Source of the DNA: Bacillus sp. FJAT-29790
GTDB lineage: Bacteria; Bacillota; Bacilli; Bacillales; Cytobacillaceae
Direction of reading: 5' to 3'
Assembly (NCBI RefSeq): GCF_019039215.1
Contig: NZ_JAHNZZ010000001.1
Coordinates: forward strand, 2,806,165-2,870,164
DNA length: 64,000 nucleotides
The notes beneath the pieces are model-generated. The model did no database searches. It was given only the letters and a program-made list of their open reading frames with translations, and was not told where the DNA came from. How positions within the stretch are numbered: position 1 is the first letter of the stretch; each line of letters begins with the position of its first letter. The translations under genes were made by a program, and so were the position numbers. This document shows positions 1-64,000 of this stretch, piece after piece.

Positions 1-11
1 TCGAAAACAGC
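1..11. repeat. Possible right end of a GGCTGTTTTCG-type repeat cut by the window edge
   Basis: The first bases read TCGAAAACAGC. This closely resembles the right terminus of the repeat family found at 1690-1917 and 59940-60152 (TACGAAAACAGCC). Only the terminus is visible, so the assignment is tentative. Confidence 0.3.
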
Positions 12-59
12 AAAAAAAAAGATTGAAAGTACACAAGCTTTGCTTGCCTACTTTCAATC
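12..59 (-). terminator. Rho-independent terminator of the M23 peptidase gene
   Basis: An 11-bp perfect inverted repeat (GATTGAAAGTA at 21-31 with TACTTTCAATC at 49-59) lies just past the stop codon of the minus-strand peptidase gene. On the minus strand it is followed by a run of T (complement of the A tract at 12-20). This is a typical intrinsic terminator. Confidence 0.85.
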
Positions 60-74
60 TTTAAACAGTTTATA

Positions 75-1373
75 TTAATATGAAACATATTTAAGTGGGT
101 TAACCGAATTTGATCTAGCTCCGTTCCAAGGGCCGATATGAATTTCAAAATGGAGATGGGGACCTGTTGAATTCCCTGTGTTCCCCATATAACCTACCAA
201 TTGGCCTTTCTCAACACGCTGACCATTTGAAACGAAAAGGTTCTCGAGGTGGCCGTATACCGTCGTCATCACTTGTCCGTCTATGTAGTGAGTAATCATG
301 ACTACATTCCCATAGCTGCGGTCATAATTGGCGCGGATTACCGTCCCGGATGCTGAAGCAACAACGGGTACTGCTCCACTACGCCCTCCTTTACCGATAT
401 CAATTCCTGAATGCAGCGTTCCCCAACGCTGGCCGTAATGGGATGTAAGTCTTCCAGTTGTAGGGTTCATAAACACACCATTTGTAACAACTGGAGCAGG
501 AGCAACCGAAGAAGAGCTAGATGAACCGTTGGCTTTAGCTTTAGCGGCTACTGCAGCCTGACGTTTTCTTTCTTCCTCTAGTTCCCGCTGCCTTTTATTC
601 CACGCTTCTATTTCACGTTTAATCGCTTTTTCCTGAGCGGCTAGGATTGCTTCCTCATCTTCAAGTTCATGAAGCTCTTCATGCATTTCTTCTTCTTTAT
701 GTTTTAATTGAGTCAACAGTTTATTTTTTTCTGCAATTTGACCATCAAGCTTTTTCTTCATACCCTCAAGATCGGCCAATTTTTTACTTAGTTGGTTTAA
801 CTGTTCTTTCACTTCAGCCTCTGTGCTATCAAGTAATGCCTTATCCTCTTGATGCATTTTTATTAAATCTTTGTCAGCCTGCATGAATGAGGTAACAGCA
901 CTTACACGATTAATAAAGTCACCAAAGCTTTGTGACCCTAATAATACGTCTACATAACTAATTACGCCGCCGTTTTCCTGAATAGAACGAACGCGTTCTT
1001 TAAGAAGCTCGTCCCGTTTTTTAATCTGTTCCTTTAAAACTTCAATCTCCTTTTGGAGCCTTTCAATTTCTTGCTTTGCCTCTTCGATTTGGGCTTCTTT
1101 TTCGCGTATTTGGCTGCTTGTGTCCGCAACAGCAAAATCTAGTTTTTTGATTTCATTTCCAACAGCTGCCTGTTCGGCATTTATTTCAGTTACTTTATTT
1201 TTTTTCTGATTAATCTCCGATTGCACATTGGATCGTTTACTTTGAACATTTGCTTTTTGATTTTCTAATTGCTTATTAACTTGTACTGCATAAGCGGTGT
1301 TAATCGCAGGGGAAAATAAACTGCCGAGCCCCATCATTAACCCGATTCCCAAAATGAGAAGTTTTCGTTTCAA
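75..1373 (-). CDS. Secreted M23-family peptidoglycan endopeptidase with coiled-coil N-terminus
   Basis: A 432-residue cell-wall hydrolase or hydrolase activator. Residues 1-29 form a Sec signal peptide (KRK, hydrophobic core, cleavage near AYA). Residues about 35-275 are a long charged coiled coil of the PcsB/EnvC type, broken near 130-165 by a non-helical segment. A Ser/Ala linker (about 280-295) leads to a C-terminal LytM/M23 zinc metallopeptidase with HSGIDIG and the HLHFEIH motif, so the zinc ligands are present. M23 enzymes cut peptide cross-bridges outside the membrane, and the coiled coil usually provides regulation or FtsEX-like coupling. The start codon is TTG, with AGGGAG upstream. 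It stands alone, with a strong terminator after it. The family assignment is firm; the exact physiological role is not visible. Confidence 0.9.
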   Translation of the reverse strand: MKRKLLILGIGLMMGLGSLFSPAINTAYAVQVNKQLENQKANVQSKRSNVQSEINQKKNKVTEINAEQAAVGNEIKKLDFAVADTSSQIREKEAQIEEAKQEIERLQKEIEVLKEQIKKRDELLKERVRSIQENGGVISYVDVLLGSQSFGDFINRVSAVTSFMQADKDLIKMHQEDKALLDSTEAEVKEQLNQLSKKLADLEGMKKKLDGQIAEKNKLLTQLKHKEEEMHEELHELEDEEAILAAQEKAIKREIEAWNKRQRELEEERKRQAAVAAKAKANGSSSSSSVAPAPVVTNGVFMNPTTGRLTSHYGQRWGTLHSGIDIGKGGRSGAVPVVASASGTVIRANYDRSYGNVVMITHYIDGQVMTTVYGHLENLFVSNGQRVEKGQLVGYMGNTGNSTGPHLHFEIHIGPWNGARSNSVNPLKYVSY

Positions 1374-1689
1374 ATTGCTTCAGTCTCCCTTCAATTCTCT
1401 ATTCCCGAGTCGTCAATTTCTGAATTGAATAATGCAATTCCAAATTTTAGCTGTTTCTACTAATCTATTATTATGATCTAGCAAAAATAGGACATGAGCA
1501 GTCGATTTCTGTTAAGTTATCGTGAATATTGATACTGTTTGTTGAATGTTGAAATATGTATATATCCTTTTTTGGAAAATTTCCGCATAATTGCTCATAT
1601 TTTGTTATTAATTTGCACAGTCTATATTATATCATTGTCATTTGGAAAATTGATCCCGAAAATTATTACAAATATATTTCAATAAATTA
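1374..1689. other. AT-rich intergenic region
   Basis: About 316 bases between the M23 peptidase start and the repeat at 1690. No reading frame or stable hairpin of note was seen. It presumably carries the minus-strand promoter for the peptidase, but I cannot place -10/-35 boxes with confidence. Confidence 0.5.
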
Positions 1690-1917
1690 AGCTGTTTTCG
1701 CATATTTTGTTGTTTTAGCTTTCAAAGTTTGTCCGTTGATTTCCGCTGCGGGCACTTGCTTTCCGCGGGGAGGGACGGGAGCCTCCTCGGCGTTACCGCC
1801 TGTGGGGTCTCCCGTTCCCTCTATCTCCCGCTGGAGTCAAGTGCCCTCCGCTCCAATCAACTCAGATTATTAAATAAAAATCACATTATTAAAGCAACAA
1901 ACTTTACGAAAACAGCC
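1690..1917. mobile_element. Long copy of a MITE-like repeat (GGCTGTTTTCG ends)
   Basis: A 228-bp non-coding element. The left end is (A)GCTGTTTTCGCATATTTTG and the right end TTTACGAAAACAGCC, giving imperfect terminal inverted repeats. The GC-rich core starts at the CGCTGCGGGCACTTGC segment and is nearly the same as the core at 59965-60108. No clear target duplication remains here, so this copy looks older than the one at 59940. A 74-codon frame inside it arises only from the repeat sequence. The element carries no transposase, so any movement would need one supplied in trans. Confidence 0.8.
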
Positions 1918-1942
1918 TTTAGAAAAGAGCCAAAAATTAAAA

Positions 1943-1967
1943 ACACCGCCTAGTAGCTTGGCGGTGT
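1943..1967 (-). terminator. Terminator of the small coiled-coil gene
   Basis: Perfect 8-bp stem ACACCGCC/GGCGGTGT with a 9-base loop. On the minus strand it is followed by TTTTAATTTTT. It lies 15 bases past the stop of the gene at 1982-2305. Confidence 0.8.
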
Positions 1968-1981
1968 AATAAATGTAGTGG

Positions 1982-2305
1982 TTAGTTTTCACTAAAAAAT
2001 ACCATAGACTTCTTCAATCCTTCAAGTTCCTGCTTTAACTGCTGATTTTCTTTTTGGATCGCAGCAATCTCATCGGATTTCGTCGATTCTTGATTATTCT
2101 TGGTTGGGGGGAGAAGGGTAACTTTATACCAAACCTTTCCGTCTAAAGTTTCCCTCGTCAGACTTTTGTTCAATTTGGCTTTTGGATATATTCTCTTAAT
2201 ATATTCCGTTTCATCATTAGATAACCGTAATTCTCTAATGGTTACTCCATCACCAAAAGACTCTGCCAAAAATTCTTTAAACTTTTCCTCTTCATTCAGT
2301 TTCAA
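1982..2305 (-). CDS. Small protein of unknown function with C-terminal coiled coil
   Basis: A 107-residue charged, soluble protein with no signal peptide or membrane segment. Residues 1-65 look globular. Residues about 78-102 (DEIAAIQKENQQLKQELEGL) show a heptad pattern typical of a short leucine-zipper-like coiled coil. I do not recognise a family. It is transcribed alone, with its own terminator downstream and a short mobile repeat (2355-2408) just upstream. Start ATG with AGGGGGAGG-like sequence upstream. It is probably real, given codon pattern, RBS and terminator. Confidence 0.65.
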   Translation of the reverse strand: MKLNEEEKFKEFLAESFGDGVTIRELRLSNDETEYIKRIYPKAKLNKSLTRETLDGKVWYKVTLLPPTKNNQESTKSDEIAAIQKENQQLKQELEGLKKSMVFFSEN

Positions 2306-2354
2306 ACTTACCCCTCCCCCTAAATATCAAATTCGCCTTAGCAGATTTACTTAA

Positions 2355-2408
2355 GGCTGTTTTTGCATATATTGTTGTTTTTAGCCTACAAACTTTAAGA
2401 AAACAGCC
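2355..2408. mobile_element. Short (54 bp) derivative of the MITE-like repeat
   Basis: The left and right termini of the long repeat are joined directly with no GC-rich core: GGCTGTTTTTGCATAT at the left, AAGAAAACAGCC at the right. It is flanked by TTACTTAA (2347-2354) and TTACTTGA (2409-2416), a 7/8 match that looks like an 8-bp target duplication. The right duplication contains the stop codon of the racemase gene. Confidence 0.75.
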
Positions 2409-3122
2409 TTACTTGATTGCTTTTACCTGCCCACCGGAATATTCGATTGATTTCTCAACGAGAACGTCCATTGCGTCAATGCAGAATTTCGTCACTTCAT
2501 CACTTAACTTCATACAGGATAATTCAGTGCATGCGAGAATTACACAACAACATTTCTCTTTGGATATGAGATCTTTAATGATTTGTTCTATTACATTTGC
2601 ATCTACATCCAAATCACTTTTTATCTTATATATTGTATTCATGACTTGTTCTTGAGAGACCTCGCTCGGAGTATGTAATTGCATATTATAGTTTTTACAT
2701 CCTCTTTTATAAATCCCGCTGCTTACTGTTCCATTCGTAGCAAGGATTGCAACCTTGCTGTGATCCCCGTATTTCTGATGGATTTTTTTACACGTTTCAT
2801 CCACCATGTTAATGATATTAATTTCTGTCATTTCTTGCATCTTTTCATAGAAAAAGTGCGAAGTATTACATGGGATCGCAATGTTAGCAACATCCGCTAC
2901 TTCAAGAAGCTTTAGATCTTTTTTAACAGCTTCTAAAAAAGTATCTTCTTGATTGTTCAAAATAACACTTGTTCGATCTGGTAATGTAGCGTGATTAAGG
3001 ATGACCATATCAATGTGTTCCTGGTCGACACTAGCGACAGTTCTATCAATAACCCGCTCAAAAAAAACAGATGTTGCCAGTGGTCCCATCCCGCCTATTA
3101 CTCCTAAGCTTTTATTTCCCAT
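2409..3122 (-). CDS. Aspartate/glutamate racemase family protein
   Basis: A 237-residue cofactor-independent amino-acid racemase of the Asp/Glu racemase superfamily (YgeA/RacX/aspartate racemase branch). It opens with GVIGGMGPLAT, typical of aspartate racemases. The two catalytic cysteines are visible in IPCNTSHFF (about residue 82) and ILACTEL (about 195). The reaction is expected to be L-Asp or L-Glu to the D-isomer in the cytosol. It lies 79 bp downstream of the C39-peptidase gene and in line with an ATP-grasp ligase, a MurE-like ligase and an amidotransferase, which suggests it supplies a D-amino acid for their product. The stop codon falls in the target duplication of the 54-bp repeat, so the native C-terminus may have been slightly altered. 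Substrate (Asp versus Glu) is not decided by sequence alone. Confidence 0.85.
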   Translation of the reverse strand: MGNKSLGVIGGMGPLATSVFFERVIDRTVASVDQEHIDMVILNHATLPDRTSVILNNQEDTFLEAVKKDLKLLEVADVANIAIPCNTSHFFYEKMQEMTEINIINMVDETCKKIHQKYGDHSKVAILATNGTVSSGIYKRGCKNYNMQLHTPSEVSQEQVMNTIYKIKSDLDVDANVIEQIIKDLISKEKCCCVILACTELSCMKLSDEVTKFCIDAMDVLVEKSIEYSGGQVKAIK

Positions 3123-3156
3123 TTTTCAACCTTCTCGATTCATGTTTTTTAACAAT

Positions 3157-3200
3157 GGCTCTTTTCGCATAATAAACCAACAATGTTTACGAAAAAAACC
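3157..3200. mobile_element. Very short (44 bp) derivative of the MITE-like repeat
   Basis: Left end GGCTCTTTTCGCATA (like the copy at 59940), right end GTTTACGAAAAAAACC. It is flanked by TTAACAAT (3149-3156) and TTTACAAT (3201-3208), a 7/8 direct repeat. The downstream duplication includes the stop codon of the C39-peptidase gene. It is inserted between two genes of a same-strand unit. Confidence 0.7.
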
Positions 3201-3201
3201 T

Positions 3202-4020
3202 TTACAATTTGTCTTTAATTACGACCATCGCGTGGCTTCCTAATGCATGATAGCTTTCAAAAAACGCATCTTTCTTATAGGTCATTTGCCCTTTCAGCGG
3301 ATTCATCACATGTACATTGTTCTCATCATAGCCATTTAAAACTACGGCATGTAAATTAACTGGTGCAGCAAATTTTTCTCCTGTCTCTTGAAAATACCAT
3401 GAATAGGTCAGCATTGGCTTTTCAAGGTCAAGGGTTACCCAGATAACGACTGGAATTCCCTGATCGAGCTGCCCCAATATTTCTGCTCTTGTACTCCCAC
3501 TCATATCAATTGTCTGAGCACTTTCTCCAACCGCAGCAAAATACCGGTTTGCTGCTTCTAAAATTGGTGGGGCATAGCTAAAAAAGCCCCCCGTTTCACT
3601 TCTCGGATTCCCTGCATACGCTTTATAAGGATTAGCCCCGTATCGCTTGTGATTCTTATGAATAAATGGCTGTTTTGGTAAATAGACATCAGCCATTTGC
3701 GTTTTTGAAACCTCATAGCCATACGTATTCAGGACAGAAGTTAATGAAGTAATTTCACAACCGTGGGGAAGCTCCGGCAACTGCATGACGGTTTTTACCG
3801 GAATAAATACTTCAGTTATTTGAATTTGACCGTCTACCCATTCATATTTCTGCACAAATTCAGGTTTATTAATTTTTGTAATTAACTCACTTTTTGTGAA
3901 ATCCATTTCTGTATCATCAGATCCGCCATTAACCCTGATTAGATGACTTACATTGTTAAACATAAAGTAAACGACAAATACAAGGGCAATAAAAATAGTT
4001 ATGTTTACTATTTTCTTCAC
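3202..4020 (-). CDS. Membrane-anchored C39-family (papain-like) peptidase
   Basis: 272 residues with one N-terminal membrane anchor (about residues 5-24) and an extracytoplasmic C39_2-type cysteine-peptidase domain, similar in type to Bacillus YvpB. The catalytic cysteine is in LPHGCEITSLTSVLNTYGY (about residue 88), with the expected VNLHAVVLNGYD histidine (about 224) and an MNPLKG asparagine region following. Substrate unknown; such proteins cut or process peptides at the cell surface. GTG start behind GGGGATAGAG. Its gene follows asnB by 39 bp, so it probably belongs to the ligase/amidotransferase unit and may process that unit's exported product (inference). Confidence 0.8.
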   Translation of the reverse strand: MKKIVNITIFIALVFVVYFMFNNVSHLIRVNGGSDDTEMDFTKSELITKINKPEFVQKYEWVDGQIQITEVFIPVKTVMQLPELPHGCEITSLTSVLNTYGYEVSKTQMADVYLPKQPFIHKNHKRYGANPYKAYAGNPRSETGGFFSYAPPILEAANRYFAAVGESAQTIDMSGSTRAEILGQLDQGIPVVIWVTLDLEKPMLTYSWYFQETGEKFAAPVNLHAVVLNGYDENNVHVMNPLKGQMTYKKDAFFESYHALGSHAMVVIKDKL

Positions 4021-4059
4021 TTATCTCTATCCCCTATGAAAGTAATAAAGAACCTTGTC

Positions 4060-5907
4060 CTACATTTCTTTAAAAAACTTTTTATACCAAACAAGGAAAA
4101 CATAAACGGTCCAAATATACCGGGCATAATTATGTTTGTTCGTATAATGTTCATCAAGAAATCTCATCAGCTCATCCGTGTTGAAGAATTCTTTCGCGAT
4201 CTCGGACTGGAACATTTCTTTTACTATATTATAGTATTTTTCTTCCTGTAGCCAATATCTGATAGGTACAGGGAATCCAACCTTTGGTCTGTTTGCCCAT
4301 TCATCAGGGAGAACTTCACTTGAAGCAGCTCGCAAAGCATACTTTGTGTCTTTGCGATTGACACGAAGGGAACTAGGTATGTTTGAAGCCATTGACATCA
4401 CTTCTTTATCTAAAAACGGAACTCTTAACTCAATGGAATGAGCCATGCTCATTTTATCAGCTTTTAAAAGGATATCCCCTGGAAGCCATAATTTAAGATC
4501 AAGATATTGCATTTTCGATAAATCATCTTTGCCCTTTACTTGATCATAAACCTCTTTCGTTATGCTTTGAACAGATGGACCATTTTTATATCCATCCCGT
4601 AATACCTTTAACGCATCTTCCTCTTCAAAAACCTTTGCTTGTCCGATGAATTTTTCTTCTACCTTCTGGCCGCCTTTTACTAAGAAGGTCGTGATTTTAT
4701 TTTGCGGAAGCACACTGCTCAATTTTGAGAGCGAACGTCGAATAAAGTATGGCACTTTTTCGTATTGTTCTAATTTTGCTGATTTTTGATACCAAGTGTA
4801 CCCGCCAAAAATCTCATCTGCACCTTCTCCGGAAAGCACAACCGTTACATGTTCACTTGCTAATTTTGATAAAAAGTATAATGGTACGGATGAAAGATTA
4901 GACTGTGGTTCATCCATATGATATTGGATCGTTGGTAAAGTTTCAAAGCATTCATCGGCGTTCATGAGCTTTTTATAATTTTCGATTTTGAGGATATCTG
5001 ATAACTCTTCCGCCAAATTCGTTTCATTAAAGATCCCTTCATAATCTTTGAATCCAATTGAAAAGGTTTTATTTGGCTTTAACAAAGCGGTAGTATAGCT
5101 TGAATCCACTCCACCTGATAAGAATGAACCCACCTTTACATCACTGATTTTATGATAGTTAACCGATTCCCGCATTGTTTCATTAATTTGGTCAACATAA
5201 TAAGATAAACTATTTTCTTTCTCATCAAAATCTATATTCCAATACTGTTTGATCTCCATTTTCCCTTTTTTATAGATCATATAATGACCTGGTTTAAGCT
5301 TGAACACACCTTTAAAGAAGGTTTCATCAAGTACAGAATATTGGAAGGTAAGATAAGGCATTAATGCATCCTTATTCAATTCTTTTTTAAAAGCTGGCTG
5401 CTTTAAGAAGGATTTGATTTCTGATCCAAAGATCAAGGAATTATCTGTTGTATTTTGCGTATAGTAAAGCGGCTTGATGCCAAAGAAATCCCTTGCAAGA
5501 AACATTGTTTCTTTTTTTGTATCCCATATCGCGATCGCAAACATACCCCTTAGTTTCTGCAATAAATCAACGCCATACTCCTCATACCCATGGATCACTA
5601 CTTCACTATCAGAATCTGTTTTGAAAATATGGCCTTTTTCTAATAAGTCTTTTCTTAATTCTTGATAGTTGTAAATTTCTCCATTGAATACTAATACACA
5701 GCTTTTATCCTCATTATACATGGGCTGACTTGCTTCATCTGACAAGTCAATGATACTAAGCCTTCTAAATCCTAGTGCTACATTCTCATCCGTAAAGGAT
5801 TCCCCACTATCTGGTCCTCTATGAATAATGGTTGTCATCATATCGTTGATTGTTTTTATTTTATCTATTTCTGGATTAGCATGAGCAAAACCAACAAAAC
5901 CGCACAT
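4060..5907 (-). CDS. asnB: Glutamine-hydrolysing asparagine synthetase (AsnB/AsnO type)
   Basis: 615 residues, the length of Bacillus AsnO/AsnB proteins. The N-terminal Ntn glutaminase starts MCGFVGFAH, so Cys2 becomes the nucleophile. The C-terminal synthetase has the ATP-pyrophosphatase loop SGGVDSS (about residue 265) and GEGADEIFGGY. The reaction transfers ammonia from Gln to a carboxylate activated as an acyl-adenylate. Members of this family make free Asn, and some amidate peptidoglycan residues (meso-DAP, or D-Asp side chains) rather than free aspartate. The position directly after a MurE-like and an ATP-grasp ligase (45-bp gap) favours amidation of a dedicated peptide product, but that is inference. 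Confidence 0.9.
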   Translation of the reverse strand: MCGFVGFAHANPEIDKIKTINDMMTTIIHRGPDSGESFTDENVALGFRRLSIIDLSDEASQPMYNEDKSCVLVFNGEIYNYQELRKDLLEKGHIFKTDSDSEVVIHGYEEYGVDLLQKLRGMFAIAIWDTKKETMFLARDFFGIKPLYYTQNTTDNSLIFGSEIKSFLKQPAFKKELNKDALMPYLTFQYSVLDETFFKGVFKLKPGHYMIYKKGKMEIKQYWNIDFDEKENSLSYYVDQINETMRESVNYHKISDVKVGSFLSGGVDSSYTTALLKPNKTFSIGFKDYEGIFNETNLAEELSDILKIENYKKLMNADECFETLPTIQYHMDEPQSNLSSVPLYFLSKLASEHVTVVLSGEGADEIFGGYTWYQKSAKLEQYEKVPYFIRRSLSKLSSVLPQNKITTFLVKGGQKVEEKFIGQAKVFEEEDALKVLRDGYKNGPSVQSITKEVYDQVKGKDDLSKMQYLDLKLWLPGDILLKADKMSMAHSIELRVPFLDKEVMSMASNIPSSLRVNRKDTKYALRAASSEVLPDEWANRPKVGFPVPIRYWLQEEKYYNIVKEMFQSEIAKEFFNTDELMRFLDEHYTNKHNYARYIWTVYVFLVWYKKFFKEM

Positions 5908-5952
5908 TTTCTTCTCACCTTTATATTAAGATTGTTATTGCAAGATATGATT

Positions 5953-7503
5953 TCAAACCATTTCTTTTTGACTTGAAACCCGATTGCGAAGAGGCAGGAA
6001 TAGCTTTTCTTTTGGATAATGATCCTTTAACTCATGAAGCTGATACAAAGCAATTTCCGCTCCATGATCCATTCCCTGGCAGCCTGCTAACAGAATTAAG
6101 TCCCCAGCCTCTGCTTTAGCAAGTGCTCGAGCGATGGCATCTGGCAGCTCGTCATATAAATCAACTTTAATACCGGCTTCAGCCATAACCTCTTCGAATA
6201 CCTGAAGTTCCTCATCTGTCACTTTATCCTTAGCAGTGACATGAGATACACTCTTGGTTGCAATCATCTCATTAAAACCAAGCTTTGAAGCCCAGCTGAC
6301 AATGGCCTCCGCATTTTCTCGATTAACTGTGGGCCCTCTTTCACCTCTAATTGCATAAACGAGATGAAGCTTCTTGTATTCCATATACTTCAATGTTTGC
6401 AGCGTTACGTTAATATTTCCAGTATTAGCGAAATGATCATCAATAATTTTTATATCATCTTCAAAAATAAACTCAAAACGTCTTTCTACCCCACCGAAAT
6501 TTTTCAGCGTTTTTTGAATGGTAGAAATTGAGACACCTGATAGTAATGCAACAGTTATTGCAACCATTGCGTTATAAACCGAGTGCAATCCTGGGACAGA
6601 AAGCTCAATATCAAACTCACCAGGGATATATTCAGAATCATCTACTTTAATAGACTTTAAAATTTCGAATGTGAATTTGGCTCTTCCAGTTGTTAGATCT
6701 AAATCTTTACAACAAATATGCCCTTCCTTACTCTCGACGCCAAATGTGATGACTTGAGCTTTTGTTTCATTTATAAGCGATGTGGAATAAGGACAGTCTA
6801 AGTTAAGGACAGCGAAGCTATTTTCGCTCGCATTTCTGATTAAGCTCGATTTAACTTCAAAATATTTTTCAAAAGAACCGTGAGAATCAATATGTTCACG
6901 ACTTACATTATTTAAAGTCACAATATCATAATCTACCTTCTCTACACGGTGAAGCTCTAGAGCAGATGAGGATACTTCCATACTAACATGGGAAACATTC
7001 CGGTCGACCATTTGTTTTAAATAAGATTGTAAATCTAAAGATTCTGGTGTTGTAAGCTCCGATGGGATCACAGAATCGTCAATCTTTATTGATACAGTCC
7101 CAATCAATCCAGTTTTGTAACCTTCATTTTCGAAGATTGCATTTGTCATATAAGAAGTCGTTGTTTTTCCATTTGTGGCAGTAATCCCGATCATCTTCAT
7201 TTTTTCAGATGGATGCTCATAATAGTAAGCAGCTAATTGGGCTAAAGCAATCCTGCTATCCTTCACTAGATATTGAGGGATATCGATCTCATCTTGGAAC
7301 TCCTCAACAACAGCAGCGACTGCCCCATTCGCCACTGCTTGCGAGAGATATTTATGACCATCCGTTTTATATCCTTTAATACAGACAAAAAGGTGGCCAT
7401 CAGAAACCTTTTGTGAATGATAGGAAAGGCCATAAACATTGATATCCTTATCATTTAAAACGCTTTGTACTTCTATCGAATGAAGGAGTTTTTCTAACTT
7501 CAT
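5953..7503 (-). CDS. MurE-like Mur ligase, lacking the DAP-recognition motif
   Basis: 516 residues with the three Mur-ligase domains: an N-terminal substrate domain (1-100, with FVCIKGYKTDGH as in MurE), a central ATPase domain with P-loop ATNGKTTTS (about 109-117), SREHIDSHGS and a likely carbamylated Lys in VKSSLI, and a C-terminal domain from about 345. In true MurE the C-domain carries DNPR (meso-DAP) or a DNPA/DDPN-like motif that selects residue 3. Here that region reads ATKSVSHVTAKDK and has neither. Family knowledge says it forms an amide bond using ATP; the sequence suggests a different incoming amino acid or acceptor. It sits 49 bp from the ATP-grasp gene upstream and 45 bp from asnB downstream, so it is a pathway paralogue, not the housekeeping murE. 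Confidence 0.85.
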   Translation of the reverse strand: MKLEKLLHSIEVQSVLNDKDINVYGLSYHSQKVSDGHLFVCIKGYKTDGHKYLSQAVANGAVAAVVEEFQDEIDIPQYLVKDSRIALAQLAAYYYEHPSEKMKMIGITATNGKTTTSYMTNAIFENEGYKTGLIGTVSIKIDDSVIPSELTTPESLDLQSYLKQMVDRNVSHVSMEVSSSALELHRVEKVDYDIVTLNNVSREHIDSHGSFEKYFEVKSSLIRNASENSFAVLNLDCPYSTSLINETKAQVITFGVESKEGHICCKDLDLTTGRAKFTFEILKSIKVDDSEYIPGEFDIELSVPGLHSVYNAMVAITVALLSGVSISTIQKTLKNFGGVERRFEFIFEDDIKIIDDHFANTGNINVTLQTLKYMEYKKLHLVYAIRGERGPTVNRENAEAIVSWASKLGFNEMIATKSVSHVTAKDKVTDEELQVFEEVMAEAGIKVDLYDELPDAIARALAKAEAGDLILLAGCQGMDHGAEIALYQLHELKDHYPKEKLFLPLRNRVSSQKEMV

Positions 7504-7552
7504 TTTTCTACCTCTTTTCTATTTCCCAAAATGGGCGCAATGATCCAGATCG

Positions 7553-8728
7553 TTATCTTTTCTTAAAATATTTACTAGCGATATTTTTCAAAAAGGCAAA
7601 AGCAGGCTTAGGATCTTGCCAATCCCAAATGGAGTAAGCCTTTCGTTTGAACAATGAGCGAATGACTTCTTTCCTTGATAGCTGCCCCGTTTTAATATAG
7701 TCTCGGATGGCTAGCATATCCTCATAAGCGTACCAAAATACAATCTTTTTATCCTCTTTTACCGCTTTTGGCTCTAACGGCGCGCCTGTCAACTCCCGAT
7801 ATGTAATATAAGGGAAATTAACGCCTACTTTATATAATAGATTGTTAAAATTCGTGATCCTCGCATTGATTTCGATCACATAATACTTGCCGGTTTCAGC
7901 ATCTTTCTTAAATTCTATTTCCGCAAACCCCTTGTATCCGATTCCTTCTAAAAATTTGGATCCTAATTCGTATAACTCTGGAACATATTTTTGCTCTGTA
8001 TAAACAGATGCGCCAAAATTAATTGGATACTGGCGATGCTTTTGACACGTAACCCAATGAGTTACTTTTGAATCATGGTTTAAATAGGCATCAAATGTAT
8101 ACATATGATCATCAAAACCGGGAATAATTCGTTGTACGATCACTTCTAAGCCTGCATTCTTTGCTTTATCTAAAGCTTCCACTAATTCTTCTTTATTATG
8201 AACCTTAAAAAGCTTCCTTCTAAATGTTGCTACAAAGGAAGGTGAGTCCACAGGCTTCACGATGCAAGGGTATTTAATGATCGTGTCTACTTTTTCGAAA
8301 AAGTCTTCTTCATTTATTCTAACCGTTTCCGGGACAGCCATTCCCTTTTCAACTGCCAATTGATGCAGGGTTTCTTTATTCATTACCTTCCTATATAAGC
8401 CTTGCTCAATCGGCGGAAGAAGGTAGCTCTCTTTCAGTTCTTCCAAATGCTCATCGATTATCTCTACATATGAATCGTGACACGGAATAAGCACAGGAGG
8501 GGCACTTTGTTTACTCGCATACTCTTTTAAAAACCGAATAAACCCTTTCGGATCTTCTTTATAGTGGGGGGCTATTAATCTCTCAGAACAATACTTCGAT
8601 TCCGCGCCATATCTATTTATATCGGAATAATCTACAGCAACCGTATGTATTCCGTTCACACCTAAGCATCGAATGGTGCTCAAGCCAATATAGTAATTGC
8701 ATCCTAATATTACAGCCTTATTATTCAT
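7553..8728 (-). CDS. ATP-grasp carboxylate-amine ligase (D-aspartate-ligase-like)
   Basis: 391 residues in the ATP-grasp fold of the carbamoyl-phosphate-synthase-like branch. It has an N-terminal Rossmann-like pre-ATP-grasp domain (VILGCNYYIGLSTIRCLG), the ATP-binding strand CIVKPVDSP (about 150), and the metal-binding YVIEINARITN (about 290). Size and architecture match amide ligases such as the D-Asp ligase that decorates peptidoglycan precursors in enterococci, which is also found with an aspartate racemase; direct homology to that enzyme is not proven here. The chosen ATG has AAGGAGAT eight bases upstream; the longer reading from 8800 has no RBS. It is the first gene of the 8728-2409 unit. 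Confidence 0.85.
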   Translation of the reverse strand: MNNKAVILGCNYYIGLSTIRCLGVNGIHTVAVDYSDINRYGAESKYCSERLIAPHYKEDPKGFIRFLKEYASKQSAPPVLIPCHDSYVEIIDEHLEELKESYLLPPIEQGLYRKVMNKETLHQLAVEKGMAVPETVRINEEDFFEKVDTIIKYPCIVKPVDSPSFVATFRRKLFKVHNKEELVEALDKAKNAGLEVIVQRIIPGFDDHMYTFDAYLNHDSKVTHWVTCQKHRQYPINFGASVYTEQKYVPELYELGSKFLEGIGYKGFAEIEFKKDAETGKYYVIEINARITNFNNLLYKVGVNFPYITYRELTGAPLEPKAVKEDKKIVFWYAYEDMLAIRDYIKTGQLSRKEVIRSLFKRKAYSIWDWQDPKPAFAFLKNIASKYFKKR

Positions 8729-9170
8729 ACTTTCATCTCCTTGAAAACCTCGTGCGGCATTCATCAATATATAGATAATTACATAGAATTGAGTGACCAC
8801 GCAAGGTTTATTGAATAAATTCGGCCAAATATCATAGGTAGTTTTTGGGTTATGAATAAGATAAACGATATTTACCTCTATTATGAAAAAGACAAGTGAT
8901 TGACCTCAGGTAAATATCATAATATTACCTTGAATTTTGGTTTTTAATTTTAGAAATTTGAATTTAATACAAACTAACTAATTTAGCAATCTTAATAAGC
9001 AGATATTATATTGAATTGTATAGGCAGATTTAGGTTTAAGTCTAATTTACCATTTTATGGATAATGCATTGAGGCGGATGGATGCTTGAGTATTTTAAAT
9101 ATTTTAAATTAATTGGTTGACATTGGAGTTTTACTAATGTATTATTCTTTTTAATATTATAATTTGTTTT
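8729..9170. other. AT-rich intergenic region with an 11-bp inverted repeat
   Basis: No gene is visible. A perfect inverted repeat GATATTTACCT (8867-8877) / AGGTAAATATC (8908-8918) with a 30-base loop lies upstream of the ATP-grasp gene and could be an operator pair or a weak hairpin. The rest is AT-rich sequence leading into the riboswitch on the plus strand. Confidence 0.45.
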
Positions 9171-9269
9171 CTTATCAAGAGAGGTGGAGGGACTGGCCCA
9201 TCGAAGCCTCGGCAGCAGACTTTATTGTACTGTGCCAATTCCAGCAAGCGAAAGCTTGAAAAGATAAGA
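9171..9269 (+). ncRNA. SAM-I (S-box) riboswitch aptamer
   Basis: The aptamer core is plain to see: P1 strand CTTATCAAGAGAGG, then GGTGGAGGGACTGGCCC, then GAAGCC with the GGCAGCAG junction, then TGCCAATTCCAGCAA, a GCGAAAGC loop, and the closing GATAAG. These are the conserved blocks of the S-box leader that binds S-adenosylmethionine. A terminator follows directly. No methionine- or sulfur-metabolism gene follows within 400 bases, which is unusual. Confidence 0.93.
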
Positions 9270-9292
9270 AGAGAAAAGAGATCGAATCCTTT

Positions 9293-9332
9293 AACCTCTT
9301 CTTATTCAAAGAAGGGGTTTTTATTTTTTTAT
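9293..9332 (+). terminator. Terminator of the SAM riboswitch expression platform
   Basis: Stem AACCTCTTC (9293-9301) / GAAGGGGTT (9311-9319) with one G-U pair, followed by a long T-rich tract. It sits 25 bases after the aptamer, as expected for transcriptional control in which bound SAM allows termination. Confidence 0.85.
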
Positions 9333-9404
9333 CCAATAACCAAGTATCCCTATTGGACTAATAAATTACCCCGAAATTATTTCATAAATGCCCGTTAGTC
9401 AACT

Positions 9405-9456
9405 AAAGGCATATTTCCATTCGATAAATGTAATCGAATAGAAATATGCCTTTTTT
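9405..9456 (+). terminator. Second strong hairpin terminator downstream of the riboswitch
   Basis: AAAGGCATATTT...ATTCGAT pairs with ATCGAAT...AAATATGCCTTTT across a short AAATGTA loop, and a T tract follows. With two terminators in series, read-through from the riboswitch to the gene at 9688 should be low unless another promoter lies after 9456. Confidence 0.75.
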
Positions 9457-9482
9457 GATAAAAAAACGCAAGGAAAGGAGAT

Positions 9483-9560
9483 TGATAATTAACAAGAGAT
9501 TGTCTTACTCATTTGAGTCACGAATGAGGAAAAGTATTTCGACACATTTATTGAAATAAG
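9483..9560 (+). CDS. Possible 25-residue small ORF after the riboswitch
   Basis: AAAGGAG at 9474-9480 is followed by TTG at 9483 and an uninterrupted 25-codon frame that ends in TAA. The product would be basic (MIINKRLSYSFESRMRKS and seven more residues). The RBS spacing is short and no homologue is recognised. It could be a leader peptide, the remnant of a gene once controlled by the riboswitch, or chance. Confidence 0.25.
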
Positions 9561-9687
9561 ACATTTCTCAACTCAAGAAAAAGGAAGAGATTGAATAAGA
9601 CAAAAAATGAAGGTGACGAAGGCAATCTAAATGTGTAGGCAATTGATCATCCCTATTAAAAAAATATTTCAAATGGAGGAGTATACA

Positions 9688-10398
9688 ATGACAGTAACTA
9701 AATTGAATCAAAATAAAATTGGAGGGATTCACGCAATCCCTGAACTTGCACCACAATGGAAGAAACTTAATTTAGCCGAGATTCTCAAACGAAAAGCGGC
9801 CTTTGTTTCTGTCAGTCAGAATAAGTCACTCTATGAGTCTTGGGGGGCGCAGGGTCACGAGAATCATAGAGAGAGAGGCAATCTTCCAGCGACAATTAAG
9901 GTTGTTGAGGCTGCACGAAAAGCTAACAATTTCGTTTCGTTTAGTTGGATTGGCTATTCTGTCTTTCGAGAGGATTATCCTCAATCAATTTTTGATCAGG
10001 CACAATATAGTACTTGGATTGAAGGTCTGAACTTTTCTGATGAGAAGAAAGCGAAGGACAATGAACTCGTAGATGAGTTGCAGGCTTTAGTCCTACCCGA
10101 AGATTTACAATTTAATGAACTCGCGCTGCAAACAGCTTTTGTCGGTACTCAACTGCCACTTGAGTTGGCTAGAAAAAAAGTGGAGGTCATTGTATTTACG
10201 GGAATCCACCTCGATTGGTGCATAGAAGGAAATGTCCGCTCTGCCCGTGATCACGGTTATCTCCCAATCGTAATCGGTGATGCTACCGGCTGCCAAAAGC
10301 CCGAGCAGGAAGCTGCTGCAATGGAGCGGATAAATAACTACTTTGCACCTGTCATTTCAGCTGATACTTTCAAAAAGCTCCTTGAGCAGCCCATTTAG
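9688..10398 (+). CDS. Isochorismatase-fold (cysteine hydrolase-like) protein
   Basis: 236 residues from the ATG with GGAGGA eight bases upstream; the longer frame from 9631 lacks an RBS. The isochorismatase/nicotinamidase fold is recognised from the central strand VEVIVFTGIHLDWCIEGNVRSARDHGY (about 165-190, listed here only to mark the region), where Cys is the nucleophile position. The usual Asp of the first strand (LLVIDxQN) appears to be missing: the matching segment reads AFVSVSQNKS. The enzyme may therefore be atypical or inactive as a hydrolase. The next gene encodes an AmiS/UreI-type channel, a family often paired with amidases, which fits an amide- or urea-like substrate. The product is not otherwise predictable. 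Confidence 0.75.
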   Translation: MTVTKLNQNKIGGIHAIPELAPQWKKLNLAEILKRKAAFVSVSQNKSLYESWGAQGHENHRERGNLPATIKVVEAARKANNFVSFSWIGYSVFREDYPQSIFDQAQYSTWIEGLNFSDEKKAKDNELVDELQALVLPEDLQFNELALQTAFVGTQLPLELARKKVEVIVFTGIHLDWCIEGNVRSARDHGYLPIVIGDATGCQKPEQEAAAMERINNYFAPVISADTFKKLLEQPI

Positions 10399-10471
10399 GA
10401 TAATGATAAACCTTTTTCTTCAGACAGATGGAAAATAGGTTTCAACAACAATCTACGAGAGGAAGAATGAT

Positions 10472-11110
10472 ATGCAAAGTGTTGGTTTAATGTATTGCGG
10501 GGCTGTTCTTTTCATTAATGCCTTGATGTTACTCGGCAAAGTGCACAGCAAAAGTGCAGGAGTATTTAATCTATTTCTTGGGGCTATCCAAATGATTACT
10601 CCATTTTATGTGATTTTTACAGCAGGTTCAGATTCTTGGGTTATTTTTAATGCATCAGGTGTCTTTTTATTTAGCTTGACCTATTTATATGTTGGCATTA
10701 CTAATATAAAGGATTTAGATGGAGCCGGAGTCGGATGGTTTTCTTTATGGGTAGCAATCATGGCTGCAGGTTACGGAACGTTGAGCTTCGTCCATTTCCA
10801 TGACGCAAAATTCGGGATTATTTGGTTTATGTGGGCATTTCTTTGGACACTTTTCTTTATCCTACTTGCATTAAAAAAGGAAATTTCAATATTCACCGGT
10901 TGGGTCACTTTGATCCAATCAATCATCACCGCGACCATTCCCGGTTTTCTAATGTTAATTGGTTTGTGGGATTCAATCGGAGCTGAAGTCATGTGGGCGG
11001 TTGCCTTGCTTTTCGTCATCATCGTATTTACACTCTATTATCGTACTAAAGAGCACCTTCAGCATCAAAAGAGCGAATTTTCAACTGTAGCGGGCAAGCT
11101 GCCAACATAA
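10472..11110 (+). CDS. AmiS/UreI-family membrane channel
   Basis: 212 residues with about six or seven hydrophobic helices and characteristic AmiS/UreI sequence (GLMYCGAVLFINALMLLG, GVGWFSLWVA, WFMWAFLWTLFF). Proteins of this family are proton-gated urea channels or short-chain amide permeases in the plasma membrane. ATG with AGAGGAAG upstream. It lies 73 bp after the isochorismatase-fold gene in the same direction and is probably co-transcribed; a strong terminator ends the pair at 11137-11175. Substrate is inferred only from family. Confidence 0.85.
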   Translation: MQSVGLMYCGAVLFINALMLLGKVHSKSAGVFNLFLGAIQMITPFYVIFTAGSDSWVIFNASGVFLFSLTYLYVGITNIKDLDGAGVGWFSLWVAIMAAGYGTLSFVHFHDAKFGIIWFMWAFLWTLFFILLALKKEISIFTGWVTLIQSIITATIPGFLMLIGLWDSIGAEVMWAVALLFVIIVFTLYYRTKEHLQHQKSEFSTVAGKLPT

Positions 11111-11136
11111 ATTCGAAAACTTATCCACAAAAGTGA

Positions 11137-11175
11137 AAAGGCCAAATGCGCTACGAGCATTTGGCCTTTCCAAGT
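11137..11175 (+). terminator. Terminator of the AmiS/UreI transcription unit
   Basis: A 13-bp perfect stem AAAGGCCAAATGC / GCATTTGGCCTTT with a 7-base loop. Flanking A/T tracts allow it to work on both strands, so it can also end the minus-strand permease transcript. Confidence 0.8.
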
Positions 11176-11210
11176 TCCAAGTTTGGATGTTGACACCAGG
11201 CACCAAGATA

Positions 11211-12590
11211 TTACCCATTTATTCCAACAGTATCTTGATCTACAAAAGTGGTATCTGCCTCATCAAAACCAAGATCAGTTAATTTTCTTCGGAAGAATCT
11301 TGTTAAGAAAAGCATATAAATAAACCCAATAGCAACCCACACGAGCCCACCTATAAACGCATCAGCATGCAAGTAATACCACAGGATTCCCGTGCTACCT
11401 GCCCCTAAAAGAGGCAAAACAAGATAAGTAAAAATATCATTTGCCGTTTTATACCTTTTGTTACCGATTACAAAATAGGCAATCACAGTTAAGTTTACAA
11501 ATGTAAATGCAATCAATGCACCAAAATTAATAACTGCAGCAATTAATTCCAAACTAGGTCCTATTGCTAACAATGAAACAACACCAACTAATATTACATT
11601 AAAAGCAGGCGTTCGATATTTAGGATGAACATAACCGAATAACTTTTGAGGTAACACACCGTTTCGTCCCATTACATACAGTAATCGCGATACACTTGCG
11701 TGTGATGCCAATCCAGATGCCATAGTAGCAGCAAATGCACCTGCCAAAAAAATAAGCGAAAATATTTTCCCACCAACATATAAACCAATTTCCGGCAACG
11801 TATCATCTAAAAGATTAAATACCGAAAGATCAGGAAATAAGGCTTGGGCATAGTAAGAAGTCACAAAGAAAATACCTCCACCAATGAGAACCGTCATAAA
11901 AATTGCTCTTGGTACTGTTTTTGTATCTTTAGCCTCCTCCGTGTACATTGTTATAGCATCGAATCCAATAAATGAAAAACATACGACCGTTGCTCCTGTC
12001 AGAACAGCAACCATCTGTACATTGGAGTGATAAAGCGGATTAATTGTAAAAAGCGTACCTGTTCCCATTCCTTGATACAATTGCACAGAGGCAAGTACAA
12101 TAAAAATGATGATTAAAAGCAATGTGAAAATGACAAGAATCGAATTTAATCCTGATGTGGAACTCATACTCCATACATTAATTGCAGTCACGATAAATAC
12201 GTAAGAAACCACCCAAATCCAAGGAGGCACTTCTGGAAAAATGGATTCCAAATAAAGTCGAATAATCAAGGCATTGACTAAAGGCAGGAGCAAATAGTCA
12301 AGCAAAGATGCCCAGCCTACTAAAAATCCAACATGGGGCCCCATCGTCTCCTTTGTATATGTATAAGCGGAACCTGCACTTGGAAAAACTTGCACCATTT
12401 TCCCATAGCTGATCGCAGTGAACAGCATCACTACTAATGCGGTTACATATGCAAGTGGAACAACTCCATTTGTTTGTTTTGCTACAATACCAAACGTATC
12501 AAACACTACTGTTGGAGTCATATAACCTAATCCTAGAGCAACAATTGCCCAAAGTCCTAGCGAACGTTTAAGTGTAGTCTTTTTAGTCAT
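11211..12590 (-). CDS. APC-family amino acid/polyamine permease
   Basis: 459 residues with twelve predicted transmembrane helices. The N-terminus (LGLWAIVALGLGYMTPTVVFDTFG) and the SFIGFDAITMYTEEAKD block are typical of the APC superfamily, in the branch that includes putrescine importer PuuP and related transporters. It would use proton-coupled import across the plasma membrane. The start has AGGAGG seven bases upstream. It stands alone with convergent terminators downstream. Polyamine specificity is plausible, since a putrescine-type catabolic operon lies at the right end of the window, but the two are 46 kb apart, so this is only a hint. Confidence 0.85.
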   Translation of the reverse strand: MTKKTTLKRSLGLWAIVALGLGYMTPTVVFDTFGIVAKQTNGVVPLAYVTALVVMLFTAISYGKMVQVFPSAGSAYTYTKETMGPHVGFLVGWASLLDYLLLPLVNALIIRLYLESIFPEVPPWIWVVSYVFIVTAINVWSMSSTSGLNSILVIFTLLLIIIFIVLASVQLYQGMGTGTLFTINPLYHSNVQMVAVLTGATVVCFSFIGFDAITMYTEEAKDTKTVPRAIFMTVLIGGGIFFVTSYYAQALFPDLSVFNLLDDTLPEIGLYVGGKIFSLIFLAGAFAATMASGLASHASVSRLLYVMGRNGVLPQKLFGYVHPKYRTPAFNVILVGVVSLLAIGPSLELIAAVINFGALIAFTFVNLTVIAYFVIGNKRYKTANDIFTYLVLPLLGAGSTGILWYYLHADAFIGGLVWVAIGFIYMLFLTRFFRRKLTDLGFDEADTTFVDQDTVGING

Positions 12591-13090
12591 ATAAACCTCC
12601 TATGAAAAATACTTTTTTAATCGTTCATATTTTTTATCAAAAATTGGATAATATTATAATTATGAATCAGTAAACATCATTCCATTTTCAGTTATAGTTT
12701 TTGATAGCCTTTACTCCAAAGACGAGCACTACACCTAGTGAATAAAAGCTGTAACCAAGTTGATTTCCTTGAACTTGAATATGAACTTTTACTTTATTTT
12801 TATGTTTATTCAACTGATGCAACCTTCTCACACATCAAGCTCCCCATTTAAGCGCTTTCAAAAATTGTAAAATTCAAATAAAATATATACTGTTTTTGTT
12901 TTTCTGCATCATTAAAAGCCTCCTCTTCTATTTGTTAATTACTTTGCAATATTCATGCCAACTAAATATACAGATAATTTTGTTAGAATAATCAGTTATT
13001 TCATCTCACAAACGGACATCTTATATGCAATCATGCATAGATAATGAAATAATGCATAATTTTGCTTTATTTTCAATTAAGGAACAATAT
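12591..13090. other. Intergenic region with a possible cre-like site
   Basis: About 500 bases without a gene. TTTAAGCGCTTTCA at 12847-12860 resembles a CcpA catabolite-response element (consensus core TGNAANCGNWNNCA on the minus strand), but it is 260 bases upstream of the permease start and lacks one end. No other structure is clear. Confidence 0.3.
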
Positions 13091-13099
13091 AAGGTGAGT

Positions 13100-13235
13100 C
13101 TTCCACCAGTGGGGGTTTTCTTCATCCCTCACTGATGGTTAGATGAACCAATCAGGCTTTTACGGGCAGTTTGTCCCCCACTTATCCTTTCACGATTTCT
13201 CGAAGTCTTTTCGTTAAGGGTCTTACTGCCCGTTA
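13100..13235. repeat. Structured intergenic element with two hairpins
   Basis: CCACCAGTGGGGG at about 13103 pairs with CCCTCACTGATGG ending at 13138, and ACGGGCAGT (13160s) pairs with ACTGCCCGT (13220s) around a 50-base internal stretch. Similar blocks occur between genes in other Bacillaceae as far as I recall, so this may be a dispersed repeat or a structured RNA. No second copy is in the window and no function can be assigned. Confidence 0.4.
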
Positions 13236-13322
13236 ATCTGCGATAAATTGGATAATCACAAATAATTGATATAATTTTTATATCTGGTATACTTAGTATA
13301 TCAATTAAAGGAGGTGCTTGTA

Positions 13323-13685
13323 ATTAAGGTTTGTCCATTTTTAGAGTTTTCATTCCAGATCCTCGGGCGAAAATGGAACGGGCTCATCATTCATTATTTA
13401 TCTCTTTGCAAGGATGGGACGTCCCATTTTACCGAAATGAAAAGGGATCTTCCACACATTACCCCAAAGGCTCTTTCCATGAAGCTATCTGAACTGATTG
13501 AACATGGTTTAGTTGAAAAAAAGGTGGCCCACGGAACACCGGTTACGATTTCTTATGAATTAACAGATAAAGGGCGGTCCCTTGCTTCTGCCCTTCAGCC
13601 TATACAGAACTGGGCATTACAGTATATGGAATATGATTCATCAACCAATCAAATAAAGGAAAGAGGAGATAAAATTGACGAATAA
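13323..13685 (+). CDS. HxlR-family winged-helix regulator
   Basis: About 120 residues. The family is recognised from CPFLEFSFQILGRKWNGLIIHYLS, the PHITPKALSMKLSELIEHGLVEK recognition-helix region and the VTISYELTDKGRSL wing. HxlR proteins are dimeric MarR-like DNA-binding factors, often sensing electrophiles or redox stress through the N-terminal Cys, present here. Start choice is difficult: AAAGGAGG ends at 13314 and the GTG of the longer frame overlaps it, while an ATT eight bases downstream is ideally spaced, so a rare ATT start is likely. The stop overlaps the next gene by 11 bases, so the two are co-translated. Confidence 0.85.
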   Translation: MKVCPFLEFSFQILGRKWNGLIIHYLSLCKDGTSHFTEMKRDLPHITPKALSMKLSELIEHGLVEKKVAHGTPVTISYELTDKGRSLASALQPIQNWALQYMEYDSSTNQIKERGDKIDE

Positions 13686-14607
13686 AAATAACATGATTTG
13701 TGATTTAGAAACTGGCGTGTGCGGAGATGCTGGGGAAGATACAATCGAAACAATTGATCTGAATCAGCCACAAGAAGTGATCAACCTTTATTATGTCACT
13801 GACCCAATCTGTTCTCATTGTTGGGCACTTGAGCCAGTTCTCATGCGCTTTGAAGAGCAGTATGGTCATTACTTTACTATTCATACTGTAATGGGCGGCT
13901 TGCTGAAAGGCTGGGAAGGCTTTGCAGACGTTAGCAACGGAATTGGCAAACCTTCAGATGTAGCTGGACATTGGAGGGAGGTTGGCGAGTATTCCCGTAT
14001 GCCAATTGACGGATCAGTATGGCTTGAAAACCCAATCCAATCATCCTACCCGCCTTCTCGTGTCTATAAAGTTATTCAACAAAAGGATGAACACCTTGCT
14101 AACGTCTATTTACGTCGGGCTAGAGAAGCTGTGTTTGCTTTTAATCAGAACATTGGAGAAGAAATAGTATTGGTTGATATTGTCAATCAACTTGGACTTG
14201 ATGGGAAAGAAATTGTAAAAGAAGCAAGTCTTCCGAATGGCCAGCAGCTATTAGATCAAGACTTTGCGCTTGCCAGAAGTCTTGGTGTACGAGGGTTTCC
14301 AACAATCATTATGGTTAATGCGGAAAATAAAGGAGTCAAAATTGTCGGTGCGCGGACTCTACAAGATTATGTGAATGGACTGAAGCAAGTTCTCTCTACA
14401 AAAGAAGAACTTCAACCAAAGCTTAAACCTGCATTTTCAAAGCTACTTGAAAAAGAAGTTCGATTGTTTTCAAAAGAAATTGAAGTTATGTATGATCTTG
14501 AACAAAATGATGTTCAATCATTCATTCAACAAGAACTCTCATCCGATAAGTATCAAATGCAGGAAATCCTCGGTGAAAAATATGTTGAAAAAAGGAAAAA
14601 CATTTAG
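13675..14607 (+). CDS. DsbA-family thiol protein related to SpxH (YjbH)
   Basis: 310 residues, cytosolic (no signal peptide). The thioredoxin-fold active site is CSHCW in VTDPICSHCWALEP, matching the DPxCxxCWxLEP block of SpxH/YjbH and FrnE-like proteins. RGFPTIIMVN carries the cis-Pro. A C-terminal extension with SKEIEVMYDL resembles the matching SpxH segment. Known relatives are ClpXP adaptors for Spx or thiol oxidoreductases. The TTG start has AGAGGAG upstream and overlaps the HxlR gene, which implies regulation by that partner and a role in thiol or electrophile stress (inference). Confidence 0.8.
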   Translation: MTNKNNMICDLETGVCGDAGEDTIETIDLNQPQEVINLYYVTDPICSHCWALEPVLMRFEEQYGHYFTIHTVMGGLLKGWEGFADVSNGIGKPSDVAGHWREVGEYSRMPIDGSVWLENPIQSSYPPSRVYKVIQQKDEHLANVYLRRAREAVFAFNQNIGEEIVLVDIVNQLGLDGKEIVKEASLPNGQQLLDQDFALARSLGVRGFPTIIMVNAENKGVKIVGARTLQDYVNGLKQVLSTKEELQPKLKPAFSKLLEKEVRLFSKEIEVMYDLEQNDVQSFIQQELSSDKYQMQEILGEKYVEKRKNI

Positions 14608-14684
14608 TTCTAGCCACCCTGAATTAAATAACCGGTTTATGAGAATTTATTGTTTGAAATACTAACAATGGAGGAGTTTGAAAA

Positions 14685-14708
14685 ATGGCATATTTACTAA
14701 TAAAATAA
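14685..14708 (+). other. Seven-codon ORF with a strong RBS
   Basis: GGAGG at 14670-14674 precedes ATG GCA TAT TTA CTA ATA AAA TAA (MAYLLIK). It has the appearance of a translation start whose gene was lost or frameshifted, or of a leader peptide. A hairpin follows at 14729-14761. Confidence 0.25.
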
Positions 14709-14728
14709 CTCCTATAATAATGATGCCT

Positions 14729-14761
14729 GCTTCTTGCTAAAGAAGATTAGCATAGCAAGGA
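14729..14761 (+). terminator. Hairpin downstream of the HxlR/DsbA unit
   Basis: TGCTTCTTGCTA pairs with TAGCAAGGAGCA (one mismatch or wobble) around a 13-base loop. The T-rich tract GATTGTTTTTTATT begins about 15 bases later, so terminator function is likely but not ideal. Confidence 0.45.
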
Positions 14762-14791
14762 GCAAGCACTTAAATAATGATTGTTTTTTAT

Positions 14792-15478
14792 TTACTCTCC
14801 AACATATTGAAGAGAAATATCCGATTCGTCAATTAACTCAAGGTTTTTTGGTATACGTAAATAGGCAATTGATGGGGCATGGCTGACCATATTACCTATT
14901 CCTGGTTCGCCATTAAATTGTGTAATGGTAAACTCTTTTTTTATCATTGAAATTTTAATATGTGTTTCTTCTGGTGGCCAAATGGTAAAGGTATTGCCAT
15001 TCATCTGAAATCGAGAAGGTTCAAGTTTATCGCTAAAGTCCATCCCATTAATAATTAAATTACCTGTATAATAATAAGCTTCGATCTTCCCATCGTCACT
15101 CGTCTTCCTTTCTACAAAAACTTGTAATCCATAGTCATAATGGGAAAAAACCTTAAGTGTAGGGTTTTGATAATCAAAGCTGTTTTCACTAAGTAAATAC
15201 TTGCGATCAATCTCGTCTAATTTCCCTTCACTCAGTGAATTGTATAAATCATTACTTACTGTATCAATATCTTTTTCCTGCACTTTTTCACGACTAATCA
15301 GCACACCCTCTGTCATGAAAGGAGCAGCAACCATTGAGATAAGCAACACACCAACATAGATCATTAGCAGCCAATGCGTGATTTTAACTGTGACAAACTT
15401 TCTTCTCGATTTAGCCGTCAAGAAGATGATTAGTGAAATAATTAGAGCAAGCGGCAGAAGTGTTACTATGATACTCAT
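14792..15478 (-). CDS. Membrane-anchored protein of a YtrA-type ABC operon
   Basis: 228 residues. Two N-terminal membrane helices (about 3-22 and 33-55) are followed by a largely beta, extracytoplasmic domain without a recognisable motif. It overlaps the permease gene upstream by 4 bases, so it is the fourth gene of a tightly coupled GntR > ATPase > permease > this gene operon. It may be an accessory or sensing subunit of the transporter. I do not recognise a named family. Confidence 0.7.
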   Translation of the reverse strand: MSIIVTLLPLALIISLIIFLTAKSRRKFVTVKITHWLLMIYVGVLLISMVAAPFMTEGVLISREKVQEKDIDTVSNDLYNSLSEGKLDEIDRKYLLSENSFDYQNPTLKVFSHYDYGLQVFVERKTSDDGKIEAYYYTGNLIINGMDFSDKLEPSRFQMNGNTFTIWPPEETHIKISMIKKEFTITQFNGEPGIGNMVSHAPSIAYLRIPKNLELIDESDISLQYVGE

Positions 15479-16215
15479 CGTCTAACCTCCATCCGATTCA
15501 AGATGCTAATCGAAGCGATAAAAAATATCGCTGCCGTAATTACAATCTTGAAAATAAATAATCCAATGGACGACTCCATAAAGAAGAATTGAAAAACATT
15601 TGCTATAAATGGCTCCCTTTGCATGGAGGAATCGAGAATCGATGATCCAATAACCAAAACAGGGATCACACCGATAAATATTTTATTCACTTGGACGAGT
15701 GTTCCGATTAGGTAGCCGATCGAACTGATACAAAAAACATAAAGGAATGTAATGAAAATGCCCAAAATGAGCTCTTTCAGCAAGAAAGGATGGCCATAAA
15801 ACTGATAATCAAAAAGAAGATAACCTAAAGCCCGAAGCAAATAGCTTGCTAACGAAGCAGTAATGGCCCCAATGATACTTGCTATTAATAAAAAGAAAAT
15901 ATTCGCTAAACTGCTGCTCATGCGATTCGTTACAAACGTAAAATCTTGATTTCTATATGGCTTTGTCGTGATCGTAATTGCGGTAACGAGCGACCAGATC
16001 ATCGTAAAAGCAATGACAATATCAGCGGAATAGTATTTCACATCGATCGTCATATTTCCCGAACTGGATCCCATCATCCCTGATCCACCAAATGAAAAAA
16101 GTATCGCAATCATTTGAATCATAACGAGTGAACTAAACGAATCGATATTCGCTTTACGCTTATATGCACATTGCTTCTTCACTATTTCCCCTAAATTAGC
16201 TCTCATTAAAGACAT
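15475..16215 (-). CDS. ABC-transporter membrane subunit
   Basis: About 247 residues with six hydrophobic helices, in the style of ABC-2 type permeases encoded beside YtrB-like ATPases. The ATG at 16215 is preferred because GGGGG lies eight bases upstream; a TTG two codons earlier is the alternative. It overlaps the ATPase gene by about 20 bases and the next gene by 4. It is expected to pair with the ATPase at 16196-17098 for export, for example of peptide antibiotics or toxic lipids, as in related GntR-controlled systems. Confidence 0.75.
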   Translation of the reverse strand: MSLMRANLGEIVKKQCAYKRKANIDSFSSLVMIQMIAILFSFGGSGMMGSSSGNMTIDVKYYSADIVIAFTMIWSLVTAITITTKPYRNQDFTFVTNRMSSSLANIFFLLIASIIGAITASLASYLLRALGYLLFDYQFYGHPFLLKELILGIFITFLYVFCISSIGYLIGTLVQVNKIFIGVIPVLVIGSSILDSSMQREPFIANVFQFFFMESSIGLFIFKIVITAAIFFIASISILNRMEVRR

Positions 16216-17098
16216 CGTCAATTCCCCCTTTCAATTCGTTTGTTAAATAGACACATAGATTACTAGGCCGAACGGAGGATATTTCCAAACCTAAATGACT
16301 CGCTTCTTGGAGTAAAGACTCGGAAAAATCATTCTTTACAACAGCATACATCGTATCTGCGCCTACGTAATTCTCATAGAATGTCTCTTTTTCATCTATC
16401 CATTCATGCACAGCTTTAGACGGTCCTTTTATACCAATTGCCCATTCCTTTAACTCTTCCATCGGCATATGCAAATGCTTTTTTCCATCTTTAATTAGCA
16501 GAATATCCTCAAGTAAATCCTCAATTTCATCTAAGTGGTGACTAGAAATAATAATTGTACGAGGATGAGCAATATAATCCTTGAGCAATGCGCGATAGAA
16601 ATCTTTTCTTACAGCCGCATCCATCCCAGTTGTCGGCTCATCAAAAATCGTTAATGGACAACGGGCTGCTAGGCCAATAATCATATTAAATGTACTTGTT
16701 TTCCCTTTTGAAAGCCGATTGTGATAGTGCAGGGGATCGAAAGAAAAGTAGTCAAACAAACGTTTAGCTAATTCCCCATCCCAATTGGGATAGAAGCTGC
16801 CTGCCACTTCTAATAACTCACGAAGCTGTAAGGCTGGTGGAAAGCCCATTTGGTCATCAACAAAAATCGAGTTGGCTGAAACGTTAAGGCTATTAAAAGG
16901 CTTCTCTGAAAAAACGTTGATGTCTCCTGATGTTTGTTTGATAAAACCAGCAATGATTTTAAGCAAGGTTGTTTTCCCTGCCCCATTTCTGCCAATTAAC
17001 CCCGTAATTTTATTTTCTTCAATTGAAAAAGAAAGATTATTTAAAACATTTCTCCTCATATATGCTTTCGTCAAATCTTTGCATTCAATAACCTTCAT
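16196..17098 (-). CDS. ABC-transporter ATP-binding protein (YtrB-like)
   Basis: 300 residues. Walker A is GRNGAGKTT (about 37-45); the signature region LSKGKTSTF is a divergent form of LSGGQ (about 130); Walker B is LTIFDEPTTGMD (about 150-160); the switch His follows in SSHHLDE. The C-terminal 80 residues form the extension seen in YtrB/BcrA-type ATPases. Its start overlaps the GntR gene by 4 bases. It energises the adjacent membrane subunits at the inner face of the plasma membrane. Confidence 0.88.
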   Translation of the reverse strand: MKVIECKDLTKAYMRRNVLNNLSFSIEENKITGLIGRNGAGKTTLLKIIAGFIKQTSGDINVFSEKPFNSLNVSANSIFVDDQMGFPPALQLRELLEVAGSFYPNWDGELAKRLFDYFSFDPLHYHNRLSKGKTSTFNMIIGLAARCPLTIFDEPTTGMDAAVRKDFYRALLKDYIAHPRTIIISSHHLDEIEDLLEDILLIKDGKKHLHMPMEELKEWAIGIKGPSKAVHEWIDEKETFYENYVGADTMYAVVKNDFSESLLQEASHLGLEISSVRPSNLCVYLTNELKGGIDDVFNES

Positions 17099-17475
17099 CG
17101 TCCACCCTCCTCAAATTGTGCTGTTTTGATCATTTCAATTAATTCTGTTTCACTTATTTGCAGGCGATTAGCTTCCAAAACGATTTCCTGCACTAATCGC
17201 TTTAATGTTTGGCTTTTTCGTTTATTTATGATCATTTCTTTTGCTCCAGTAGAAACAAACATTCCAAGCCCCCGCTTTTTATATAAGATGTTTTCGTCAA
17301 CGAGCAGATTAAGCCCCTTTGCAGCTGTCGCCGGATTGATCGTATACATTTCGGCTAATTGGTATTGTGAGTATACCTTTTGATCGGCTTCAAATTGCCC
17401 GTTTAATATTTCTGTCTCAATCCATTCTGCAATTTGTACATAAATAGGCTTCGTTCCATCTGTAAGAATTGTCAC
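17095..17475 (-). CDS. GntR-family (YtrA subfamily) transcriptional repressor
   Basis: 126 residues, the short YtrA-type length: an N-terminal winged helix (YVQIAEWIETEILNGQFEADQKVYSQYQLAEMYTINPAT marks its extent, residues 11-50) and a short helical C-tail for dimerisation instead of a FadR or HutC effector domain. First gene of the ABC operon, overlapping the ATPase gene. YtrA relatives repress their own operon and are released by cell-wall-active antibiotics, which suggests a cell-envelope-stress transporter. A likely operator lies at 17497-17512. Confidence 0.85.
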   Translation of the reverse strand: MTILTDGTKPIYVQIAEWIETEILNGQFEADQKVYSQYQLAEMYTINPATAAKGLNLLVDENILYKKRGLGMFVSTGAKEMIINKRKSQTLKRLVQEIVLEANRLQISETELIEMIKTAQFEEGGR

Positions 17476-17496
17476 CCGCCTCCTTCAAAACTAGTG

Positions 17497-17512
17497 CATT
17501 ACTGTTGTAATG
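17497..17512 (-). promoter_or_regulatory. Probable GntR operator
   Basis: Perfect 6-bp inverted repeat CATTAC-TGTT-GTAATG, 22 bases upstream of the GntR start, inside a longer imperfect palindrome. The position fits autorepression by the YtrA-like protein. Confidence 0.5.
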
Positions 17513-17752
17513 TAGTATATGATAATCTAACGAATAAAGCAAGATTATATGTTAAAAAATTCTTTAATTTGTAAAATGGTGTGAAAATTCGTATGTATTT
17601 TCCCCGAGTTATTGATGCAGTATCAACCGGGCACAGGCATTATTATTTTTTAAAACGCCCTCACCTTAAGTGTCAACTAATCCAATTATACATATGTTAT
17701 TTATACAAAATAGTTAAATAAGCTACCTTATTAAGGCGGGTTGGTTGTCCAA

Positions 17753-18961
17753 ATGAAAACGATTGTCTTTATTGGGTGCAGTAATTTCGGAACTAGCAAG
17801 GAAGCACTAACGATAGCTAAAGAAATGGGATACTTCGTTGTTCTGTTTACAAATAAGAAAATCCACAAATTTCCGGATGTTGATCATTTTGTTTTTATCA
17901 AGGACTTACAGGATGAAGAGAAAGTTATCGATGAAATAACCAAGTTAAAGGAAACAGGCAAACAAATATGTGCATGCATTAGTTTTATTGATCCCTATGT
18001 TTCTTATGCCGCAAAATTATCTGATCATTTAGGATTAGTAAAGCTATCTGCAGACTCACTTTTTATTATGGAAAATAAAATAAGAGTTAGAGAAAAATTA
18101 ACAAACCTTTCTAGTTCCCCTTTTTATAAAATCTTTAATCATGATCTACCTGTTGATCAGTTTGTGCAGAAATACAACGCATTTTTACCATTGATATTGA
18201 AACCGCCAGCTTCAAATGGTTCTAAGAATGTATTATTAGTTGAAACACCAGAGAAGTTTAAGGCTGGACTAAAATTTTTACAAAAAAGGTCTCCAAGGCA
18301 ACCAGTATTAGTAGAAGAATATTTATGTGGACCACAGTTTCTAATTGAGATAATCGTTCACAAAAATAAATTGACAGTTGTCGGAGTAATCGAACAAGAA
18401 GTTACTAAAAATGAGCGATTTATTGTGATTGGATATAGCTATCCTGCAATGTTAAAGGATGAAGAATATAAAAACCTTCTTGATTCAATCGCAGACATTA
18501 TTGATCAAATGGGATTTTCAAACGGCTCATGCCATTTGGAAATGAGAATGGTTCAAGGAAAATGGAAACTAGTCGAGATCAATCCTCGAATGTCTGGGGG
18601 AGCGATGAACCGAATGATTGAAGAAGGAACAGGAATGAATCTTATAAAAGAAATATTAAGATTGTCTCTAGGTGAGAAACCTTCCTTAATAGAATCTCGA
18701 AAACAGCATGTGTACGCTAGATATTTAACGATAAGTACTCGGGGTAAACTCCTCAAGGTAACAGGTAGAGAACAGGCTTTGAAGCATAAAGACGTAAAAT
18801 ACGTTCATATCAAGCCTCAAGAAGGAAGTATTTTAATCGACCCCCACACCATGGGCAATCGCTATGCATGCATCATCGCAGCCGCGGAATCTCCGGAACA
18901 AGCAAGAACAAGCGCAATAGCGGCTGCAAAGGAAATAAAGTTTTACTTGGAACCACTTTAA
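17753..18961 (+). CDS. CarB-like ATP-grasp ligase, copy 1
   Basis: About 402 residues. N-terminal Rossmann-like domain (MKTIVFIGCSNFGTSKEA), ATP-binding Lys region LILKPPASNGSKN (about 150), Mg-binding LVEINPRMSGGAMN (about 275), and a C-terminal domain of about 90 residues as in L-amino-acid ligases and related peptide-forming ATP-grasps. The reaction is expected to be ATP-dependent amide-bond formation between a carboxylate (acyl phosphate) and an amine. The ATG at 17753 is chosen over a TTG that abuts the AAGGCGGG sequence. It begins a plus-strand run with a CotY-type coat protein and the ATP-grasp/Mur fusion. Clear paralogue of the gene at 22099-23322. Confidence 0.85.
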   Translation: MKTIVFIGCSNFGTSKEALTIAKEMGYFVVLFTNKKIHKFPDVDHFVFIKDLQDEEKVIDEITKLKETGKQICACISFIDPYVSYAAKLSDHLGLVKLSADSLFIMENKIRVREKLTNLSSSPFYKIFNHDLPVDQFVQKYNAFLPLILKPPASNGSKNVLLVETPEKFKAGLKFLQKRSPRQPVLVEEYLCGPQFLIEIIVHKNKLTVVGVIEQEVTKNERFIVIGYSYPAMLKDEEYKNLLDSIADIIDQMGFSNGSCHLEMRMVQGKWKLVEINPRMSGGAMNRMIEEGTGMNLIKEILRLSLGEKPSLIESRKQHVYARYLTISTRGKLLKVTGREQALKHKDVKYVHIKPQEGSILIDPHTMGNRYACIIAAAESPEQARTSAIAAAKEIKFYLEPL

Positions 18962-18987
18962 GCGCTAAATGGGTGGATTGACCAAGT

Positions 18988-19512
18988 ATGAATTCCTTTC
19001 CAATCCGCACAATCCCATTGACTCATAAATACTATATTAAAAAGGGCAGATATGGGGGGCTAACAGTGGAATTGAGTTGTGAGCACGGTTTATGTGATGC
19101 GCTATTTGAATTGAAATCCTTACAAGACTCTTTAATGAATTCCTCGACGAAATACTTCGGTAAATTACTTAGAAAAATAGTAGGCGTAGATACTATTCCA
19201 TTCTTTTTATTAACAAAAAAAGGCTTACTCTCACATGTAGGTACGGATATTAATCATAAAAATGGGAAAGAAGAGTTCTTTACAACTAATTATTTTCGAA
19301 TCGAATCGATTGATCAAGAAAAATGCCGGGCAACGATTTCATTACTTCGTCCTATAAATATACATGGCGATCCTGCACATTCACTTTCTGATGTCATTCG
19401 ATTAAAGAAAACATCAGCATGTATAGAAATTGAATTATTAAATATTTGCGCCATTCAAACATTAGATACTGAATTACTCAAAAGGAAAATCATTATTGAG
19501 CCAAAGTGGTAA
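18988..19512 (+). CDS. CotY/CotZ/ExsY-family spore coat or exosporium protein
   Basis: 174 residues. The family is recognised from the C-terminal two-thirds: VGVDTIPFFLLTKKG, YFRIESID, ATISLLRPINIHGD, VIRLKKTSACIEIELLNICAIQ, which follows the CotY/ExsY pattern nearly throughout. These proteins self-assemble into disulfide-linked sheets of the outer coat, crust or exosporium. This member has fewer cysteines at its N-terminus than typical ones (C31 and C36 here). It sits 26 bp after an ATP-grasp ligase and before the ATP-grasp/Mur fusion, tying the ligase cluster to the spore surface. A terminator follows at 19526. Confidence 0.9.
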   Translation: MNSFPIRTIPLTHKYYIKKGRYGGLTVELSCEHGLCDALFELKSLQDSLMNSSTKYFGKLLRKIVGVDTIPFFLLTKKGLLSHVGTDINHKNGKEEFFTTNYFRIESIDQEKCRATISLLRPINIHGDPAHSLSDVIRLKKTSACIEIELLNICAIQTLDTELLKRKIIIEPKW

Positions 19513-19525
19513 TGCATTAACCTTC

Positions 19526-19552
19526 GCCCTAGGTATTCTTGGGGCATTTTTT
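19526..19552 (+). terminator. Terminator after the coat-protein gene
   Basis: GCCCTAG / CTTGGGGC stem with wobble pairs (19526-19545), then ATTTTTTAT. Located 14 bases past the stop codon. Confidence 0.6.
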
Positions 19553-19753
19553 ATCGTCCTTCTTCTATGATCAATCCTATCCGCTATCCATCCCGATAAT
19601 TTAGCCCATTCTTACAAGTACACTGCTAAAGATCATTTGTTACACCCATCTTTTTAAAATATCAATAAAACTGAACGACTGTCCGTATCAAAAGGATGAT
19701 GAATTGAATGTAATGTATAAGGTTTTATAGATAAGATAAAAGGAGATTATTCT

Positions 19754-21925
19754 ATGACATTAATAGGAATGTTACATCATCGTAAAGACCCCCAAACTGT
19801 CATAAAGTCTTATGCCTATGCGGCAGTTGCTAAAGCAGAGGGAGCGAAATTTGTCTATTTTTCTCCCGGAACAGTGAATTTCGTTAACAATTCCATTAGA
19901 GGCCAAGTATATGAAAACGGCAATTGGGTGGAGAAAATCATGCCTTTCCCAGATGTCATCTACAATGCAGGGAGTCCTGAAAAACTTTCCAAGTCGAAGG
20001 AAATTATTCAAAGCTTAAAAGAAAAGATTCCTTTTACTACTCATTCAATTGGTAATAAATGGAATATAAATGAAAGATTAAAAGAAGCAAAAGAATTTTC
20101 GCACTACCTCATTCCTACCGAAATTGTAAAAGATACGGAGCACTTTTTTAAATTTGTCCATGCATTTGAAAAGGTTGTATTTAAACCGATTGATGGCAGA
20201 AAGGGGAAAGGAATCTTTTTCATTTCGAAAAATAAAAACGGTTTTCAAGTTAAGAAAGACACCGAAAATTTTTACTACTCAAAACAACAACTTAACGATT
20301 TTATCGAGGCAATGCTGGCAACAGGAACCTATATTTCCCAACCTTATATCCAATCAATTACAAGATCTGGGCAAGTATATGATTTCAGACTCCATGTTCA
20401 AAAAAACGGCGAAGGAAAATGGGTGATCACTACGATTTATCCGCGAATCGCTCCAAAAGGATCAATCGTTCCAAATATTAACAATGGTGGTTCCACCAAT
20501 TATTTAGATCCTTTTTTACAACAAGAATTCAAAGAAGAAGCCTTTAATATTAAACGAACACTTGAACATTTTTCCTTGTCTTTAGCCAATCATTTGGATG
20601 AGCTTCAAATGCTGCATTACGGGGAAGTCATTGATGAAATTGGAGTTGATGTTGGATTAGATGAGAATTTGAAAATATGGATATATGAGGTAAACTGGCG
20701 CCCAGGTTGTCCACCGGCCTTTTATTTGGAATTAGATGTAGTGATTAATACCATTAAATATGCCATGTACTTAGCAAATAACCAAAAAGCAATAAAAAGT
20801 AAAATAATAGCTTCACAGAAGGAGAACAAAGATAAAAAAATGAAAATCCCAATTGTTGCGATAACAGGAAGCGCTGGTAAAACGACATCAAAGGCATTCC
20901 TTGCTTCAATCTTAGCAAAAAAATGGAATGTATTTGAATCGAAGGATTATTGGAATACAACAGAACATACCAAAAAACACGCTGAAGAAATCAATTCATC
21001 ACATGAAGCAGTTGTATTAGAATATGGCATGGCTTACCCTGGTGTCATTACAGAACATTGCAGCATTATTAAGCCAAATATTAGTATTGTGACAAATATC
21101 GGCCTTGCCCATGTAGGCAATTTCGATGGCGATATTAAAGGAGTAGCGAAGGCGAAATCTGAATTAATCCATGGGATGGACCAAAAAGGAGTGTTGTTTT
21201 TAAACAAGGATGATCAAAATTCAAAGTATTTAGAGACACAAAAATTTAAAGGAAAGATCATCACCACTGGGATCAAATCAGCCGCTGACTATCGGGCCTA
21301 CGATGTAAAATATGCGGATAATGGAATGACTTTTAAAATGAAGCTCCAAGGGAAGGAAATCCTGCTTTTTATCCCTATTTTAGGAGAGCATCATGTCTAC
21401 AATGCCCTTAATGCAATAGCTGTTGCAGACTACTTAGGGTTTACTCCAACGGAAATTAAATTAGGGCTACTCTTTAAAAAACCACCAAGAAGACTGACGA
21501 TATACAACTGCCGTGACAATATTACCGTGATTGATGATACCGTTCACTCTCACCCTCAAGGAGTAAGAGCCGCCATTGATGTTCTTTCAAATATTGCAAA
21601 GCGCCGTAAAATAGCGATTATTGGGCAAATGAGGGAACTAGGAGATTTAAGAGAAGAAGAATATCGTAAAGTTGGAGATTATGTTTACCAACAAAAGATG
21701 GACATTTTAATCACTTATGGTTATCGAACAGAGGAAATTGGAGAACAAGCAAAAGCAAAGGGTTTTCCTGCTAAAAATATATACCATTACACCGATAAGG
21801 AGCAATTACATGACTTGTTAGTAAAAATAATAAAAAAAGATGACACGATCTTAGTCAAAGGAGCTAGTAAAACGAATATGTTTGATACTGTGAAATTTTT
21901 AGATCAGACATATGGGACTAAATAA
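19754..21925 (+). CDS. Fusion of a YheC/D-type ATP-grasp with a MurF-like ligase
   Basis: 723 residues. Residues 1-345 are a YheC/YheD ATP-grasp module (MTLIGMLHHRKDP start, VVFKPIDGRKGKG nucleotide strand, DFRLHVQKNGEGKW, and IGVDVGLDENLKIWIYEVNW metal site). Residues about 363-723 are the ATPase and C-terminal domains of a MurF-type ligase: P-loop TGSAGKTTSK (368-377), catalytic Glu in LEYGMAYPG, KAKSEL Lys, HHVYNALNAIA, IDDTVHSHP and MRELGD. The MurF N-terminal substrate domain is absent; the ATP-grasp replaces it. ATP-grasp followed by Mur ligase is the order in cyanophycin synthetase, in which the two sites add two amino acids in turn. Start ATG behind AAAAGGAG. The mirrored locus encodes the two halves separately (23493-24500 and 24676-26061). 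Confidence 0.92.
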   Translation: MTLIGMLHHRKDPQTVIKSYAYAAVAKAEGAKFVYFSPGTVNFVNNSIRGQVYENGNWVEKIMPFPDVIYNAGSPEKLSKSKEIIQSLKEKIPFTTHSIGNKWNINERLKEAKEFSHYLIPTEIVKDTEHFFKFVHAFEKVVFKPIDGRKGKGIFFISKNKNGFQVKKDTENFYYSKQQLNDFIEAMLATGTYISQPYIQSITRSGQVYDFRLHVQKNGEGKWVITTIYPRIAPKGSIVPNINNGGSTNYLDPFLQQEFKEEAFNIKRTLEHFSLSLANHLDELQMLHYGEVIDEIGVDVGLDENLKIWIYEVNWRPGCPPAFYLELDVVINTIKYAMYLANNQKAIKSKIIASQKENKDKKMKIPIVAITGSAGKTTSKAFLASILAKKWNVFESKDYWNTTEHTKKHAEEINSSHEAVVLEYGMAYPGVITEHCSIIKPNISIVTNIGLAHVGNFDGDIKGVAKAKSELIHGMDQKGVLFLNKDDQNSKYLETQKFKGKIITTGIKSAADYRAYDVKYADNGMTFKMKLQGKEILLFIPILGEHHVYNALNAIAVADYLGFTPTEIKLGLLFKKPPRRLTIYNCRDNITVIDDTVHSHPQGVRAAIDVLSNIAKRRKIAIIGQMRELGDLREEEYRKVGDYVYQQKMDILITYGYRTEEIGEQAKAKGFPAKNIYHYTDKEQLHDLLVKIIKKDDTILVKGASKTNMFDTVKFLDQTYGTK

Positions 21926-21930
21926 AAAAT

Positions 21931-21979
21931 CACCGAATAAAGACACTCACAAAATGAGTGAATTTATTCGGTTTTTTTT
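21931..21979 (+). terminator. Terminator of the ATP-grasp/Mur fusion gene
   Basis: ACCGAATAAA pairs with TTTATTCGGT, with an inner ACTCA/TGAGT stem, followed by eight T. It lies just past the stop codon. Confidence 0.88.
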
Positions 21980-22098
21980 ATGAAGGCATTAGGGATTAAA
22001 AAGTAAAAGACACCGTTTTATATTCGGTGCCCATTGCCCCGTTCAATCGGACAAATCTTTACAGTATCCACTTTATTTTGGTTCATTGGCCCTCATTT

Positions 22099-23322
22099 TT
22101 ATTCAGCTTCTAGGTGGAACTCAATTTCATTTGCAGCATTTTTGGCAAGCTTTTTTGCTTCTTCCATACTTGACCCTGCTGCGATTACATAGGCATATCG
22201 ATGACCCATCGATAATGGTGGAGTTAGCTTGGCTCCTTTTCTAGGCTTAACGTAGGCTTCAACTACTCCTGGGGATTTGCTTGCCCTCCCTTTTCCAGTA
22301 ACTTTTTCCAATATTCCACTTTTTGACAGAACGATATACTGGGTAAATACGTAATTTCGACATGTTGGTATTAGGGTAGGTTTTTCCCCTAAACATAACT
22401 TAAGAGTTCCTTCTACTAAATTATAACCAAATGCAGCTTGAAGCATTTTATTCATTGCTCCACCAGAGATTCTTGGATTGATCTCAATGAGCTTCCAATC
22501 TTTTTTATTATTACGTCGTATTTCTAGGTGAAGCGGACCATTCTTAATGCCAAATTGTGAGACGACAGAATGCAGAATCCTTTCAATTCCAGTTATTATT
22601 TCCCTTGGAACATTCACCATCACACCATAACCTGTAATAATAAATCGTTTCCCTCGAGTAATTTCTTGTTCAAGAATGCCAGCAATTAATATTTTATTGT
22701 TATACACCAGTGCCTCAACTAAATATTGGTCGCCATCAAAATATTCTTCAATAATAATGGCTTCATCTGGATTCTTTTCCCGCAATCTTAATGTATGTTT
22801 ATCTAACTGTTCTTTATCTTCCGCAAACAACGCATCTTTAGAACCTGTTGATTTCGGCGATTTTACCATGACTGGAAAGTTAAGTTTTTTGCTCACTTTT
22901 TCAAATGAAATAAGTTCATCTGGCTTAATAATAGCAAATTTAGGGGTATAGGGTTGATTCTTTAGAAAAACCCTGGTCTCCTCTTTATTTTCCATTTTAG
23001 AAATCGCATTAGATGAGATATAACTTTGACAAAATTCTTCACAAAGAATGGAAGCAATATGAACATACGAATCAATAAAGCTAACAATTGTCTTTATATC
23101 CATGCCTCTTGACCGTAGCTTTTTTATTTCAGCTTTCATTTCAGAAAGTTTCGTCGTATCAACTAATATCATTTCATGAACATCAATATATTCTTTCCTT
23201 TGGTGCAATTGCTTTTCGTTATTTGTGAAAACAACCGTAAAATAACCGAGTTGTTCTGCTGCTTTAACTGCTTCCCTACTCGATCCAGATTTATTTGTGC
23301 CAATAAAGATAATCGTTTTCAA
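22099..23322 (-). CDS. CarB-like ATP-grasp ligase, copy 2
   Basis: 407 residues from a TTG start eight bases after GGGAG. This start gives the N-terminus MKTIIFIGTNKSGSSREA, which aligns with the MKTIVFIG start of copy 1; a GTG three codons upstream abuts the RBS. It has the same architecture: pre-ATP-grasp domain, VMVKSPKSTGSKD nucleotide site, LIEINPRISGGAMN metal site, and the MGHRYAYVIAAG C-terminal domain. It lies downstream of the YheC-type gene at 23493 on the minus strand and forms, with the genes to 26061, a mirror image of the 17753-21925 block. Amide-ligase activity is inferred from family. Confidence 0.85.
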   Translation of the reverse strand: MKTIIFIGTNKSGSSREAVKAAEQLGYFTVVFTNNEKQLHQRKEYIDVHEMILVDTTKLSEMKAEIKKLRSRGMDIKTIVSFIDSYVHIASILCEEFCQSYISSNAISKMENKEETRVFLKNQPYTPKFAIIKPDELISFEKVSKKLNFPVMVKSPKSTGSKDALFAEDKEQLDKHTLRLREKNPDEAIIIEEYFDGDQYLVEALVYNNKILIAGILEQEITRGKRFIITGYGVMVNVPREIITGIERILHSVVSQFGIKNGPLHLEIRRNNKKDWKLIEINPRISGGAMNKMLQAAFGYNLVEGTLKLCLGEKPTLIPTCRNYVFTQYIVLSKSGILEKVTGKGRASKSPGVVEAYVKPRKGAKLTPPLSMGHRYAYVIAAGSSMEEAKKLAKNAANEIEFHLEAE

Positions 23323-23492
23323 ACAGTTCACTCCCTACATAATTTCGAAATAATGACATGTTATATGTTTATGAGATATTCCTTTTTTTGTATGGTTTTG
23401 TATCACGAAAGCAGAGAATTAAAGAGTTCAGACATTCTTGAGAAAAGGGAAAAGCTTTAAAAGCGATTTTCCCTGTTACCTTGCCACGATCG

Positions 23493-24500
23493 CTATTTGC
23501 AGAGATTGATACAATATGGAATAAGTCGTTTTGCAACCTCAAATTCTCTATGTTTAGAACCTGGTCGCCAATTCACTTCATAAATCCATAGCTTATGAGA
23601 ATGATCAATTCCCACATCTATACCGAGCTCATCAAATGGATGATCATATAATTTGTCAAAATGGGTTGAAAACGTTAAGGCGAACTGTTCTATACACTCT
23701 TTTATTTCAAGATAATCGTCACCAAATTCTTCAATTAAAAAAGGCACTAATTCTCCTCGGTATCCTCCACTACTAATGTTACTGATCATTTTTGAATTTC
23801 CGCTTATCCGTGGATAAATCAAGTTAATTTCCCACTCCCCGTTTCGATTTTTTTGAACATGAATCCGAAAGTCATACGTTAATCCGGCTCTCGTTTTACA
23901 TTCAATAAACGGCTGCAGCAAATATTTTTTCTCCCGAATAAGACGATTAATAAACAAAGTTAATAGCTTTTCTTTGTAGATTTTTTTTACTGATCCATCA
24001 GTCAATTGGTAAGAATCATCAGAGGTTTCCTCAATGAACATAACATTTTTTCCATGATGGCCAGAAAGGGGTTTTATGACGAGTTTTTGATATTCTTGAA
24101 AAAAAGGCAAGACATCTTTGCCACTCTTTATTTGAGTGGAAGGAATTAAATAGTCAGCAAATTTCTCCCCACTAAGGACCTTATTATATACCGTCATTTT
24201 ATTTCCGACAGGATGGCTTGTAAAAATAGCGAAATCTTTTAATTGGTTTTTAATAGCTGATTGCTTTTTTGTCCTTGGAGAACTAATGTTAATGATCACT
24301 TCCGGAAATTCTATTTCTTTCTGAATCCAATTCCCACTTTCATAGACCCATCCATTGATTTTCCTTTGCTCAAAATCTATACATTTATAGGAAAAATAAG
24401 AAAAATCGGCTCCTTCCATTTTTGCAACAGACGCAAAAGCAAACGCCTTTTTTACTTTTTCTGGGTTATATCGATAGTGGAGCATTCCAATTGAAACCAT
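23493..24500 (-). CDS. YheC/YheD-type ATP-grasp protein
   Basis: 335 residues, closely related to the N-terminal half of the 19754-21925 fusion along its whole length (GMLHYRYNPEKVKKAFAFAS against GMLHHRKDPQTVIKSYAYAA). It has LVIKPLSGHHGKN, YDFRIHVQKNRNGEW, and the terminal metal site LGIDVGIDHSHKLWIYEVNW. The YheC/YheD family is associated with spore coats in Bacillus; the ATP-grasp fold implies a carboxylate-amine ligation. It lies between the MurF-like gene at 24676-26061 and the CarB-like ligase at 22099-23322, all on the minus strand. Confidence 0.9.
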   Translation of the reverse strand: MVSIGMLHYRYNPEKVKKAFAFASVAKMEGADFSYFSYKCIDFEQRKINGWVYESGNWIQKEIEFPEVIINISSPRTKKQSAIKNQLKDFAIFTSHPVGNKMTVYNKVLSGEKFADYLIPSTQIKSGKDVLPFFQEYQKLVIKPLSGHHGKNVMFIEETSDDSYQLTDGSVKKIYKEKLLTLFINRLIREKKYLLQPFIECKTRAGLTYDFRIHVQKNRNGEWEINLIYPRISGNSKMISNISSGGYRGELVPFLIEEFGDDYLEIKECIEQFALTFSTHFDKLYDHPFDELGIDVGIDHSHKLWIYEVNWRPGSKHREFEVAKRLIPYCINLCK

Positions 24501-24675
24501 TACACCACATCCTTACAGAGGTCAGGAAAACCGCTATCGCGGCTTTCAGAGGTTAAAGTCCAGAAATTAGAATAGGGGAAATCGGCGAGTTAGCCAATTT
24601 CTTTATTCAAAAATAATGATTCGAAAAGCTGGATAAATATTGAAAACCAAAGTTGATGAAGTAGGGGTTATTAGC

Positions 24676-26061
24676 TTACAATCGATACTTTTCAACAACC
24701 TTGCGATAGGAGGGATCCATTTTTCCAAGGGACATTTTAAAAAGAATAATCATGTCCTCGTTATTAATCTTATCTAAAATTGCTTCTAATTCGTTCGCAT
24801 CATTTGCGAAAAATACATTAGAAGGATTCATGCCAGATGCAATCGCACTTTCTCCTGTTAGAGCAGCCGATGAACCAACTGCGATTAAATAGTCGACACC
24901 TCCATAATCCATCATCGTTTTTCCCATTTTTTCGTGTTGTTCTTTCAACTGATTTCCAAGCCTCTGCATTTTCCCTAAAACGAAGACTTCTTTCTTTCCA
25001 TTTGAAATGCTTTTTAATACTTCAATGGCTGAGTTAACCGAGCTAGGGTTGCAGCTCCAAGTATCATCGATCACTGTGCTACCATTAAGGCCTTTGTACG
25101 TTTTTACATGCCTTTCCATGACTTTAAAGTCCCTTAATCTTTTGATTCCTTCTTCAATAGGGATACCAACTATCTTAGCCGATGCGATTGCCGAGAGACT
25201 GTTGTATACATTGTGTTCACCATATCCAGGAATAAAAACCTCATAAATTTCATTAGAGAAATGTAAACGATATTGCATGCCATGGTTTTCATATTTCACA
25301 TTGGATGCACGGAAATCTGCATCTTTGTTAAAGCCGAATGAAAGCATCTTCCCTTTGAACGATTCCAATGATAATTTCTTGATATTTTCGTCATCTTCAT
25401 TTAAGATGAGAGTCCCATTGCTTGATAAAACCTCTAACATTTCACCTTTTGCTTGCACATATTTCTCTAAAGTCTTGCATCCTTCCAAATGAGCTTCACC
25501 GATGTTTGTGATGACACCGATTGTTGGTTTAAAGTATTTCCCGCTTATTCGAATGTTTCCGGGGTAAGCAACACCCATTTCAAAGACTGCCATTTCTGTA
25601 TTTTCATCTATTCCCATTAAATATTGCAGATTTAAATGTAAACCATTTTGGCTAAGGAAGGTGCCATGGACCCGATAATCCTTTTTCAAAATATGTTTAA
25701 TCATTTCTTTTGTAGTTGTCTTTCCACAAGTTCCTGTAACTCCGATAACAGGGATCTGAAAAAGCCCCCGATAATAATCGATAAAATCCAAATAGGCTTT
25801 CTTGCTATTCTCCACTATAATGAGGCAAGAAGAGGGATCTATATATCTACCAATTCGATTATCTTCCGTTACAATCACATAATGGCTTTTTCCCATGAAT
25901 ATGCTTGGTTCGATCGGTTTTTTACTCATATGAAAATACAATGAATGGTCCTTTAAGTTTTTTAACTGTCTACAAACATTGTGAATTGCTAATTGATTGT
26001 CACCACGAGTCAAATTACCGTTAATAGCTGTTAAAACCTCAGATATTGTAAGTAACTTCAT
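24676..26061 (-). CDS. MurF-like ligase, copy A
   Basis: 461 residues from the ATG at 26061, five bases after the stop of the upstream ATP-grasp gene and preceded by AGGGG; an earlier ATG would overlap that gene by 70 bases. Domain 1 (1-100) resembles the MurF substrate domain but is short and lacks its usual DSR/G-D motifs. The ATPase domain has TGTCGKTTTKE (about 109-119), FEMGVAYPGNI, TNIGEAHLEG, and the carbamyl-Lys region QAKGEML. The C-domain has IDDTWSCNPSS and GKMQRLGN. The final MurF block usually reading VKGS is FKMSLGKMD here. It probably ligates an amino acid or short peptide to a non-MurNAc acceptor. Confidence 0.88.
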   Translation of the reverse strand: MKLLTISEVLTAINGNLTRGDNQLAIHNVCRQLKNLKDHSLYFHMSKKPIEPSIFMGKSHYVIVTEDNRIGRYIDPSSCLIIVENSKKAYLDFIDYYRGLFQIPVIGVTGTCGKTTTKEMIKHILKKDYRVHGTFLSQNGLHLNLQYLMGIDENTEMAVFEMGVAYPGNIRISGKYFKPTIGVITNIGEAHLEGCKTLEKYVQAKGEMLEVLSSNGTLILNEDDENIKKLSLESFKGKMLSFGFNKDADFRASNVKYENHGMQYRLHFSNEIYEVFIPGYGEHNVYNSLSAIASAKIVGIPIEEGIKRLRDFKVMERHVKTYKGLNGSTVIDDTWSCNPSSVNSAIEVLKSISNGKKEVFVLGKMQRLGNQLKEQHEKMGKTMMDYGGVDYLIAVGSSAALTGESAIASGMNPSNVFFANDANELEAILDKINNEDMIILFKMSLGKMDPSYRKVVEKYRL

Positions 26062-26066
26062 GATCT

Positions 26067-27161
26067 TTACCCCTGTTCGATCTTGGATTTTAATAGATGG
26101 GACGCATAGCTCATCGGTGTAGCATAAGTTGCTTTCCAAACATCAAGCATGTTCGCCCTTCCAAACGTAATGCGTAAATCCCTTCCATTGCATTCGATAA
26201 ACATCGGAAATCCATCTTCTGTAATGCCAATATCAAAACCTACATCTGCTAGATGAGGGAAATGTTCAGCTAGTTCTTTTACTGCTTTAATGGAGAAATC
26301 CTCAATATTTTTATAAACTATGTTAAAATCAAGTTCCTGTAAATCCTTTAATAACTCCTGAAGGGACTTACACTCCCCACCTTTGGCAACATTCGTAACA
26401 AATCCACCCGATTTTGCTACTTTTCCAACAATTCCTGTTACTTGCCATTCGCCTAAACCATTCTTTTGAACCGACACGCGCATGTCAAAAGGACTTCCTT
26501 CGTAAGTAGCTAAAGGGATGCGCTGCTGAATGATGTAATAACTGTTGGAAATCTTCCTTTTTAATAAATCTGGCCATTCATTTGTAAAAGGTATTTGAAT
26601 ACTTGGTTCACCTTTTTTCTCGTTGTAGGAAACTGCCCAACTTTGTCCCTCTAATCGTTCTACCTTTATAATTCCGCTCCCAAGACTTCCACTATTAGGC
26701 TTAATAATCAGTTGATCATGCTTTTCCAACATCTTCTGAAAATTTTCCTTGCTGGCTTTGACTGTTTCAGGCAAATGTGGCTTCAAGTCTTCGTTTTGAA
26801 TTAATGTTTCATAAACCTTCATCTTTCCATAGCGATTCCTTTCATTAAATACGACTATTCCAGCTTCTTGAAGGTTTTTAATTTTTTCTTTTGCCCCCAT
26901 AGTAAAAAAAAGACCTCGATTATGAATGATCGAAGGTATAGCAAATTCTCTTTTTACATAATCTCCGTTGGCCTCTTTGACAAATGCCATGACTTGTTTA
27001 GATTCAAAATTGATATCACTTAACCTAAAAAAACATGGAACCAATCCATATTGTTCGCATGCCTCTTCATAAAATGAAATCCGTTCAAAATAAGAATGTC
27101 CATACTCGATTCCACTATATATCAATCCATCTACCAAAATTCCAATATTTGAATTACTCAT
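26067..27161 (-). CDS. YheC/YheD-type ATP-grasp protein
   Basis: 364 residues with an N-terminal pre-ATP-grasp region (NIGILVDGLIYSGIEYGHSY), the ATP-binding LIIKPNSGSLGSGI (about 140), DMRVSVQKNGLGEWQVTG (about 225), and the metal site VGFDIGITEDGFPMFIECNGRD (about 315). ATG start with GGAGG nine bases upstream. Its stop is five bases from the MurF-like start, so the two are co-translated: another ATP-grasp plus Mur pair, this time as separate proteins. The family links it to the spore coat; the substrate is unknown. Confidence 0.9.
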   Translation of the reverse strand: MSNSNIGILVDGLIYSGIEYGHSYFERISFYEEACEQYGLVPCFFRLSDINFESKQVMAFVKEANGDYVKREFAIPSIIHNRGLFFTMGAKEKIKNLQEAGIVVFNERNRYGKMKVYETLIQNEDLKPHLPETVKASKENFQKMLEKHDQLIIKPNSGSLGSGIIKVERLEGQSWAVSYNEKKGEPSIQIPFTNEWPDLLKRKISNSYYIIQQRIPLATYEGSPFDMRVSVQKNGLGEWQVTGIVGKVAKSGGFVTNVAKGGECKSLQELLKDLQELDFNIVYKNIEDFSIKAVKELAEHFPHLADVGFDIGITEDGFPMFIECNGRDLRITFGRANMLDVWKATYATPMSYASHLLKSKIEQG

Positions 27162-27308
27162 ATCATGACCTCCAGTTCAGTAAAATAAAACTTGACCAAT
27201 TGTTCATATAAATAAGCTCAGCCCTTATTACTATTAGATTCCGAGTAAGAACTCTTGGTAACGGCAAATGCCCTGTATTATTTTTTTGTTACACAGGGAT
27301 AACCGTGA

Positions 27309-27343
27309 AAAAAGGCAAGCTTCATAGAAGCTTACCTCCTTTT
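27309..27343 (-). terminator. Terminator of the glycosyltransferase gene at 27381
   Basis: AAGGCAAGCTTC / GAAGCTTACCTC stem, followed on the minus strand by CTTTTTTC. It lies 38 bases past the stop of the 27381-28214 gene. Confidence 0.7.
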
Positions 27344-27380
27344 GAGATGCTAGTAATTTTTCTGTATTTCTTCATTTGTT

Positions 27381-28214
27381 CTAGATTTTGAAATATTCAT
27401 AATACCAATCTTCAAGCTTTTCCCCAACACCGTTATGATGTTCTGCAGATATCCGATTATCTCTTTTCCCTTGAATAACGCTAAGGTTTTCTCCATGTGC
27501 GAGAACATAGGTAACGAACGGATAATCAACCATTGTATGGTTTTTCACGTATTGCGGAACTTTAACATGATTTTTAGTAACCCATTTAAAAGCCGTTTTA
27601 TTTATATCTGACTTTTTAGTAGTCTTGGGAAAATCTCCATTAGAAAAATAAAATAATGCACAACTTCCACAATATTTATAAAATTGATCCTGTATCCAAA
27701 CCTCATTTTGAGATACATTCACCATAAATCCTTTATTTAATATAAATGCTTTAGAAATAGGAAGTGATCGTATATATTCTACGAACCGAAAGTGTATCCA
27801 GTCATCTGCATCTAAAGGCATGAAATAGCCAGAAAAACCACTTTTTCTTAAAAATGCACCAATCACCTTGCGTTTGTGAAGTTTATCATTAGTAGCTTTT
27901 TTGGAATTTGATGGAGGAGGGAATTTTACAGATAACCATGTAACCCGTTCATCATTTAGTTCCTCAATATTTGGCTTTTCATGACCGGCAATAATAATAC
28001 GAAAATTTCGGTCAGTGTTTTTTAATAGCGATCTTAAGGTCAAGGCTAAGTTGTTCTGAACTTTTTTCCAATCACTGGAAACCTCTTTGCTCTTAAGAGA
28101 AATAGCAAATGCAATTTCTGGTTTTTGTTTATCTATTTCCGAATTTACGATGGCTTCATGGCAAGATCCCTTAACAAATTTTTCAACTTGGTTTAACCGT
28201 TCTTTTAGATTCAT
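27381..28214 (-). CDS. GT-A-fold glycosyltransferase, tandem copy 1
   Basis: 277 residues from the ATG with GGTGAG ten bases upstream. After a charged N-terminal 40 residues comes a GT-A-like domain: AFAISLKSKEV, RIIIAGHEKPN, the metal-binding MPLDADDWIH (DxD) at about 150, and a C-terminal acceptor region. No membrane segment. It would transfer a sugar from a nucleotide donor to a cytosolic acceptor. The neighbour at 28320-29195 is a full-length paralogue (DADDW shared, same flanking motifs), so this is a tandem duplication. Donor and acceptor cannot be told from sequence. Confidence 0.75.
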   Translation of the reverse strand: MNLKERLNQVEKFVKGSCHEAIVNSEIDKQKPEIAFAISLKSKEVSSDWKKVQNNLALTLRSLLKNTDRNFRIIIAGHEKPNIEELNDERVTWLSVKFPPPSNSKKATNDKLHKRKVIGAFLRKSGFSGYFMPLDADDWIHFRFVEYIRSLPISKAFILNKGFMVNVSQNEVWIQDQFYKYCGSCALFYFSNGDFPKTTKKSDINKTAFKWVTKNHVKVPQYVKNHTMVDYPFVTYVLAHGENLSVIQGKRDNRISAEHHNGVGEKLEDWYYEYFKI

Positions 28215-28319
28215 TTTTGTTAACTCACCATCCGATCCCAAGAGTTAAATTGAAGTGGGTATAACTGTCTATAAATGCGGGGATAAAACTTATTCCCTTA
28301 GTAAATTTCCTGCATTTCC

Positions 28320-29195
28320 CTATTTATCTAATATTCTAAAATATTCACAAAACCACTCTTCAAGCTTTTCTCCAACAGTGTTAAATCGTTCTGCAGATAT
28401 CTGATTATTCATTTTCTTTTTGATCATACTATTGTTGTCTCCATGTGCGAGAACCCAGGTAACGAGCGGATAATCAACCATTGTATAGCTTTTATTTATT
28501 TTTCTAAGATATTGTAGAACTTTCCCATGATGTCTCCATTTAAAAAGCTCTGTTTGTAAATCTTTCTCTATAGATGTATCAGGAAGTTTTTCACTCGAAA
28601 AGTAAAACAACGCACTGCTTCCACATCCCGTAAAAAAACCATCCCTTACCCAGGCCTCTCTTTGAAATACATTCACCATACATCCTTTGTTTAAAATAAA
28701 TGCATCAGAAACCGGAAGTGACCGTATATATTCTACAAATCGATAATGTATCCAGTCATCTGCATCTAAAGGCATGAAATATCCGGAAAATCCATGTTTT
28801 CTTAAATATGCACCAATCACCTTGCGTTTGCGATATTTATCGCTAGTAAACCCTACGGAATTTAATGGGGGAGGAAATTTTACAGATAACCATGTAACTC
28901 GCTCATCATTTAGTTCCTCTATGCACGGCTTTTTATGTCCAGCAATAATAATGCGAAATTTTTGGTCAGTATTGTTAAAAATTGATCTTAAGGTCTTAGA
29001 CAGATTGTTTTGAACCCTTTCCCAATCACGAGAAACCTTTTTACTCTTTAGAGAAATAGCAAATACAATTTCTGGCTTTTGTTTATCTTCATCTGAATTT
29101 ATGCTAGCTTCATGGCCAAGTCCCTTTAAAAATTCTTCAACTTGGTTTAACTGTTCTTTTAGAGAGAAAAGGGTGTTAGACATTTTTATCATCAT
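28320..29195 (-). CDS. GT-A-fold glycosyltransferase, tandem copy 2
   Basis: 291 residues, paralogous to the gene 105 bp downstream along its full length (LKEQLNQVEEFLKG, FAISLKSKKVS, FPPPLNS, MPLDADDWIHYRFVEYIRSLP). The DxD motif is intact in both. The start could be either of two ATG codons within five residues. The gene lies between the UDP-glucose dehydrogenase fusion and the ATP-grasp group on the same strand, consistent with use of a sugar made by that enzyme, but this is inference. Confidence 0.75.
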   Translation of the reverse strand: MMIKMSNTLFSLKEQLNQVEEFLKGLGHEASINSDEDKQKPEIVFAISLKSKKVSRDWERVQNNLSKTLRSIFNNTDQKFRIIIAGHKKPCIEELNDERVTWLSVKFPPPLNSVGFTSDKYRKRKVIGAYLRKHGFSGYFMPLDADDWIHYRFVEYIRSLPVSDAFILNKGCMVNVFQREAWVRDGFFTGCGSSALFYFSSEKLPDTSIEKDLQTELFKWRHHGKVLQYLRKINKSYTMVDYPLVTWVLAHGDNNSMIKKKMNNQISAERFNTVGEKLEEWFCEYFRILDK

Positions 29196-29339
29196 CCATT
29201 TGAATCGAATAGCTAAAGAAATCGCGTCTGAGTTTCAGTCTGGAAATATTCTTTTTTTCCATCTTCATGCTAACCCACCATCCTATTCGAAGAGCTTAAA
29301 AATAGTTATCTTTTAGTCTTCACTTTGACTTTTCTCATT

Positions 29340-31412
29340 TTAACCCTTTCGATAACTTTTAATTGTTTCATAATCACTTTTATCCTCAACCTTATTAAAC
29401 ATAGCAATATTCGGTGTCAAGTTCGCTTCAATAATCCAAATTTTACCTTCCTGATCAATTCCCATATCAAGCCCTATAAGGCGGCTTTTCGTATAATATT
29501 TTTCTAATTGTCTAGCCGTATTTAATGAAACCTGATCTAATTCAATTAAAATTTTTTGTATAAGCTGAGAGTTTAAAGACGATCTTTCAATAGCTTCTTC
29601 TACAGGTACAAGTTCTTTTGCCGCACTTGTTATGATGAAACCGTCCCTTGCAATCTTTGCAAGTTTACCAGTAACAATCCATTCTGAAGATTTTCTTTTA
29701 CGCTGCACAATTACCCGAATATCAATTGGACTATCCTCAATTTTAGCCAACGAAATCCATTTCTGTATTATATATTGTCTTTTAGGGGAACAATGATTCT
29801 CCCTTAAATATTTAAACAATGGCTTTTTTCCGTGAATAGTAATTTTATTAAGTCCAGCTTGAACTCCAAATTTATCCTCACCAAATGAGGTTATTTGTAT
29901 AACTCCCTTTCCCTTATGACCAAAGCTTGGTTTAATCATAAGTTCACTATATAGGTCCATTAATTCCCATAATGATTCCTCTTTAAATAATTTAGTTACA
30001 GGAAGATGAGACGCAAGATTTTCATCTTCCAAAATCAACTTATATTTTGTCCACTTCCCAACAGAAACGCTCATATGCTGTAACTCCCTTATTCGGTTAT
30101 TTCCCCCATCGATAGACGGCCTCCCAATCGAATAGTACTCAATCGGAAACTTCTTTATTTCATTTAATGTATAGCAATTTCTACCATCAAAAATAATCGG
30201 ATGATTCATTAAATCTACATATTTTATTAATGGAAAATCAATAATTTCTCTCCATTCAGTAACAATGAATACTGCATCTGTTCCACGAATGGCTTTCTCG
30301 ATACTCCCCGTAAATTGAACCTCAGGCGGCAGCACTCTCTTTGCATTTTCAACTGCGATTGGATCGTAAGCGATTACTTCCGCTCCCTCCGCTACTAATC
30401 TATTTATAATGACAATCGATGCTGCCTCACGGATATCATCTGTGTTTGGTTTAAACGCTAAACCTAATACGGCACATTTTTTACCTTCAAAAATACCAAA
30501 TCGTTTCTTCGCTTTATCAACAAGAAGAGTTTGCTGTTTGTTGTTTACATCAATGACTGCTTTTAACAAGTGGAATGAATAATCCTTATGGCTGGCTATT
30601 TGATAAAGGGCATTCGTATCTTTTGGGAAGCAAGATCCGCCGTAGCCAATTCCTGCTTTAAGAAACTGATAACCGATACGTGAGTCTTTCCCCATACCAA
30701 TTGAGACATCTTCTATGTTCGCACCTACATTTTCACATATAGTGGCAATTTCATTAATAAAACTAATTTTCGTTGCTAAAAACGCATTTGATGCATATTT
30801 AATCATTTCGGCACTGCGAATGTCAGTTTTATAAACTGGTATTTGAAAAGGTTTGTTGATTTCTTCAATGATCGTTGCGGCATGCTCACACTCCGCCCCG
30901 ATGACTATTCGATCCCCATTAAAAGTATCATGTACAGCTGAACCTTCTCTTAAAAATTCTGGATTTGAAACAATATCTATTTTTACATTGGATATTAAAT
31001 ATTCTTGGATTATTTCCTTTATCTTATGATTTGTACCAACTGGAACCGTGCTTTTTGTCACAACAATTACATCACGTTTTGCATTAAGAGCAATCTGAAT
31101 GGCAACTTGTTTAATGTAACTTAGATCCACAGATCCGTCTGTCTTTTGTGGAGTTCCAACTGCAATATAGATGATTTCCGAGTTCATAAAACCTTCTGAG
31201 TGATCAGATGTAAAGCGTAAACGTCCCCTTTTAATATTATTTATCATTAACCCTTCTAAACCTGGCTCGAAGATAGGCGACTTGCCTGAATTTAATTTCT
31301 CGACTTTTGCTTGGTCTATGTCAATACAAATCACACTGTGTCCGATTTCTGAAAGACATACACCAGTAACTAAGCCCACATATCCCGTGCCTACTACCGT
31401 AATATTCCTCAT
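29340..31412 (-). CDS. UDP-glucose 6-dehydrogenase fused to a YheC/D-type ATP-grasp
   Basis: 690 residues from the ATG with AAGGGA nine bases upstream. Residues 1-435 are a complete UDP-glucose dehydrogenase (Ugd/TuaD): NAD site VVGTGYVGLVTG, EFLREGSA, the catalytic Cys in GYGGSCFPKD, and FKPNTDDIREA. It oxidises UDP-glucose to UDP-glucuronate with two NAD. Residues 447-690 are a short ATP-grasp starting MSVSVGKWTK, which matches the independent protein at 34176-34925 from its first residue. The join falls exactly on that start codon, and AAGGGAG lies ahead of the internal ATG at 30074, so a separate ATP-grasp could also be made. The fusion suggests ligation of an amine to the uronate carboxylate (inference). 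Confidence 0.9.
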   Translation of the reverse strand: MRNITVVGTGYVGLVTGVCLSEIGHSVICIDIDQAKVEKLNSGKSPIFEPGLEGLMINNIKRGRLRFTSDHSEGFMNSEIIYIAVGTPQKTDGSVDLSYIKQVAIQIALNAKRDVIVVTKSTVPVGTNHKIKEIIQEYLISNVKIDIVSNPEFLREGSAVHDTFNGDRIVIGAECEHAATIIEEINKPFQIPVYKTDIRSAEMIKYASNAFLATKISFINEIATICENVGANIEDVSIGMGKDSRIGYQFLKAGIGYGGSCFPKDTNALYQIASHKDYSFHLLKAVIDVNNKQQTLLVDKAKKRFGIFEGKKCAVLGLAFKPNTDDIREAASIVIINRLVAEGAEVIAYDPIAVENAKRVLPPEVQFTGSIEKAIRGTDAVFIVTEWREIIDFPLIKYVDLMNHPIIFDGRNCYTLNEIKKFPIEYYSIGRPSIDGGNNRIRELQHMSVSVGKWTKYKLILEDENLASHLPVTKLFKEESLWELMDLYSELMIKPSFGHKGKGVIQITSFGEDKFGVQAGLNKITIHGKKPLFKYLRENHCSPKRQYIIQKWISLAKIEDSPIDIRVIVQRKRKSSEWIVTGKLAKIARDGFIITSAAKELVPVEEAIERSSLNSQLIQKILIELDQVSLNTARQLEKYYTKSRLIGLDMGIDQEGKIWIIEANLTPNIAMFNKVEDKSDYETIKSYRKG

Positions 31413-31534
31413 GTTGATCGATCCCTTCACAAACTTTGGATGAAGTAACTCCTTTCATAGCATATGATTTCCCTTATTAAACCAATATCGATGGTGCCTC
31501 CTAATATATTGGCCCTCATATTTCACTATCAGTT

Positions 31535-32233
31535 TTATTTTCTCTCAATATTCCCCAAAAATTGCTGATAGCTTCTTTTCATCCTTTTTAACCTCACCCC
31601 CCAATCCAACCCGCAATGGTGCATAATAAGTGGATTTTTAGCAGCATCTTTACGATTCGGTCGGCTATTCCATTTAAGAGGCAATTCTCCGATAAGCGGG
31701 GAATATTTCGTAGGACCTTTATAGGCCAGAATACGAACATAATAGTTTTTAAACCCGAGCAGCTTTAAAAAAGCTTGTTGATCCCACCATCCACGGCGAT
31801 GTTTTCTCTTGAATTTCCAAACCTTCTCTAATATTTCTAGTGTTCTCGGGTCACGTTTCACAACGATAACACCAGAGTTTGGGAAAAGCGGCGACCTTCC
31901 AAAATAAGTTGTCATATAGACTAAATGATCGGTATTTAGTTCATTACGAATATCGACGCTTGGATCAACAAATATGGTGTCAGAATCCATCCACATGACA
32001 ATTTCATAGGATTTTAATAAGTTATATAATAATAATATTTTATGTTTTTTAGCCATCTCGTTAGGAAGAAGCTTTTCTTTAATAAATAAGGTATCAATAT
32101 TATGAAGCTTTCCGTAATATTCGACGGTCGGCTTCATAATATCTAGTGCATCCTCATGATTCTTTCCTGTTGCTAAACAGCAAATCACCATGTTACTGCT
32201 AGGTGAAAGTGAAAAATCATAAGAGGGTATCAT
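31535..32233 (-). CDS. Glycosyltransferase (GT34/GT8-like)
   Basis: 232 residues, cytosolic. A GT-A fold with MVICCLATGKNHEDAL at the N-terminus, the metal-binding MWMDSDTIF (DxD) at about 87, NSGVIVVKRD, and WWDQQAFLKLL, which resembles galactosyl-/mannosyltransferases of the GMA12/MNN10 type. ATG start after AAAGGAGAG. It is only 28 bp downstream of rfbA, so the two are co-transcribed, perhaps with the Ugd fusion. Donor sugar unknown. Confidence 0.8.
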   Translation of the reverse strand: MIPSYDFSLSPSSNMVICCLATGKNHEDALDIMKPTVEYYGKLHNIDTLFIKEKLLPNEMAKKHKILLLYNLLKSYEIVMWMDSDTIFVDPSVDIRNELNTDHLVYMTTYFGRSPLFPNSGVIVVKRDPRTLEILEKVWKFKRKHRRGWWDQQAFLKLLGFKNYYVRILAYKGPTKYSPLIGELPLKWNSRPNRKDAAKNPLIMHHCGLDWGVRLKRMKRSYQQFLGNIERK

Positions 32234-32261
32234 TTCATCTCTCCTTTAGTTTGTGAATGCC

Positions 32262-33131
32262 TTACTTTATGTTTACTAACTTCATTAAGTGTTTTCCATA
32301 ATCACTTTTTAGAAAAGGCTTAGCTAATGATTTTAATTGCTCTCTTGAGATAAGCCCTTTTTTGTACGCAATTTCTTCTATGCATCCTATTTTTAAGTTA
32401 TGATGTTTTTCTATTTCTTTTACATAAAGTGCTGCCTCAAACAGGGAAAAATGGGTACCCGTATCAATCCAAGAAAACCCTTCCCCCATAAGCTCAACAT
32501 GTAATTCGTCCATTTCAAGATAAGCTTTGTTAATATCCGTTATTTCTAATTCCCCTCGTTCTGAGGGTTTAAGTTCTTTTGCGATTTCAACAACGCGATG
32601 ATCGTAAAAATATAACCCGGGAACTGCGTAGTTTGTTTTCGGATTTATTGGTTTTTCTTCGATGGAAACTACTTTTCCAGTATCATTAAACTCAACTACT
32701 CCAAAACGCTCAGGATCATGAACAAAATACCCAAAAATAGTTGCACCTGTTTCCCTTTCCATTGCATTACTTATTAATGAAAGTAGATCATATCCACAAA
32801 AAATATTATCACCTAGTATTAACGCAACATGATTGCTACCGATAAACTCTTCACCTAAAATAAAAGCTTGGGCAATCCCTTTTGGAGCTGGTTCTTCTAT
32901 ATAGCTTAAAGAAAGCCCTAATTGCGACCCATCTCCTAATAACTCTATAAATCTAGACTTATCATTTGGTGTAGTTATGATTAAAATTTCATTAATACCC
33001 GCTTGCATGAGGACGGAAAGCGGATAATAAATCATCGGTTTATCATAAACAGGCAGTAATGACTTGGAAATGATCTTAGTTAAAGGACTAAGTCTTGTCC
33101 CACTTCCTCCAGCAACAATAATCCCTTTCAA
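32262..33131 (-). CDS. rfbA: Glucose-1-phosphate thymidylyltransferase
   Basis: 289 residues, full length for RfbA. The signature [43 protein letters not shown] and EEKP are all intact. It makes dTDP-glucose from dTTP and glucose-1-phosphate, the first step to dTDP-rhamnose and other deoxysugars that decorate coats and exosporia. The rfbB, rfbC and rfbD genes are not in this window and would have to lie elsewhere. First gene of a minus-strand run with two glycosyltransferase genes and the Ugd fusion. Confidence 0.95.
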
Positions 33132-33384
33132 TTTGTCACTCCTTTCTTAATAACCTTTTATTCACCCATATTTACCCAACAATGTAATCAGTAATTTTAG
33201 CTGAGCTAATGGAATTCAATCAATCCAGCATCCTTTGTCCTACATAGTATTCAATAATAAATTTTTTGAATAGGTCTTTATCATTCTTCCTTCAATTTAG
33301 GTGAGAATACAGATTTGCCAAATTAATCACGTCCCAAACGTAATCTCATAAAATAAAAATATGAATTTATTAGGAGGAATCGAA

Positions 33385-34098
33385 ATGGTTTCTTTAATTG
33401 CATGTACCATTAGAAACAATATGATGGACAACATCTTTGAAAATTTCGAAAGACAAAAATGGGAAGAAAAAGAGCTAATCATTATTTTAAATAAAGATGA
33501 TATGGAAATTGAGATGTGGAAGAAACGCTCAAAGAGCTATGAAAATATTTCAATCTACCAGCTTCCTGAAGAAAAGACTTTAGGCGAATGCTTAAACTTT
33601 GGAATCGAAATGGCTCAATATGATATTGTCGCAAAATTTGATGATGATGATTACTATTCTCCTTACTATTTAACAGAAGCTATGGAAATATTTACAACAA
33701 CAAATGCCCAGTTAGTAGGAAAAGGGAAATCCTTTATGTATTTTGAAAAAGATAACCTATTAACAATTCGTATTTTAGGAAGTGAGAATAAAGCAGGCAA
33801 GAGTGGGCTTAAGGGGGGAACACTCATTTTCAGGAAGGAAATCTATCCAAAAATAAAATTCCCAACAATAAAAGGCTCTGGTGAAGATAGCAAATTCGTA
33901 GCAATGTGCAAGAGGAATAACATCAAAATTTATACAACGAGCAGATATAACTATGTATATATAAGAAAAGCAAATAATAATTTTCACACCTATAAGCGCT
34001 CTAACAAAAGATTAAAACAGAAAAGCCAAATAATAGGAAAAGTAAGTGATTATATTCCAGTCATTACGAAAGCTTTTGGAAATAATAACGAATCTTAA
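33385..34098 (+). CDS. Family-2-type glycosyltransferase
   Basis: 237 residues from an ATG with AGGAGG seven bases upstream; the longer frame starting at 33361 has no RBS. GT2-like fold with MVSLIACTIRNNMMDNI, a metal-binding FDDDDYYSP at about 90, and the acceptor motif GSGEDSKF at about 165, which resembles the ED of GT2 enzymes. No membrane anchor. It is the only plus-strand gene between rfbA and the ATP-grasp at 34176, with a bidirectional terminator at its end. Confidence 0.8.
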   Translation: MVSLIACTIRNNMMDNIFENFERQKWEEKELIIILNKDDMEIEMWKKRSKSYENISIYQLPEEKTLGECLNFGIEMAQYDIVAKFDDDDYYSPYYLTEAMEIFTTTNAQLVGKGKSFMYFEKDNLLTIRILGSENKAGKSGLKGGTLIFRKEIYPKIKFPTIKGSGEDSKFVAMCKRNNIKIYTTSRYNYVYIRKANNNFHTYKRSNKRLKQKSQIIGKVSDYIPVITKAFGNNNES

Positions 34099-34122
34099 GC
34101 TTTAAAAACGATGTGTACCATT

Positions 34123-34158
34123 AAGGCTCTGACTTTATGAAAAGTTAGAGCCTTTTTC
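34123..34158 (+). terminator. Bidirectional terminator between convergent genes
   Basis: AAGGCTCTGACTTT / AAAGTTAGAGCCTTTTT stem between the plus-strand GT2 gene and the minus-strand ATP-grasp gene. Its sequence is nearly the reverse complement of the terminator at 35770-35804. Confidence 0.8.
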
Positions 34159-34175
34159 CGATTTTTAATAATCCA

Positions 34176-34925
34176 TTAGTCTTGATCTTGAACCTTTTCT
34201 TTTTTATAACTTTTTATCCGTTCATAATCACCATTAGCCAGCTTTTTAAACATAGAAGTATTCGGTGCCAGGTTTACTTCAATAATCCATATTTCACCTG
34301 CTTGATCAATTCCGATATCAATGCCAAAAGTTCGCCTTTTTGGATAATCGTTCGCTAGTTTTTTGACCGTAAACAAGGAAAGCTGATCTAATTTCCCTAA
34401 TAGTCCCTGAATTTGATTATTGTTTAATGTCGATTCCTTTATAGCCTCTTCTACTGTAAGAACAGCTTTAACCGCATTTGTGATAACGAAGCCATTTGCA
34501 GCCACTTTCGCAAGTTTGCCCGTGATGCTCCATTCGGAAGAATCGTTTTTTCGCTGCACCATTACACGAATATCAAATGGGGACTTTCCAATAACCGCCA
34601 GCGGAATTCTTTGCTGAACGATATAGCGCTTTTTTTTTGATAAGTGATTCTCCTTCAAGTAATCGTAAGTTTCCCTCTTTCCATGTAAAATGATTTTTTT
34701 ATATCCACTATGAATCTCTAACTTCTCTTCTGGTAAAGATGATACTTGAATAACCCCTCTCCCTTGATAGCCAATACAAGGCTTGATCATGATATGACTG
34801 TATTGATCCAACATCCACCACAGGGAATCTTCAGTTAATAATTTTGTATCAGGCAAATGCCTGGAGAGTTCTTCTTCACGTGCCATGAATTTATGTTTTG
34901 TCCATTTCCCAACAGAAACGCTCAT
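34176..34925 (-). CDS. Stand-alone short YheC/D-type ATP-grasp
   Basis: 249 residues, starting MSVSVGKWTKHK behind AAGGAG. It corresponds from its first residue to the C-terminal module of the Ugd fusion (residues 447-690). It has MIKPCIGYQGRGV (ATP site), FDIRVMVQRKNDSSEW and the metal site FGIDIGIDQAGEIWIIEVN. It lacks the pre-ATP-grasp domain of longer YheC proteins, like the gene at 48725-49519. A predicted amide ligase; monocistronic. Confidence 0.88.
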   Translation of the reverse strand: MSVSVGKWTKHKFMAREEELSRHLPDTKLLTEDSLWWMLDQYSHIMIKPCIGYQGRGVIQVSSLPEEKLEIHSGYKKIILHGKRETYDYLKENHLSKKKRYIVQQRIPLAVIGKSPFDIRVMVQRKNDSSEWSITGKLAKVAANGFVITNAVKAVLTVEEAIKESTLNNNQIQGLLGKLDQLSLFTVKKLANDYPKRRTFGIDIGIDQAGEIWIIEVNLAPNTSMFKKLANGDYERIKSYKKEKVQDQD

Positions 34926-34952
34926 CTTTTTTCTCCTTTTTAAATTATTGAG

Positions 34953-35145
34953 ACGATCAGATTCGCCTTGGCGTATTTGCGCCCAGATTTCAAGCTTGCT
35001 CGATAAATTCCTTTAAAAAATCGAGGCATCCGCCGGAGGCTTAACTTTATTCAGCCGAGGTTTGAACTCACACCGAATTGGATACCTGTTTGCATTCATC
35101 TCGCCACTTATACCGTTTAGAGACTTCTGCTGAATAAAGTTAAAG
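34953..35145. repeat. Intergenic inverted-repeat element
   Basis: A perfect 15-bp inverted repeat, TTAACTTTATTCAGC (35041-35055) / GCTGAATAAAGTTAA (35129-35143), encloses 73 bases. The preceding GC-rich stretch (CGATCAGATTCGCC to CGCCGGAGG, 34955-35037) is unlike its AT-rich surroundings. The combination suggests a dispersed Bacillus-type repeat, but no second copy is in the window. The remaining bases up to 35337 hold only the promoter region of the next gene. Confidence 0.5.
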
Positions 35146-35337
35146 AATCTTCCGCTACCGTCGTTACTATTCTATTTTATAAGGGGAGATTTTCTTGTAC
35201 CTTTTCCCAAAAAGCATAATTAAATATGATTATACTTCTATGTACTTGACTATTTTTAGAAAAATAGGGATGGACCTAGTCCAACATTTGATCATTTTAA
35301 TATACATATAAAGAATGAAACGAAAGGAGAGGAAATA

Positions 35338-35739
35338 ATGGGAATTTTTCAACCAGGCTTGCTTATTGATTTTGATTGTAATGGGGTGCTACCAAATTCC
35401 TTAACTGGTAATGCTACTGTTACACTTGCGACTGTGAGCCTAACTATTGAATCGAGTAGTAATACCGTTTGGTTAACGGCCTATGCAACTTGGTCTGCTT
35501 CTAATACTTCAAACGACGTTAAGTTCACTTTTGTACGAGATGATGGAAAAGAACTCTGTTCCGCAACTGATCATCCTGCCAGCGTAGATACTTTCACTAC
35601 TGCTTTTACATGTTGCGATAAGGCTCCCCTTACAGGGACACATTCCTATCAACTTCAAGCGACAGGTGTTGGACCTAACAAGAACACAACATTTACTTTT
35701 ACCACAGGTGATCTTACAGGAGCAGTAATAAACACTTAA
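35338..35739 (+). CDS. Unknown Thr/Ser-rich beta protein, possible spore-surface component
   Basis: 133 residues, strongly preceded by AAAGGAGAGG. Rich in Thr, Ser, Ala and Val in alternating patterns typical of beta sandwiches, with four Cys (C15, C73, and the adjacent pair C92-C93). There is no signal peptide and no membrane helix, as expected for coat proteins made in the mother cell. I do not recognise the family. It is a lone plus-strand gene between two groups of YheC/D genes, with its own terminator, so a structural or acceptor protein served by the neighbouring ligases is possible (inference). Confidence 0.7.
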   Translation: MGIFQPGLLIDFDCNGVLPNSLTGNATVTLATVSLTIESSSNTVWLTAYATWSASNTSNDVKFTFVRDDGKELCSATDHPASVDTFTTAFTCCDKAPLTGTHSYQLQATGVGPNKNTTFTFTTGDLTGAVINT

Positions 35740-35769
35740 CATCTTGAATAAGATCGTATCCACATCTAA

Positions 35770-35804
35770 AAAAGCTCTAACTTTTCATAAAGTTAGAGCT
35801 TTTT
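35770..35804 (+). terminator. Terminator after the unknown beta protein
   Basis: AAAAGCTCTAACTTT / AAAGTTAGAGCTTTT stem, loop TCAT, T tract following. Works on both strands, and also closes the minus-strand operon ending at 35860. Confidence 0.85.
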
Positions 35805-35859
35805 GTATGCCTTTTATTATCTCTATCATTCTCTTCCCTTCCATCCTTTTTGATATCAA

Positions 35860-37176
35860 TTAAGAAAGGGAACTCATCGCAACATGCTTTGCATATAATA
35901 TTGGATTTGCCTTAACATTATAATACATTTTTCGATCCTTGATCATTAGCGGAAAATCATGATCAGGTCTTTTGTTGACCTCAATTATCCAAATTTTCTC
36001 CTGCTCATCAATCCCGATGTCGATACCAAAATCTGCATAGGCACCTACATCCCTTTCAATCTGGTAAGCAAGTTTACAGCATACTCGAATGATTTCTTGA
36101 TATTTTTGAAAGGCCTTTAATTCATCATAACCAAATTGCATTTTCAGTGCTTCTATCCCTTCTTTTGCAAAACCATTTGCTTTAAAATTGGAGGATATGG
36201 CATTTGTTTTTCCAAACCTTGCGATCATTCCTGTACAGTGCCAGTACCCCGTCTCATTTTTCTGCAAAATGACCCGGTAGTCCACCATTCTATCCTCAAA
36301 GGCATGTAACCGAATAGGCTGCTGCAACAAATAATACGAGTGATTTGAAAGGAATTTTGTCATTTCAGTTTCAGACATGCAACGTACTTCGTCGTCATAA
36401 TTCTTAATCATTTGATAATATTGATCCTTTTTCTCAATAAAGTGAATTCCTTTCCCCCTTGAACCACTTTTTGGTTTTAAATAAACACCGTTATACTTTT
36501 CCAGGAAAGCATCCAAGGAATCCCGATTTATTTGCTTCGTTGTTTCTGGCAAGTAAACCCTTAACTCTTCATTTTGGGAAAACAAGTTCCAAAACTCCCA
36601 TTTATCAAAGTAATGAGAATTAAAGAAACGGCGGTCCATTTTTGATGTTAGATCTTGTAAAGTTTTGTTAGACAGCTCAATCCTCCTAAAAATTGCCCCA
36701 GGAAACGGCAATTTTACTCTCCTCCAATGATCAGGGGATTCATGGTCATATACATAACCTGTTATTTGATCATTCGCAAAATCAATTTGGTCTTCACTAA
36801 ATACAAAAAGAACGCCGTTTATTTGTTTGTAAGCTAAAGTATAGGTTAAATATCGATCCAAGTTTTCCGTTAATTTCTGTTCTGACTTTCCTAAAAGGAT
36901 GCCGATTAAAGGACCAATAATAAGTTCACTGTTTTTAAATGAAATTTCATATTTTACTTTCGTATCCATCAATAGCTTTTGTATAATACAATCACTAACT
37001 TGAATTGTATTTCGATCTCTTAATTTATTAACATATACAACCGATTCAATCCTTCTCTTTCCATATGAAATGGAAATCCTTTCGTTATTTACGATTCCAA
37101 TCGTTTCCGCCGTATTTTCATCCATACATATATACGGGTCATTTGAATTTTCTGGTTTGATCTCATATCGTATCAT
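35860..37176 (-). CDS. YheC/YheD-type ATP-grasp, third gene of a triple operon
   Basis: 438 residues, the length of B. subtilis YheD. Residues 1-100 form a beta-rich N-domain (AETIGIVNNERISISYGKRR), followed by the ATP-grasp with VYLKPKSGSRGKGIHF (about 230), DYRVILQKNETGYW and FGIDIGIDEQEKIWIIEVNKRP (about 385). The start overlaps the preceding gene by 4 bases (ATGA type). The ORF ends 55 bases from a strong terminator. Predicted amide ligase of the coat-associated family. Confidence 0.9.
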   Translation of the reverse strand: MIRYEIKPENSNDPYICMDENTAETIGIVNNERISISYGKRRIESVVYVNKLRDRNTIQVSDCIIQKLLMDTKVKYEISFKNSELIIGPLIGILLGKSEQKLTENLDRYLTYTLAYKQINGVLFVFSEDQIDFANDQITGYVYDHESPDHWRRVKLPFPGAIFRRIELSNKTLQDLTSKMDRRFFNSHYFDKWEFWNLFSQNEELRVYLPETTKQINRDSLDAFLEKYNGVYLKPKSGSRGKGIHFIEKKDQYYQMIKNYDDEVRCMSETEMTKFLSNHSYYLLQQPIRLHAFEDRMVDYRVILQKNETGYWHCTGMIARFGKTNAISSNFKANGFAKEGIEALKMQFGYDELKAFQKYQEIIRVCCKLAYQIERDVGAYADFGIDIGIDEQEKIWIIEVNKRPDHDFPLMIKDRKMYYNVKANPILYAKHVAMSSLS

Positions 37177-38513
37177 TTCAATTCACCCCTAAAACCTGCT
37201 ACCCATTTTGAATAGTGTAACGGGGCTGCTTTTGCATGGTAATAAAGCTGGAAATCATTTGCATCAAGGGCAATGGTCATATCTGGAGTCCGATTATTGA
37301 TTTCAATAATCCAGAGGTTTTTATCTTTATCCATTCCAATATCTATCCCTATATAGGCCAAATGGATCCCTCTTTTCTCCAATAATCTACAGCACAGAAT
37401 GGAGATTTGCTCCATTTCTTTATACTTTTTATAGGCCTCTTTGAAATCTCCGCCATATATTTCACTTAACGTTTTCCATGACTTCTCTGCAGATCCTCCG
37501 CTTGATATATTGCTGACGATACTTTCTTTTTCGCCATACTTCGTTACCATGCCAGGGACAGCCCAAGATCCATGCTGGTCTTTAATGACAATCGCTCGAA
37601 AATCGATGACGCGATCATCATATTTCAGTAAAGGGATCCCTTTTTGAAATATATATTTTTTCAGATTCAATTCTGTTCCCATATAGTATTCCACTGCGTC
37701 CCAGTTATCTAATACTGTGATCATGTTTAATCCGCTTAACCGATAATTTAATTTATATTCTTGCTCGCCTTTCACCAGCTGATAAATTCCCATTCCCTTC
37801 ATACCTGAAATAGGCTTTAAGAAGATGCACCCGTTTTCGTCAACAAGCTTCTTTACTTCTTGGAGATTTACTGCTAGACCGGTCTCCGGCAAGTATCCGC
37901 TTAATTCATCATTTGTAGAAAGCCACTGCCACATTTCCCATTTATTAAAAACATGCGAGTTAAAGTATTTATTACCAATTAAATTTTCTAAGATCATTCT
38001 TTCAGCTTTTTTCACTGTCTTCCTGCAATACATAACTGAAGGAAAGGGAAAAGTCCCTTTCATCCATTCTTTTTCAATTGGGTTATAGGAAAAACCATTA
38101 ACGATCTTGTTTTCTTCGTCAATCCCATCAGAAGTTACCAAGAGAATGAGACCGTTTATATGCTGGTATTCAAGTAAATATTTTTTATAGATCCTCATTC
38201 TTTGCTCCGTCATTTCATCGAACTTCCCTAATATGAAGAGACCAATAATAGGGCCGATTAATAAAGCTTCTTCATCGATCGTTACTTCATATTCAATGAA
38301 ATCAGGAAGTGAAAAACCACTCAAAAGATCAGCTGAAATATGAATGACTGATTCTTCTCCCTGATGCTTGAGTAGGGTTACTGCGTTTTTTCCGATGGCG
38401 CCTACCTTTACGTTAATCACCTGAAGCTCAGAAATAGATAGTTTCTCCAAATCGGCAGAATGAAGGGAGATAGAATGGCTAGATGTATAATTGGTTATGA
38501 TTGTAAACTTCAT
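37173..38513 (-). CDS. YheC/YheD-type ATP-grasp, second gene of a triple operon
   Basis: 446 residues, collinear with the gene at 35860-37176: N-terminal beta domain, then FLKPISGMKGMGIYQL (ATP site, about 230), VIDFRAIVIKDQHGSW and IGIDIGMDKDKNLWIIEINNRTPD. GGAGGAAGGG precedes the ATG, which lies 35 bases inside the 3' end of the upstream gene. The three proteins of this operon are diverged paralogues, so they may handle different substrates or act together. Confidence 0.9.
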   Translation of the reverse strand: MKFTIITNYTSSHSISLHSADLEKLSISELQVINVKVGAIGKNAVTLLKHQGEESVIHISADLLSGFSLPDFIEYEVTIDEEALLIGPIIGLFILGKFDEMTEQRMRIYKKYLLEYQHINGLILLVTSDGIDEENKIVNGFSYNPIEKEWMKGTFPFPSVMYCRKTVKKAERMILENLIGNKYFNSHVFNKWEMWQWLSTNDELSGYLPETGLAVNLQEVKKLVDENGCIFLKPISGMKGMGIYQLVKGEQEYKLNYRLSGLNMITVLDNWDAVEYYMGTELNLKKYIFQKGIPLLKYDDRVIDFRAIVIKDQHGSWAVPGMVTKYGEKESIVSNISSGGSAEKSWKTLSEIYGGDFKEAYKKYKEMEQISILCCRLLEKRGIHLAYIGIDIGMDKDKNLWIIEINNRTPDMTIALDANDFQLYYHAKAAPLHYSKWVAGFRGELK

Positions 38514-40800
38514 CTAACCCTTCCTCCTTTAACAATTTAAATTCCTGTAAGCAAACAGCATAAAGAAGAGGCTGATACCGGATTTTTAAATACATGTTAT
38601 AGTCCATGGCTTTAAACCCTTTGAAACTCGGGTAAATATTCGCCTCGAGTATCCACGGGTACCCTTCTTCATCTAATGCAATATCTAATCCGAATTCGGC
38701 AAAATGCCCTTCTTTTTTGTCCATCAATTGACAAAATCTTCGACAAAGCACTAATATCTTTTTATGAATCTTTGTATACGAAAAATCTTTACCTGACTCT
38801 TGGATCACTTCTTCCAAGGTCATCGCTTTTCCACCTCTGGCAATATTGGTCAGATCCTGGTTCTTACCAGCAACTCTGCACTCTATACCAGAACATCCCC
38901 AGGTTTCGGGGTCATATTTTTGCATGACTACCCGAACATCTAATGGTCGTTCTTCTAGCTTAAGAAGCGGGATATACGTTTGATACAAATAATTTAGGCT
39001 AATCACATCTAACCGAATCAATAATTCTACTAACGACTTAGCCTCATTAAAAAAATGTCGAACTCGAATCTTTTTACTAAAATCAGTTAATATAAATCTC
39101 TCTTCATTGTTATTTTCATATTCAAGTATATAAATTCCCCTGCCACGGGATAAGTGAACAGGCTTAATAATGATTTTTTGTTTTACTTTTACAAAATCTA
39201 TTAATTTAATTAAGTCATTTTCATCTTTTAATAAATGAGTAGTAGGCAAATGTTTTTTTATTTCGGGTTCTTCCCGTAATAAATAAAGGTCGGATTTCTT
39301 AAAGTGGTGGGAATTGAATAATTTATTATTCGTTATTTCAATTAACCGATTAATCCGCTCTTGTTTTTGATGGAAATTTCTGCGGAATAATGTGGATGGA
39401 ATTGGAGCTGAATCATATCTCCAGCCTTTTGCAACTGGATCATAAACCATGCCATAAGCAATATTCTCGTTCCAATCTATGGAGCGAGGGGAAAAAGCGA
39501 TGACTAATCCGCCATATCTTTCATACTCTCCAAAGCGGTCTTCATACTTTTTCATATATTCAAGGTTATAATTCTGATTTTTTTCACCTAATAGGAAACC
39601 GATTGAAGGGCCTAAAACGACTTTTCCACTGGAAATTTTAAATTGATACACTAAATCCGCAGGAATGTGCATTTTTTCCACAACTGAAGTAGATAAATAG
39701 ATTTCTATGGGAAAATGAAATGAATTATTACGTAAAACAACTGCTTCTTCATTGATTTTGAAGCAACATGTTTCTTCCTTAACTCCTAATGATAAGATCT
39801 TTAAATGATTTTGCTCGTTGGAGGAGACGATCCCATTTGGCAGCTTTATGATCATTTCATCATGTTCAAATGTTTTTAGCTTTACCCAAATAACTTTTTG
39901 TTCCTCTAAACCCCTTGCATGTTTACTGTCTATTTCAGGAAGTAATAAATCTCGATTTGGAGTTGCTTTCATTTTATTTTCTACCGTTTTATGATCTTCC
40001 ATCACCAGCCCCTTTGCCCGCTCAATTGGCCACTCAACTATTTTTTTACATATTACAGGCTTCCAATCAGAAAGATCATTTATTATACTTCGTACGGAAC
40101 AAAGTGATTTCAAATAGAATTCTCCAGATTTTGTGATGATGAATTCAAGTCCTATTTCATAAATCCCTGGATAATAATACTGGATTAACCTTAATATTTC
40201 TTGTGCAATCCTCCTTACTTCATCCTCCGATTCATCCTGAACCTTTTGCTCCCCTGTTACCATTTCTAAGCATTCAAAAAACGAATATTTATTATTATTT
40301 ACATCCTTGCAGAAAAGGGCTGGGGTCTGCCAATTCCCATCTGCCAATTTTTGACCTAATAAATATATAGTAAAAGGAGAAATCTCCTGGGTATCATCCT
40401 CTGCCATATATTTATTGAATTCTGAATACGATTTAATTAATTCATATAGATTTTCCTTTTTTATTAAATGATGTTCATTTATGATGTGTAAATCCGGATG
40501 CTGGGAAAGCTTCCTTATTTTTTTTATATTTTCTTTTTTGTTATATTTCTTTGTACTATAGATAATGCCCGGAAGGTCGACTCTCCCCATTTTGACTACT
40601 GAATCTCCGTTAATTTTAATCGATTCTGCCTTAAGGTCTTTTAAAGAAACATTTTGTATTGTAAAAAATAAAATATTAAGGTCGAGTTCTTCACCTTTTT
40701 TAGCATATTGGTGGAAATATCCATCTCCCTTTCCAGTATTGTGGATTAACCTTTTCCATTCCAGCTTGGAAAGTAAGATCCCGACGGAGTCCTTTTGCAT
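38479..40800 (-). CDS. Double-length YheC/YheD protein with a degenerate N-terminal ATP-grasp
   Basis: 773 residues, nearly twice the family norm. Residues about 295-773 are a full YheD-type unit (N-domain, then IIIKPVHLSRGRGIYI, LDVRVVMQKYDPETWG, and the metal site FGLDIALDEEGYPWILEAN). Residues 1-280 look like a second, decayed ATP-grasp: it has the early PGIIY segment and a late YEIGLEFIITKSGEFYLKS segment where IGxDIGxD...WIxEVN should be, but no ATP-binding Lys/Gly block is visible between them. It may serve as a scaffold or regulator. AGGAGG precedes the ATG. First gene of the operon running to 35860. Confidence 0.88.
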   Translation of the reverse strand: MQKDSVGILLSKLEWKRLIHNTGKGDGYFHQYAKKGEELDLNILFFTIQNVSLKDLKAESIKINGDSVVKMGRVDLPGIIYSTKKYNKKENIKKIRKLSQHPDLHIINEHHLIKKENLYELIKSYSEFNKYMAEDDTQEISPFTIYLLGQKLADGNWQTPALFCKDVNNNKYSFFECLEMVTGEQKVQDESEDEVRRIAQEILRLIQYYYPGIYEIGLEFIITKSGEFYLKSLCSVRSIINDLSDWKPVICKKIVEWPIERAKGLVMEDHKTVENKMKATPNRDLLLPEIDSKHARGLEEQKVIWVKLKTFEHDEMIIKLPNGIVSSNEQNHLKILSLGVKEETCCFKINEEAVVLRNNSFHFPIEIYLSTSVVEKMHIPADLVYQFKISSGKVVLGPSIGFLLGEKNQNYNLEYMKKYEDRFGEYERYGGLVIAFSPRSIDWNENIAYGMVYDPVAKGWRYDSAPIPSTLFRRNFHQKQERINRLIEITNNKLFNSHHFKKSDLYLLREEPEIKKHLPTTHLLKDENDLIKLIDFVKVKQKIIIKPVHLSRGRGIYILEYENNNEERFILTDFSKKIRVRHFFNEAKSLVELLIRLDVISLNYLYQTYIPLLKLEERPLDVRVVMQKYDPETWGCSGIECRVAGKNQDLTNIARGGKAMTLEEVIQESGKDFSYTKIHKKILVLCRRFCQLMDKKEGHFAEFGLDIALDEEGYPWILEANIYPSFKGFKAMDYNMYLKIRYQPLLYAVCLQEFKLLKEEGLDEVYNHNQLYI

Positions 40801-40920
40801 AACCTGCGCCTCCTAAAAAAAATTATTAGGTCCTTTATCATAAACTATATTCATTCCCGATAAAAAGGGTATAGGCATAAGCCAGAATGACAATGGATTA
40901 AAATATCGTTATATATAAAA

Positions 40921-40955
40921 AGGTGACAGCTGGCTTAGAAAACCAACTGTCATCT
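40921..40955 (-). terminator. Terminator of the glycosyltransferase gene at 41013
   Basis: GATGACAGTTGG / CCAGCTGTCACC stem (minus strand) followed by TTTTTATATA. It separates the glycosyltransferase transcript from the triple YheC/D operon. Confidence 0.8.
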
Positions 40956-41012
40956 TTCATCCGCTGAGTAAGATTCACTGTATGATTCATTTCTCTACTG
41001 GACCCATCAAAA

Positions 41013-41858
41013 TTACGAATGATCTTTGCTTATATAAGAATTGATTTTTTTAATTATATGATCAGTTTTTTCGTAGCCGGATTTTCTAATTAACCTCTTT
41101 TTCAAAAAAACACGGTTATGATAATGAATTATATATGGATCTATTTTATCTGGATGAAATTTCGGATGAAGTTTGTTATGAATTGTGAAATTCATCTCTA
41201 TCGGAAGCGGCTTAAAAGGAATTCCTTCATCAGCTATAGCAAGTGATAAAGCAATCTGATCAGTAAATGTTCTTACTTTTGATAAATGCTCAAGTTTTAA
41301 CAATGCCTTAATATACTTTTCCCAAGATGATAGTAGCCTGTCCTTGTAGATTCTTGGTATTGTCACAACGCCACTATTAAAATAAGGAATTGTTTCATAA
41401 TTCGAGCCTAAAAGGTCATATCTTTCAGATGGTAATTTTATACCGAAATAGGAAAATAAATTCTCCCATTGTTCGATCGTTAGAGGATCTGAGTATGGGG
41501 GACAAGCTTGAATAAAATTTGAGGATATTTCCCTTGAAAAATCATTAGCGATGACTAAATCACAATCGAGTGCAATTAAGACGTCATAGTCCTCCTTCAT
41601 TTCAAGCATTCTTAATTTATTGGCATAAGGGTATCCTTGAATGAATGGTTCCACTATATTTACTTTAACCCCCATATTTTGTAACGCATTCTTAACATCA
41701 GGATCAACTGATTGTATGAAATTCGCAACCGAATTCGCCTCGGCAAGTTTTCCCCCAAACTTTTTAATGGTTTTAAACAAAGTCAACACCCGAAAATTAA
41801 ACTTTTCCGTATTCTCCCCTACACAGGAAATTAAAATTTTGGGCAGATTCGTTTTCAT
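41013..41858 (-). CDS. Putative nucleotide-sugar glycosyltransferase
   Basis: 281 residues. GT-A-like domain with ILISCVGENTEKF at the N-terminus, metal-binding ALDCDLVIAND (DxD) at about 97, FNSGVVTIPR, and DQIALSLAIADEG, as in GT8-like enzymes. No membrane segment. Monocistronic, with its own terminator. It neighbours the sulfotransferase and the ATP-grasp operon, so it probably helps assemble the same surface glycan. Donor and linkage unknown. Confidence 0.7.
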   Translation of the reverse strand: MKTNLPKILISCVGENTEKFNFRVLTLFKTIKKFGGKLAEANSVANFIQSVDPDVKNALQNMGVKVNIVEPFIQGYPYANKLRMLEMKEDYDVLIALDCDLVIANDFSREISSNFIQACPPYSDPLTIEQWENLFSYFGIKLPSERYDLLGSNYETIPYFNSGVVTIPRIYKDRLLSSWEKYIKALLKLEHLSKVRTFTDQIALSLAIADEGIPFKPLPIEMNFTIHNKLHPKFHPDKIDPYIIHYHNRVFLKKRLIRKSGYEKTDHIIKKINSYISKDHS

Positions 41859-41899
41859 CCTTACTTACCCCCCTGTAATAATGTTCATTATGATTCGTA

Positions 41900-42062
41900 C
41901 CTAAAAACAAAAACGCAGCGCATTACTTATCGACGTACAGCCTAGAGGAACTATGACGAGATAAAGGGAACACAATGAGCGTCTTTCCGAATTGATGTTG
42001 ACTTATCGTAGAAAGAGTACCGAAGTCCGCTAGGCGATAGGCGTCTGGAGCTAGGCGGAGAA
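41900..42062. repeat. Candidate dispersed intergenic element
   Basis: A GC-richer block without a reading frame, beginning near AAAACGCAGCGC and ending CTGGAGCTAGGCGG. It includes ACTTATCGACGTA and a related GACTTATCGTAGA. The phrase CTAGGCGATAGGCGTCTGGAGCTAG resembles a repeat I recall between genes of other Bacillus genomes. A single copy is present here, so the call is tentative. Confidence 0.4.
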
Positions 42063-42114
42063 ATTACACTAAAAAAGGTTATCCACAAGTCGAGAATTTA
42101 CACCTCTTCTATTA

Positions 42115-42879
42115 TTATTTTGAAAATAAGGAGATCTTTTTTAGTTTTAGCTTGGATGCATCGTCTAATTGATTAATTTTTTCCTTAAGAGCCTGTTTGG
42201 CAAAATTATATAATTCCATATCCAACTCATTGTTTTTCTTAATAATATTAATCACATCTTCAGAAAGCTGATCTTTTGTCAATCTATTTGGAGTTACATT
42301 GTCCTTTTTGTAAAAGCTATCGAGTTTACTCCAGCCTAATTCCTGACTCATTAAAAATAAGGATTCATTATACATTTCAGTTATGCCGACTACAGAAAAA
42401 TAGTTTTTCAAATTTTCTTTCGCTAAATCTAAATCTGGAACCCCCCCACCTGAAACTTGCCGAGTTTGCATATTTACCGTCTGTATTTTAAATCTATCGC
42501 TTTCCATAAACTGTTTAATACTTAAATTTTTCGCTTTCCTATACATTTTATTTCTCTTATCTATTAATAAAAAATAATATAATGAGATTAGGCGCTCAAC
42601 AGGATCTCTGAGCAATGTACAATAGGTAAATGCTTTCGGAAATTGTTCGTGTATTCCAAAGGGAAAATGTCCTCTAATACATTGAAGTTTTTGTATCTTA
42701 TCCTTCGGAAAATTTATCTCCGGCGCTTTGGCTCCCCAAAAACCTAAACGACGAGTATGAACTAATTCAAATTCTTGATATTGTTTTTTTAATATACTCT
42801 CTAATGTTGTTCCTCCTGTTTTCGGAATATGCATGAAAATAACTAATTTATCGGTATTATTACGAATATTTTTTTCCAC
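42115..42879 (-). CDS. PAPS-dependent sulfotransferase (Sulfotransfer_2-like)
   Basis: About 254 residues from the GTG eight bases after AAGGAAG; ATG and GTG codons a little upstream are alternatives. The 5'-phosphosulfate loop FMHIPKTGGTTLESIL (residues 13-28) and the 3'-phosphate-binding LLRDPVERLISLYYF (about 85-100) are both intact, which identifies a carbohydrate-type sulfotransferase using 3'-phosphoadenylyl sulfate. No membrane anchor, so it acts in the cytosol, probably on a lipid- or nucleotide-linked glycan. Genes for making PAPS lie 1.5 kb away on the other strand. Sulfotransferases of this kind are uncommon in Bacillus. The acceptor is unknown. Confidence 0.9.
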   Translation of the reverse strand: MEKNIRNNTDKLVIFMHIPKTGGTTLESILKKQYQEFELVHTRRLGFWGAKAPEINFPKDKIQKLQCIRGHFPFGIHEQFPKAFTYCTLLRDPVERLISLYYFLLIDKRNKMYRKAKNLSIKQFMESDRFKIQTVNMQTRQVSGGGVPDLDLAKENLKNYFSVVGITEMYNESLFLMSQELGWSKLDSFYKKDNVTPNRLTKDQLSEDVINIIKKNNELDMELYNFAKQALKEKINQLDDASKLKLKKISLFSK

Positions 42880-42986
42880 TAACATCACTTCCTTTTATTT
42901 ATTTTCCCGCTTTTTCTCCTACTAGAATAATTAATATCCTTGATCGAAAGAGACATAAATCACAAGTATTTTTCTATTTTCATAGT

Positions 42987-43214
42987 ATGAAGCTTGGTCC
43001 TATTTTGACAGGACAATTGTTAAGGGGAAATATACTCATTTTTGAGTATGTTGAGATTTATGCAGATCAACTGAAAAGATGGATGAACTATTTCCCTTGG
43101 AAACAGTTTTCGATCTTAGAGAGTAAAAATTACTACCGTGATTCAATAACGAGTATAGAGTTCCATGATTTTGTTAGCTTCCAAAAAAGCTATCTATTCC
43201 TTATCAAGAAATAG
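42987..43214 (+). pseudogene. Relic of a second sulfotransferase
   Basis: A 75-codon frame whose middle (about 43050-43170) reads YADQLKRWMNYFPWKQ followed by FSILESKNYYRD. This fits the conserved C-terminal segment of Sulfotransfer_1/heparan-type sulfotransferases (Y.DQL.RW...FP..Q.LIL.SE.....P). The upstream PAPS-binding parts are missing and there is no RBS, so it is a fragment. It is a different subfamily from the intact gene at 42115-42879. Confidence 0.6.
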
Positions 43215-43226
43215 ATAGCTTTTTTA
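43183..43226. terminator. Bidirectional terminator
   Basis: AAAAAGCTATCTATT pairs perfectly with AATAGATAGCTTTTT around a 12-base loop, with A/T tracts on both sides. It lies at the 3' end of the TauE/SafE gene (minus strand) and the sulfotransferase relic (plus strand). Confidence 0.85.
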
Positions 43227-43228
43227 AA

Positions 43229-43996
43229 CTAGAATATAAGTTTTACGCCGCTTATAAATATGAGCACTGCCATAATGACTCTAAGTGGCTTTGCAGGTAC
43301 TTTTGCTGAAAGGGAACTTCCTAATAGTACCCCGGGTATCGATCCTATTAATAGATTAGCTGCCAATAGATAATCGACATGCCCAAGACCAGCATGTAAT
43401 ATCCCTGCAACAGTGACTAGAGCAAAGGCATGAGCAATATCTGTACCAACGACTTCCGATGTTCTTATTCGGTAGATGTACAACAATGCAAGTGCAAATA
43501 AACTTCCCGACCCAATCGATGTAAGACCAACAATAAACCCTAATAAGAAACCAATCAGAACGCTTAGCCCTTTTTTCCCTTCTATTGGATCTGTCTTCTC
43601 TAGTTTCATTTTAAAGTGATTACTAAAAAAGTTTTGAAAAATCATTGCGGCGGCAACGAAAATGAGAACATACCCAATGGAATGCTTAATTATCTGTTCT
43701 AGATTTTGAAAATAAAAATCAAAAATCTTCAGCGAAACAATTGCGATTACCGCACCTGGAATACTCCCAAAAGACAAATACAAAACGATTCGACCATTAA
43801 TCGTCTTCTGTCTCCAATGCTGGATTGTTCCAAACAATTTTGTTGCAGAATTATAAAACAGGTCCGTTCCAACAGCTACGATAGGGTTTATCCCGATTAG
43901 CATTAATATTGGAGTTAAAAGTGATGCTCCCCCTACTCCAGTCAAACCAACAAGAAAACCTACAAACAATCCCATAACAATAATTCCTATTTCCAT
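43229..43996 (-). CDS. TauE/SafE-family anion permease
   Basis: 255 residues from the ATG nine bases after GGAGG; a GTG overlapping the RBS starts the longer frame. About eight transmembrane helices in two repeats, each with the family's glycine-rich signature (GLFVGFLVGLTGVGGASLLTP; GFIVGLTSIGSGSLFALAL). The family exports sulfite or sulfoacetate, or imports sulfate and related anions. Here it is divergent from an APS kinase/ATP sulfurylase pair and next to a sulfotransferase, which favours sulfate supply for PAPS. The direction of transport is not determined by sequence. Confidence 0.85.
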   Translation of the reverse strand: MEIGIIVMGLFVGFLVGLTGVGGASLLTPILMLIGINPIVAVGTDLFYNSATKLFGTIQHWRQKTINGRIVLYLSFGSIPGAVIAIVSLKIFDFYFQNLEQIIKHSIGYVLIFVAAAMIFQNFFSNHFKMKLEKTDPIEGKKGLSVLIGFLLGFIVGLTSIGSGSLFALALLYIYRIRTSEVVGTDIAHAFALVTVAGILHAGLGHVDYLLAANLLIGSIPGVLLGSSLSAKVPAKPLRVIMAVLIFISGVKLIF

Positions 43997-44387
43997 TTTT
44001 ACTTCCTCCACCGGATCCTTATCGGATTAAATTTGTTTTCCAACTAAGATAGGTGTTTACTACATGGTCACATGCTAGTGGTGATTCCTTATCTCTTGTT
44101 ACAGAATATGCAAATAAACTTTTAGTTGGACTAGTTATCTTGCGGAAATGGCCTCCCAATCGCTTTTACCTTTGCTTAATAAAGTGCTTTGTTAATCAAT
44201 GTTGTTGACCCTTTAATAGAAAGTGCAATAAGTATCTCGTCAGCATCAATTAAATGATTTATATTAACTTCCATCCTTTTATCTCTAGGTTTGTGCTTGT
44301 TTTCTGTTCATGCCGTTTCCATTGCATCAATCCGTTCATAAACTAAAATTGTGAAGGTGAAAACATATTTGAAAGGCGAGTGGCATC
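43997..44387. other. Divergent intergenic region between TauE/SafE and cysC
   Basis: About 390 bases with no convincing gene. A 33-codon minus-strand frame (about 44179-44280) has only a weak AAAGG before its ATG. The region must hold divergent promoters; I see no S-box, CymR-like site or other recognised sulfur-control element. Confidence 0.5.
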
Positions 44388-45017
44388 TTGAATAATAATG
44401 GTGATTCCAAGAATCATGTTTTCTGGCATCAACCAGCGATAGAGAAAGAAGATCGCGAAAAACTGCATGGCCATAAAAGTATAATGATTTGGTTTACGGG
44501 GCTTTCAGGATCAGGGAAGTCAACAATAGCCAATGCTCTTCAGCATCAATTATTTAGAAAAAACATTAGCGTTTATTTATTAGATGGCGATAATCTCCGT
44601 CATGGCATTAATAAAAACCTCTCATTCACTGCTGAGGATAGACAAGAAAACATTAGGAGAACAGCTGAAATAGGCAAGCTGTTTGTAGATGCTGGAGTCG
44701 TTGTACTTGCTGCACTTATTTCTCCATTTGAAAAAGAGCGATTGAATGCAAGGGCACTTTTTAAACCAGACGAGTTTATTGAAGTTTACATCAAATGTCC
44801 ACTACTGGAATGTGAAAACAGAGATCCGAAAGGACTTTATAAAAAGGCTAGAAAAGGAGAAATAAAAAATTTTACTGGAATCGACCAGCCTTATGAAGCA
44901 CCAAAAAATCCAGAAATCATCATTGATACAAATAAATTATCGATTGATGATTCTGTAGAAATCCTCTTATCATACCTTTTTGATAAAGTTTGTCTTATGC
45001 TAAATCCAAAGGAGTGA
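44388..45017 (+). CDS. cysC: Adenylylsulfate (APS) kinase
   Basis: 209 residues. P-loop WFTGLSGSGKSTIAN (about 34-48), LLDGDNLRHGIN, FTAEDRQENIRR, and the family C-terminal block GLYKKARKGEIKNFTGIDQPYEAP (marking residues about 150-173). It phosphorylates APS to PAPS with ATP in the cytosol. TTG start with AAAGGCGAG upstream. Its stop is six bases from the sat start, so the two are one operon. No cysH (PAPS reductase) or sulfite reductase gene is linked, so PAPS is more likely used by the nearby sulfotransferase than for cysteine synthesis. Confidence 0.95.
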   Translation: MNNNGDSKNHVFWHQPAIEKEDREKLHGHKSIMIWFTGLSGSGKSTIANALQHQLFRKNISVYLLDGDNLRHGINKNLSFTAEDRQENIRRTAEIGKLFVDAGVVVLAALISPFEKERLNARALFKPDEFIEVYIKCPLLECENRDPKGLYKKARKGEIKNFTGIDQPYEAPKNPEIIIDTNKLSIDDSVEILLSYLFDKVCLMLNPKE

Positions 45018-45023
45018 TTGATT

Positions 45024-46163
45024 TTGCCATTAAGTATTCCTCATGGCGGCAAGTTAGTTAATCAAATAGACTTAAATTACAATTTTTCTACCCTTTCAAG
45101 TGAAATTGAAATAGATGCAATGGCACTATCTGATTTAGAGTTAATTGCAAATGGAGCTTATAGTCCACTTATTGGCTTTCTTGGAAAGGAAGACTATAAA
45201 TCTGTTATAGAGAAAATTAGGTTGGCAAATGGAGTTGTTTGGAGTATCCCGATTACCCTTCCCGTTTCTGAAGAAGCTGCACAGAAGCTAAGGATAGGGG
45301 AAAAGGTGAAGCTAACGTTTGAAAATGAAACTTACGGTGTATTAGAACTACAAGAACTTTTTACTCCCAATAAAAAAGAGGAAGCAGAAAAAGTGTATCT
45401 AACAACCGACCCCGATCATCCTGGTGTCAAAAAACTTTTTGAACGTTCAAATGTATATGCAGCCGGACCTATTATATTAACAAAAATCCCACCGAAAAAT
45501 CCTGATTTTAGCCACTACTACAAAACGCCATTGGAAATAAGAAAAGAATTTGAAAAAAAGCATTGGAACACAGTTGTAGGATTCCAAACGAGAAATCCTG
45601 TTCACAGAGCTCATGAGTATATCCAAAAAACAGCACTAGAAATAGTTGATGGCTTATTTCTAAATCCCTTAGTTGGTGAAACAAAATCGGATGATATTCC
45701 AGCAACTATTCGAATGAATAGTTACAAAGTGTTATTAAAAAACTATTACCCATATGACCGTGTATATTTAGGTGTATTTCTCGCCGCCATGAGATACGCT
45801 GGGCCAAAAGAAGCTATATTCCATGCCCTTGTTCGAAAGAATTATGGCTGTACACATTTTATCGTTGGACGAGACCATGCTGGAGTAGGTGATTATTATG
45901 GTACCTATGATGCACAAAAAATCTTTACACAATTTAGTTTTGAGGATATTGGCATCACGATTCTTTCCTTTGAACATAGCTTTTATTGCACAAAATGCAA
46001 AAATATGGCTTCAAGTAAAACGTGCCCTCATGACAAAAAAGACCATTTACACCTATCTGGAACAAAGGTCCGAGAAATGCTGCGTACCGGGATTACTCCA
46101 CCTCCGGAGTTTAGTCGCCCCGAAGTGGCTGAAATCTTAATCAAAGGGTTAAAAAATTCATAA
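45024..46163 (+). CDS. sat: Sulfate adenylyltransferase (ATP sulfurylase)
   Basis: About 379 residues, typical of the monofunctional bacterial/archaeal Sat. The ATP-binding motifs [11 protein letters not shown] (about 190) and [12 protein letters not shown] (about 285) are complete, as is a zinc-ligand pattern FYCTKCKNM...TCPHD. It makes APS from sulfate and ATP. The TTG at 45024 is chosen because AAAGGAG is nine bases upstream; an in-frame TTG at 45018 is too close. Directly follows cysC; a 17-bp perfect hairpin ends the operon. Confidence 0.95.
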
Positions 46164-46201
46164 TGAAAAAAGCTGTTTAATAGAAAACAGCTTTTTTCAT
46201 T
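46162..46201. terminator. Bidirectional terminator between sat and the PHP gene
   Basis: A perfect 17-bp stem (AATGAAAAAAGCTGTTT / AAACAGCTTTTTTCATT) with a 5-base loop, flanked by A and T tracts. It serves both convergent genes. Confidence 0.92.
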
Positions 46202-46994
46202 ATAGTTCGAATCCAAACTCCCCGATCTTATGCTCTTCATTATGAAAGTCTGAGCCGCCTGTCATAAGTTTTTTATACTTTTTCGCTAGACTTTTATACC
46301 GGATGATGTCCTCTTCGCGATGTTTACGATGCCAAACTTCGATTCCATCAAAAGGCAGCTGCATTAACTCTTCCACGATTATATCATCTTGAATAAGCAA
46401 AGGATGGGCTAAAACCGCCGTTCCCCCGGCGTTGTGAATCAAGTTGATTCCCTCATCGGGAGAGTGAACCATCTTATCCACTGCACAAGGTTTTCCATCA
46501 CCTAAATAAAGATCAAATACTTCTTGGGTGTTTTTTGCATATCCTTTAGCAACCACTGCTTTTGCTATATGGGGGCGAGCAATTATGTCTCCTTTACTAT
46601 ATTTTTGGACATCATCAGAAGTAATCGTCATCCCCAGTTCACAAAACTTGTTTACAATCAATTGAGATCGATGATAACGATGTTCCTTCATTTTCTGTAA
46701 AATATCTAATAACTCTTTTGATTCTTGAATATGATAGCCTAAAATATCAATGCTTTTTCCTTTATACTTCGTGCTTAATTCGATACCTTGTATTACCGTT
46801 AAATTCAATTTTCTTCCCGTTTGTAATGCCTCTTGAAATCCATCTATTGTATCGTGATCTGTTATGGCAATCGTAACTAATCCTTTTTGTGCTGCCATTT
46901 TTACAACTTCACTAGGGGAAAAACTGCCATCTGAAGCGGTTGTATGCAAATGCAGATCAAAACAGCCATTCTCAAGGGCTTTCTTAAGCTCCAA
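46200..46994 (-). CDS. PHP-domain phosphoesterase (YciV/TrpH, nucleotide 3',5'-bisphosphate type)
   Basis: 264 residues. PHP metal sites are intact: FDLHLHTTASDGSFSP at the N-terminus, TDHDTIDG (about 43), GIELST (about 66), AHPLL (about 165) and GSDFH near the end. Characterised relatives remove the 3'-phosphate of nucleoside 3',5'-bisphosphates such as pAp, or act as 5'-3' exonucleases. pAp is the by-product of PAPS-dependent sulfotransfer and inhibits those enzymes. Its place next to sat-cysC suggests pAp recycling (inference). TTG start behind AAGGAGAG. Confidence 0.85.
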   Translation of the reverse strand: MELKKALENGCFDLHLHTTASDGSFSPSEVVKMAAQKGLVTIAITDHDTIDGFQEALQTGRKLNLTVIQGIELSTKYKGKSIDILGYHIQESKELLDILQKMKEHRYHRSQLIVNKFCELGMTITSDDVQKYSKGDIIARPHIAKAVVAKGYAKNTQEVFDLYLGDGKPCAVDKMVHSPDEGINLIHNAGGTAVLAHPLLIQDDIIVEELMQLPFDGIEVWHRKHREEDIIRYKSLAKKYKKLMTGGSDFHNEEHKIGEFGFEL

Positions 46995-47173
46995 TCAATT
47001 CTCTCCTTTTATGAGTTTCTGGAAAACTGGAATATTACTATTTCTAATCCCTTATTTTCCTCCTTACAGGTTATTTATCTTTTAATTATATGTGAACTAC
47101 TTAGGTAAATCATACAAGCAAAATTAATAATCAAACGTACAATGTACAAAGTGAAAGGAGTGTAAACATCACA

Positions 47174-48553
47174 ATGAAGCCCCTCTCGGTTAGTCATATA
47201 AAAACAATCCTTGATGGCGAATTGATTCAAGGGTCTGATGATGTGATTGTTCATTACGGTGCATATCGTCTTAAACAAATAAAAAATCGCAATACCATTT
47301 TCTTTTCAAATACGATGATTCTTGATTGGGAACGCCTAAAAGAATTTCTCCCCTTAGTGCTTGTAACAAATCAGAGATCGAGCCAAGCCAAAAACATTAA
47401 AAATTTAACCGTCATAAAAGTAAAAGATGCGGAAAAAGCATATTGGAAATTTGTGGAATATTATCGCAATCTATTTCAAATTCCTGTTGTAGCCATTACA
47501 GGGACTTCCGGAAAGACGACGACAAAAGAAATGGTTAAGCATATTCTCTCAGCAGATAAAAAAGTTGCAGCTACAATTGGCACGAATAATTCACGAACTG
47601 CTCATTTGCAATACCTCCTGAGTATTGATGATGAAACTGAGGCCGCAGTTTTTGAAACAGCCGTTGGTACCCCAGGGGACGTGTTAAAGGCAAGTGAATA
47701 TTTCAAACCTACGATCGGGATTATTACGAATATAGGGGCGCATCACTTGAATTATTGCAAAACGCTTGAAGCTTATATTGATGCCAAAGGTGAAATGATA
47801 GCAGCGCTTAATCATTCAGGCCTACTTATTATCAATGCGGATGATCCAAATAGTAGAAAAATAGATTTAAGTAATTTTCATGGAAAGATCATAAAAATTG
47901 GAAAAGATTCAGCTTGTCATTTTAGAGCTTCCGATATTAAATACCGTAAAAAAGGTATGGATTTTATCGTCCGTCATGAACAAAATAATTACCCAATGTT
48001 CGTACCGGGATTTGGAGAACATCAAGTTTATAATGCGCTTTGCGCTGTTGCAGCTGCCCACGCAATAGGCGTTAGTCTTCCTAAGGCTGCCGATCGATTA
48101 AAGAAATTCAAAAAGTTCAATAAGCAAATTCAAGTATTTGAAGGGATAAATGGTTCTACGCTTATAGATGATACATGGAGCATTACAACAACTTCATTGG
48201 AGGCAGCTTTAAAAGTGTTAAATGAAGTCGGAAAAGCTAAGAAAAAAGTAGCTATATTAGGTACCATAACTGATTTAGGATCTTGGGGATATGTGATTCA
48301 TGAACAAGCAGGGGAATTAATACATCAGAACGGTGTAGATGTTCTCGTTACGATCGGTTTCCATGCGCGCATAATGGCTGAACACGCTGTGAAAAGCGGC
48401 TTGAATGCACAGGTCTATACATTTAACAATAGTCCCCTAGCATATGATCTTTTAACAAAAATCGTAGATGAAAATACAATTATCCTTATTAAAGGAGATA
48501 TGTACAGCAAGCCAATTATCGAATTAGCGTTTAAATTACGAAAGAAAAAGTAG
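47174..48553 (+). CDS. MurF-like ligase, copy B
   Basis: 459 residues with the same three-domain plan as the other MurF-like proteins here. P-loop TGTSGKTTTKE (about 110-120), FETAVGTPGDV, TNIGAHHLNYC, Lys in DAKGEMI, HQVYNAL, and a C-domain with IDDTWSITTTS, where MurF and the sister copies have an N-P pair. That loop contacts substrate in MurF, so the loss suggests a different amino acid or acceptor. GAAAGGAG upstream of ATG. Followed by an ATP-grasp and another MurF-like gene in the same direction. Confidence 0.87.
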   Translation: MKPLSVSHIKTILDGELIQGSDDVIVHYGAYRLKQIKNRNTIFFSNTMILDWERLKEFLPLVLVTNQRSSQAKNIKNLTVIKVKDAEKAYWKFVEYYRNLFQIPVVAITGTSGKTTTKEMVKHILSADKKVAATIGTNNSRTAHLQYLLSIDDETEAAVFETAVGTPGDVLKASEYFKPTIGIITNIGAHHLNYCKTLEAYIDAKGEMIAALNHSGLLIINADDPNSRKIDLSNFHGKIIKIGKDSACHFRASDIKYRKKGMDFIVRHEQNNYPMFVPGFGEHQVYNALCAVAAAHAIGVSLPKAADRLKKFKKFNKQIQVFEGINGSTLIDDTWSITTTSLEAALKVLNEVGKAKKKVAILGTITDLGSWGYVIHEQAGELIHQNGVDVLVTIGFHARIMAEHAVKSGLNAQVYTFNNSPLAYDLLTKIVDENTIILIKGDMYSKPIIELAFKLRKKK

Positions 48554-48596
48554 CTCCCCCTTTTCATGATGATTACTCAAAGGGGGAGCATTTTTT
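48553..48596 (+). terminator. Terminator after MurF-like copy B
   Basis: GCTCCCCCTTT pairs with AAAGGGGGAGC, with T6 following. It overlaps the last base of the CDS end. Confidence 0.88.
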
Positions 48597-48655
48597 ATAC
48601 AAGTTTGTATTTTCGGCCATTCGATTTTGTAATAACTTATTCTTCTACCACCCAC

Positions 48656-48684
48656 ACGAAGATATCACTAAGAACATATAATTA
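48656..48684 (+). promoter_or_regulatory. Possible sigma-K-type promoter
   Basis: AC (48656-48657), a 17-base spacer, then CATATAATTA (48675-48684), 41 bases upstream of the next start. This partly fits the late mother-cell sigma-K pattern (AC - 16/17 - CATANNNTA). The match is short, so only suggestive. Confidence 0.3.
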
Positions 48685-48724
48685 ATAAAATTAATAAAAT
48701 TATATTACTTCTGAGGTGTATATC

Positions 48725-49519
48725 TTGAGTGATTCATTAGGAAAATGGAAGCAAAGTTTACTGTTACGACAAAGTCCCTTAACAGCAAATAGTATTCCAG
48801 AAACGGACATTTACAGTCTTAAGAACCTGATAGATTTAATGAATCGGCATGACTATGTTTATGTTAAACACGATACCTCTGGACAAGGAAGAGCCATGTT
48901 TAAGATTTTCAAACGAAATGATGGGCACTATTGTTTTAACGGTTTTACCTTCCAAGGTAAGCTAATAAATAAATGTGTGACAGCAATTGAGGATTTCCAC
49001 CAACTTCTACACCCATTTGAGAAATTTGGGCGATTAACGAACTATATTATTCAAGAAGGTATCCCGAGTTTGACTCTGAATAGACTCCCGTTTAGCATTC
49101 GATCTCATGTTCAGAATCTAGAGGGACAATGGGTAATTGGTGGAATGTTCGGAAAAATAGGTAGCGATGAAGCAATCGATCATGGAATTGCCAATACCCA
49201 TCAAGGCGCTCAAGTCGTACCGATGGATAAATTGTTATCCGTACATTTGAAGATGGATGATGCTAAGAAAGATGAAGTAATTGATTCTTTACAGAAAGTT
49301 TCTATTTCGGCTGCCGAAGTGATCGCATCGCAATTTCCTTGTCGGGAATATGGGATTGATTTGGGGCTACATCGCAATGGAGAACCTGTCATATTTGAAG
49401 TGAATACGACTCCAGGAATCGGTGGATTTGCCCGTATCGAAAATAAGGCCCTATGGGAACGAATTGTGGAAATTCGGAAATTGCAGAAGGAGCTGAATTT
49501 AAAAGATAGCTTTTTATAA
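48725..49519 (+). CDS. Short YheC/D-type ATP-grasp
   Basis: 264 residues from a TTG six bases after GAGGTG; the product then starts MSDSLGKWKQS, matching the MSVSVGKWTK start of the 34176-34925 protein and of the Ugd-fused module. The ATP site is VYVKHDTSGQGRAMF and the metal site YGIDLGLHRNGEPVIFEVNTTPG. It lacks a pre-ATP-grasp domain. It lies between two MurF-like genes on the same strand, so again an ATP-grasp paired with Mur ligases. Confidence 0.85.
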   Translation: MSDSLGKWKQSLLLRQSPLTANSIPETDIYSLKNLIDLMNRHDYVYVKHDTSGQGRAMFKIFKRNDGHYCFNGFTFQGKLINKCVTAIEDFHQLLHPFEKFGRLTNYIIQEGIPSLTLNRLPFSIRSHVQNLEGQWVIGGMFGKIGSDEAIDHGIANTHQGAQVVPMDKLLSVHLKMDDAKKDEVIDSLQKVSISAAEVIASQFPCREYGIDLGLHRNGEPVIFEVNTTPGIGGFARIENKALWERIVEIRKLQKELNLKDSFL

Positions 49520-49617
49520 GCGGAAGCTCGCCATTTTTAAAACGTTTTCCTTTATGCAATACCCAGACAATAACCATTTATTTTTCATATTATATTTTGA
49601 GGAAAGGAGGAGCTTGA

Positions 49618-51006
49618 TTGCAGCCATTACTAGTAAAAGACATTCGGAATTTACTTCAAGGTGAATTAATTTGCGGTTCAGAACTCTGGAAGGTAAGAGA
49701 TGCCATTTATTATAAGCGGCAAGATCTTACGAAGCGGTATACACTTATATTTGTCAGCAGAAGTGATTCTATTAACTGGGGGGAAATTAATAACAAGGGG
49801 CCTTCTCTTGTCATTTCTGACCTGCCTGCTTCGGAACTGAAAAAAGCCCTGTCAGATACAACTGTCATAAAAGTGAATAACCTTGTGCAGGCATACTGGA
49901 AATTTATCGAGTATTATCGCGGTCTTTTTCATATCCCTGTGGTGACAATAACGGGGACATGCGGGAAAACAACCACGAAAGATATGATCAAGCATATTTT
50001 AAGTAAGGATCGAAATGTCCAGGCATCTATTAGCAGCCAGAATGAGCCCCGAAGGTCATTTCCTTATTTAATGGGGATTGATGAAAAAACAGATGCCGCC
50101 GTGTTCGAGCATGGACTAGGAAACTCAGGTAATATTAAACACCAATGTATGATCTATCAGCCGACAATCGGAATCATTACAAATATCGGTGTTCATCATT
50201 TAGATGGGTGTCATAATCTTGAAGGCTATATAAAAGCGAAATCAGAAATAGTAGATGGAATAAAAAAAGGCGGCACGCTCATTTTAAATGCGGATGATGA
50301 AAATACGAAGAAAGTGCCTTTGCAATCATTTAAAGGCAAAATAATCTATTTCGGAAGCAGTACGCGATCAGATTTCAGGGCTTCTACTATCAAGTTTTCA
50401 AAAAACGGAATGGATTTTCTGCTTCATTTTAAAAATAAAACATATAAAGCTTTTATCCAAGGATATGGTGAACACCAAGTATATAATGCACTGGCTGCCC
50501 TTGCTGCCGTTAATGAGATTGGAATGAAAATGGAGGAGGCAATCTCGCGTCTTGCATCTTATAAAAATATGACTAGACATTTAGAGGTTTCTAGTGGGAT
50601 TGGTGGAAGCACGATTATTGATGATACATGGACAAATAATCCTACCTCTGTGGAAGCTGCATTAAAGGTACTGGACTCCATTGGCAAAGGAAAAAATATC
50701 ATTCTTGTCTTGGGTGATATTAACCGATTGGGGAATTTTGAAAAGAAGTATCATCGTGAAATCGGTAGCATGGTTGCTAAAAGGAACATCCATACTCTTA
50801 TTACGATCGGAAACAAGGCAGAGGAAATTGCAAAACAAGCTGCGAGAGATGGAACGAAGGCTAATGTCCATAGCTTTAAAGATGTTAATGGGATCATGGA
50901 TATTTTAGACCCAATTCTTAACCGCCATGCCATTCTACTCATCAAAGGACCAATGTCAAGCCGCTCAATGATCGAATTTGCCAATCGTTTAAAAATGGAT
51001 ACTTGA
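49618..51006 (+). CDS. MurF-like ligase, copy C
   Basis: 462 residues from a TTG seven bases after AAAGGAGG. Domain 1 (1-105) is unlike that of MurF. The ATPase domain has TGTCGKTTTKD (about 112-122), FEHGLGNSGNI, TNIGVHHLDGC and KAKSEI. The C-domain has IDDTWTNNPTSVEAAL, GDINRLGN and LIKGPMSSRSM. All core catalytic positions look intact. Closest in the window to copies A and B, which points to repeated duplication within the cluster. Last gene of the ligase region on this side. Confidence 0.88.
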   Translation: MQPLLVKDIRNLLQGELICGSELWKVRDAIYYKRQDLTKRYTLIFVSRSDSINWGEINNKGPSLVISDLPASELKKALSDTTVIKVNNLVQAYWKFIEYYRGLFHIPVVTITGTCGKTTTKDMIKHILSKDRNVQASISSQNEPRRSFPYLMGIDEKTDAAVFEHGLGNSGNIKHQCMIYQPTIGIITNIGVHHLDGCHNLEGYIKAKSEIVDGIKKGGTLILNADDENTKKVPLQSFKGKIIYFGSSTRSDFRASTIKFSKNGMDFLLHFKNKTYKAFIQGYGEHQVYNALAALAAVNEIGMKMEEAISRLASYKNMTRHLEVSSGIGGSTIIDDTWTNNPTSVEAALKVLDSIGKGKNIILVLGDINRLGNFEKKYHREIGSMVAKRNIHTLITIGNKAEEIAKQAARDGTKANVHSFKDVNGIMDILDPILNRHAILLIKGPMSSRSMIEFANRLKMDT

Positions 51007-51042
51007 ATTTAACCTAAAGCATCTACCAAACTAGAATAAAAA

Positions 51043-51084
51043 TTAATCAAACGATTGATTAAAACTAATCAATCGTTTGATTAA
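51043..51084. promoter_or_regulatory. Perfect 19-bp inverted repeat, possible double operator or terminator
   Basis: TTAATCAAACGATTGATTA pairs perfectly with TAATCAATCGTTTGATTAA around a 4-base loop. Each arm is itself a near-palindrome (AATCAA-NNNN-TTGATT), the form of TetR-family operators. It lies in the convergent gap between the MurF-like gene and the NlpC/P60 gene; no T tract follows directly, so pure terminator function is less clear. Confidence 0.5.
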
Positions 51085-51193
51085 AACGTCAGATTGAAAA
51101 AAAATCGCCTGTGGTAACTTGGAAGAGTATTGCATTGACCGAAGATGGTCATCATCACAATAATTCTTCTATGTATTAATTAAAGGATAGCTT

Positions 51194-52600
51194 TTAAAGG
51201 ACACGTCGTGCTGCAACGTAATTATTTTTAGCCCAAACGGAGTCAAGACTATCTTTAACTATACTGCCTGTCGTCGAAAGAGAAATAAATTGATTCCCTC
51301 CAAGGTAAATACCTGTTTGTGTAATTTTCGATCCGCTATTATCTGTTGAGAAAAATAATAGGTCTCCCTTTTGCAGGCTTGCTTTTGTGACTGCTTTACC
51401 CATTTGCGCCTGTTGGCTTGCTATTTTATATTTTAAATCAATGCCTTGATTTTTATAAACATAGTATGTATATCCAGCACCTGTAAATATTAAGTTTTTT
51501 TCATCATAAACATAGCCAAATTTCGTTTTGCCAATCAGACTTGAAGCAAAATCTACAACTCTATCAGCTGATGAGACATTCGCTTTAGGCGCTGATACCT
51601 GTGTAGTCGGTTTTGCCGGTGTAGTCGACTGCGCGGTTGCAGTCGACTTTACCAGTGTAGTATTATCTGTAAAAACTCGTTTTGCCGTAATATAATGCTG
51701 GTTGTAATAATCCACAAACAGAACTCTAGTTAAGATACCACTTGAATTTGGAATAATTATTCTGTGATCACCCGCGTAAATAGCTACTGAAGATGGGGTG
51801 CTTGAACCTATCACACTATTAAAAAAGATCAAATCACCTTTCTTTAAGCTTCCGCGAGAAACGGTTGTACCTAGTTTCATTTGTTCTTTAATATTCGTTG
51901 TTCCTAAATTAACACCATTATTTTTATACACATAGTTCACAAAACCCGTACCAGTAAACTTCAGTGCTTTCTCATCATTCACACTGCCCATTGTCACTTT
52001 ATTCATTAAATTAAAGGCTTGTCCAACAATGTTATCCCCTTTTGTTGCTGGGTTTGAAGGCAGTAAGCTTGGTAATACTCTGCGGGCAGAAAAGTAAGCG
52101 TCTGTATAATATGGTTTGCTATTCATATCGGCAATGACAATATTTTGTTTTGAATCCGCCATATGAATCACTTTATTGTCGCCAATATACATCCCTACAT
52201 GATCGGGATCCGTGCCTGTCTTTTTACTTTTAAAGAACACTAAATCCCCTTTTTGTAGTTGATTTCTTGGCACGTATGTCCCTTGCTGTACCATATAATT
52301 TTCATTATAAGTAGCAAGATCTACCCCATTCTGTTTAAAAATATAATCAATGAACGTTGCACATGAAAATTTGTAAGGGTAAGTTGACTTGTACTCGGCA
52401 GTGCTGTAAGTAGCCTTTCCTATTAAACTCTTACCTGTTTGAATTAATTGATCAGCCTTTGCTTCAACTGCTAGCTGGTTATTCTGCGCATTTACTGTTG
52501 CGGCTGAAACCTTTATTGGATTAATTGCGATTGGGGCCGCTCCTAAACTACTAAAACCAATTGAGAATGCTAATGTAGTTGTAACCAAAAGTTTTTTCAT
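51194..52600 (-). CDS. Secreted protein with three NlpC/P60-like domains, two degenerate
   Basis: 468 residues. Signal peptide 1-34 (KK, hydrophobic core, ISVSAA-type end). Domain 1 (about 48-170) has Cys in KFSCATFIDYIF and His in DHVGMYIGD, so it can be an active gamma-D-Glu-DAP endopeptidase. Domain 2 (about 185-310) has TGTGFVNYVY with Gly at the Cys position and Ser at the His position. Domain 3 (about 345-468) has TGAGYTYYVY, again without Cys or the His. Domains 2 and 3 are thus likely wall-binding modules. A Thr/Ala/Pro linker separates domains 2 and 3. AGGAGG precedes ATG. Monocistronic. Confidence 0.88.
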   Translation of the reverse strand: MKKLLVTTTLAFSIGFSSLGAAPIAINPIKVSAATVNAQNNQLAVEAKADQLIQTGKSLIGKATYSTAEYKSTYPYKFSCATFIDYIFKQNGVDLATYNENYMVQQGTYVPRNQLQKGDLVFFKSKKTGTDPDHVGMYIGDNKVIHMADSKQNIVIADMNSKPYYTDAYFSARRVLPSLLPSNPATKGDNIVGQAFNLMNKVTMGSVNDEKALKFTGTGFVNYVYKNNGVNLGTTNIKEQMKLGTTVSRGSLKKGDLIFFNSVIGSSTPSSVAIYAGDHRIIIPNSSGILTRVLFVDYYNQHYITAKRVFTDNTTLVKSTATAQSTTPAKPTTQVSAPKANVSSADRVVDFASSLIGKTKFGYVYDEKNLIFTGAGYTYYVYKNQGIDLKYKIASQQAQMGKAVTKASLQKGDLLFFSTDNSGSKITQTGIYLGGNQFISLSTTGSIVKDSLDSVWAKNNYVAARRVL

Positions 52601-52877
52601 AGGTTACCTCCTGATGTGTTTTATTTCTCTCACAACTAACTTTAGCATATATTAATAACCTTCTTTTGTGGGAAAACATCCCATCAACCTTGGCAATATG
52701 CCCTAATCCCGTGCCCTTAAAGGGTTGTACCAGGTAATTTACAGTTTGATTACAAGGTTTACAAAATAGTTAATCTCCATTTTAGAGTAGAACATGGGGA
52801 CCAGTTAATTGTCCCACCAAATATTTACGATCGTTTTTGTATTTTACATCGAGGCTAAAGATCAAATAATGAATAAG
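52601..52877. other. Intergenic region between the NlpC/P60 gene and the mtl operon end
   Basis: About 280 bases of AT-rich sequence without a gene. It must hold the promoter of the NlpC/P60 gene; I cannot place it reliably. Confidence 0.4.
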
Positions 52878-52935
52878 GGCTGTCAAAAAGGGGCGTCTCT
52901 AAGCCGAAAAAATCGACTTATGAGACAGCCCCTTA
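52878..52935 (-). terminator. Terminator of mtlD
   Basis: GGGGCTGTCTCATAAG pairs with CTTAGAGACGCCCC (minus strand), followed by TTTTTG. It lies 16 bases past the mtlD stop. Confidence 0.85.
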
Positions 52936-52950
52936 AATTGGTCTAAGCTT

Positions 52951-54093
52951 TTATTTCTTCATAGTATGATAATGCGCTATAACTTCTTGCGTAATTTCGC
53001 CGTTTTCAACTAGCCCGCTTACTTCCCTCAGTACATACGGTACACCGTGTTCCTGTATCATTGCTTGAAGCTTTACTGCTTCCTCATCTTCCTTGTAATC
53101 AAAAAGGAGGGCTGATGCGATCGCCTTTGCAAGATTCGTGTAAGGGAGTCCAGCCTTCATCGCTTCGACAGCTGGACGCACTAAGCGATCATCCGGTCCT
53201 AGCTTCCTTAGAGGCGAACGGCCTACTCTCGTCACTCCATCATTCAAGTATGAATTTTGAAAACGATTGATAATTTTGCCGATATATTGCCCGTGCTCTT
53301 CCGGATTTAAGCCATATTGTTTGATTAAATAATCACCTGTCTCGCTAAGTGTCGCTCGAACTTGTTCGACGATCTTTTCATCAGCCAATGCCTCATCAAT
53401 CGTCGATTTATTCTCAAGATAACCGAGATAAGCAATGACGGCATGTCCGGTATTAACGGTAAAAAGCTTTCTTTCAATAAAAGACGCAAGGTCTGAAACG
53501 ATTTTCATTCCTTCAATCGGCGGGATGCTTTCCTTTGTCTCAACAACCCACTCAAAATAAGGTTCAACTAAAACATCGAGCGAACCCTGATTGTTCTGGA
53601 TGGGAACAATGCGGTCGACGGCGGAATTAAAGAAATAGACTTTGTCCGCTACATTCGCTTTTGATTCTTCATCTAAATGCTCCAATATATAGCCTTTTAA
53701 AAGGTCGGTAGCCGAAATTTGGTTTTCACAGGCAATCACATATAGCTTTTCCTCGTTCTCCTTTAGTCTTGCAGTTAACCCCTTCGCTATTAATGGTGCA
53801 ATACGTGGCAGGATATTCGGTCCAATTGCGGTTGTAAGATAGTTTGCTTTTGTGATCGCTTCAACTACTTCTTTTTCCTGTGTCAAATTATTTAATCCTG
53901 ATACATTTTTTATTGTTACGGTTTCTTGTTGATCTGTGGCCAATTTAACTTGATACCGCTTTTCCTCGTTTAATTGATTAATAATTTGGTCAGCAATATC
54001 AACAAAAGTCACATGATAACCGGATTGTGAAAAAAGCGCGCCTATGAATCCTCTTCCGATGTTCCCCGCTCCAAAGTGTACAGCCTGTTTCAA
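52951..54093 (-). CDS. mtlD: Mannitol-1-phosphate 5-dehydrogenase
   Basis: 380 residues, standard length. NAD-binding HFGAGNIGRGFIG at the N-terminus, TVNTGHAVIAYLGY in the catalytic region, and GRSPLRKLGPDDRLVRP near residue 290. It converts mannitol-1-phosphate to fructose-6-phosphate with NAD. TTG start behind AAGGGAC, five bases after mtlR, so it is translated from the same message as mtlR. Confidence 0.95.
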   Translation of the reverse strand: MKQAVHFGAGNIGRGFIGALFSQSGYHVTFVDIADQIINQLNEEKRYQVKLATDQQETVTIKNVSGLNNLTQEKEVVEAITKANYLTTAIGPNILPRIAPLIAKGLTARLKENEEKLYVIACENQISATDLLKGYILEHLDEESKANVADKVYFFNSAVDRIVPIQNNQGSLDVLVEPYFEWVVETKESIPPIEGMKIVSDLASFIERKLFTVNTGHAVIAYLGYLENKSTIDEALADEKIVEQVRATLSETGDYLIKQYGLNPEEHGQYIGKIINRFQNSYLNDGVTRVGRSPLRKLGPDDRLVRPAVEAMKAGLPYTNLAKAIASALLFDYKEDEEAVKLQAMIQEHGVPYVLREVSGLVENGEITQEVIAHYHTMKK

Positions 54094-54098
54094 TCGTA

Positions 54099-56189
54099 TC
54101 AGTCCCTTATTAAATTTGTATGAAGATAATCTAAAAAAATGCCCTCTAATCTAGTGCGGATTAATTCCTCATTTGATGATGAAAAAACCATAATGGCTTC
54201 ATTATTCTCAATTAAACTTGTACTTATCAAGCTTACTATTTCCTGTTCTATCAAGCTTAATTCCTCAGGTGCCAACATTAACAACAAATTCTCCATGTAC
54301 ATATCATTTCCGTCCATCCCTTTAACTAGACAAGGCTCAGTCAAATGGCTAATTTGAAAAATTAGCTCCTGGACCTTCTCATGCCTGCAGTGGAAAAGCC
54401 CCATTCCCGTATTCGGTATTCCAAGCCCGCCTATTCTTTCCCGACCCTTAAGTGATTCCATAACATCATCTACATTTGTTAGAAGCTTTTCTTTTTCCGC
54501 CATCCTTAACATGTCTTCAATGATTTGATCATACTCTTTTAGCTTCGGGATCTGATAGACGCGAAAATTATTGATAACAGCTTGGATGCTTTGTTGTACA
54601 TCCTTCAGCTCTTGTAATTTTTTCGTAAGTTCTCCCTTTGGTGGACTAAATTTTGGAGCAGCTTTTCCTACTGATTTTATATAGTTCTTTTTTCTCGTTA
54701 AATTTCCAATATCATTCTTTATATAGCTTCTGATTGCTAATATATTTTCCTCATTTAACAGCGGAGAAACTAATATATATTCTGTTCCTATGAATGGAAG
54801 CCGAACGGTGGAGATGATCACATCATAGCTTTTTAAATTCCCATGCCTTTGAATATCTTTAATCGATTGGATTTCTACGGAATTAATCTCAATTATTTCT
54901 TTTTCTATTCTGCTTGCCAGCATCTTAGATGTACCTATTCCCGTTGGGCAGACAATCAGTGCTTTAATCTCTATTTCCTCTTCGTGCATCATTAATGCCG
55001 ATCCAAAATGGAGGACAATAAAGGCGATTTCATCATCGGGAAAATTAGAAATCTCTTCAAATTCCATTTCTACACTTTTTTTTACCGCCATAAATAGGAC
55101 AGGATATTTTCGTTTTACCTCCTCTTTGAGAGGGTTAAACAATCCCATCTGTTGCTTGATCCGAAAAAGCGAAGGTTCCATATGAGAAAGAAGCCCCTGA
55201 TACAAAGAAAAATCCTTTGTTAAATCAACATGAAGTTGGGAGGACACATCTTGGATTAAGTTTTTTATTTTCTGACTAATGACTATTCTGTCATATGGAA
55301 CATCGCCCACTGCTTGTAGCTTAGAGCCCTTAAGGATGACCGCCAAATAGATCATATCGTCTTGCGTTAAAGATACTGAGTATGATCTCTCTAGCTCCTC
55401 GCTTATACTCTTGATTAGGTTGTATTCATTAACGATTTCATCGGTCCAGCCGATATTTTCCTCTATTTGAAAACGGGCTTCCGTCCTTTGCATAGTAATA
55501 CAAATATGTACAATTAATCCGATGTAATCACCATCTGCAAGGCGCGGCTGTATATTATTAAAAGTAACATTTACTAACCTATCAATTGTAAGGAAGTAGT
55601 CTGAGCGGAAATAATGTAAGATCCTTTCTTGTGAATTCCTTCCACTTTCCAGTAAAAATAAATTCTCAATTAGGTCTTCATTAAAATAAAGTAAGAAAAA
55701 ACTTGCTAGAGCTTTTCGTTTATTTTGTTCTGTTCCAATTAGTTCGACCCCTACTCCTCTTTTTCTCGTAATCCGAACATGAAAATTCCTTAGCCAGTCT
55801 GTGAGTTCATCCAAGTAAATGGCCAATGTGCTCATGCTTACACCTAAAGAGGAGGATAACGATTGAATTTTTACATATTCTTCTTGTAGCAAGACGATTA
55901 GCAGCAGTAGTTTTCTTTCCTGAGGTGTTTGATCGATAGGGTCAATACCAGCTAATTGCTGGATAATTCGAAAGATCTGTTCATTTTTCCCCTCAACCAT
56001 AAGCCCTTTATCGATATTGCGGGCTAATCGAAGCTCAAATGATTGGAGAATCTTTTCTATGTTTTTTAAATCACGATGAATGGTTCGGACACTTACATTT
56101 AAATAAGTCGCAATCGACAAAGCCGTATGTTTTCCTGATGTTTTGATAATTAATTCGATAATTACTTTTTCCCTTGAGGTAATATGCAT
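54099..56189 (-). CDS. mtlR: PRD-containing transcriptional activator of mannitol use
   Basis: About 696 residues in the MtlR/BglG activator plan: N-terminal HTH (SIATYLNVSVRTIHRDLKNIEK, marking residues about 25-46), a second helical HTH region, two PRDs (about 175-390), an EIIB-Gat-like domain with Cys in LIVCPTGIGTSKM (about 410), and an EIIA-Mtl-like domain with His in TGMGLFHCRHEKV (about 600). Phosphorylation by HPr and EII components sets its activity. The ATG at 56189 is taken as the start; a GTG three codons upstream has no better RBS. It lies between mtlA and mtlD. Confidence 0.9.
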   Translation of the reverse strand: MHITSREKVIIELIIKTSGKHTALSIATYLNVSVRTIHRDLKNIEKILQSFELRLARNIDKGLMVEGKNEQIFRIIQQLAGIDPIDQTPQERKLLLLIVLLQEEYVKIQSLSSSLGVSMSTLAIYLDELTDWLRNFHVRITRKRGVGVELIGTEQNKRKALASFFLLYFNEDLIENLFLLESGRNSQERILHYFRSDYFLTIDRLVNVTFNNIQPRLADGDYIGLIVHICITMQRTEARFQIEENIGWTDEIVNEYNLIKSISEELERSYSVSLTQDDMIYLAVILKGSKLQAVGDVPYDRIVISQKIKNLIQDVSSQLHVDLTKDFSLYQGLLSHMEPSLFRIKQQMGLFNPLKEEVKRKYPVLFMAVKKSVEMEFEEISNFPDDEIAFIVLHFGSALMMHEEEIEIKALIVCPTGIGTSKMLASRIEKEIIEINSVEIQSIKDIQRHGNLKSYDVIISTVRLPFIGTEYILVSPLLNEENILAIRSYIKNDIGNLTRKKNYIKSVGKAAPKFSPPKGELTKKLQELKDVQQSIQAVINNFRVYQIPKLKEYDQIIEDMLRMAEKEKLLTNVDDVMESLKGRERIGGLGIPNTGMGLFHCRHEKVQELIFQISHLTEPCLVKGMDGNDMYMENLLLMLAPEELSLIEQEIVSLISTSLIENNEAIMVFSSSNEELIRTRLEGIFLDYLHTNLIRD

Positions 56190-56258
56190 GATACCCACTC
56201 ATTTCAGTTTAGGAAGTAAAGCGCTCCTTGGCGCGGAACTAGACTGCGGAAAAACAGT

Positions 56259-56292
56259 GAATAGAAAAGCGCATAAGAACGCTTTTCTATTC
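56259..56292 (-). terminator. Hairpin between mtlA and mtlR
   Basis: GAATAGAAAAGCG / CGCTTTTCTATTC, a perfect 13-bp stem with an 8-base loop just after mtlA. Without a long T tract on the minus strand it may act as a partial terminator or 3' stabiliser, lowering mtlR-mtlD relative to mtlA. Confidence 0.65.
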
Positions 56293-56307
56293 GTTAAAAA
56301 TAAGTAT

Positions 56308-58203
56308 TTATTTTTTTCCTATAATATCCATTAACTCTTGAGCTGACTTAGCTCTCACCATCTTCTCAATATTCTCCATATCAGAGCAAGTAACCGCTAT
56401 TCCAGATAAAATCTCAAGATGTGTGCCCTCTTTCCCAGCAATACCGAAAATCAAGCGTACTTTTTGACCGTCAAAATCAACTCCGTTTGGAACTTGCAAT
56501 ACGGTAAATCCAGATGTAAGGACATCCTTTTTCGCTTCTTCTGTACCGTGCGGGATCGCAACATCATTTCCCATATAGGTTGAAGTCATTTCATCACGAG
56601 CAATCATGGCTTCAATATAGCTTTCGTTTACATACCCCGCATTCACTAAAGCCCTTCCAGCAAAGCGAATTGCCTCTTCTTTATTGGAGAAAGATTGATT
56701 GAGAAATACATTTTCCGGACGAAGCAGACTGTCACTATCGGGATTACTTGGGACAACCGCTTCAGCATCTTCAACAATTTCATGTAGTTCCGCGTTGGCA
56801 GGAAATTGCAATTGGCTGATTAATTTATCATATTCTGGACTTGATAAGAAATTATCCACGGATATGTGATACGCATTAGGTGCTTTGTTCTGTGCTCTTG
56901 GGGTTAGCTCTTCCTGTGTAATGACAATTTGTGCATCAGATGGGATGTTACTAATCGCCATATTGGTTACAGAAATATTCATCCCTGCTTCCTTCACTTT
57001 CTTGCGTAGAAGAGATGCACCCATCGCACTTGAACCCATTCCAGCATCACAAGCAAAGATAATTTTGTTAACATTTTCAGGCATCGTACCCTTTGAAGCA
57101 AGTACATTTGCAACAGAGCTTTTCTTTCCTTTCATTTCTTGCATTTTTCTTGCTGCCTCTTCGATATTATCATCTGTTTGCTTGCCTGTTTTTAGTATGA
57201 ATGCAGAAACAACGAAAGAGACAATTCCAGCTACTAGCACTCCAGCGAAGTTCGCAATATACGCACTCGTATGATGTGGAGTAACAGCAGCGATGGCAAA
57301 AATACTGCCCGGTGATGCTGGGGAAAATAATCCTCCACCTAACAGAACCAAGGTGAATACGCCACTCATCCCACCTAAAATAACAGCAATAATCAACATC
57401 GGACGCATTAGAATATATGGGAAATAAATTTCGTGAATCCCACCAAAGAAATGGATAATGGCTGCTCCAGGCGCTGATCTTTTCGCATTCCCTTTTCCAA
57501 ATAAACAATAGGCTAGCAGGACGCCAATTCCAGGGCCCGGGTTCGCCTCAAGAAGAAACAGTATGGATTGACCTGTTTGTTTCACCTGTTCGACCCCAAT
57601 TGGCGAAAGCACACCATGGTTGATCGCATTGTTTAAGAATAACACTTTTGCAGGTTCGATCAAGATACTTGTTAAAGGTAATAATCCAGTCCCTATTAAC
57701 CAATCAACACCGTTGACCAACCACCCTGTAAACACTTCAACAGCAGGACCGATTCCCGAAAAGGCTAGAATAGCTAACAGGCCACCAAGGATCCCTGCCG
57801 AAAAATTGTTAACAAGCATTTCAAAACCAGCTTTAACTCTTCCTTCAATTAGCTGATCAAATTTCTTAATTACATATCCTCCAATTGGCCCCACTATCAT
57901 GGCACCAAGAAACATTGGAATCTCTGCCCCTACAATGACACCCATTGTTGCAATTGCCCCAACAACAGCACCGCGCTGGTCATGTACGAGCTTACCGCCT
58001 GTATATCCTATTAATAGCGGAAGCAAATAGGTAATCATTGGACCTACCATTTTGGCAAGGCTTTCATTTGGGAAGAAACCAGTAGGAATAAATAATGCCG
58101 TAATTAATCCCCATGCAATGAAAGCTGAAATATTCGGCATAACCATCGAACTTAGGAAGTTACCGAACTTCTGTATAGCTACTTTTATATTAGATTGAGC
58201 CAT
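56308..58203 (-). CDS. mtlA: PTS mannitol transporter, EIICBA
   Basis: 631 residues from the ATG with GGGGAGAG upstream. The EIIC membrane domain covers about 1-340 (FGNFLSSMVMPNISAFIAWG, GGIHEIYFPYILM). EIIB has its phosphorylation Cys in FACDAGMGSSAMGA (about 380). EIIA has its His in VAIPHGTEEAK (about 550). All three are in one chain, as in E. coli MtlA; many Bacillus have EIIA as a separate mtlF, and none is present here. It imports and phosphorylates mannitol. First gene of the mtlA-mtlR-mtlD operon, with an MtlR-type operator upstream. Confidence 0.95.
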   Translation of the reverse strand: MAQSNIKVAIQKFGNFLSSMVMPNISAFIAWGLITALFIPTGFFPNESLAKMVGPMITYLLPLLIGYTGGKLVHDQRGAVVGAIATMGVIVGAEIPMFLGAMIVGPIGGYVIKKFDQLIEGRVKAGFEMLVNNFSAGILGGLLAILAFSGIGPAVEVFTGWLVNGVDWLIGTGLLPLTSILIEPAKVLFLNNAINHGVLSPIGVEQVKQTGQSILFLLEANPGPGIGVLLAYCLFGKGNAKRSAPGAAIIHFFGGIHEIYFPYILMRPMLIIAVILGGMSGVFTLVLLGGGLFSPASPGSIFAIAAVTPHHTSAYIANFAGVLVAGIVSFVVSAFILKTGKQTDDNIEEAARKMQEMKGKKSSVANVLASKGTMPENVNKIIFACDAGMGSSAMGASLLRKKVKEAGMNISVTNMAISNIPSDAQIVITQEELTPRAQNKAPNAYHISVDNFLSSPEYDKLISQLQFPANAELHEIVEDAEAVVPSNPDSDSLLRPENVFLNQSFSNKEEAIRFAGRALVNAGYVNESYIEAMIARDEMTSTYMGNDVAIPHGTEEAKKDVLTSGFTVLQVPNGVDFDGQKVRLIFGIAGKEGTHLEILSGIAVTCSDMENIEKMVRAKSAQELMDIIGKK

Positions 58204-58285
58204 TTGCTCTCTCCCCTTCATTAATATTGTTCATTATTAATGGTAAAGTACAAATCTTCTATATTCAATAAAGAGGAAAACTAAC

Positions 58286-58308
58286 TTTGTCTTGACGATA
58301 GTGACAAA
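58286..58308 (-). promoter_or_regulatory. Probable MtlR operator
   Basis: TTTGTC - 11 bases - GACAAA inverted repeat, 83 bases upstream of mtlA. The half-sites match the TTGTC/GACAA type reported for MtlR binding in related bacilli, and the position suits an activator. Confidence 0.55.
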
Positions 58309-58480
58309 CCTATTGTTTATCAAAAACACTGTGATTATACGGCCTATACTTGCTGAATCGTACAATAAAAATAAAGTTGGCTAACATAGTATTACCTCAA
58401 AGACACTGTTTACTATTTTGTTATCTATTCGTCGGTCCGATTTGCCTTCCGAGAAGCGATAAATTTCACAGAATTCAAAG
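58309..58480. other. Rest of the mtlA upstream region
   Basis: About 170 bases without a gene. Together with the operator at 58286 it completes the 330-base gap between mtlA and the aminotransferase gene. Confidence 0.4.
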
Positions 58481-58512
58481 AGCCTGTTTTTGAAAAACAA
58501 AACAGGCTCTAA
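58481..58512 (-). terminator. Terminator of the aminotransferase gene
   Basis: AGAGCCTGTTTT / AAAACAGGCTCT stem with a GAAAAAC loop, 24 bases past the stop codon of the 58536-59906 gene. The downstream minus-strand T tract is weak. Confidence 0.7.
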
Positions 58513-58535
58513 GCACGTCTTCATATAGACAATTA

Positions 58536-59936
<1,401 letters not shown>

Positions 59937-59939
59937 CTA

Positions 59940-60152
59940 GGCTCTTTTCGCATAGCCTTCAAAAGTTGCCCGTTGATTTCCGCTGCGGGCACTTGCTTTC
60001 CGCGTGGAGGGACGGGAGCCTCCTCGGCGTTACCGCCTGCGGGGTCTCCCGCTTCCCTCTATTACCGCAGGAGTCAAGTGCCCTCCGCTCCAATCAACTC
60101 AGATAATTGAATAAAATCACACTAAAAAACAACAAAGTTTACGAAAACAGCC
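59940..60152. mobile_element. Long MITE-like repeat with perfect 8-bp target duplication
   Basis: 213 bp. The left end is GGCTCTTTTCGCATAG and the right end GTTTACGAAAACAGCC, forming imperfect terminal inverted repeats. It is flanked by AAAAACTA at 59932-59939 and again at 60153-60160, a perfect 8-bp direct repeat, direct evidence of transposition. The GC-rich core is nearly identical to that of 1690-1917. It has no coding capacity. It separates the aldehyde dehydrogenase and aminotransferase genes. Confidence 0.9.
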
Positions 60153-60285
60153 AAAAACTAAACCGTTGTCGGATTCGGCAGAAATTGTCCTTGATGTACG
60201 CCAGCACAATGAAATGAAGCCGACGACATTTACGTATTGAGCTTTAGAGCATACGCTTATGAATATTTTCTATTTGAATAGCAGG
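60153..60285. other. Short intergenic stretch
   Basis: About 130 bases between the repeat and the aldehyde dehydrogenase stop. No promoter of the -24/-12 type is visible here, so the aminotransferase may depend on the promoter at 61796-61812. Confidence 0.4.
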
Positions 60286-61758
60286 TTATTTTGAAAACCA
60301 GCCAATTGGTTCTACTTGTAAATTTATATTAATTTGCTTAATCTCTTGGAAAACATCCAATCCATATGTTCCAAGTGCGCGTCCGATTCCACTTTGCTTA
60401 TAGCCACCCCATGGGGCTTCGTTATACGTATTGTGGTATGTGTTTATCCAAGTAATTCCCGAACGGATTTTTTTTGTCACTCTCAGCGCCTTCGCCCCAT
60501 CTATCGTAAATACTCCGCCTGCAAGTCCATAATTTGTACTATTTGCAAGTGATATGGCTTCCTCTTCATCCTTGAACTTTTCAATTATGACGACTGGTCC
60601 GAAGATTTCTTCTTGAAATATTCTCATATTAGGAGTAACGTCAACAAAAACGGTTGGCTCAACAAAATAGCCCTTTTCCAACCCTTCTTTAGTTATTCGG
60701 TTTCCTCCACAAACAACCCGGGCTCCTTCTTCTTTGCCGATTTCAATATAGTTTAAGACCCTTTCCATATGTTCCTGACTGACTAACGGACCCATTTCCG
60801 TGTTTGTGTCATTTCCGGGACCAACGTTGATCTGCTTTGCCCGCTCAACAAAACGGTTAACAAATTGATCATAAATGCTTTCTTCGACCAAAATTCGCGA
60901 TCCTGCGGAACATACTTGACCAGATCCTGCATAAATCCCAAACAACGCGTAGTCAACAGCTGTTTCAAAATCAGCATCTGCAAATATAATATTTGGTGAC
61001 TTCCCTCCAAGTTCTAAAGAGACTTTTTTCAAGTTTCCTGCTGCCGCTTTCATGATGTGCTTCCCTGTCTTTGTCCCGCCTGTAAAGGAGATAAGATCAA
61101 CATCGTGACTTTCTGCTATTTCATTGCCAACAGCTGATCCTGCGCCCATCACCATATTGGCAACACCCTTCGGCAAACCAACTTCTTCAAAAATCTCAAA
61201 CAGCTTTGTCGGTGTGAGCGGTGTCACTTCAGACGGTTTATAAACAACGGTGTTCCCTGCAGCTAGCGCAGGTGCTAGCTTCCAAACACTTAACATAAGC
61301 GGATAATTCCATGGAACAATCAACCCACAAACACCTACCGGCTCACGAACAACAAATGCTTGAACAGGATCAGGCACCTGATAAGTCACGCCATCTGGCT
61401 TCGTAATCAAACCTGCATAATACCGGAAACAAGCAGCTGCATCTGCCATATCAAACCCTGCTTCCCGCAGCGGCTTTCCATTATCCATCGTCTCAAGCCG
61501 GGCAAGTTCCTCTGCATTCTCATCGATTTTATCCGCAATTTTAAATAAATATGAAGCCCTCTCTGCTGGGGCCATTTCAGACCAAACACCGCTTTCAAAA
61601 GTTGCTTTTGCAACCTGAATGGCCTCTCTTACATCCTCTACAGTTCCCTCAGCTGCTTGAGCAAAGACTTCACCTGTAGCTGGATTTATGACATTGCGTT
61701 TCTCTTTATTTTGTGAATCTCTCCATTCCCCATTGATATACATTTTTAGATTAAACAT
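60286..61758 (-). CDS. NAD-dependent aldehyde dehydrogenase (aminobutyraldehyde/betaine aldehyde type)
   Basis: About 490 residues. The cofactor and catalytic sites are intact: GVCGLIVPWNYPLML, LELGGKSPNIIF with the general-base Glu (about 260), and the nucleophile in GSGQVCSAGSRI (about 295). Closest in style to betaine-aldehyde and 4-aminobutanal dehydrogenases. Beside a putrescine-type aminotransferase it most likely oxidises 4-aminobutanal to GABA. ATG 10 bases after GGAGG is chosen, with a GTG one codon earlier as the alternative. A sigma-54 promoter lies 38 bases upstream. Confidence 0.88.
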   Translation of the reverse strand: MFNLKMYINGEWRDSQNKEKRNVINPATGEVFAQAAEGTVEDVREAIQVAKATFESGVWSEMAPAERASYLFKIADKIDENAEELARLETMDNGKPLREAGFDMADAAACFRYYAGLITKPDGVTYQVPDPVQAFVVREPVGVCGLIVPWNYPLMLSVWKLAPALAAGNTVVYKPSEVTPLTPTKLFEIFEEVGLPKGVANMVMGAGSAVGNEIAESHDVDLISFTGGTKTGKHIMKAAAGNLKKVSLELGGKSPNIIFADADFETAVDYALFGIYAGSGQVCSAGSRILVEESIYDQFVNRFVERAKQINVGPGNDTNTEMGPLVSQEHMERVLNYIEIGKEEGARVVCGGNRITKEGLEKGYFVEPTVFVDVTPNMRIFQEEIFGPVVIIEKFKDEEEAISLANSTNYGLAGGVFTIDGAKALRVTKKIRSGITWINTYHNTYNEAPWGGYKQSGIGRALGTYGLDVFQEIKQININLQVEPIGWFSK

Positions 61759-61795
61759 CACATGCATACCTCCTTTTCTCTTTGCTTATAGTTAA

Positions 61796-61812
61796 TGCAA
61801 GATATGTGCCAA
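61796..61812 (-). promoter_or_regulatory. Sigma-54 (SigL) -24/-12 promoter
   Basis: TTGGCACATATCTTGCA on the minus strand matches the consensus TTGGCAC-N5-TTGCA at every conserved position. It lies 38 bases upstream of the aldehyde dehydrogenase start and faces it, next to a gene for a sigma-54 activator. Confidence 0.92.
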
Positions 61813-61873
61813 CTCTTAAAATCTGGTTGTTCATACATTTGCTATAGAGTAATAGCTTAAAAGTATGCAGATT

Positions 61874-61896
61874 TGCATAGGATAGTTAACTATGCA
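61874..61896. promoter_or_regulatory. Probable upstream activating sequence for the sigma-54 activator
   Basis: TGCATAG (61874-61880) and CTATGCA (61890-61896) form a perfect 7-bp inverted repeat with 9 bases between, about 75 bases upstream of the -24/-12 promoter. Spacing and symmetry suit the binding site of the dimeric activator encoded next door. Confidence 0.55.
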
Positions 61897-61912
61897 TAAA
61901 GAAATCTATAAA

Positions 61913-61955
61913 TATAAAAAAGTGGCACAGAACATGTCTGTACCACCTTTTGGAA
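61913..61955 (-). terminator. Terminator of the sigma-54 activator gene
   Basis: AAAAGTGGCACAGA / TCTGTACCACCTTTT stem (one mismatch, 5-base loop), with a T-rich stretch on the minus strand. Located 25 bases past the activator stop. Confidence 0.75.
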
Positions 61956-61978
61956 TTTATCGTCATAGATTAGTTAAA

Positions 61979-64000
61979 TCACTTTAGAATCATTCCATCT
62001 TTATTAGAATGCTTCTCACTTAAAATCTTCTGGTACTTCCGACTAACGGAAGACTGACTCACGCCAAGGGCTTTTGCTGCTTTCGTTGTTGTTTTATACT
62101 GCTTCATGGCAAGTAATATCAATTGTTCTTCTACGTGATCAAGCGCTTCCTGAAGTGGAAAAACCTTTGAAAAGACTGGTTTTTCCTTTTTGAAATCGCC
62201 TCCTACGGATAGAAATTGATTAACAAAATGAGCATCAATCGTCTGGTGATCAGTAGAAACAGCTAATCTTTCAATCATATTTTGCAGCTCGCGTATATTT
62301 CCAGGCCACGGATAGACTTCAAGGAGATTAAGAGCATCAGGCGACAAATGGAAATTTTTATTATATTTCTCATTTAATTGCTGAAGAAAATGAAATGCTA
62401 AGAGCGGGATGTCTTCCGGACGTTCACGTAATGGAGGAACATGAATCGGAATCACGTTTAAACGATAAAATAAATCTTCACGAAATGTCCCTTGCTCAAC
62501 CATTCTTTCCAATTTTTTATTAGTCGCTGCGACAATTTGAACATTAATTTGGATTGGCGTGGTGCTTCCAATTGGAACCACTTCCTGTTCCTGAAGAACT
62601 CGAAGCAATTTCACTTGCAGACTCATTGGCATCTCTCCAATTTCATCCAAAAACAAAATTCCTTTATCCGCTTTTTGAAAGTAACCTTCTTTTCCGTTTT
62701 TATCTGCTCCCGTAAATGATCCCTTACTGTACCCAAAAAGCTCGCTTTCCAATAAGTTCTCAGGAATGGCGCCACAATTTAATTTAAGAAATGGCTGATT
62801 GGCTCGATTCCCCATTTGATGAATAGCCTGGGCGATGACTTCTTTACCTACACCTGACTCGCCATCGATTAATACAGTTGAGGAAAAATTGGAAACTTTA
62901 TTGACATGCTCCATAATTTGTTCCATTTTCGGACTGCAATATATTAATTTCTTAAAAAACTGATCTTTATTTTTGAACGTGTCAAGCTCCTGTTTATACT
63001 GATCGGATATTCTTTTGATCGCCCTAAGCTCTGTTTTTAGCTTTGTTGTTTCTGTTATATCTCTTGATGCAATAATGATGCGTTCAATCTTTCCCTTTTC
63101 ATTAAAAACGGGATTTCCGACTGCGAGAATTTTTTTCCCGCCTTTCGTTTCTTGTACAATTGACACTTTTTTCTTTTGTTCTAATACTAAGCGGGTGACG
63201 GAAGGACTAAACAATCCTTTATTCTCAAGATCTAACAAGCTTTTTCCAATCAGATCTTTCAGCTCCACTCCCCAAAAGTCAGAGATAAAGCTATCACTAT
63301 AACGAATGAGTTCACCTTTACAATTCACGACGAGAATTTCATCATAAATCGTTGAAAGAATTGCATTTAAATCCTGATTTAAATTTTTGATATGTTCAAT
63401 TTCCATCGCCATTTCTTCAACCATCGGCAGATCCTGAACAATGATAATAACGCCTTCTACTTGCTCGTTAAAATCAGTAATAGGGCTGTAATCAACGAGA
63501 ACACCCATTTTATCTGTAATTTGGATTTGATTTAAGATCGTTTCACCCGATAAAAAAACATTATTAATAGACTCACCATTAAAAATACTTTCAGCAGGTT
63601 TATTCATGACTTGATCGGAAGTCATTTTGATCATTCTTAATCCTGACTCGTTAAAATTAATCATATTTTTCTCACGATCAACAACGAATATGCCCATTGG
63701 AATAGAAGTCAAAATAATTTTCAATAAGTCGAAGCTGCTCCGATTTTCTTGTTTAAATAAACTTGCTAATACATCTTCTCTTCGAATATAACCAGTTGGC
63801 TCGCCATGATCATTGATAATGAGTGCAATAGGCTCTCCGAGTATTTGAAATAGAATTGGAATTGAAATGGTTTGATTTAATTTACTCACGTTTACTAATG
63901 AAATTGAGTTCCTTAATAACGTTTCGAATGTGATATTATGATCAATTTTATCATTTGACGGAATATCTTTTATCCGGATATAGGCAATTAGTTTTTTATC
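61979..64000 (-). CDS. Sigma-54-dependent transcriptional activator (partial, runs off the right edge)
   Basis: At least 673 residues are visible. The frame stays open to base 64000, so the GTG at 63889 is not the start. From the edge inward: part of a CBS-like sensory domain, two PAS domains (about 55-165 and 170-285 counted from that GTG), then the AAA+ domain with Walker A GESGVGKE, the sigma-54 loop KGSFTGAD, Walker B GILFLDEIGEMP and the R-finger region, and a Fis-type HTH at the C-terminus (AAKALGVSQSSVSRKY). RocR-like in plan. It probably activates the -24/-12 promoter of the aldehyde dehydrogenase in response to an amine or its product. Confidence 0.93.
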   Translation of the reverse strand, partial: DKKLIAYIRIKDIPSNDKIDHNITFETLLRNSISLVNVSKLNQTISIPILFQILGEPIALIINDHGEPTGYIRREDVLASLFKQENRSSFDLLKIILTSIPMGIFVVDREKNMINFNESGLRMIKMTSDQVMNKPAESIFNGESINNVFLSGETILNQIQITDKMGVLVDYSPITDFNEQVEGVIIIVQDLPMVEEMAMEIEHIKNLNQDLNAILSTIYDEILVVNCKGELIRYSDSFISDFWGVELKDLIGKSLLDLENKGLFSPSVTRLVLEQKKKVSIVQETKGGKKILAVGNPVFNEKGKIERIIIASRDITETTKLKTELRAIKRISDQYKQELDTFKNKDQFFKKLIYCSPKMEQIMEHVNKVSNFSSTVLIDGESGVGKEVIAQAIHQMGNRANQPFLKLNCGAIPENLLESELFGYSKGSFTGADKNGKEGYFQKADKGILFLDEIGEMPMSLQVKLLRVLQEQEVVPIGSTTPIQINVQIVAATNKKLERMVEQGTFREDLFYRLNVIPIHVPPLRERPEDIPLLAFHFLQQLNEKYNKNFHLSPDALNLLEVYPWPGNIRELQNMIERLAVSTDHQTIDAHFVNQFLSVGGDFKKEKPVFSKVFPLQEALDHVEEQLILLAMKQYKTTTKAAKALGVSQSSVSRKYQKILSEKHSNKDGMILK

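Follow-up and report, generated by a model that had tools for sequence, protein, structure and literature searches.

A ligase-rich gene island in Bacillus sp. FJAT-29790 with a predicted role in a non-ribosomal peptide or polyamide of the outer spore layers

An island of approximately 27 genes in Bacillus sp. FJAT-29790, a Bacillus relative, was found to carry 15 modules predicted to join amino acids non-ribosomally, together with spore-coat, sugar and sulfate genes. All coordinates given here refer to the window, i.e. the whole stretch of 64,000 nucleotides that was analysed. The gene content, the domain fusions, the kept active-site residues, the conservation and the promoter enrichment were directly observed. 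On this basis, we somewhat favour the view that the island is a mother-cell pathway for a non-ribosomal peptide or polyamide of the outer spore layers; what we infer are the reactions and the polymer, along with where it lies and how it is attached. A preceding sequence-only reading had counted about 15 ligase modules in 33 kb, and all of them were recovered where it had placed them: nine YheC/YheD-type (YheC/D) ATP-grasps, four MurF-like ligases and two further ATP-grasps. Its description of one single island was right as to the modules, but the region is composite, a conserved core split by a cargo of 23.7 kb.

The core has the order LAL–CotZ–YheCD::Mur–LAL–Mur–YheCD–Mur, with an NlpC/P60 gene adjoining, and is also present in Neobacillus, Psychrobacillus, Lysinibacillus, Sporosarcina, Domibacillus and other genera. 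In Bacillus sp. FJAT-29790 it is interrupted by the cargo of approximately 23.7 kb, which carries six YheC/D genes, a UDP-glucose-dehydrogenase::YheCD fusion, one Mur gene, glycosyltransferases and a PAPS sulfation module. When compared at the DNA level, the core was collinear with that of Neobacillus soli, and the cargo was missing in all three relatives. The neighbourhoods of 80 fetched YheCD::Mur genes, 66 of which had the full 10 kb on either side, were then surveyed. The sequence-only reading had staked its case on co-occurrence in relatives as opposed to scattered genes, and co-occurrence was observed: an LAL lay near the fusion in 78/80 loci, a separate Mur in 76/80, an NlpC/P60 wall hydrolase in 71/80, CotZ in 62/80 (it was unrecognised at the other 18) and a free YheC/D in 40/80. 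Furthermore, a BclB-type exosporium protein was encoded in the island of another genome, G021 (TIGR03721, 144.5 bits, cut-off 93.15), and a morphogenetic spore-coat protein in a Heyndrickxia island (NF052457, 174.5 bits, cut-off 71). As to genes for the export or assembly of a polymer, Pfam scans across the island turned up none except a TauE-type transporter. A small cargo protein with no family match (35338..35739, + strand) is, from its position, a candidate structural spore protein.

The YheC/D family (PF14398) was matched nine times in the span, above the curated cut-off and at the expected place in every case. Two copies are parts of the fusions described below. The cargo holds the free copies at 23493..24500 (192.8 bits), 26067..27161 (228.2), 34176..34925 (167.9), 35860..37176 (222.5), 37173..38513 (208.4) and 38479..40800 (200.5, residues 492-751), all on the - strand, and the core one at 48716..49519 (+ strand, 131.4). 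The 773-residue protein 38479 also has a tenth, degenerate YheC/D-like region at its N-terminus, which scored 32 bits against a YheC/D profile (A3) built without this protein. Genome-wide there are 14 copies: nine in the island, four in the ordinary yheC/yheD cluster approximately 47 kb past the window end and one elsewhere. Since the count is exactly four in 27 of the 36 genomes of the genus (its own included) and higher in the other nine, the YheC/D enrichment is real and accessory. Residues K102, K144, Q196, R212, D299, E312 and N314 (fusion numbering) are kept in all nine modules, and the D at position 210 is replaced by S in module 48716. Identity of the other modules in the window to the YheC/D domain of the YheCD::Mur fusion ranges from 20% to 41%, that of 23493 being the highest. 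This divergence, as well as the 2-aminoethylphosphonate genes found beside the same kind of ligase in other genomes, supports the earlier suggestion that the paralogues handle several building blocks. The nearest solved relatives of the YheC/D profile in the PDB are tubulin-tyrosine ligases (TTL, 3tig, E 1e-6, followed by TTLL6), a weak similarity that lies mostly over the C-terminal part of the ATP-grasp domain; PF03133 (tubulin-tyrosine ligase) was above its cut-off in modules 34176, 35860 and 38479, over short stretches only. In B. subtilis, yheC and yheD are described as sporulation genes in the available text of PMC517825 and PMC7911427, the latter stating that YheD makes a shell round the spore and that its function is undetermined. 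The nine island modules share PF14398 with these coat-associated proteins; however, the present genome has 14 copies, interspersed with LALs, MurF-like ligases and genes for sulfation, and one of them is part of a fusion with UDP-glucose dehydrogenase.

The cargo adds sugar and sulfate functions. Profile matches confirmed what had been named among these, namely the nucleotidyltransferase of RfbA type, the UDP-glucose dehydrogenase and the genes for sulfation. The RfbA-type sugar-1-phosphate nucleotidyltransferase lies at 32262..33131 (- strand; PF00483, 241.4 bits). The UDP-glucose dehydrogenase (PF03721/PF00984/PF03720) is fused to a YheC/D ATP-grasp (PF14398, 164.3 bits) at 29340..31430 (- strand); the two form one chain in this island and adjoin as a dehydrogenase and a free YheC/D in G017 and G018. 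The sulfation module comprises an APS kinase (44388..45017, + strand; TIGR00455, 262.1 bits, cut-off 138.7), an ATP sulfurylase (45018..46163, + strand; TIGR00339, 440.4 bits, cut-off 322.95) and a sulfotransferase (42115..42888, - strand; PF03567, 48.0 bits, cut-off 22). The TauE/SafE-type transporter (43229..44011, - strand; PF01925, 168.6 bits) lies next to them. A PHP-domain phosphoesterase at 46200..46994 (- strand; NF041577, 187.3 bits, under the cut-off of 400) may be a PAP (3',5'-bisphosphate) phosphatase; its homologues (55% and 59%) lie beside sulfotransferases in loci L177 and L178. As for the five glycosyltransferases that had been called, a Nucleotid_trans protein (31535..32233, - strand; PF03407, 28.5 bits, cut-off 22) and a family 2 enzyme (33361..34098, + strand; PF00535, 43.1 bits, cut-off 23.3) were above the Pfam cut-off. 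The other three were weak or without a match. Two form a tandem pair of probable glycosyltransferases on the - strand, 27381..28241, with Rhamno_transf at E 0.052 only, and 28320..29195, a copy with 69% identity to 27381 (repeat families D1 and D2) and no Pfam match at E 0.001. Homologues of 27381 lie beside UDP-glucose dehydrogenase and family 2 glycosyltransferase genes in loci L083, L169 and L173. The fifth (41013..41858, - strand), with no Pfam match at E up to 1, is a possible glycosyltransferase by the sequence-only call alone.

To the spore link, promoter statistics were added. Within the same 80 loci, the sigma-K-type -10 element CATANNNTA was found upstream of 127/421 island-type genes (antisense 63) versus 48/507 others (antisense 53), being missing from 294/421 island-type upstreams; it also lies upstream of LAL1. 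The -10 and -35 together were found in 24/421 (antisense 6) versus 11/507 (antisense 11), and TATAAT ran the opposite way (46/421 versus 111/507). The longer form GCATANNNTA was weakly enriched, 21/421 (antisense 14) versus 11/507 (antisense 10), and the control pattern ACATNNNAT was likewise higher in island-type genes (60/421 versus 39/507). None of 30 upstreams of a small 147-residue protein had the sigma-K-type -10. These statistics are consistent with the sporulation control that had been proposed, as against expression in vegetative cells only. Moreover, a conserved two-block promoter-like element, TGTCC...TGAATGTAAT, lies upstream of the fusion (19679..19715, + strand); this pattern, formulated after the sequences had been seen, occurred in 30/63 non-redundant fusion upstreams and at most once in any of 50 shuffled sets.

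The adjoining gene at 51194..52600 (- strand) encodes a hydrolase with three NlpC/P60 stretches (PF00877), which matches NlpC/P60 wall hydrolases in the PDB including CwlO and LytE. Because it has a WalR-type box, TGTAAT-N5-TGTAAA (52738..52754, - strand), this neighbour probably belongs to vegetative cells, and with it a part of the syntenic block. The box was present in 40/63 NlpC upstreams versus 0/773 others, and the sigma-K element was rare there (2/61). The island might then make a vegetative capsule or teichuronopeptide-like wall polymer, i.e. glucuronate and amino acids on growing cells, and the RfbA, glycosyltransferase and sulfation genes would fit, as would a UDP-glucose dehydrogenase near TuaD (578 bits, under the cut-off of 700). 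Nevertheless, this is unlikely given the sigma-K-type enrichment and TATAAT depletion upstream of island-type genes, CotZ in 62/80 core loci and the coat and exosporium proteins of the two other islands.

The four MurF-like modules were confirmed by Mur_ligase_M/C matches. They are the C-terminal half of the core fusion at 19754..21925 (+ strand; PF14398 212.9, PF08245 115, PF02875 67.5 bits), which has full-length homologues in many genera, a cargo gene at 24676..26139 (- strand; PF08245 150.1, PF02875 39.2) and core genes at 47174..48553 (+ strand; PF08245 145.5) and 49618..51006 (+ strand; PF08245 133.9, PF02875 55.3). Residues T111, G112, G115, K116, T117, E163, H193, K207, E209 and D335 (alignment numbering) are kept in all four. 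MurF was the closest curated family, and none of the four reached its cut-off (TIGR01143, 288.6 bits), the fusion scoring 254.4, 24676 265.7 and the other two 253.5 and 255.3. The UDP-binding MurF N-domain (PF01225) was recognised in 0/4 at E 0.001, whereas the genome's own MurF has it (45.9 bits). Since this domain is not recognisable, the acceptor is presumably other than UDP-MurNAc-peptide; in the fusion, the YheC/D domain would sit in its place.

Altered UDP-MurNAc-peptides made in the mother cell by LAL and MurF-like enzymes, which would place unusual peptides in the cortex and not in the coat, are quite unlikely for the same reason. The closeness to MurF, the NlpC/P60 hydrolase as the usual neighbour and the LAL beside MurF-like enzymes, resembling Ddl beside MurF, speak for such a cortex variant; however, all four scores are under the MurF cut-off, the spore-related companions are CotZ, exosporium and coat proteins, and the NlpC genes mostly have the WalR-type box. 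The island differs from the murein pair, in which Ddl makes a dipeptide that MurF adds, by Murs without a recognised UDP-binding domain and by an LAL in Ddl's stead.

Other Mur-based systems were compared as well. Cyanophycin synthetase has an ATP-grasp of another family in front of a Mur ligase. Like CphA1, the fusion has its domain types in this order within a single chain, but its ATP-grasp is of the YheC/D type and its Mur part is far nearer to MurF; as a cyanophycin synthetase it was rejected (TIGR02068, 67.1 bits against a cut-off of 850, with coverage of the Mur part alone). PgdS of the poly-gamma-glutamate system is a hydrolase with three NlpC/P60 domains, so that a Mur-fold ligase beside such a hydrolase recalls PgsB/PgdS; however, Mur 24676 scored 24 bits for PgsB (TIGR04012, cut-off 222.7), the other three were not among the matches listed, and the NlpC gene has the WalR-type box. 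The archaeal pseudomurein gene clusters A and B, as described in the available text of PMC11915815, combine Mur ligases with an ATP-grasp protein for a cell-surface peptide. The clustering is alike, but those are archaea with another ATP-grasp protein (small CPS), and the island belongs to spore-formers and includes a coat protein. In other Bacillales, Mur genes of the island kind adjoin 2-aminoethylphosphonate synthesis: among 397 genomes, 17 had a PEP mutase above the cut-off, and in 12 of these a MurD1 homologue lay within 5 kb of it.

The two remaining ATP-grasps had been called CarB-like, and this call was replaced. LAL1 (17741..18961, + strand; placed at 17753 by the sequence-only reading) and LAL2 (22099..23331, - strand), both in the core, are of the L-amino-acid-ligase type, with LAL_C2 (PF18603; 63.9 and 74.6 bits, cut-off 29.4) and ATP-grasp_4 above cut-off in both. 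The nearest solved structure to LAL2 is L-amino acid ligase BL00235 (PDB 3vot, E 1.3e-12). They are thus of the dipeptide-ligase type, with dipeptide formation predicted from sequence. A diffusible natural product of the bacilysin or dapdiamide kind, loaded on or released from spores, is very doubtful: dipeptide antibiotics are products of LAL-type ATP-grasps in other bacteria, DdaF was weakly matched (47.5 and 26 bits, cut-off 840), the distribution is patchy (8/36 genomes of the genus at E 1e-80), and an ABC-type gene cluster or an SMR-like small membrane protein pair (named by eye) lies near 20/80 and 15/80 fusions, respectively, but most loci are without those transporter genes, the coat protein is found in 62/80 and nine YheC/D modules would be many for a small peptide.

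We return to the spore-surface pathway. In a first step, the two LALs would condense free amino acids to dipeptides, as Ddl does for murein. The YheC/D ATP-grasps would then couple amino acids or amines to a carboxyl end that they have activated, with substrates differing by paralogue, and the MurF-like ligases may add further units to their acceptor. From the cargo would come UDP-glucuronate and an RfbA-type nucleotide sugar, together with glycosyltransferases and PAPS-dependent sulfation. The carboxyl of UDP-glucuronate is a likely amidation target, as the dehydrogenase that forms it shares one chain with a YheC/D ligase. In relatives, 2-aminoethylphosphonate from the PEP-mutase genes near MurD1 homologues may serve as the amine.

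Possibly, the tail of CotZ primes the polymer, which would be linked to a uronic, sulfated glycan. The CotY/ExsY-type coat protein previously noticed belongs to the CotZ family (core, 18988..19512, + strand; PF10612, 35.6 bits, cut-off 24). Most island copies finish in a conserved C-terminal tail, IIEPKW (codons 19492..19509, + strand), and 9 of the 10 examined end in EPKW or EQKW; the E.K tail or IIEPKW was found in 0/19 other CotZ paralogues. We tentatively suggest, as a minor possibility, that the island CotZ is a protein primer, the IIEPKW carboxyl of which is extended by the TTL-like YheC/D enzymes; the LALs, the MurF-like ligases and, in relatives, COOH-NH2 ligases would go on to build a branched peptide, taking in amines such as 2-aminoethylphosphonate, or amidated, sulfated uronic sugars. 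In 2009, Iyer and co-workers reportedly predicted non-ribosomal amidoligase pathways with ligases of the ATP-grasp and COOH-NH2 types, and are said to have proposed a bacterial origin of TTL. The island resembles those pathways in its predicted non-ribosomal ligases of the ATP-grasp type; to our knowledge, the YheCD::Mur fusion, the CotZ tail, the sigma-K statistics and the sulfation link were not among them. The CotZ tail and the nearness of the YheC/D profile to TTL are new.

The island could give the YheC/YheD family a chemical role; it places the family with enzymes whose type of reaction is known. With the CotZ tail as a candidate acceptor and with dipeptides, uronates and, in relatives, 2-aminoethylphosphonate as candidate substrates, mass spectrometry and simple deletions could directly test what this role on spores is. 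If the pathway is true, environmental spore-formers would have a further class of covalent, sulfate-bearing spore-surface polymer in addition to coat and exosporium; if CotZ is indeed the primer, bacterial spores would carry a peptidoglycan-like shell that is primed by a coat protein and grown non-ribosomally.

The sequence-only reading had placed about fifteen ligase modules in the island at 17753-51006. In profile searches, all fifteen were confirmed: PF14398, the YheC/D family, gave nine matches in the stretch from 20.0 to 49.5 kb, and Mur_ligase_M/C matched four times in the island, as had been proposed. The remaining two modules, read as CarB-like ATP-grasps, are ATP-grasps indeed, but their type is that of the L-amino-acid ligases (LAL1, 17741..18961; LAL2, 22099..23331, minus strand) and not that of CarB. 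The whole genome of the strain holds 14 YheC/D modules; within the genus, exactly four copies were found in 27 of 36 genomes and more in the other nine. The module of the YheCD::Mur fusion (19754..21925) shares 20-41% identity with the other eight of the window, and by sequence the YheC/D modules of the island are diverse. The invariant residues are retained in 9/9 YheC/D and 4/4 Mur modules. In the YheC/D module at 48716, S replaces a nearly invariant D at 210, and the 773-aa protein at 38479 has an additional degenerate YheC/D-like N-terminus.

Compared with a locus of Neobacillus soli, the window exhibited a DNA identity of 75-83% over 17725-19554, 19657-21911, and 22097-23404. Collinearity then resumed at 47153-48614, 49553-50997, and 51196-52773, and all six matching stretches sit inside approximately 13 kb in the Neobacillus locus. 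The same jump was observed in L049, a short stretch from the genus of the window, and in L238, from another family. Since the alignments of the relatives skip over the segment of approximately 23.4-47.1 kb, we regard it as cargo, gained in the window or lost in the relatives. The core consists, in order, of LAL1, CotZ, YheCD::Mur, LAL2, Mur, YheCD, and Mur, with an NlpC/P60 gene next. The cargo holds six further YheC/D genes, a UDP-glucose-dehydrogenase::YheCD fusion, and one Mur, together with probable glycosyltransferases, RfbA, a small unknown protein, and a sulfation set. The cargo genes are rare: relatives of the glycosyltransferase at 27381 reached E 1e-15 in 6 of the 299 genomes searched across the order, the window's genome among them, and those of the sulfotransferase were found in 24 of the 299. 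A terminator-like hairpin occurs in inverted copies, 91% complementary, at 34123-34157 and 35768-35802, which bracket the region of the YheC/D gene at 34176 and the 133-aa gene (35338..35739).

Full-length fusions at an identity of at least 60% were recovered from seven of the 299 genomes besides the window's own; the same search gave one further fusion interrupted by an internal stop (G069) and three genomes in which the halves are split but adjacent. Within the genus, the fusion was matched at E 1e-80 in 8 of 36 genomes; the two halves stay together in five of these, G021 among them with a split, and in G018 the YheC/D and Mur halves lie far apart. A scan of titled contigs confirmed 136 fusion loci, the best 80 of which were fetched, 66 of them with full flanks. 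These 80 came from Neobacillus, Psychrobacillus, Lysinibacillus, Sporosarcina, Lederbergia, Domibacillus, Heyndrickxia, and others, with one Clostridia metagenome bin among them. The fusion is present in all 80 by construction, the loci having been chosen on it. The co-occurrence of the ligase genes was borne out in these best 80 of 136 loci, where LAL was found in 78/80 and a separate Mur in 76/80; the other neighbours were NlpC (71/80), CotZ (62/80), free YheC/D (40/80), and a 147-aa small protein (32/80). The genome G039 carries 18 YheC/D modules, which in its larger island are interspersed with Mur, CotZ, and LAL genes.

Several loci showed further genes. The slot after the fusion in L095 (12789-15517) and L163 (12713-15379) holds genes for a morphogenetic spore-coat protein and a desampylase-like (JAMM) protein, identities that were checked in L095 alone, and also two small unknown genes. 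A gene for an M14 zinc carboxypeptidase, confirmed with Pfam in L075 alone, adjoins the split YheCD and Mur genes in L073 (11419-13473) and L075 (11550-13583). In G021 (L081, 8217-12706), an 877-aa YheC/D-like gene lies beside two Mur fragments and an AEP-transaminase-like ORF, and this stretch looks degraded. The conserved 147-aa protein, found inside islands at L090 (16271-16705) and 31 other loci, has N-terminal cysteines (MGV[IL]CPCG...) and had no family match over cut-off; most upstreams viewed contained the conserved elements GGACAAACACNGTGCC and AATATANTA. The window is without this protein and has an unrelated 133-aa protein instead, which was considered as its relative and rejected, no relation being detectable (E 0.64).

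One link to the spore is CotZ itself, present in the core at 62 of the best 80 of 136 loci; another is the presence of further coat or exosporium proteins in the islands of G021 (TIGR03721) and Heyndrickxia (NF052457). The upstreams of the fetched fusion loci were scanned with the sigma-K -10 consensus, CATANNNTA, taken from Table 4 of PMC3416734. It occurred upstream of 127/421 genes of island classes in sense and 63 in antisense, compared to 48/507 in sense and 53 in antisense for the other genes there; counted were upstreams of at least 60 bases and ORFs of at least 110 aa, with near-duplicate upstreams removed. With a -35 element added, the counts were 24/421 (antisense 6) versus 11/507 (antisense 11), and those for TATAAT were 46/421 versus 111/507. 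By class, the -10 element was found for Mur/fusion in 53/141, LAL in 37/88 (antisense 28), YheC/D in 20/63, CotZ in 15/38, NlpC in 2/61, and the 147-aa protein in 0/30. The longer form GCATANNNTA was only weakly enriched (21/421, antisense 14, versus 11/507, antisense 10). Base composition adds something to the enrichment, because the control pattern ACATNNNAT was also commoner in island-type genes (60/421 versus 39/507, p 0.0018); the excess of CATANNNTA was much stronger than that of the control (p 1.2e-15), although these p values are not of independent events since the genes are related.

In the window, a consensus scan placed a sigma-K or sigma-E -10 upstream of 12/27 island genes versus 1/22 others, some upstreams being just 0-20 bases long, and the single non-island site falls in a stretch that also serves as the upstream of the divergently oriented first island gene. 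A conserved two-block element of its own marks the fusion gene, in 30/63 upstreams (75 before removal of near-duplicates) versus at most one in shuffles; this pattern and the CotZ-tail and WalR patterns were composed after inspection of the sequences. One promoter common to all window operons was rejected, as the two-block matrix scored high solely at the fusion's own site, and its four other weak matches over the window operons equalled the four in a reversed-sequence control. Ahead of the fusion gene, the TGTCC boxes resemble SpoIIID sites, and no SpoIIID claim is made.

The triple NlpC/P60 gene was considered as a PgdS-like hydrolase of the polymer and dismissed, since the promoters speak against it: CATANNNTA was rare upstream of NlpC genes (2/61), and a WalR-type box, at 52738-52754 for the window gene, was found upstream of 40/63 NlpC relatives versus 0/773 other upstreams. 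The gene is therefore kept solely as a conserved neighbour. Given its promoter, the gene probably encodes a wall hydrolase of vegetative cells; a shared pathway is therefore not proven by synteny alone.

The YheC/D modules of the island belong to the YheC/D family, whose profile matched tubulin-tyrosine ligase best among solved structures (E 1e-6) and also TTLL6/7; these enzymes add amino acids to protein tails. Pfam TTL was matched in several of the modules as short stretches. The best solved relative of LAL2 is BL00235, a dipeptide-forming enzyme. The island Murs are MurF-like, not MurF: they fall below the MurF cut-off, and in profile searches PF01225 was absent from them and present in the genome's own MurF. 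In a Mur-domain tree, a split with a support of 1.0 sets the separate island Murs, together with those of phosphonate operons, apart from that MurF, and the fusion Murs cluster together (0.999 with an orphan Mur of G018); the tree held few sequences, some supports were weak, and it left out four Murs unmatched by the P-loop pattern, in which the motif may still be present. The fusion is like cyanophycin synthetase in architecture only.

In G020, of the same genus, PEP mutase, phosphonopyruvate decarboxylase, and AEP transaminase, all above NCBIfam cut-offs, form an operon-like run that leads into YheC/D (60%) and Mur (46%). PEP mutase was above cut-off in 17/397 genomes; a MurD1 homologue lies within 5 kb in 12 of the 17, from seven genera, YheC/D abuts in a 13th, and neither was seen nearby in the remaining four. 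Both phosphonate operons scanned open with a fusion of a COOH-NH2 ligase and YheC/D, and sigma-K elements were found upstream of three of seven such operons. Since PEP mutase had no match in the window's genome, the phosphonate link bears on this class of ligases rather than on the product of the window. Mur genes in runs of the same three enzymes, most with YheC/D, were also observed in L220, L223, L224, L225, L228, L230, L237, and L050; L224 has a fusion of the transaminase with a nucleotidyltransferase, its first gene joins a COOH-NH2 ligase to YheC/D, and a spermidine-synthase homologue is nearby.

In the window, the ligases are accompanied by genes for PAPS sulfation and by a supply of UDP-glucuronate whose dehydrogenase is fused to YheC/D. 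Within the cargo, the PHP enzyme resembles 3',5'-bisphosphate phosphatases, below cut-off, and its relatives in G206 and G292 (55% and 59%) adjoin sulfotransferases. Other Bacillales (L175-L180) have glycan clusters that include at least one sulfotransferase and, in some cases, APS kinase, ATP sulfurylase, and PHP phosphatase, with no YheC/D match in the stretches examined.

The island CotZ ends in IIEPKW or a close variant in 50/62 copies (strict pattern; best 80 of 136 loci), compared to 0/19 other CotZ copies of these genomes, which score at least 103 bits to PF10612 and six of which lie within approximately 20 kb of an island. Ten island copies were read: E[PQ]KW closes nine of them and IIEPK the tenth; an eleventh (G106) is without the tail, and a twelfth, the short row G039:C26:135076, stands outside the tail count. 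The tail also occurs in the LAL–YheC/D–CotZ triads of G017, G018, and G039, where YheC/D is unfused to Mur, and two of these three had no Mur within the 20 kb examined. A conserved C-terminal tail beside TTL-like ligases has the form expected of a protein primer; the tail may equally well serve packing or sorting instead.

Among the matches listed in a weak, title-level search of the open literature, neither a study of YheC/D together with Mur ligases nor one of sulfated Bacillus spores turned up, and a term search of PMC8939145 gave no mention of spores, YheC, or Mur ligases. The island is real and conserved, and several lines of sequence evidence point to its link with sporulation. As for the chemistry that we infer for its enzymes, by analogy with Ddl and MurF, the LALs would make dipeptides, which would then be attached by the Mur-type enzymes.
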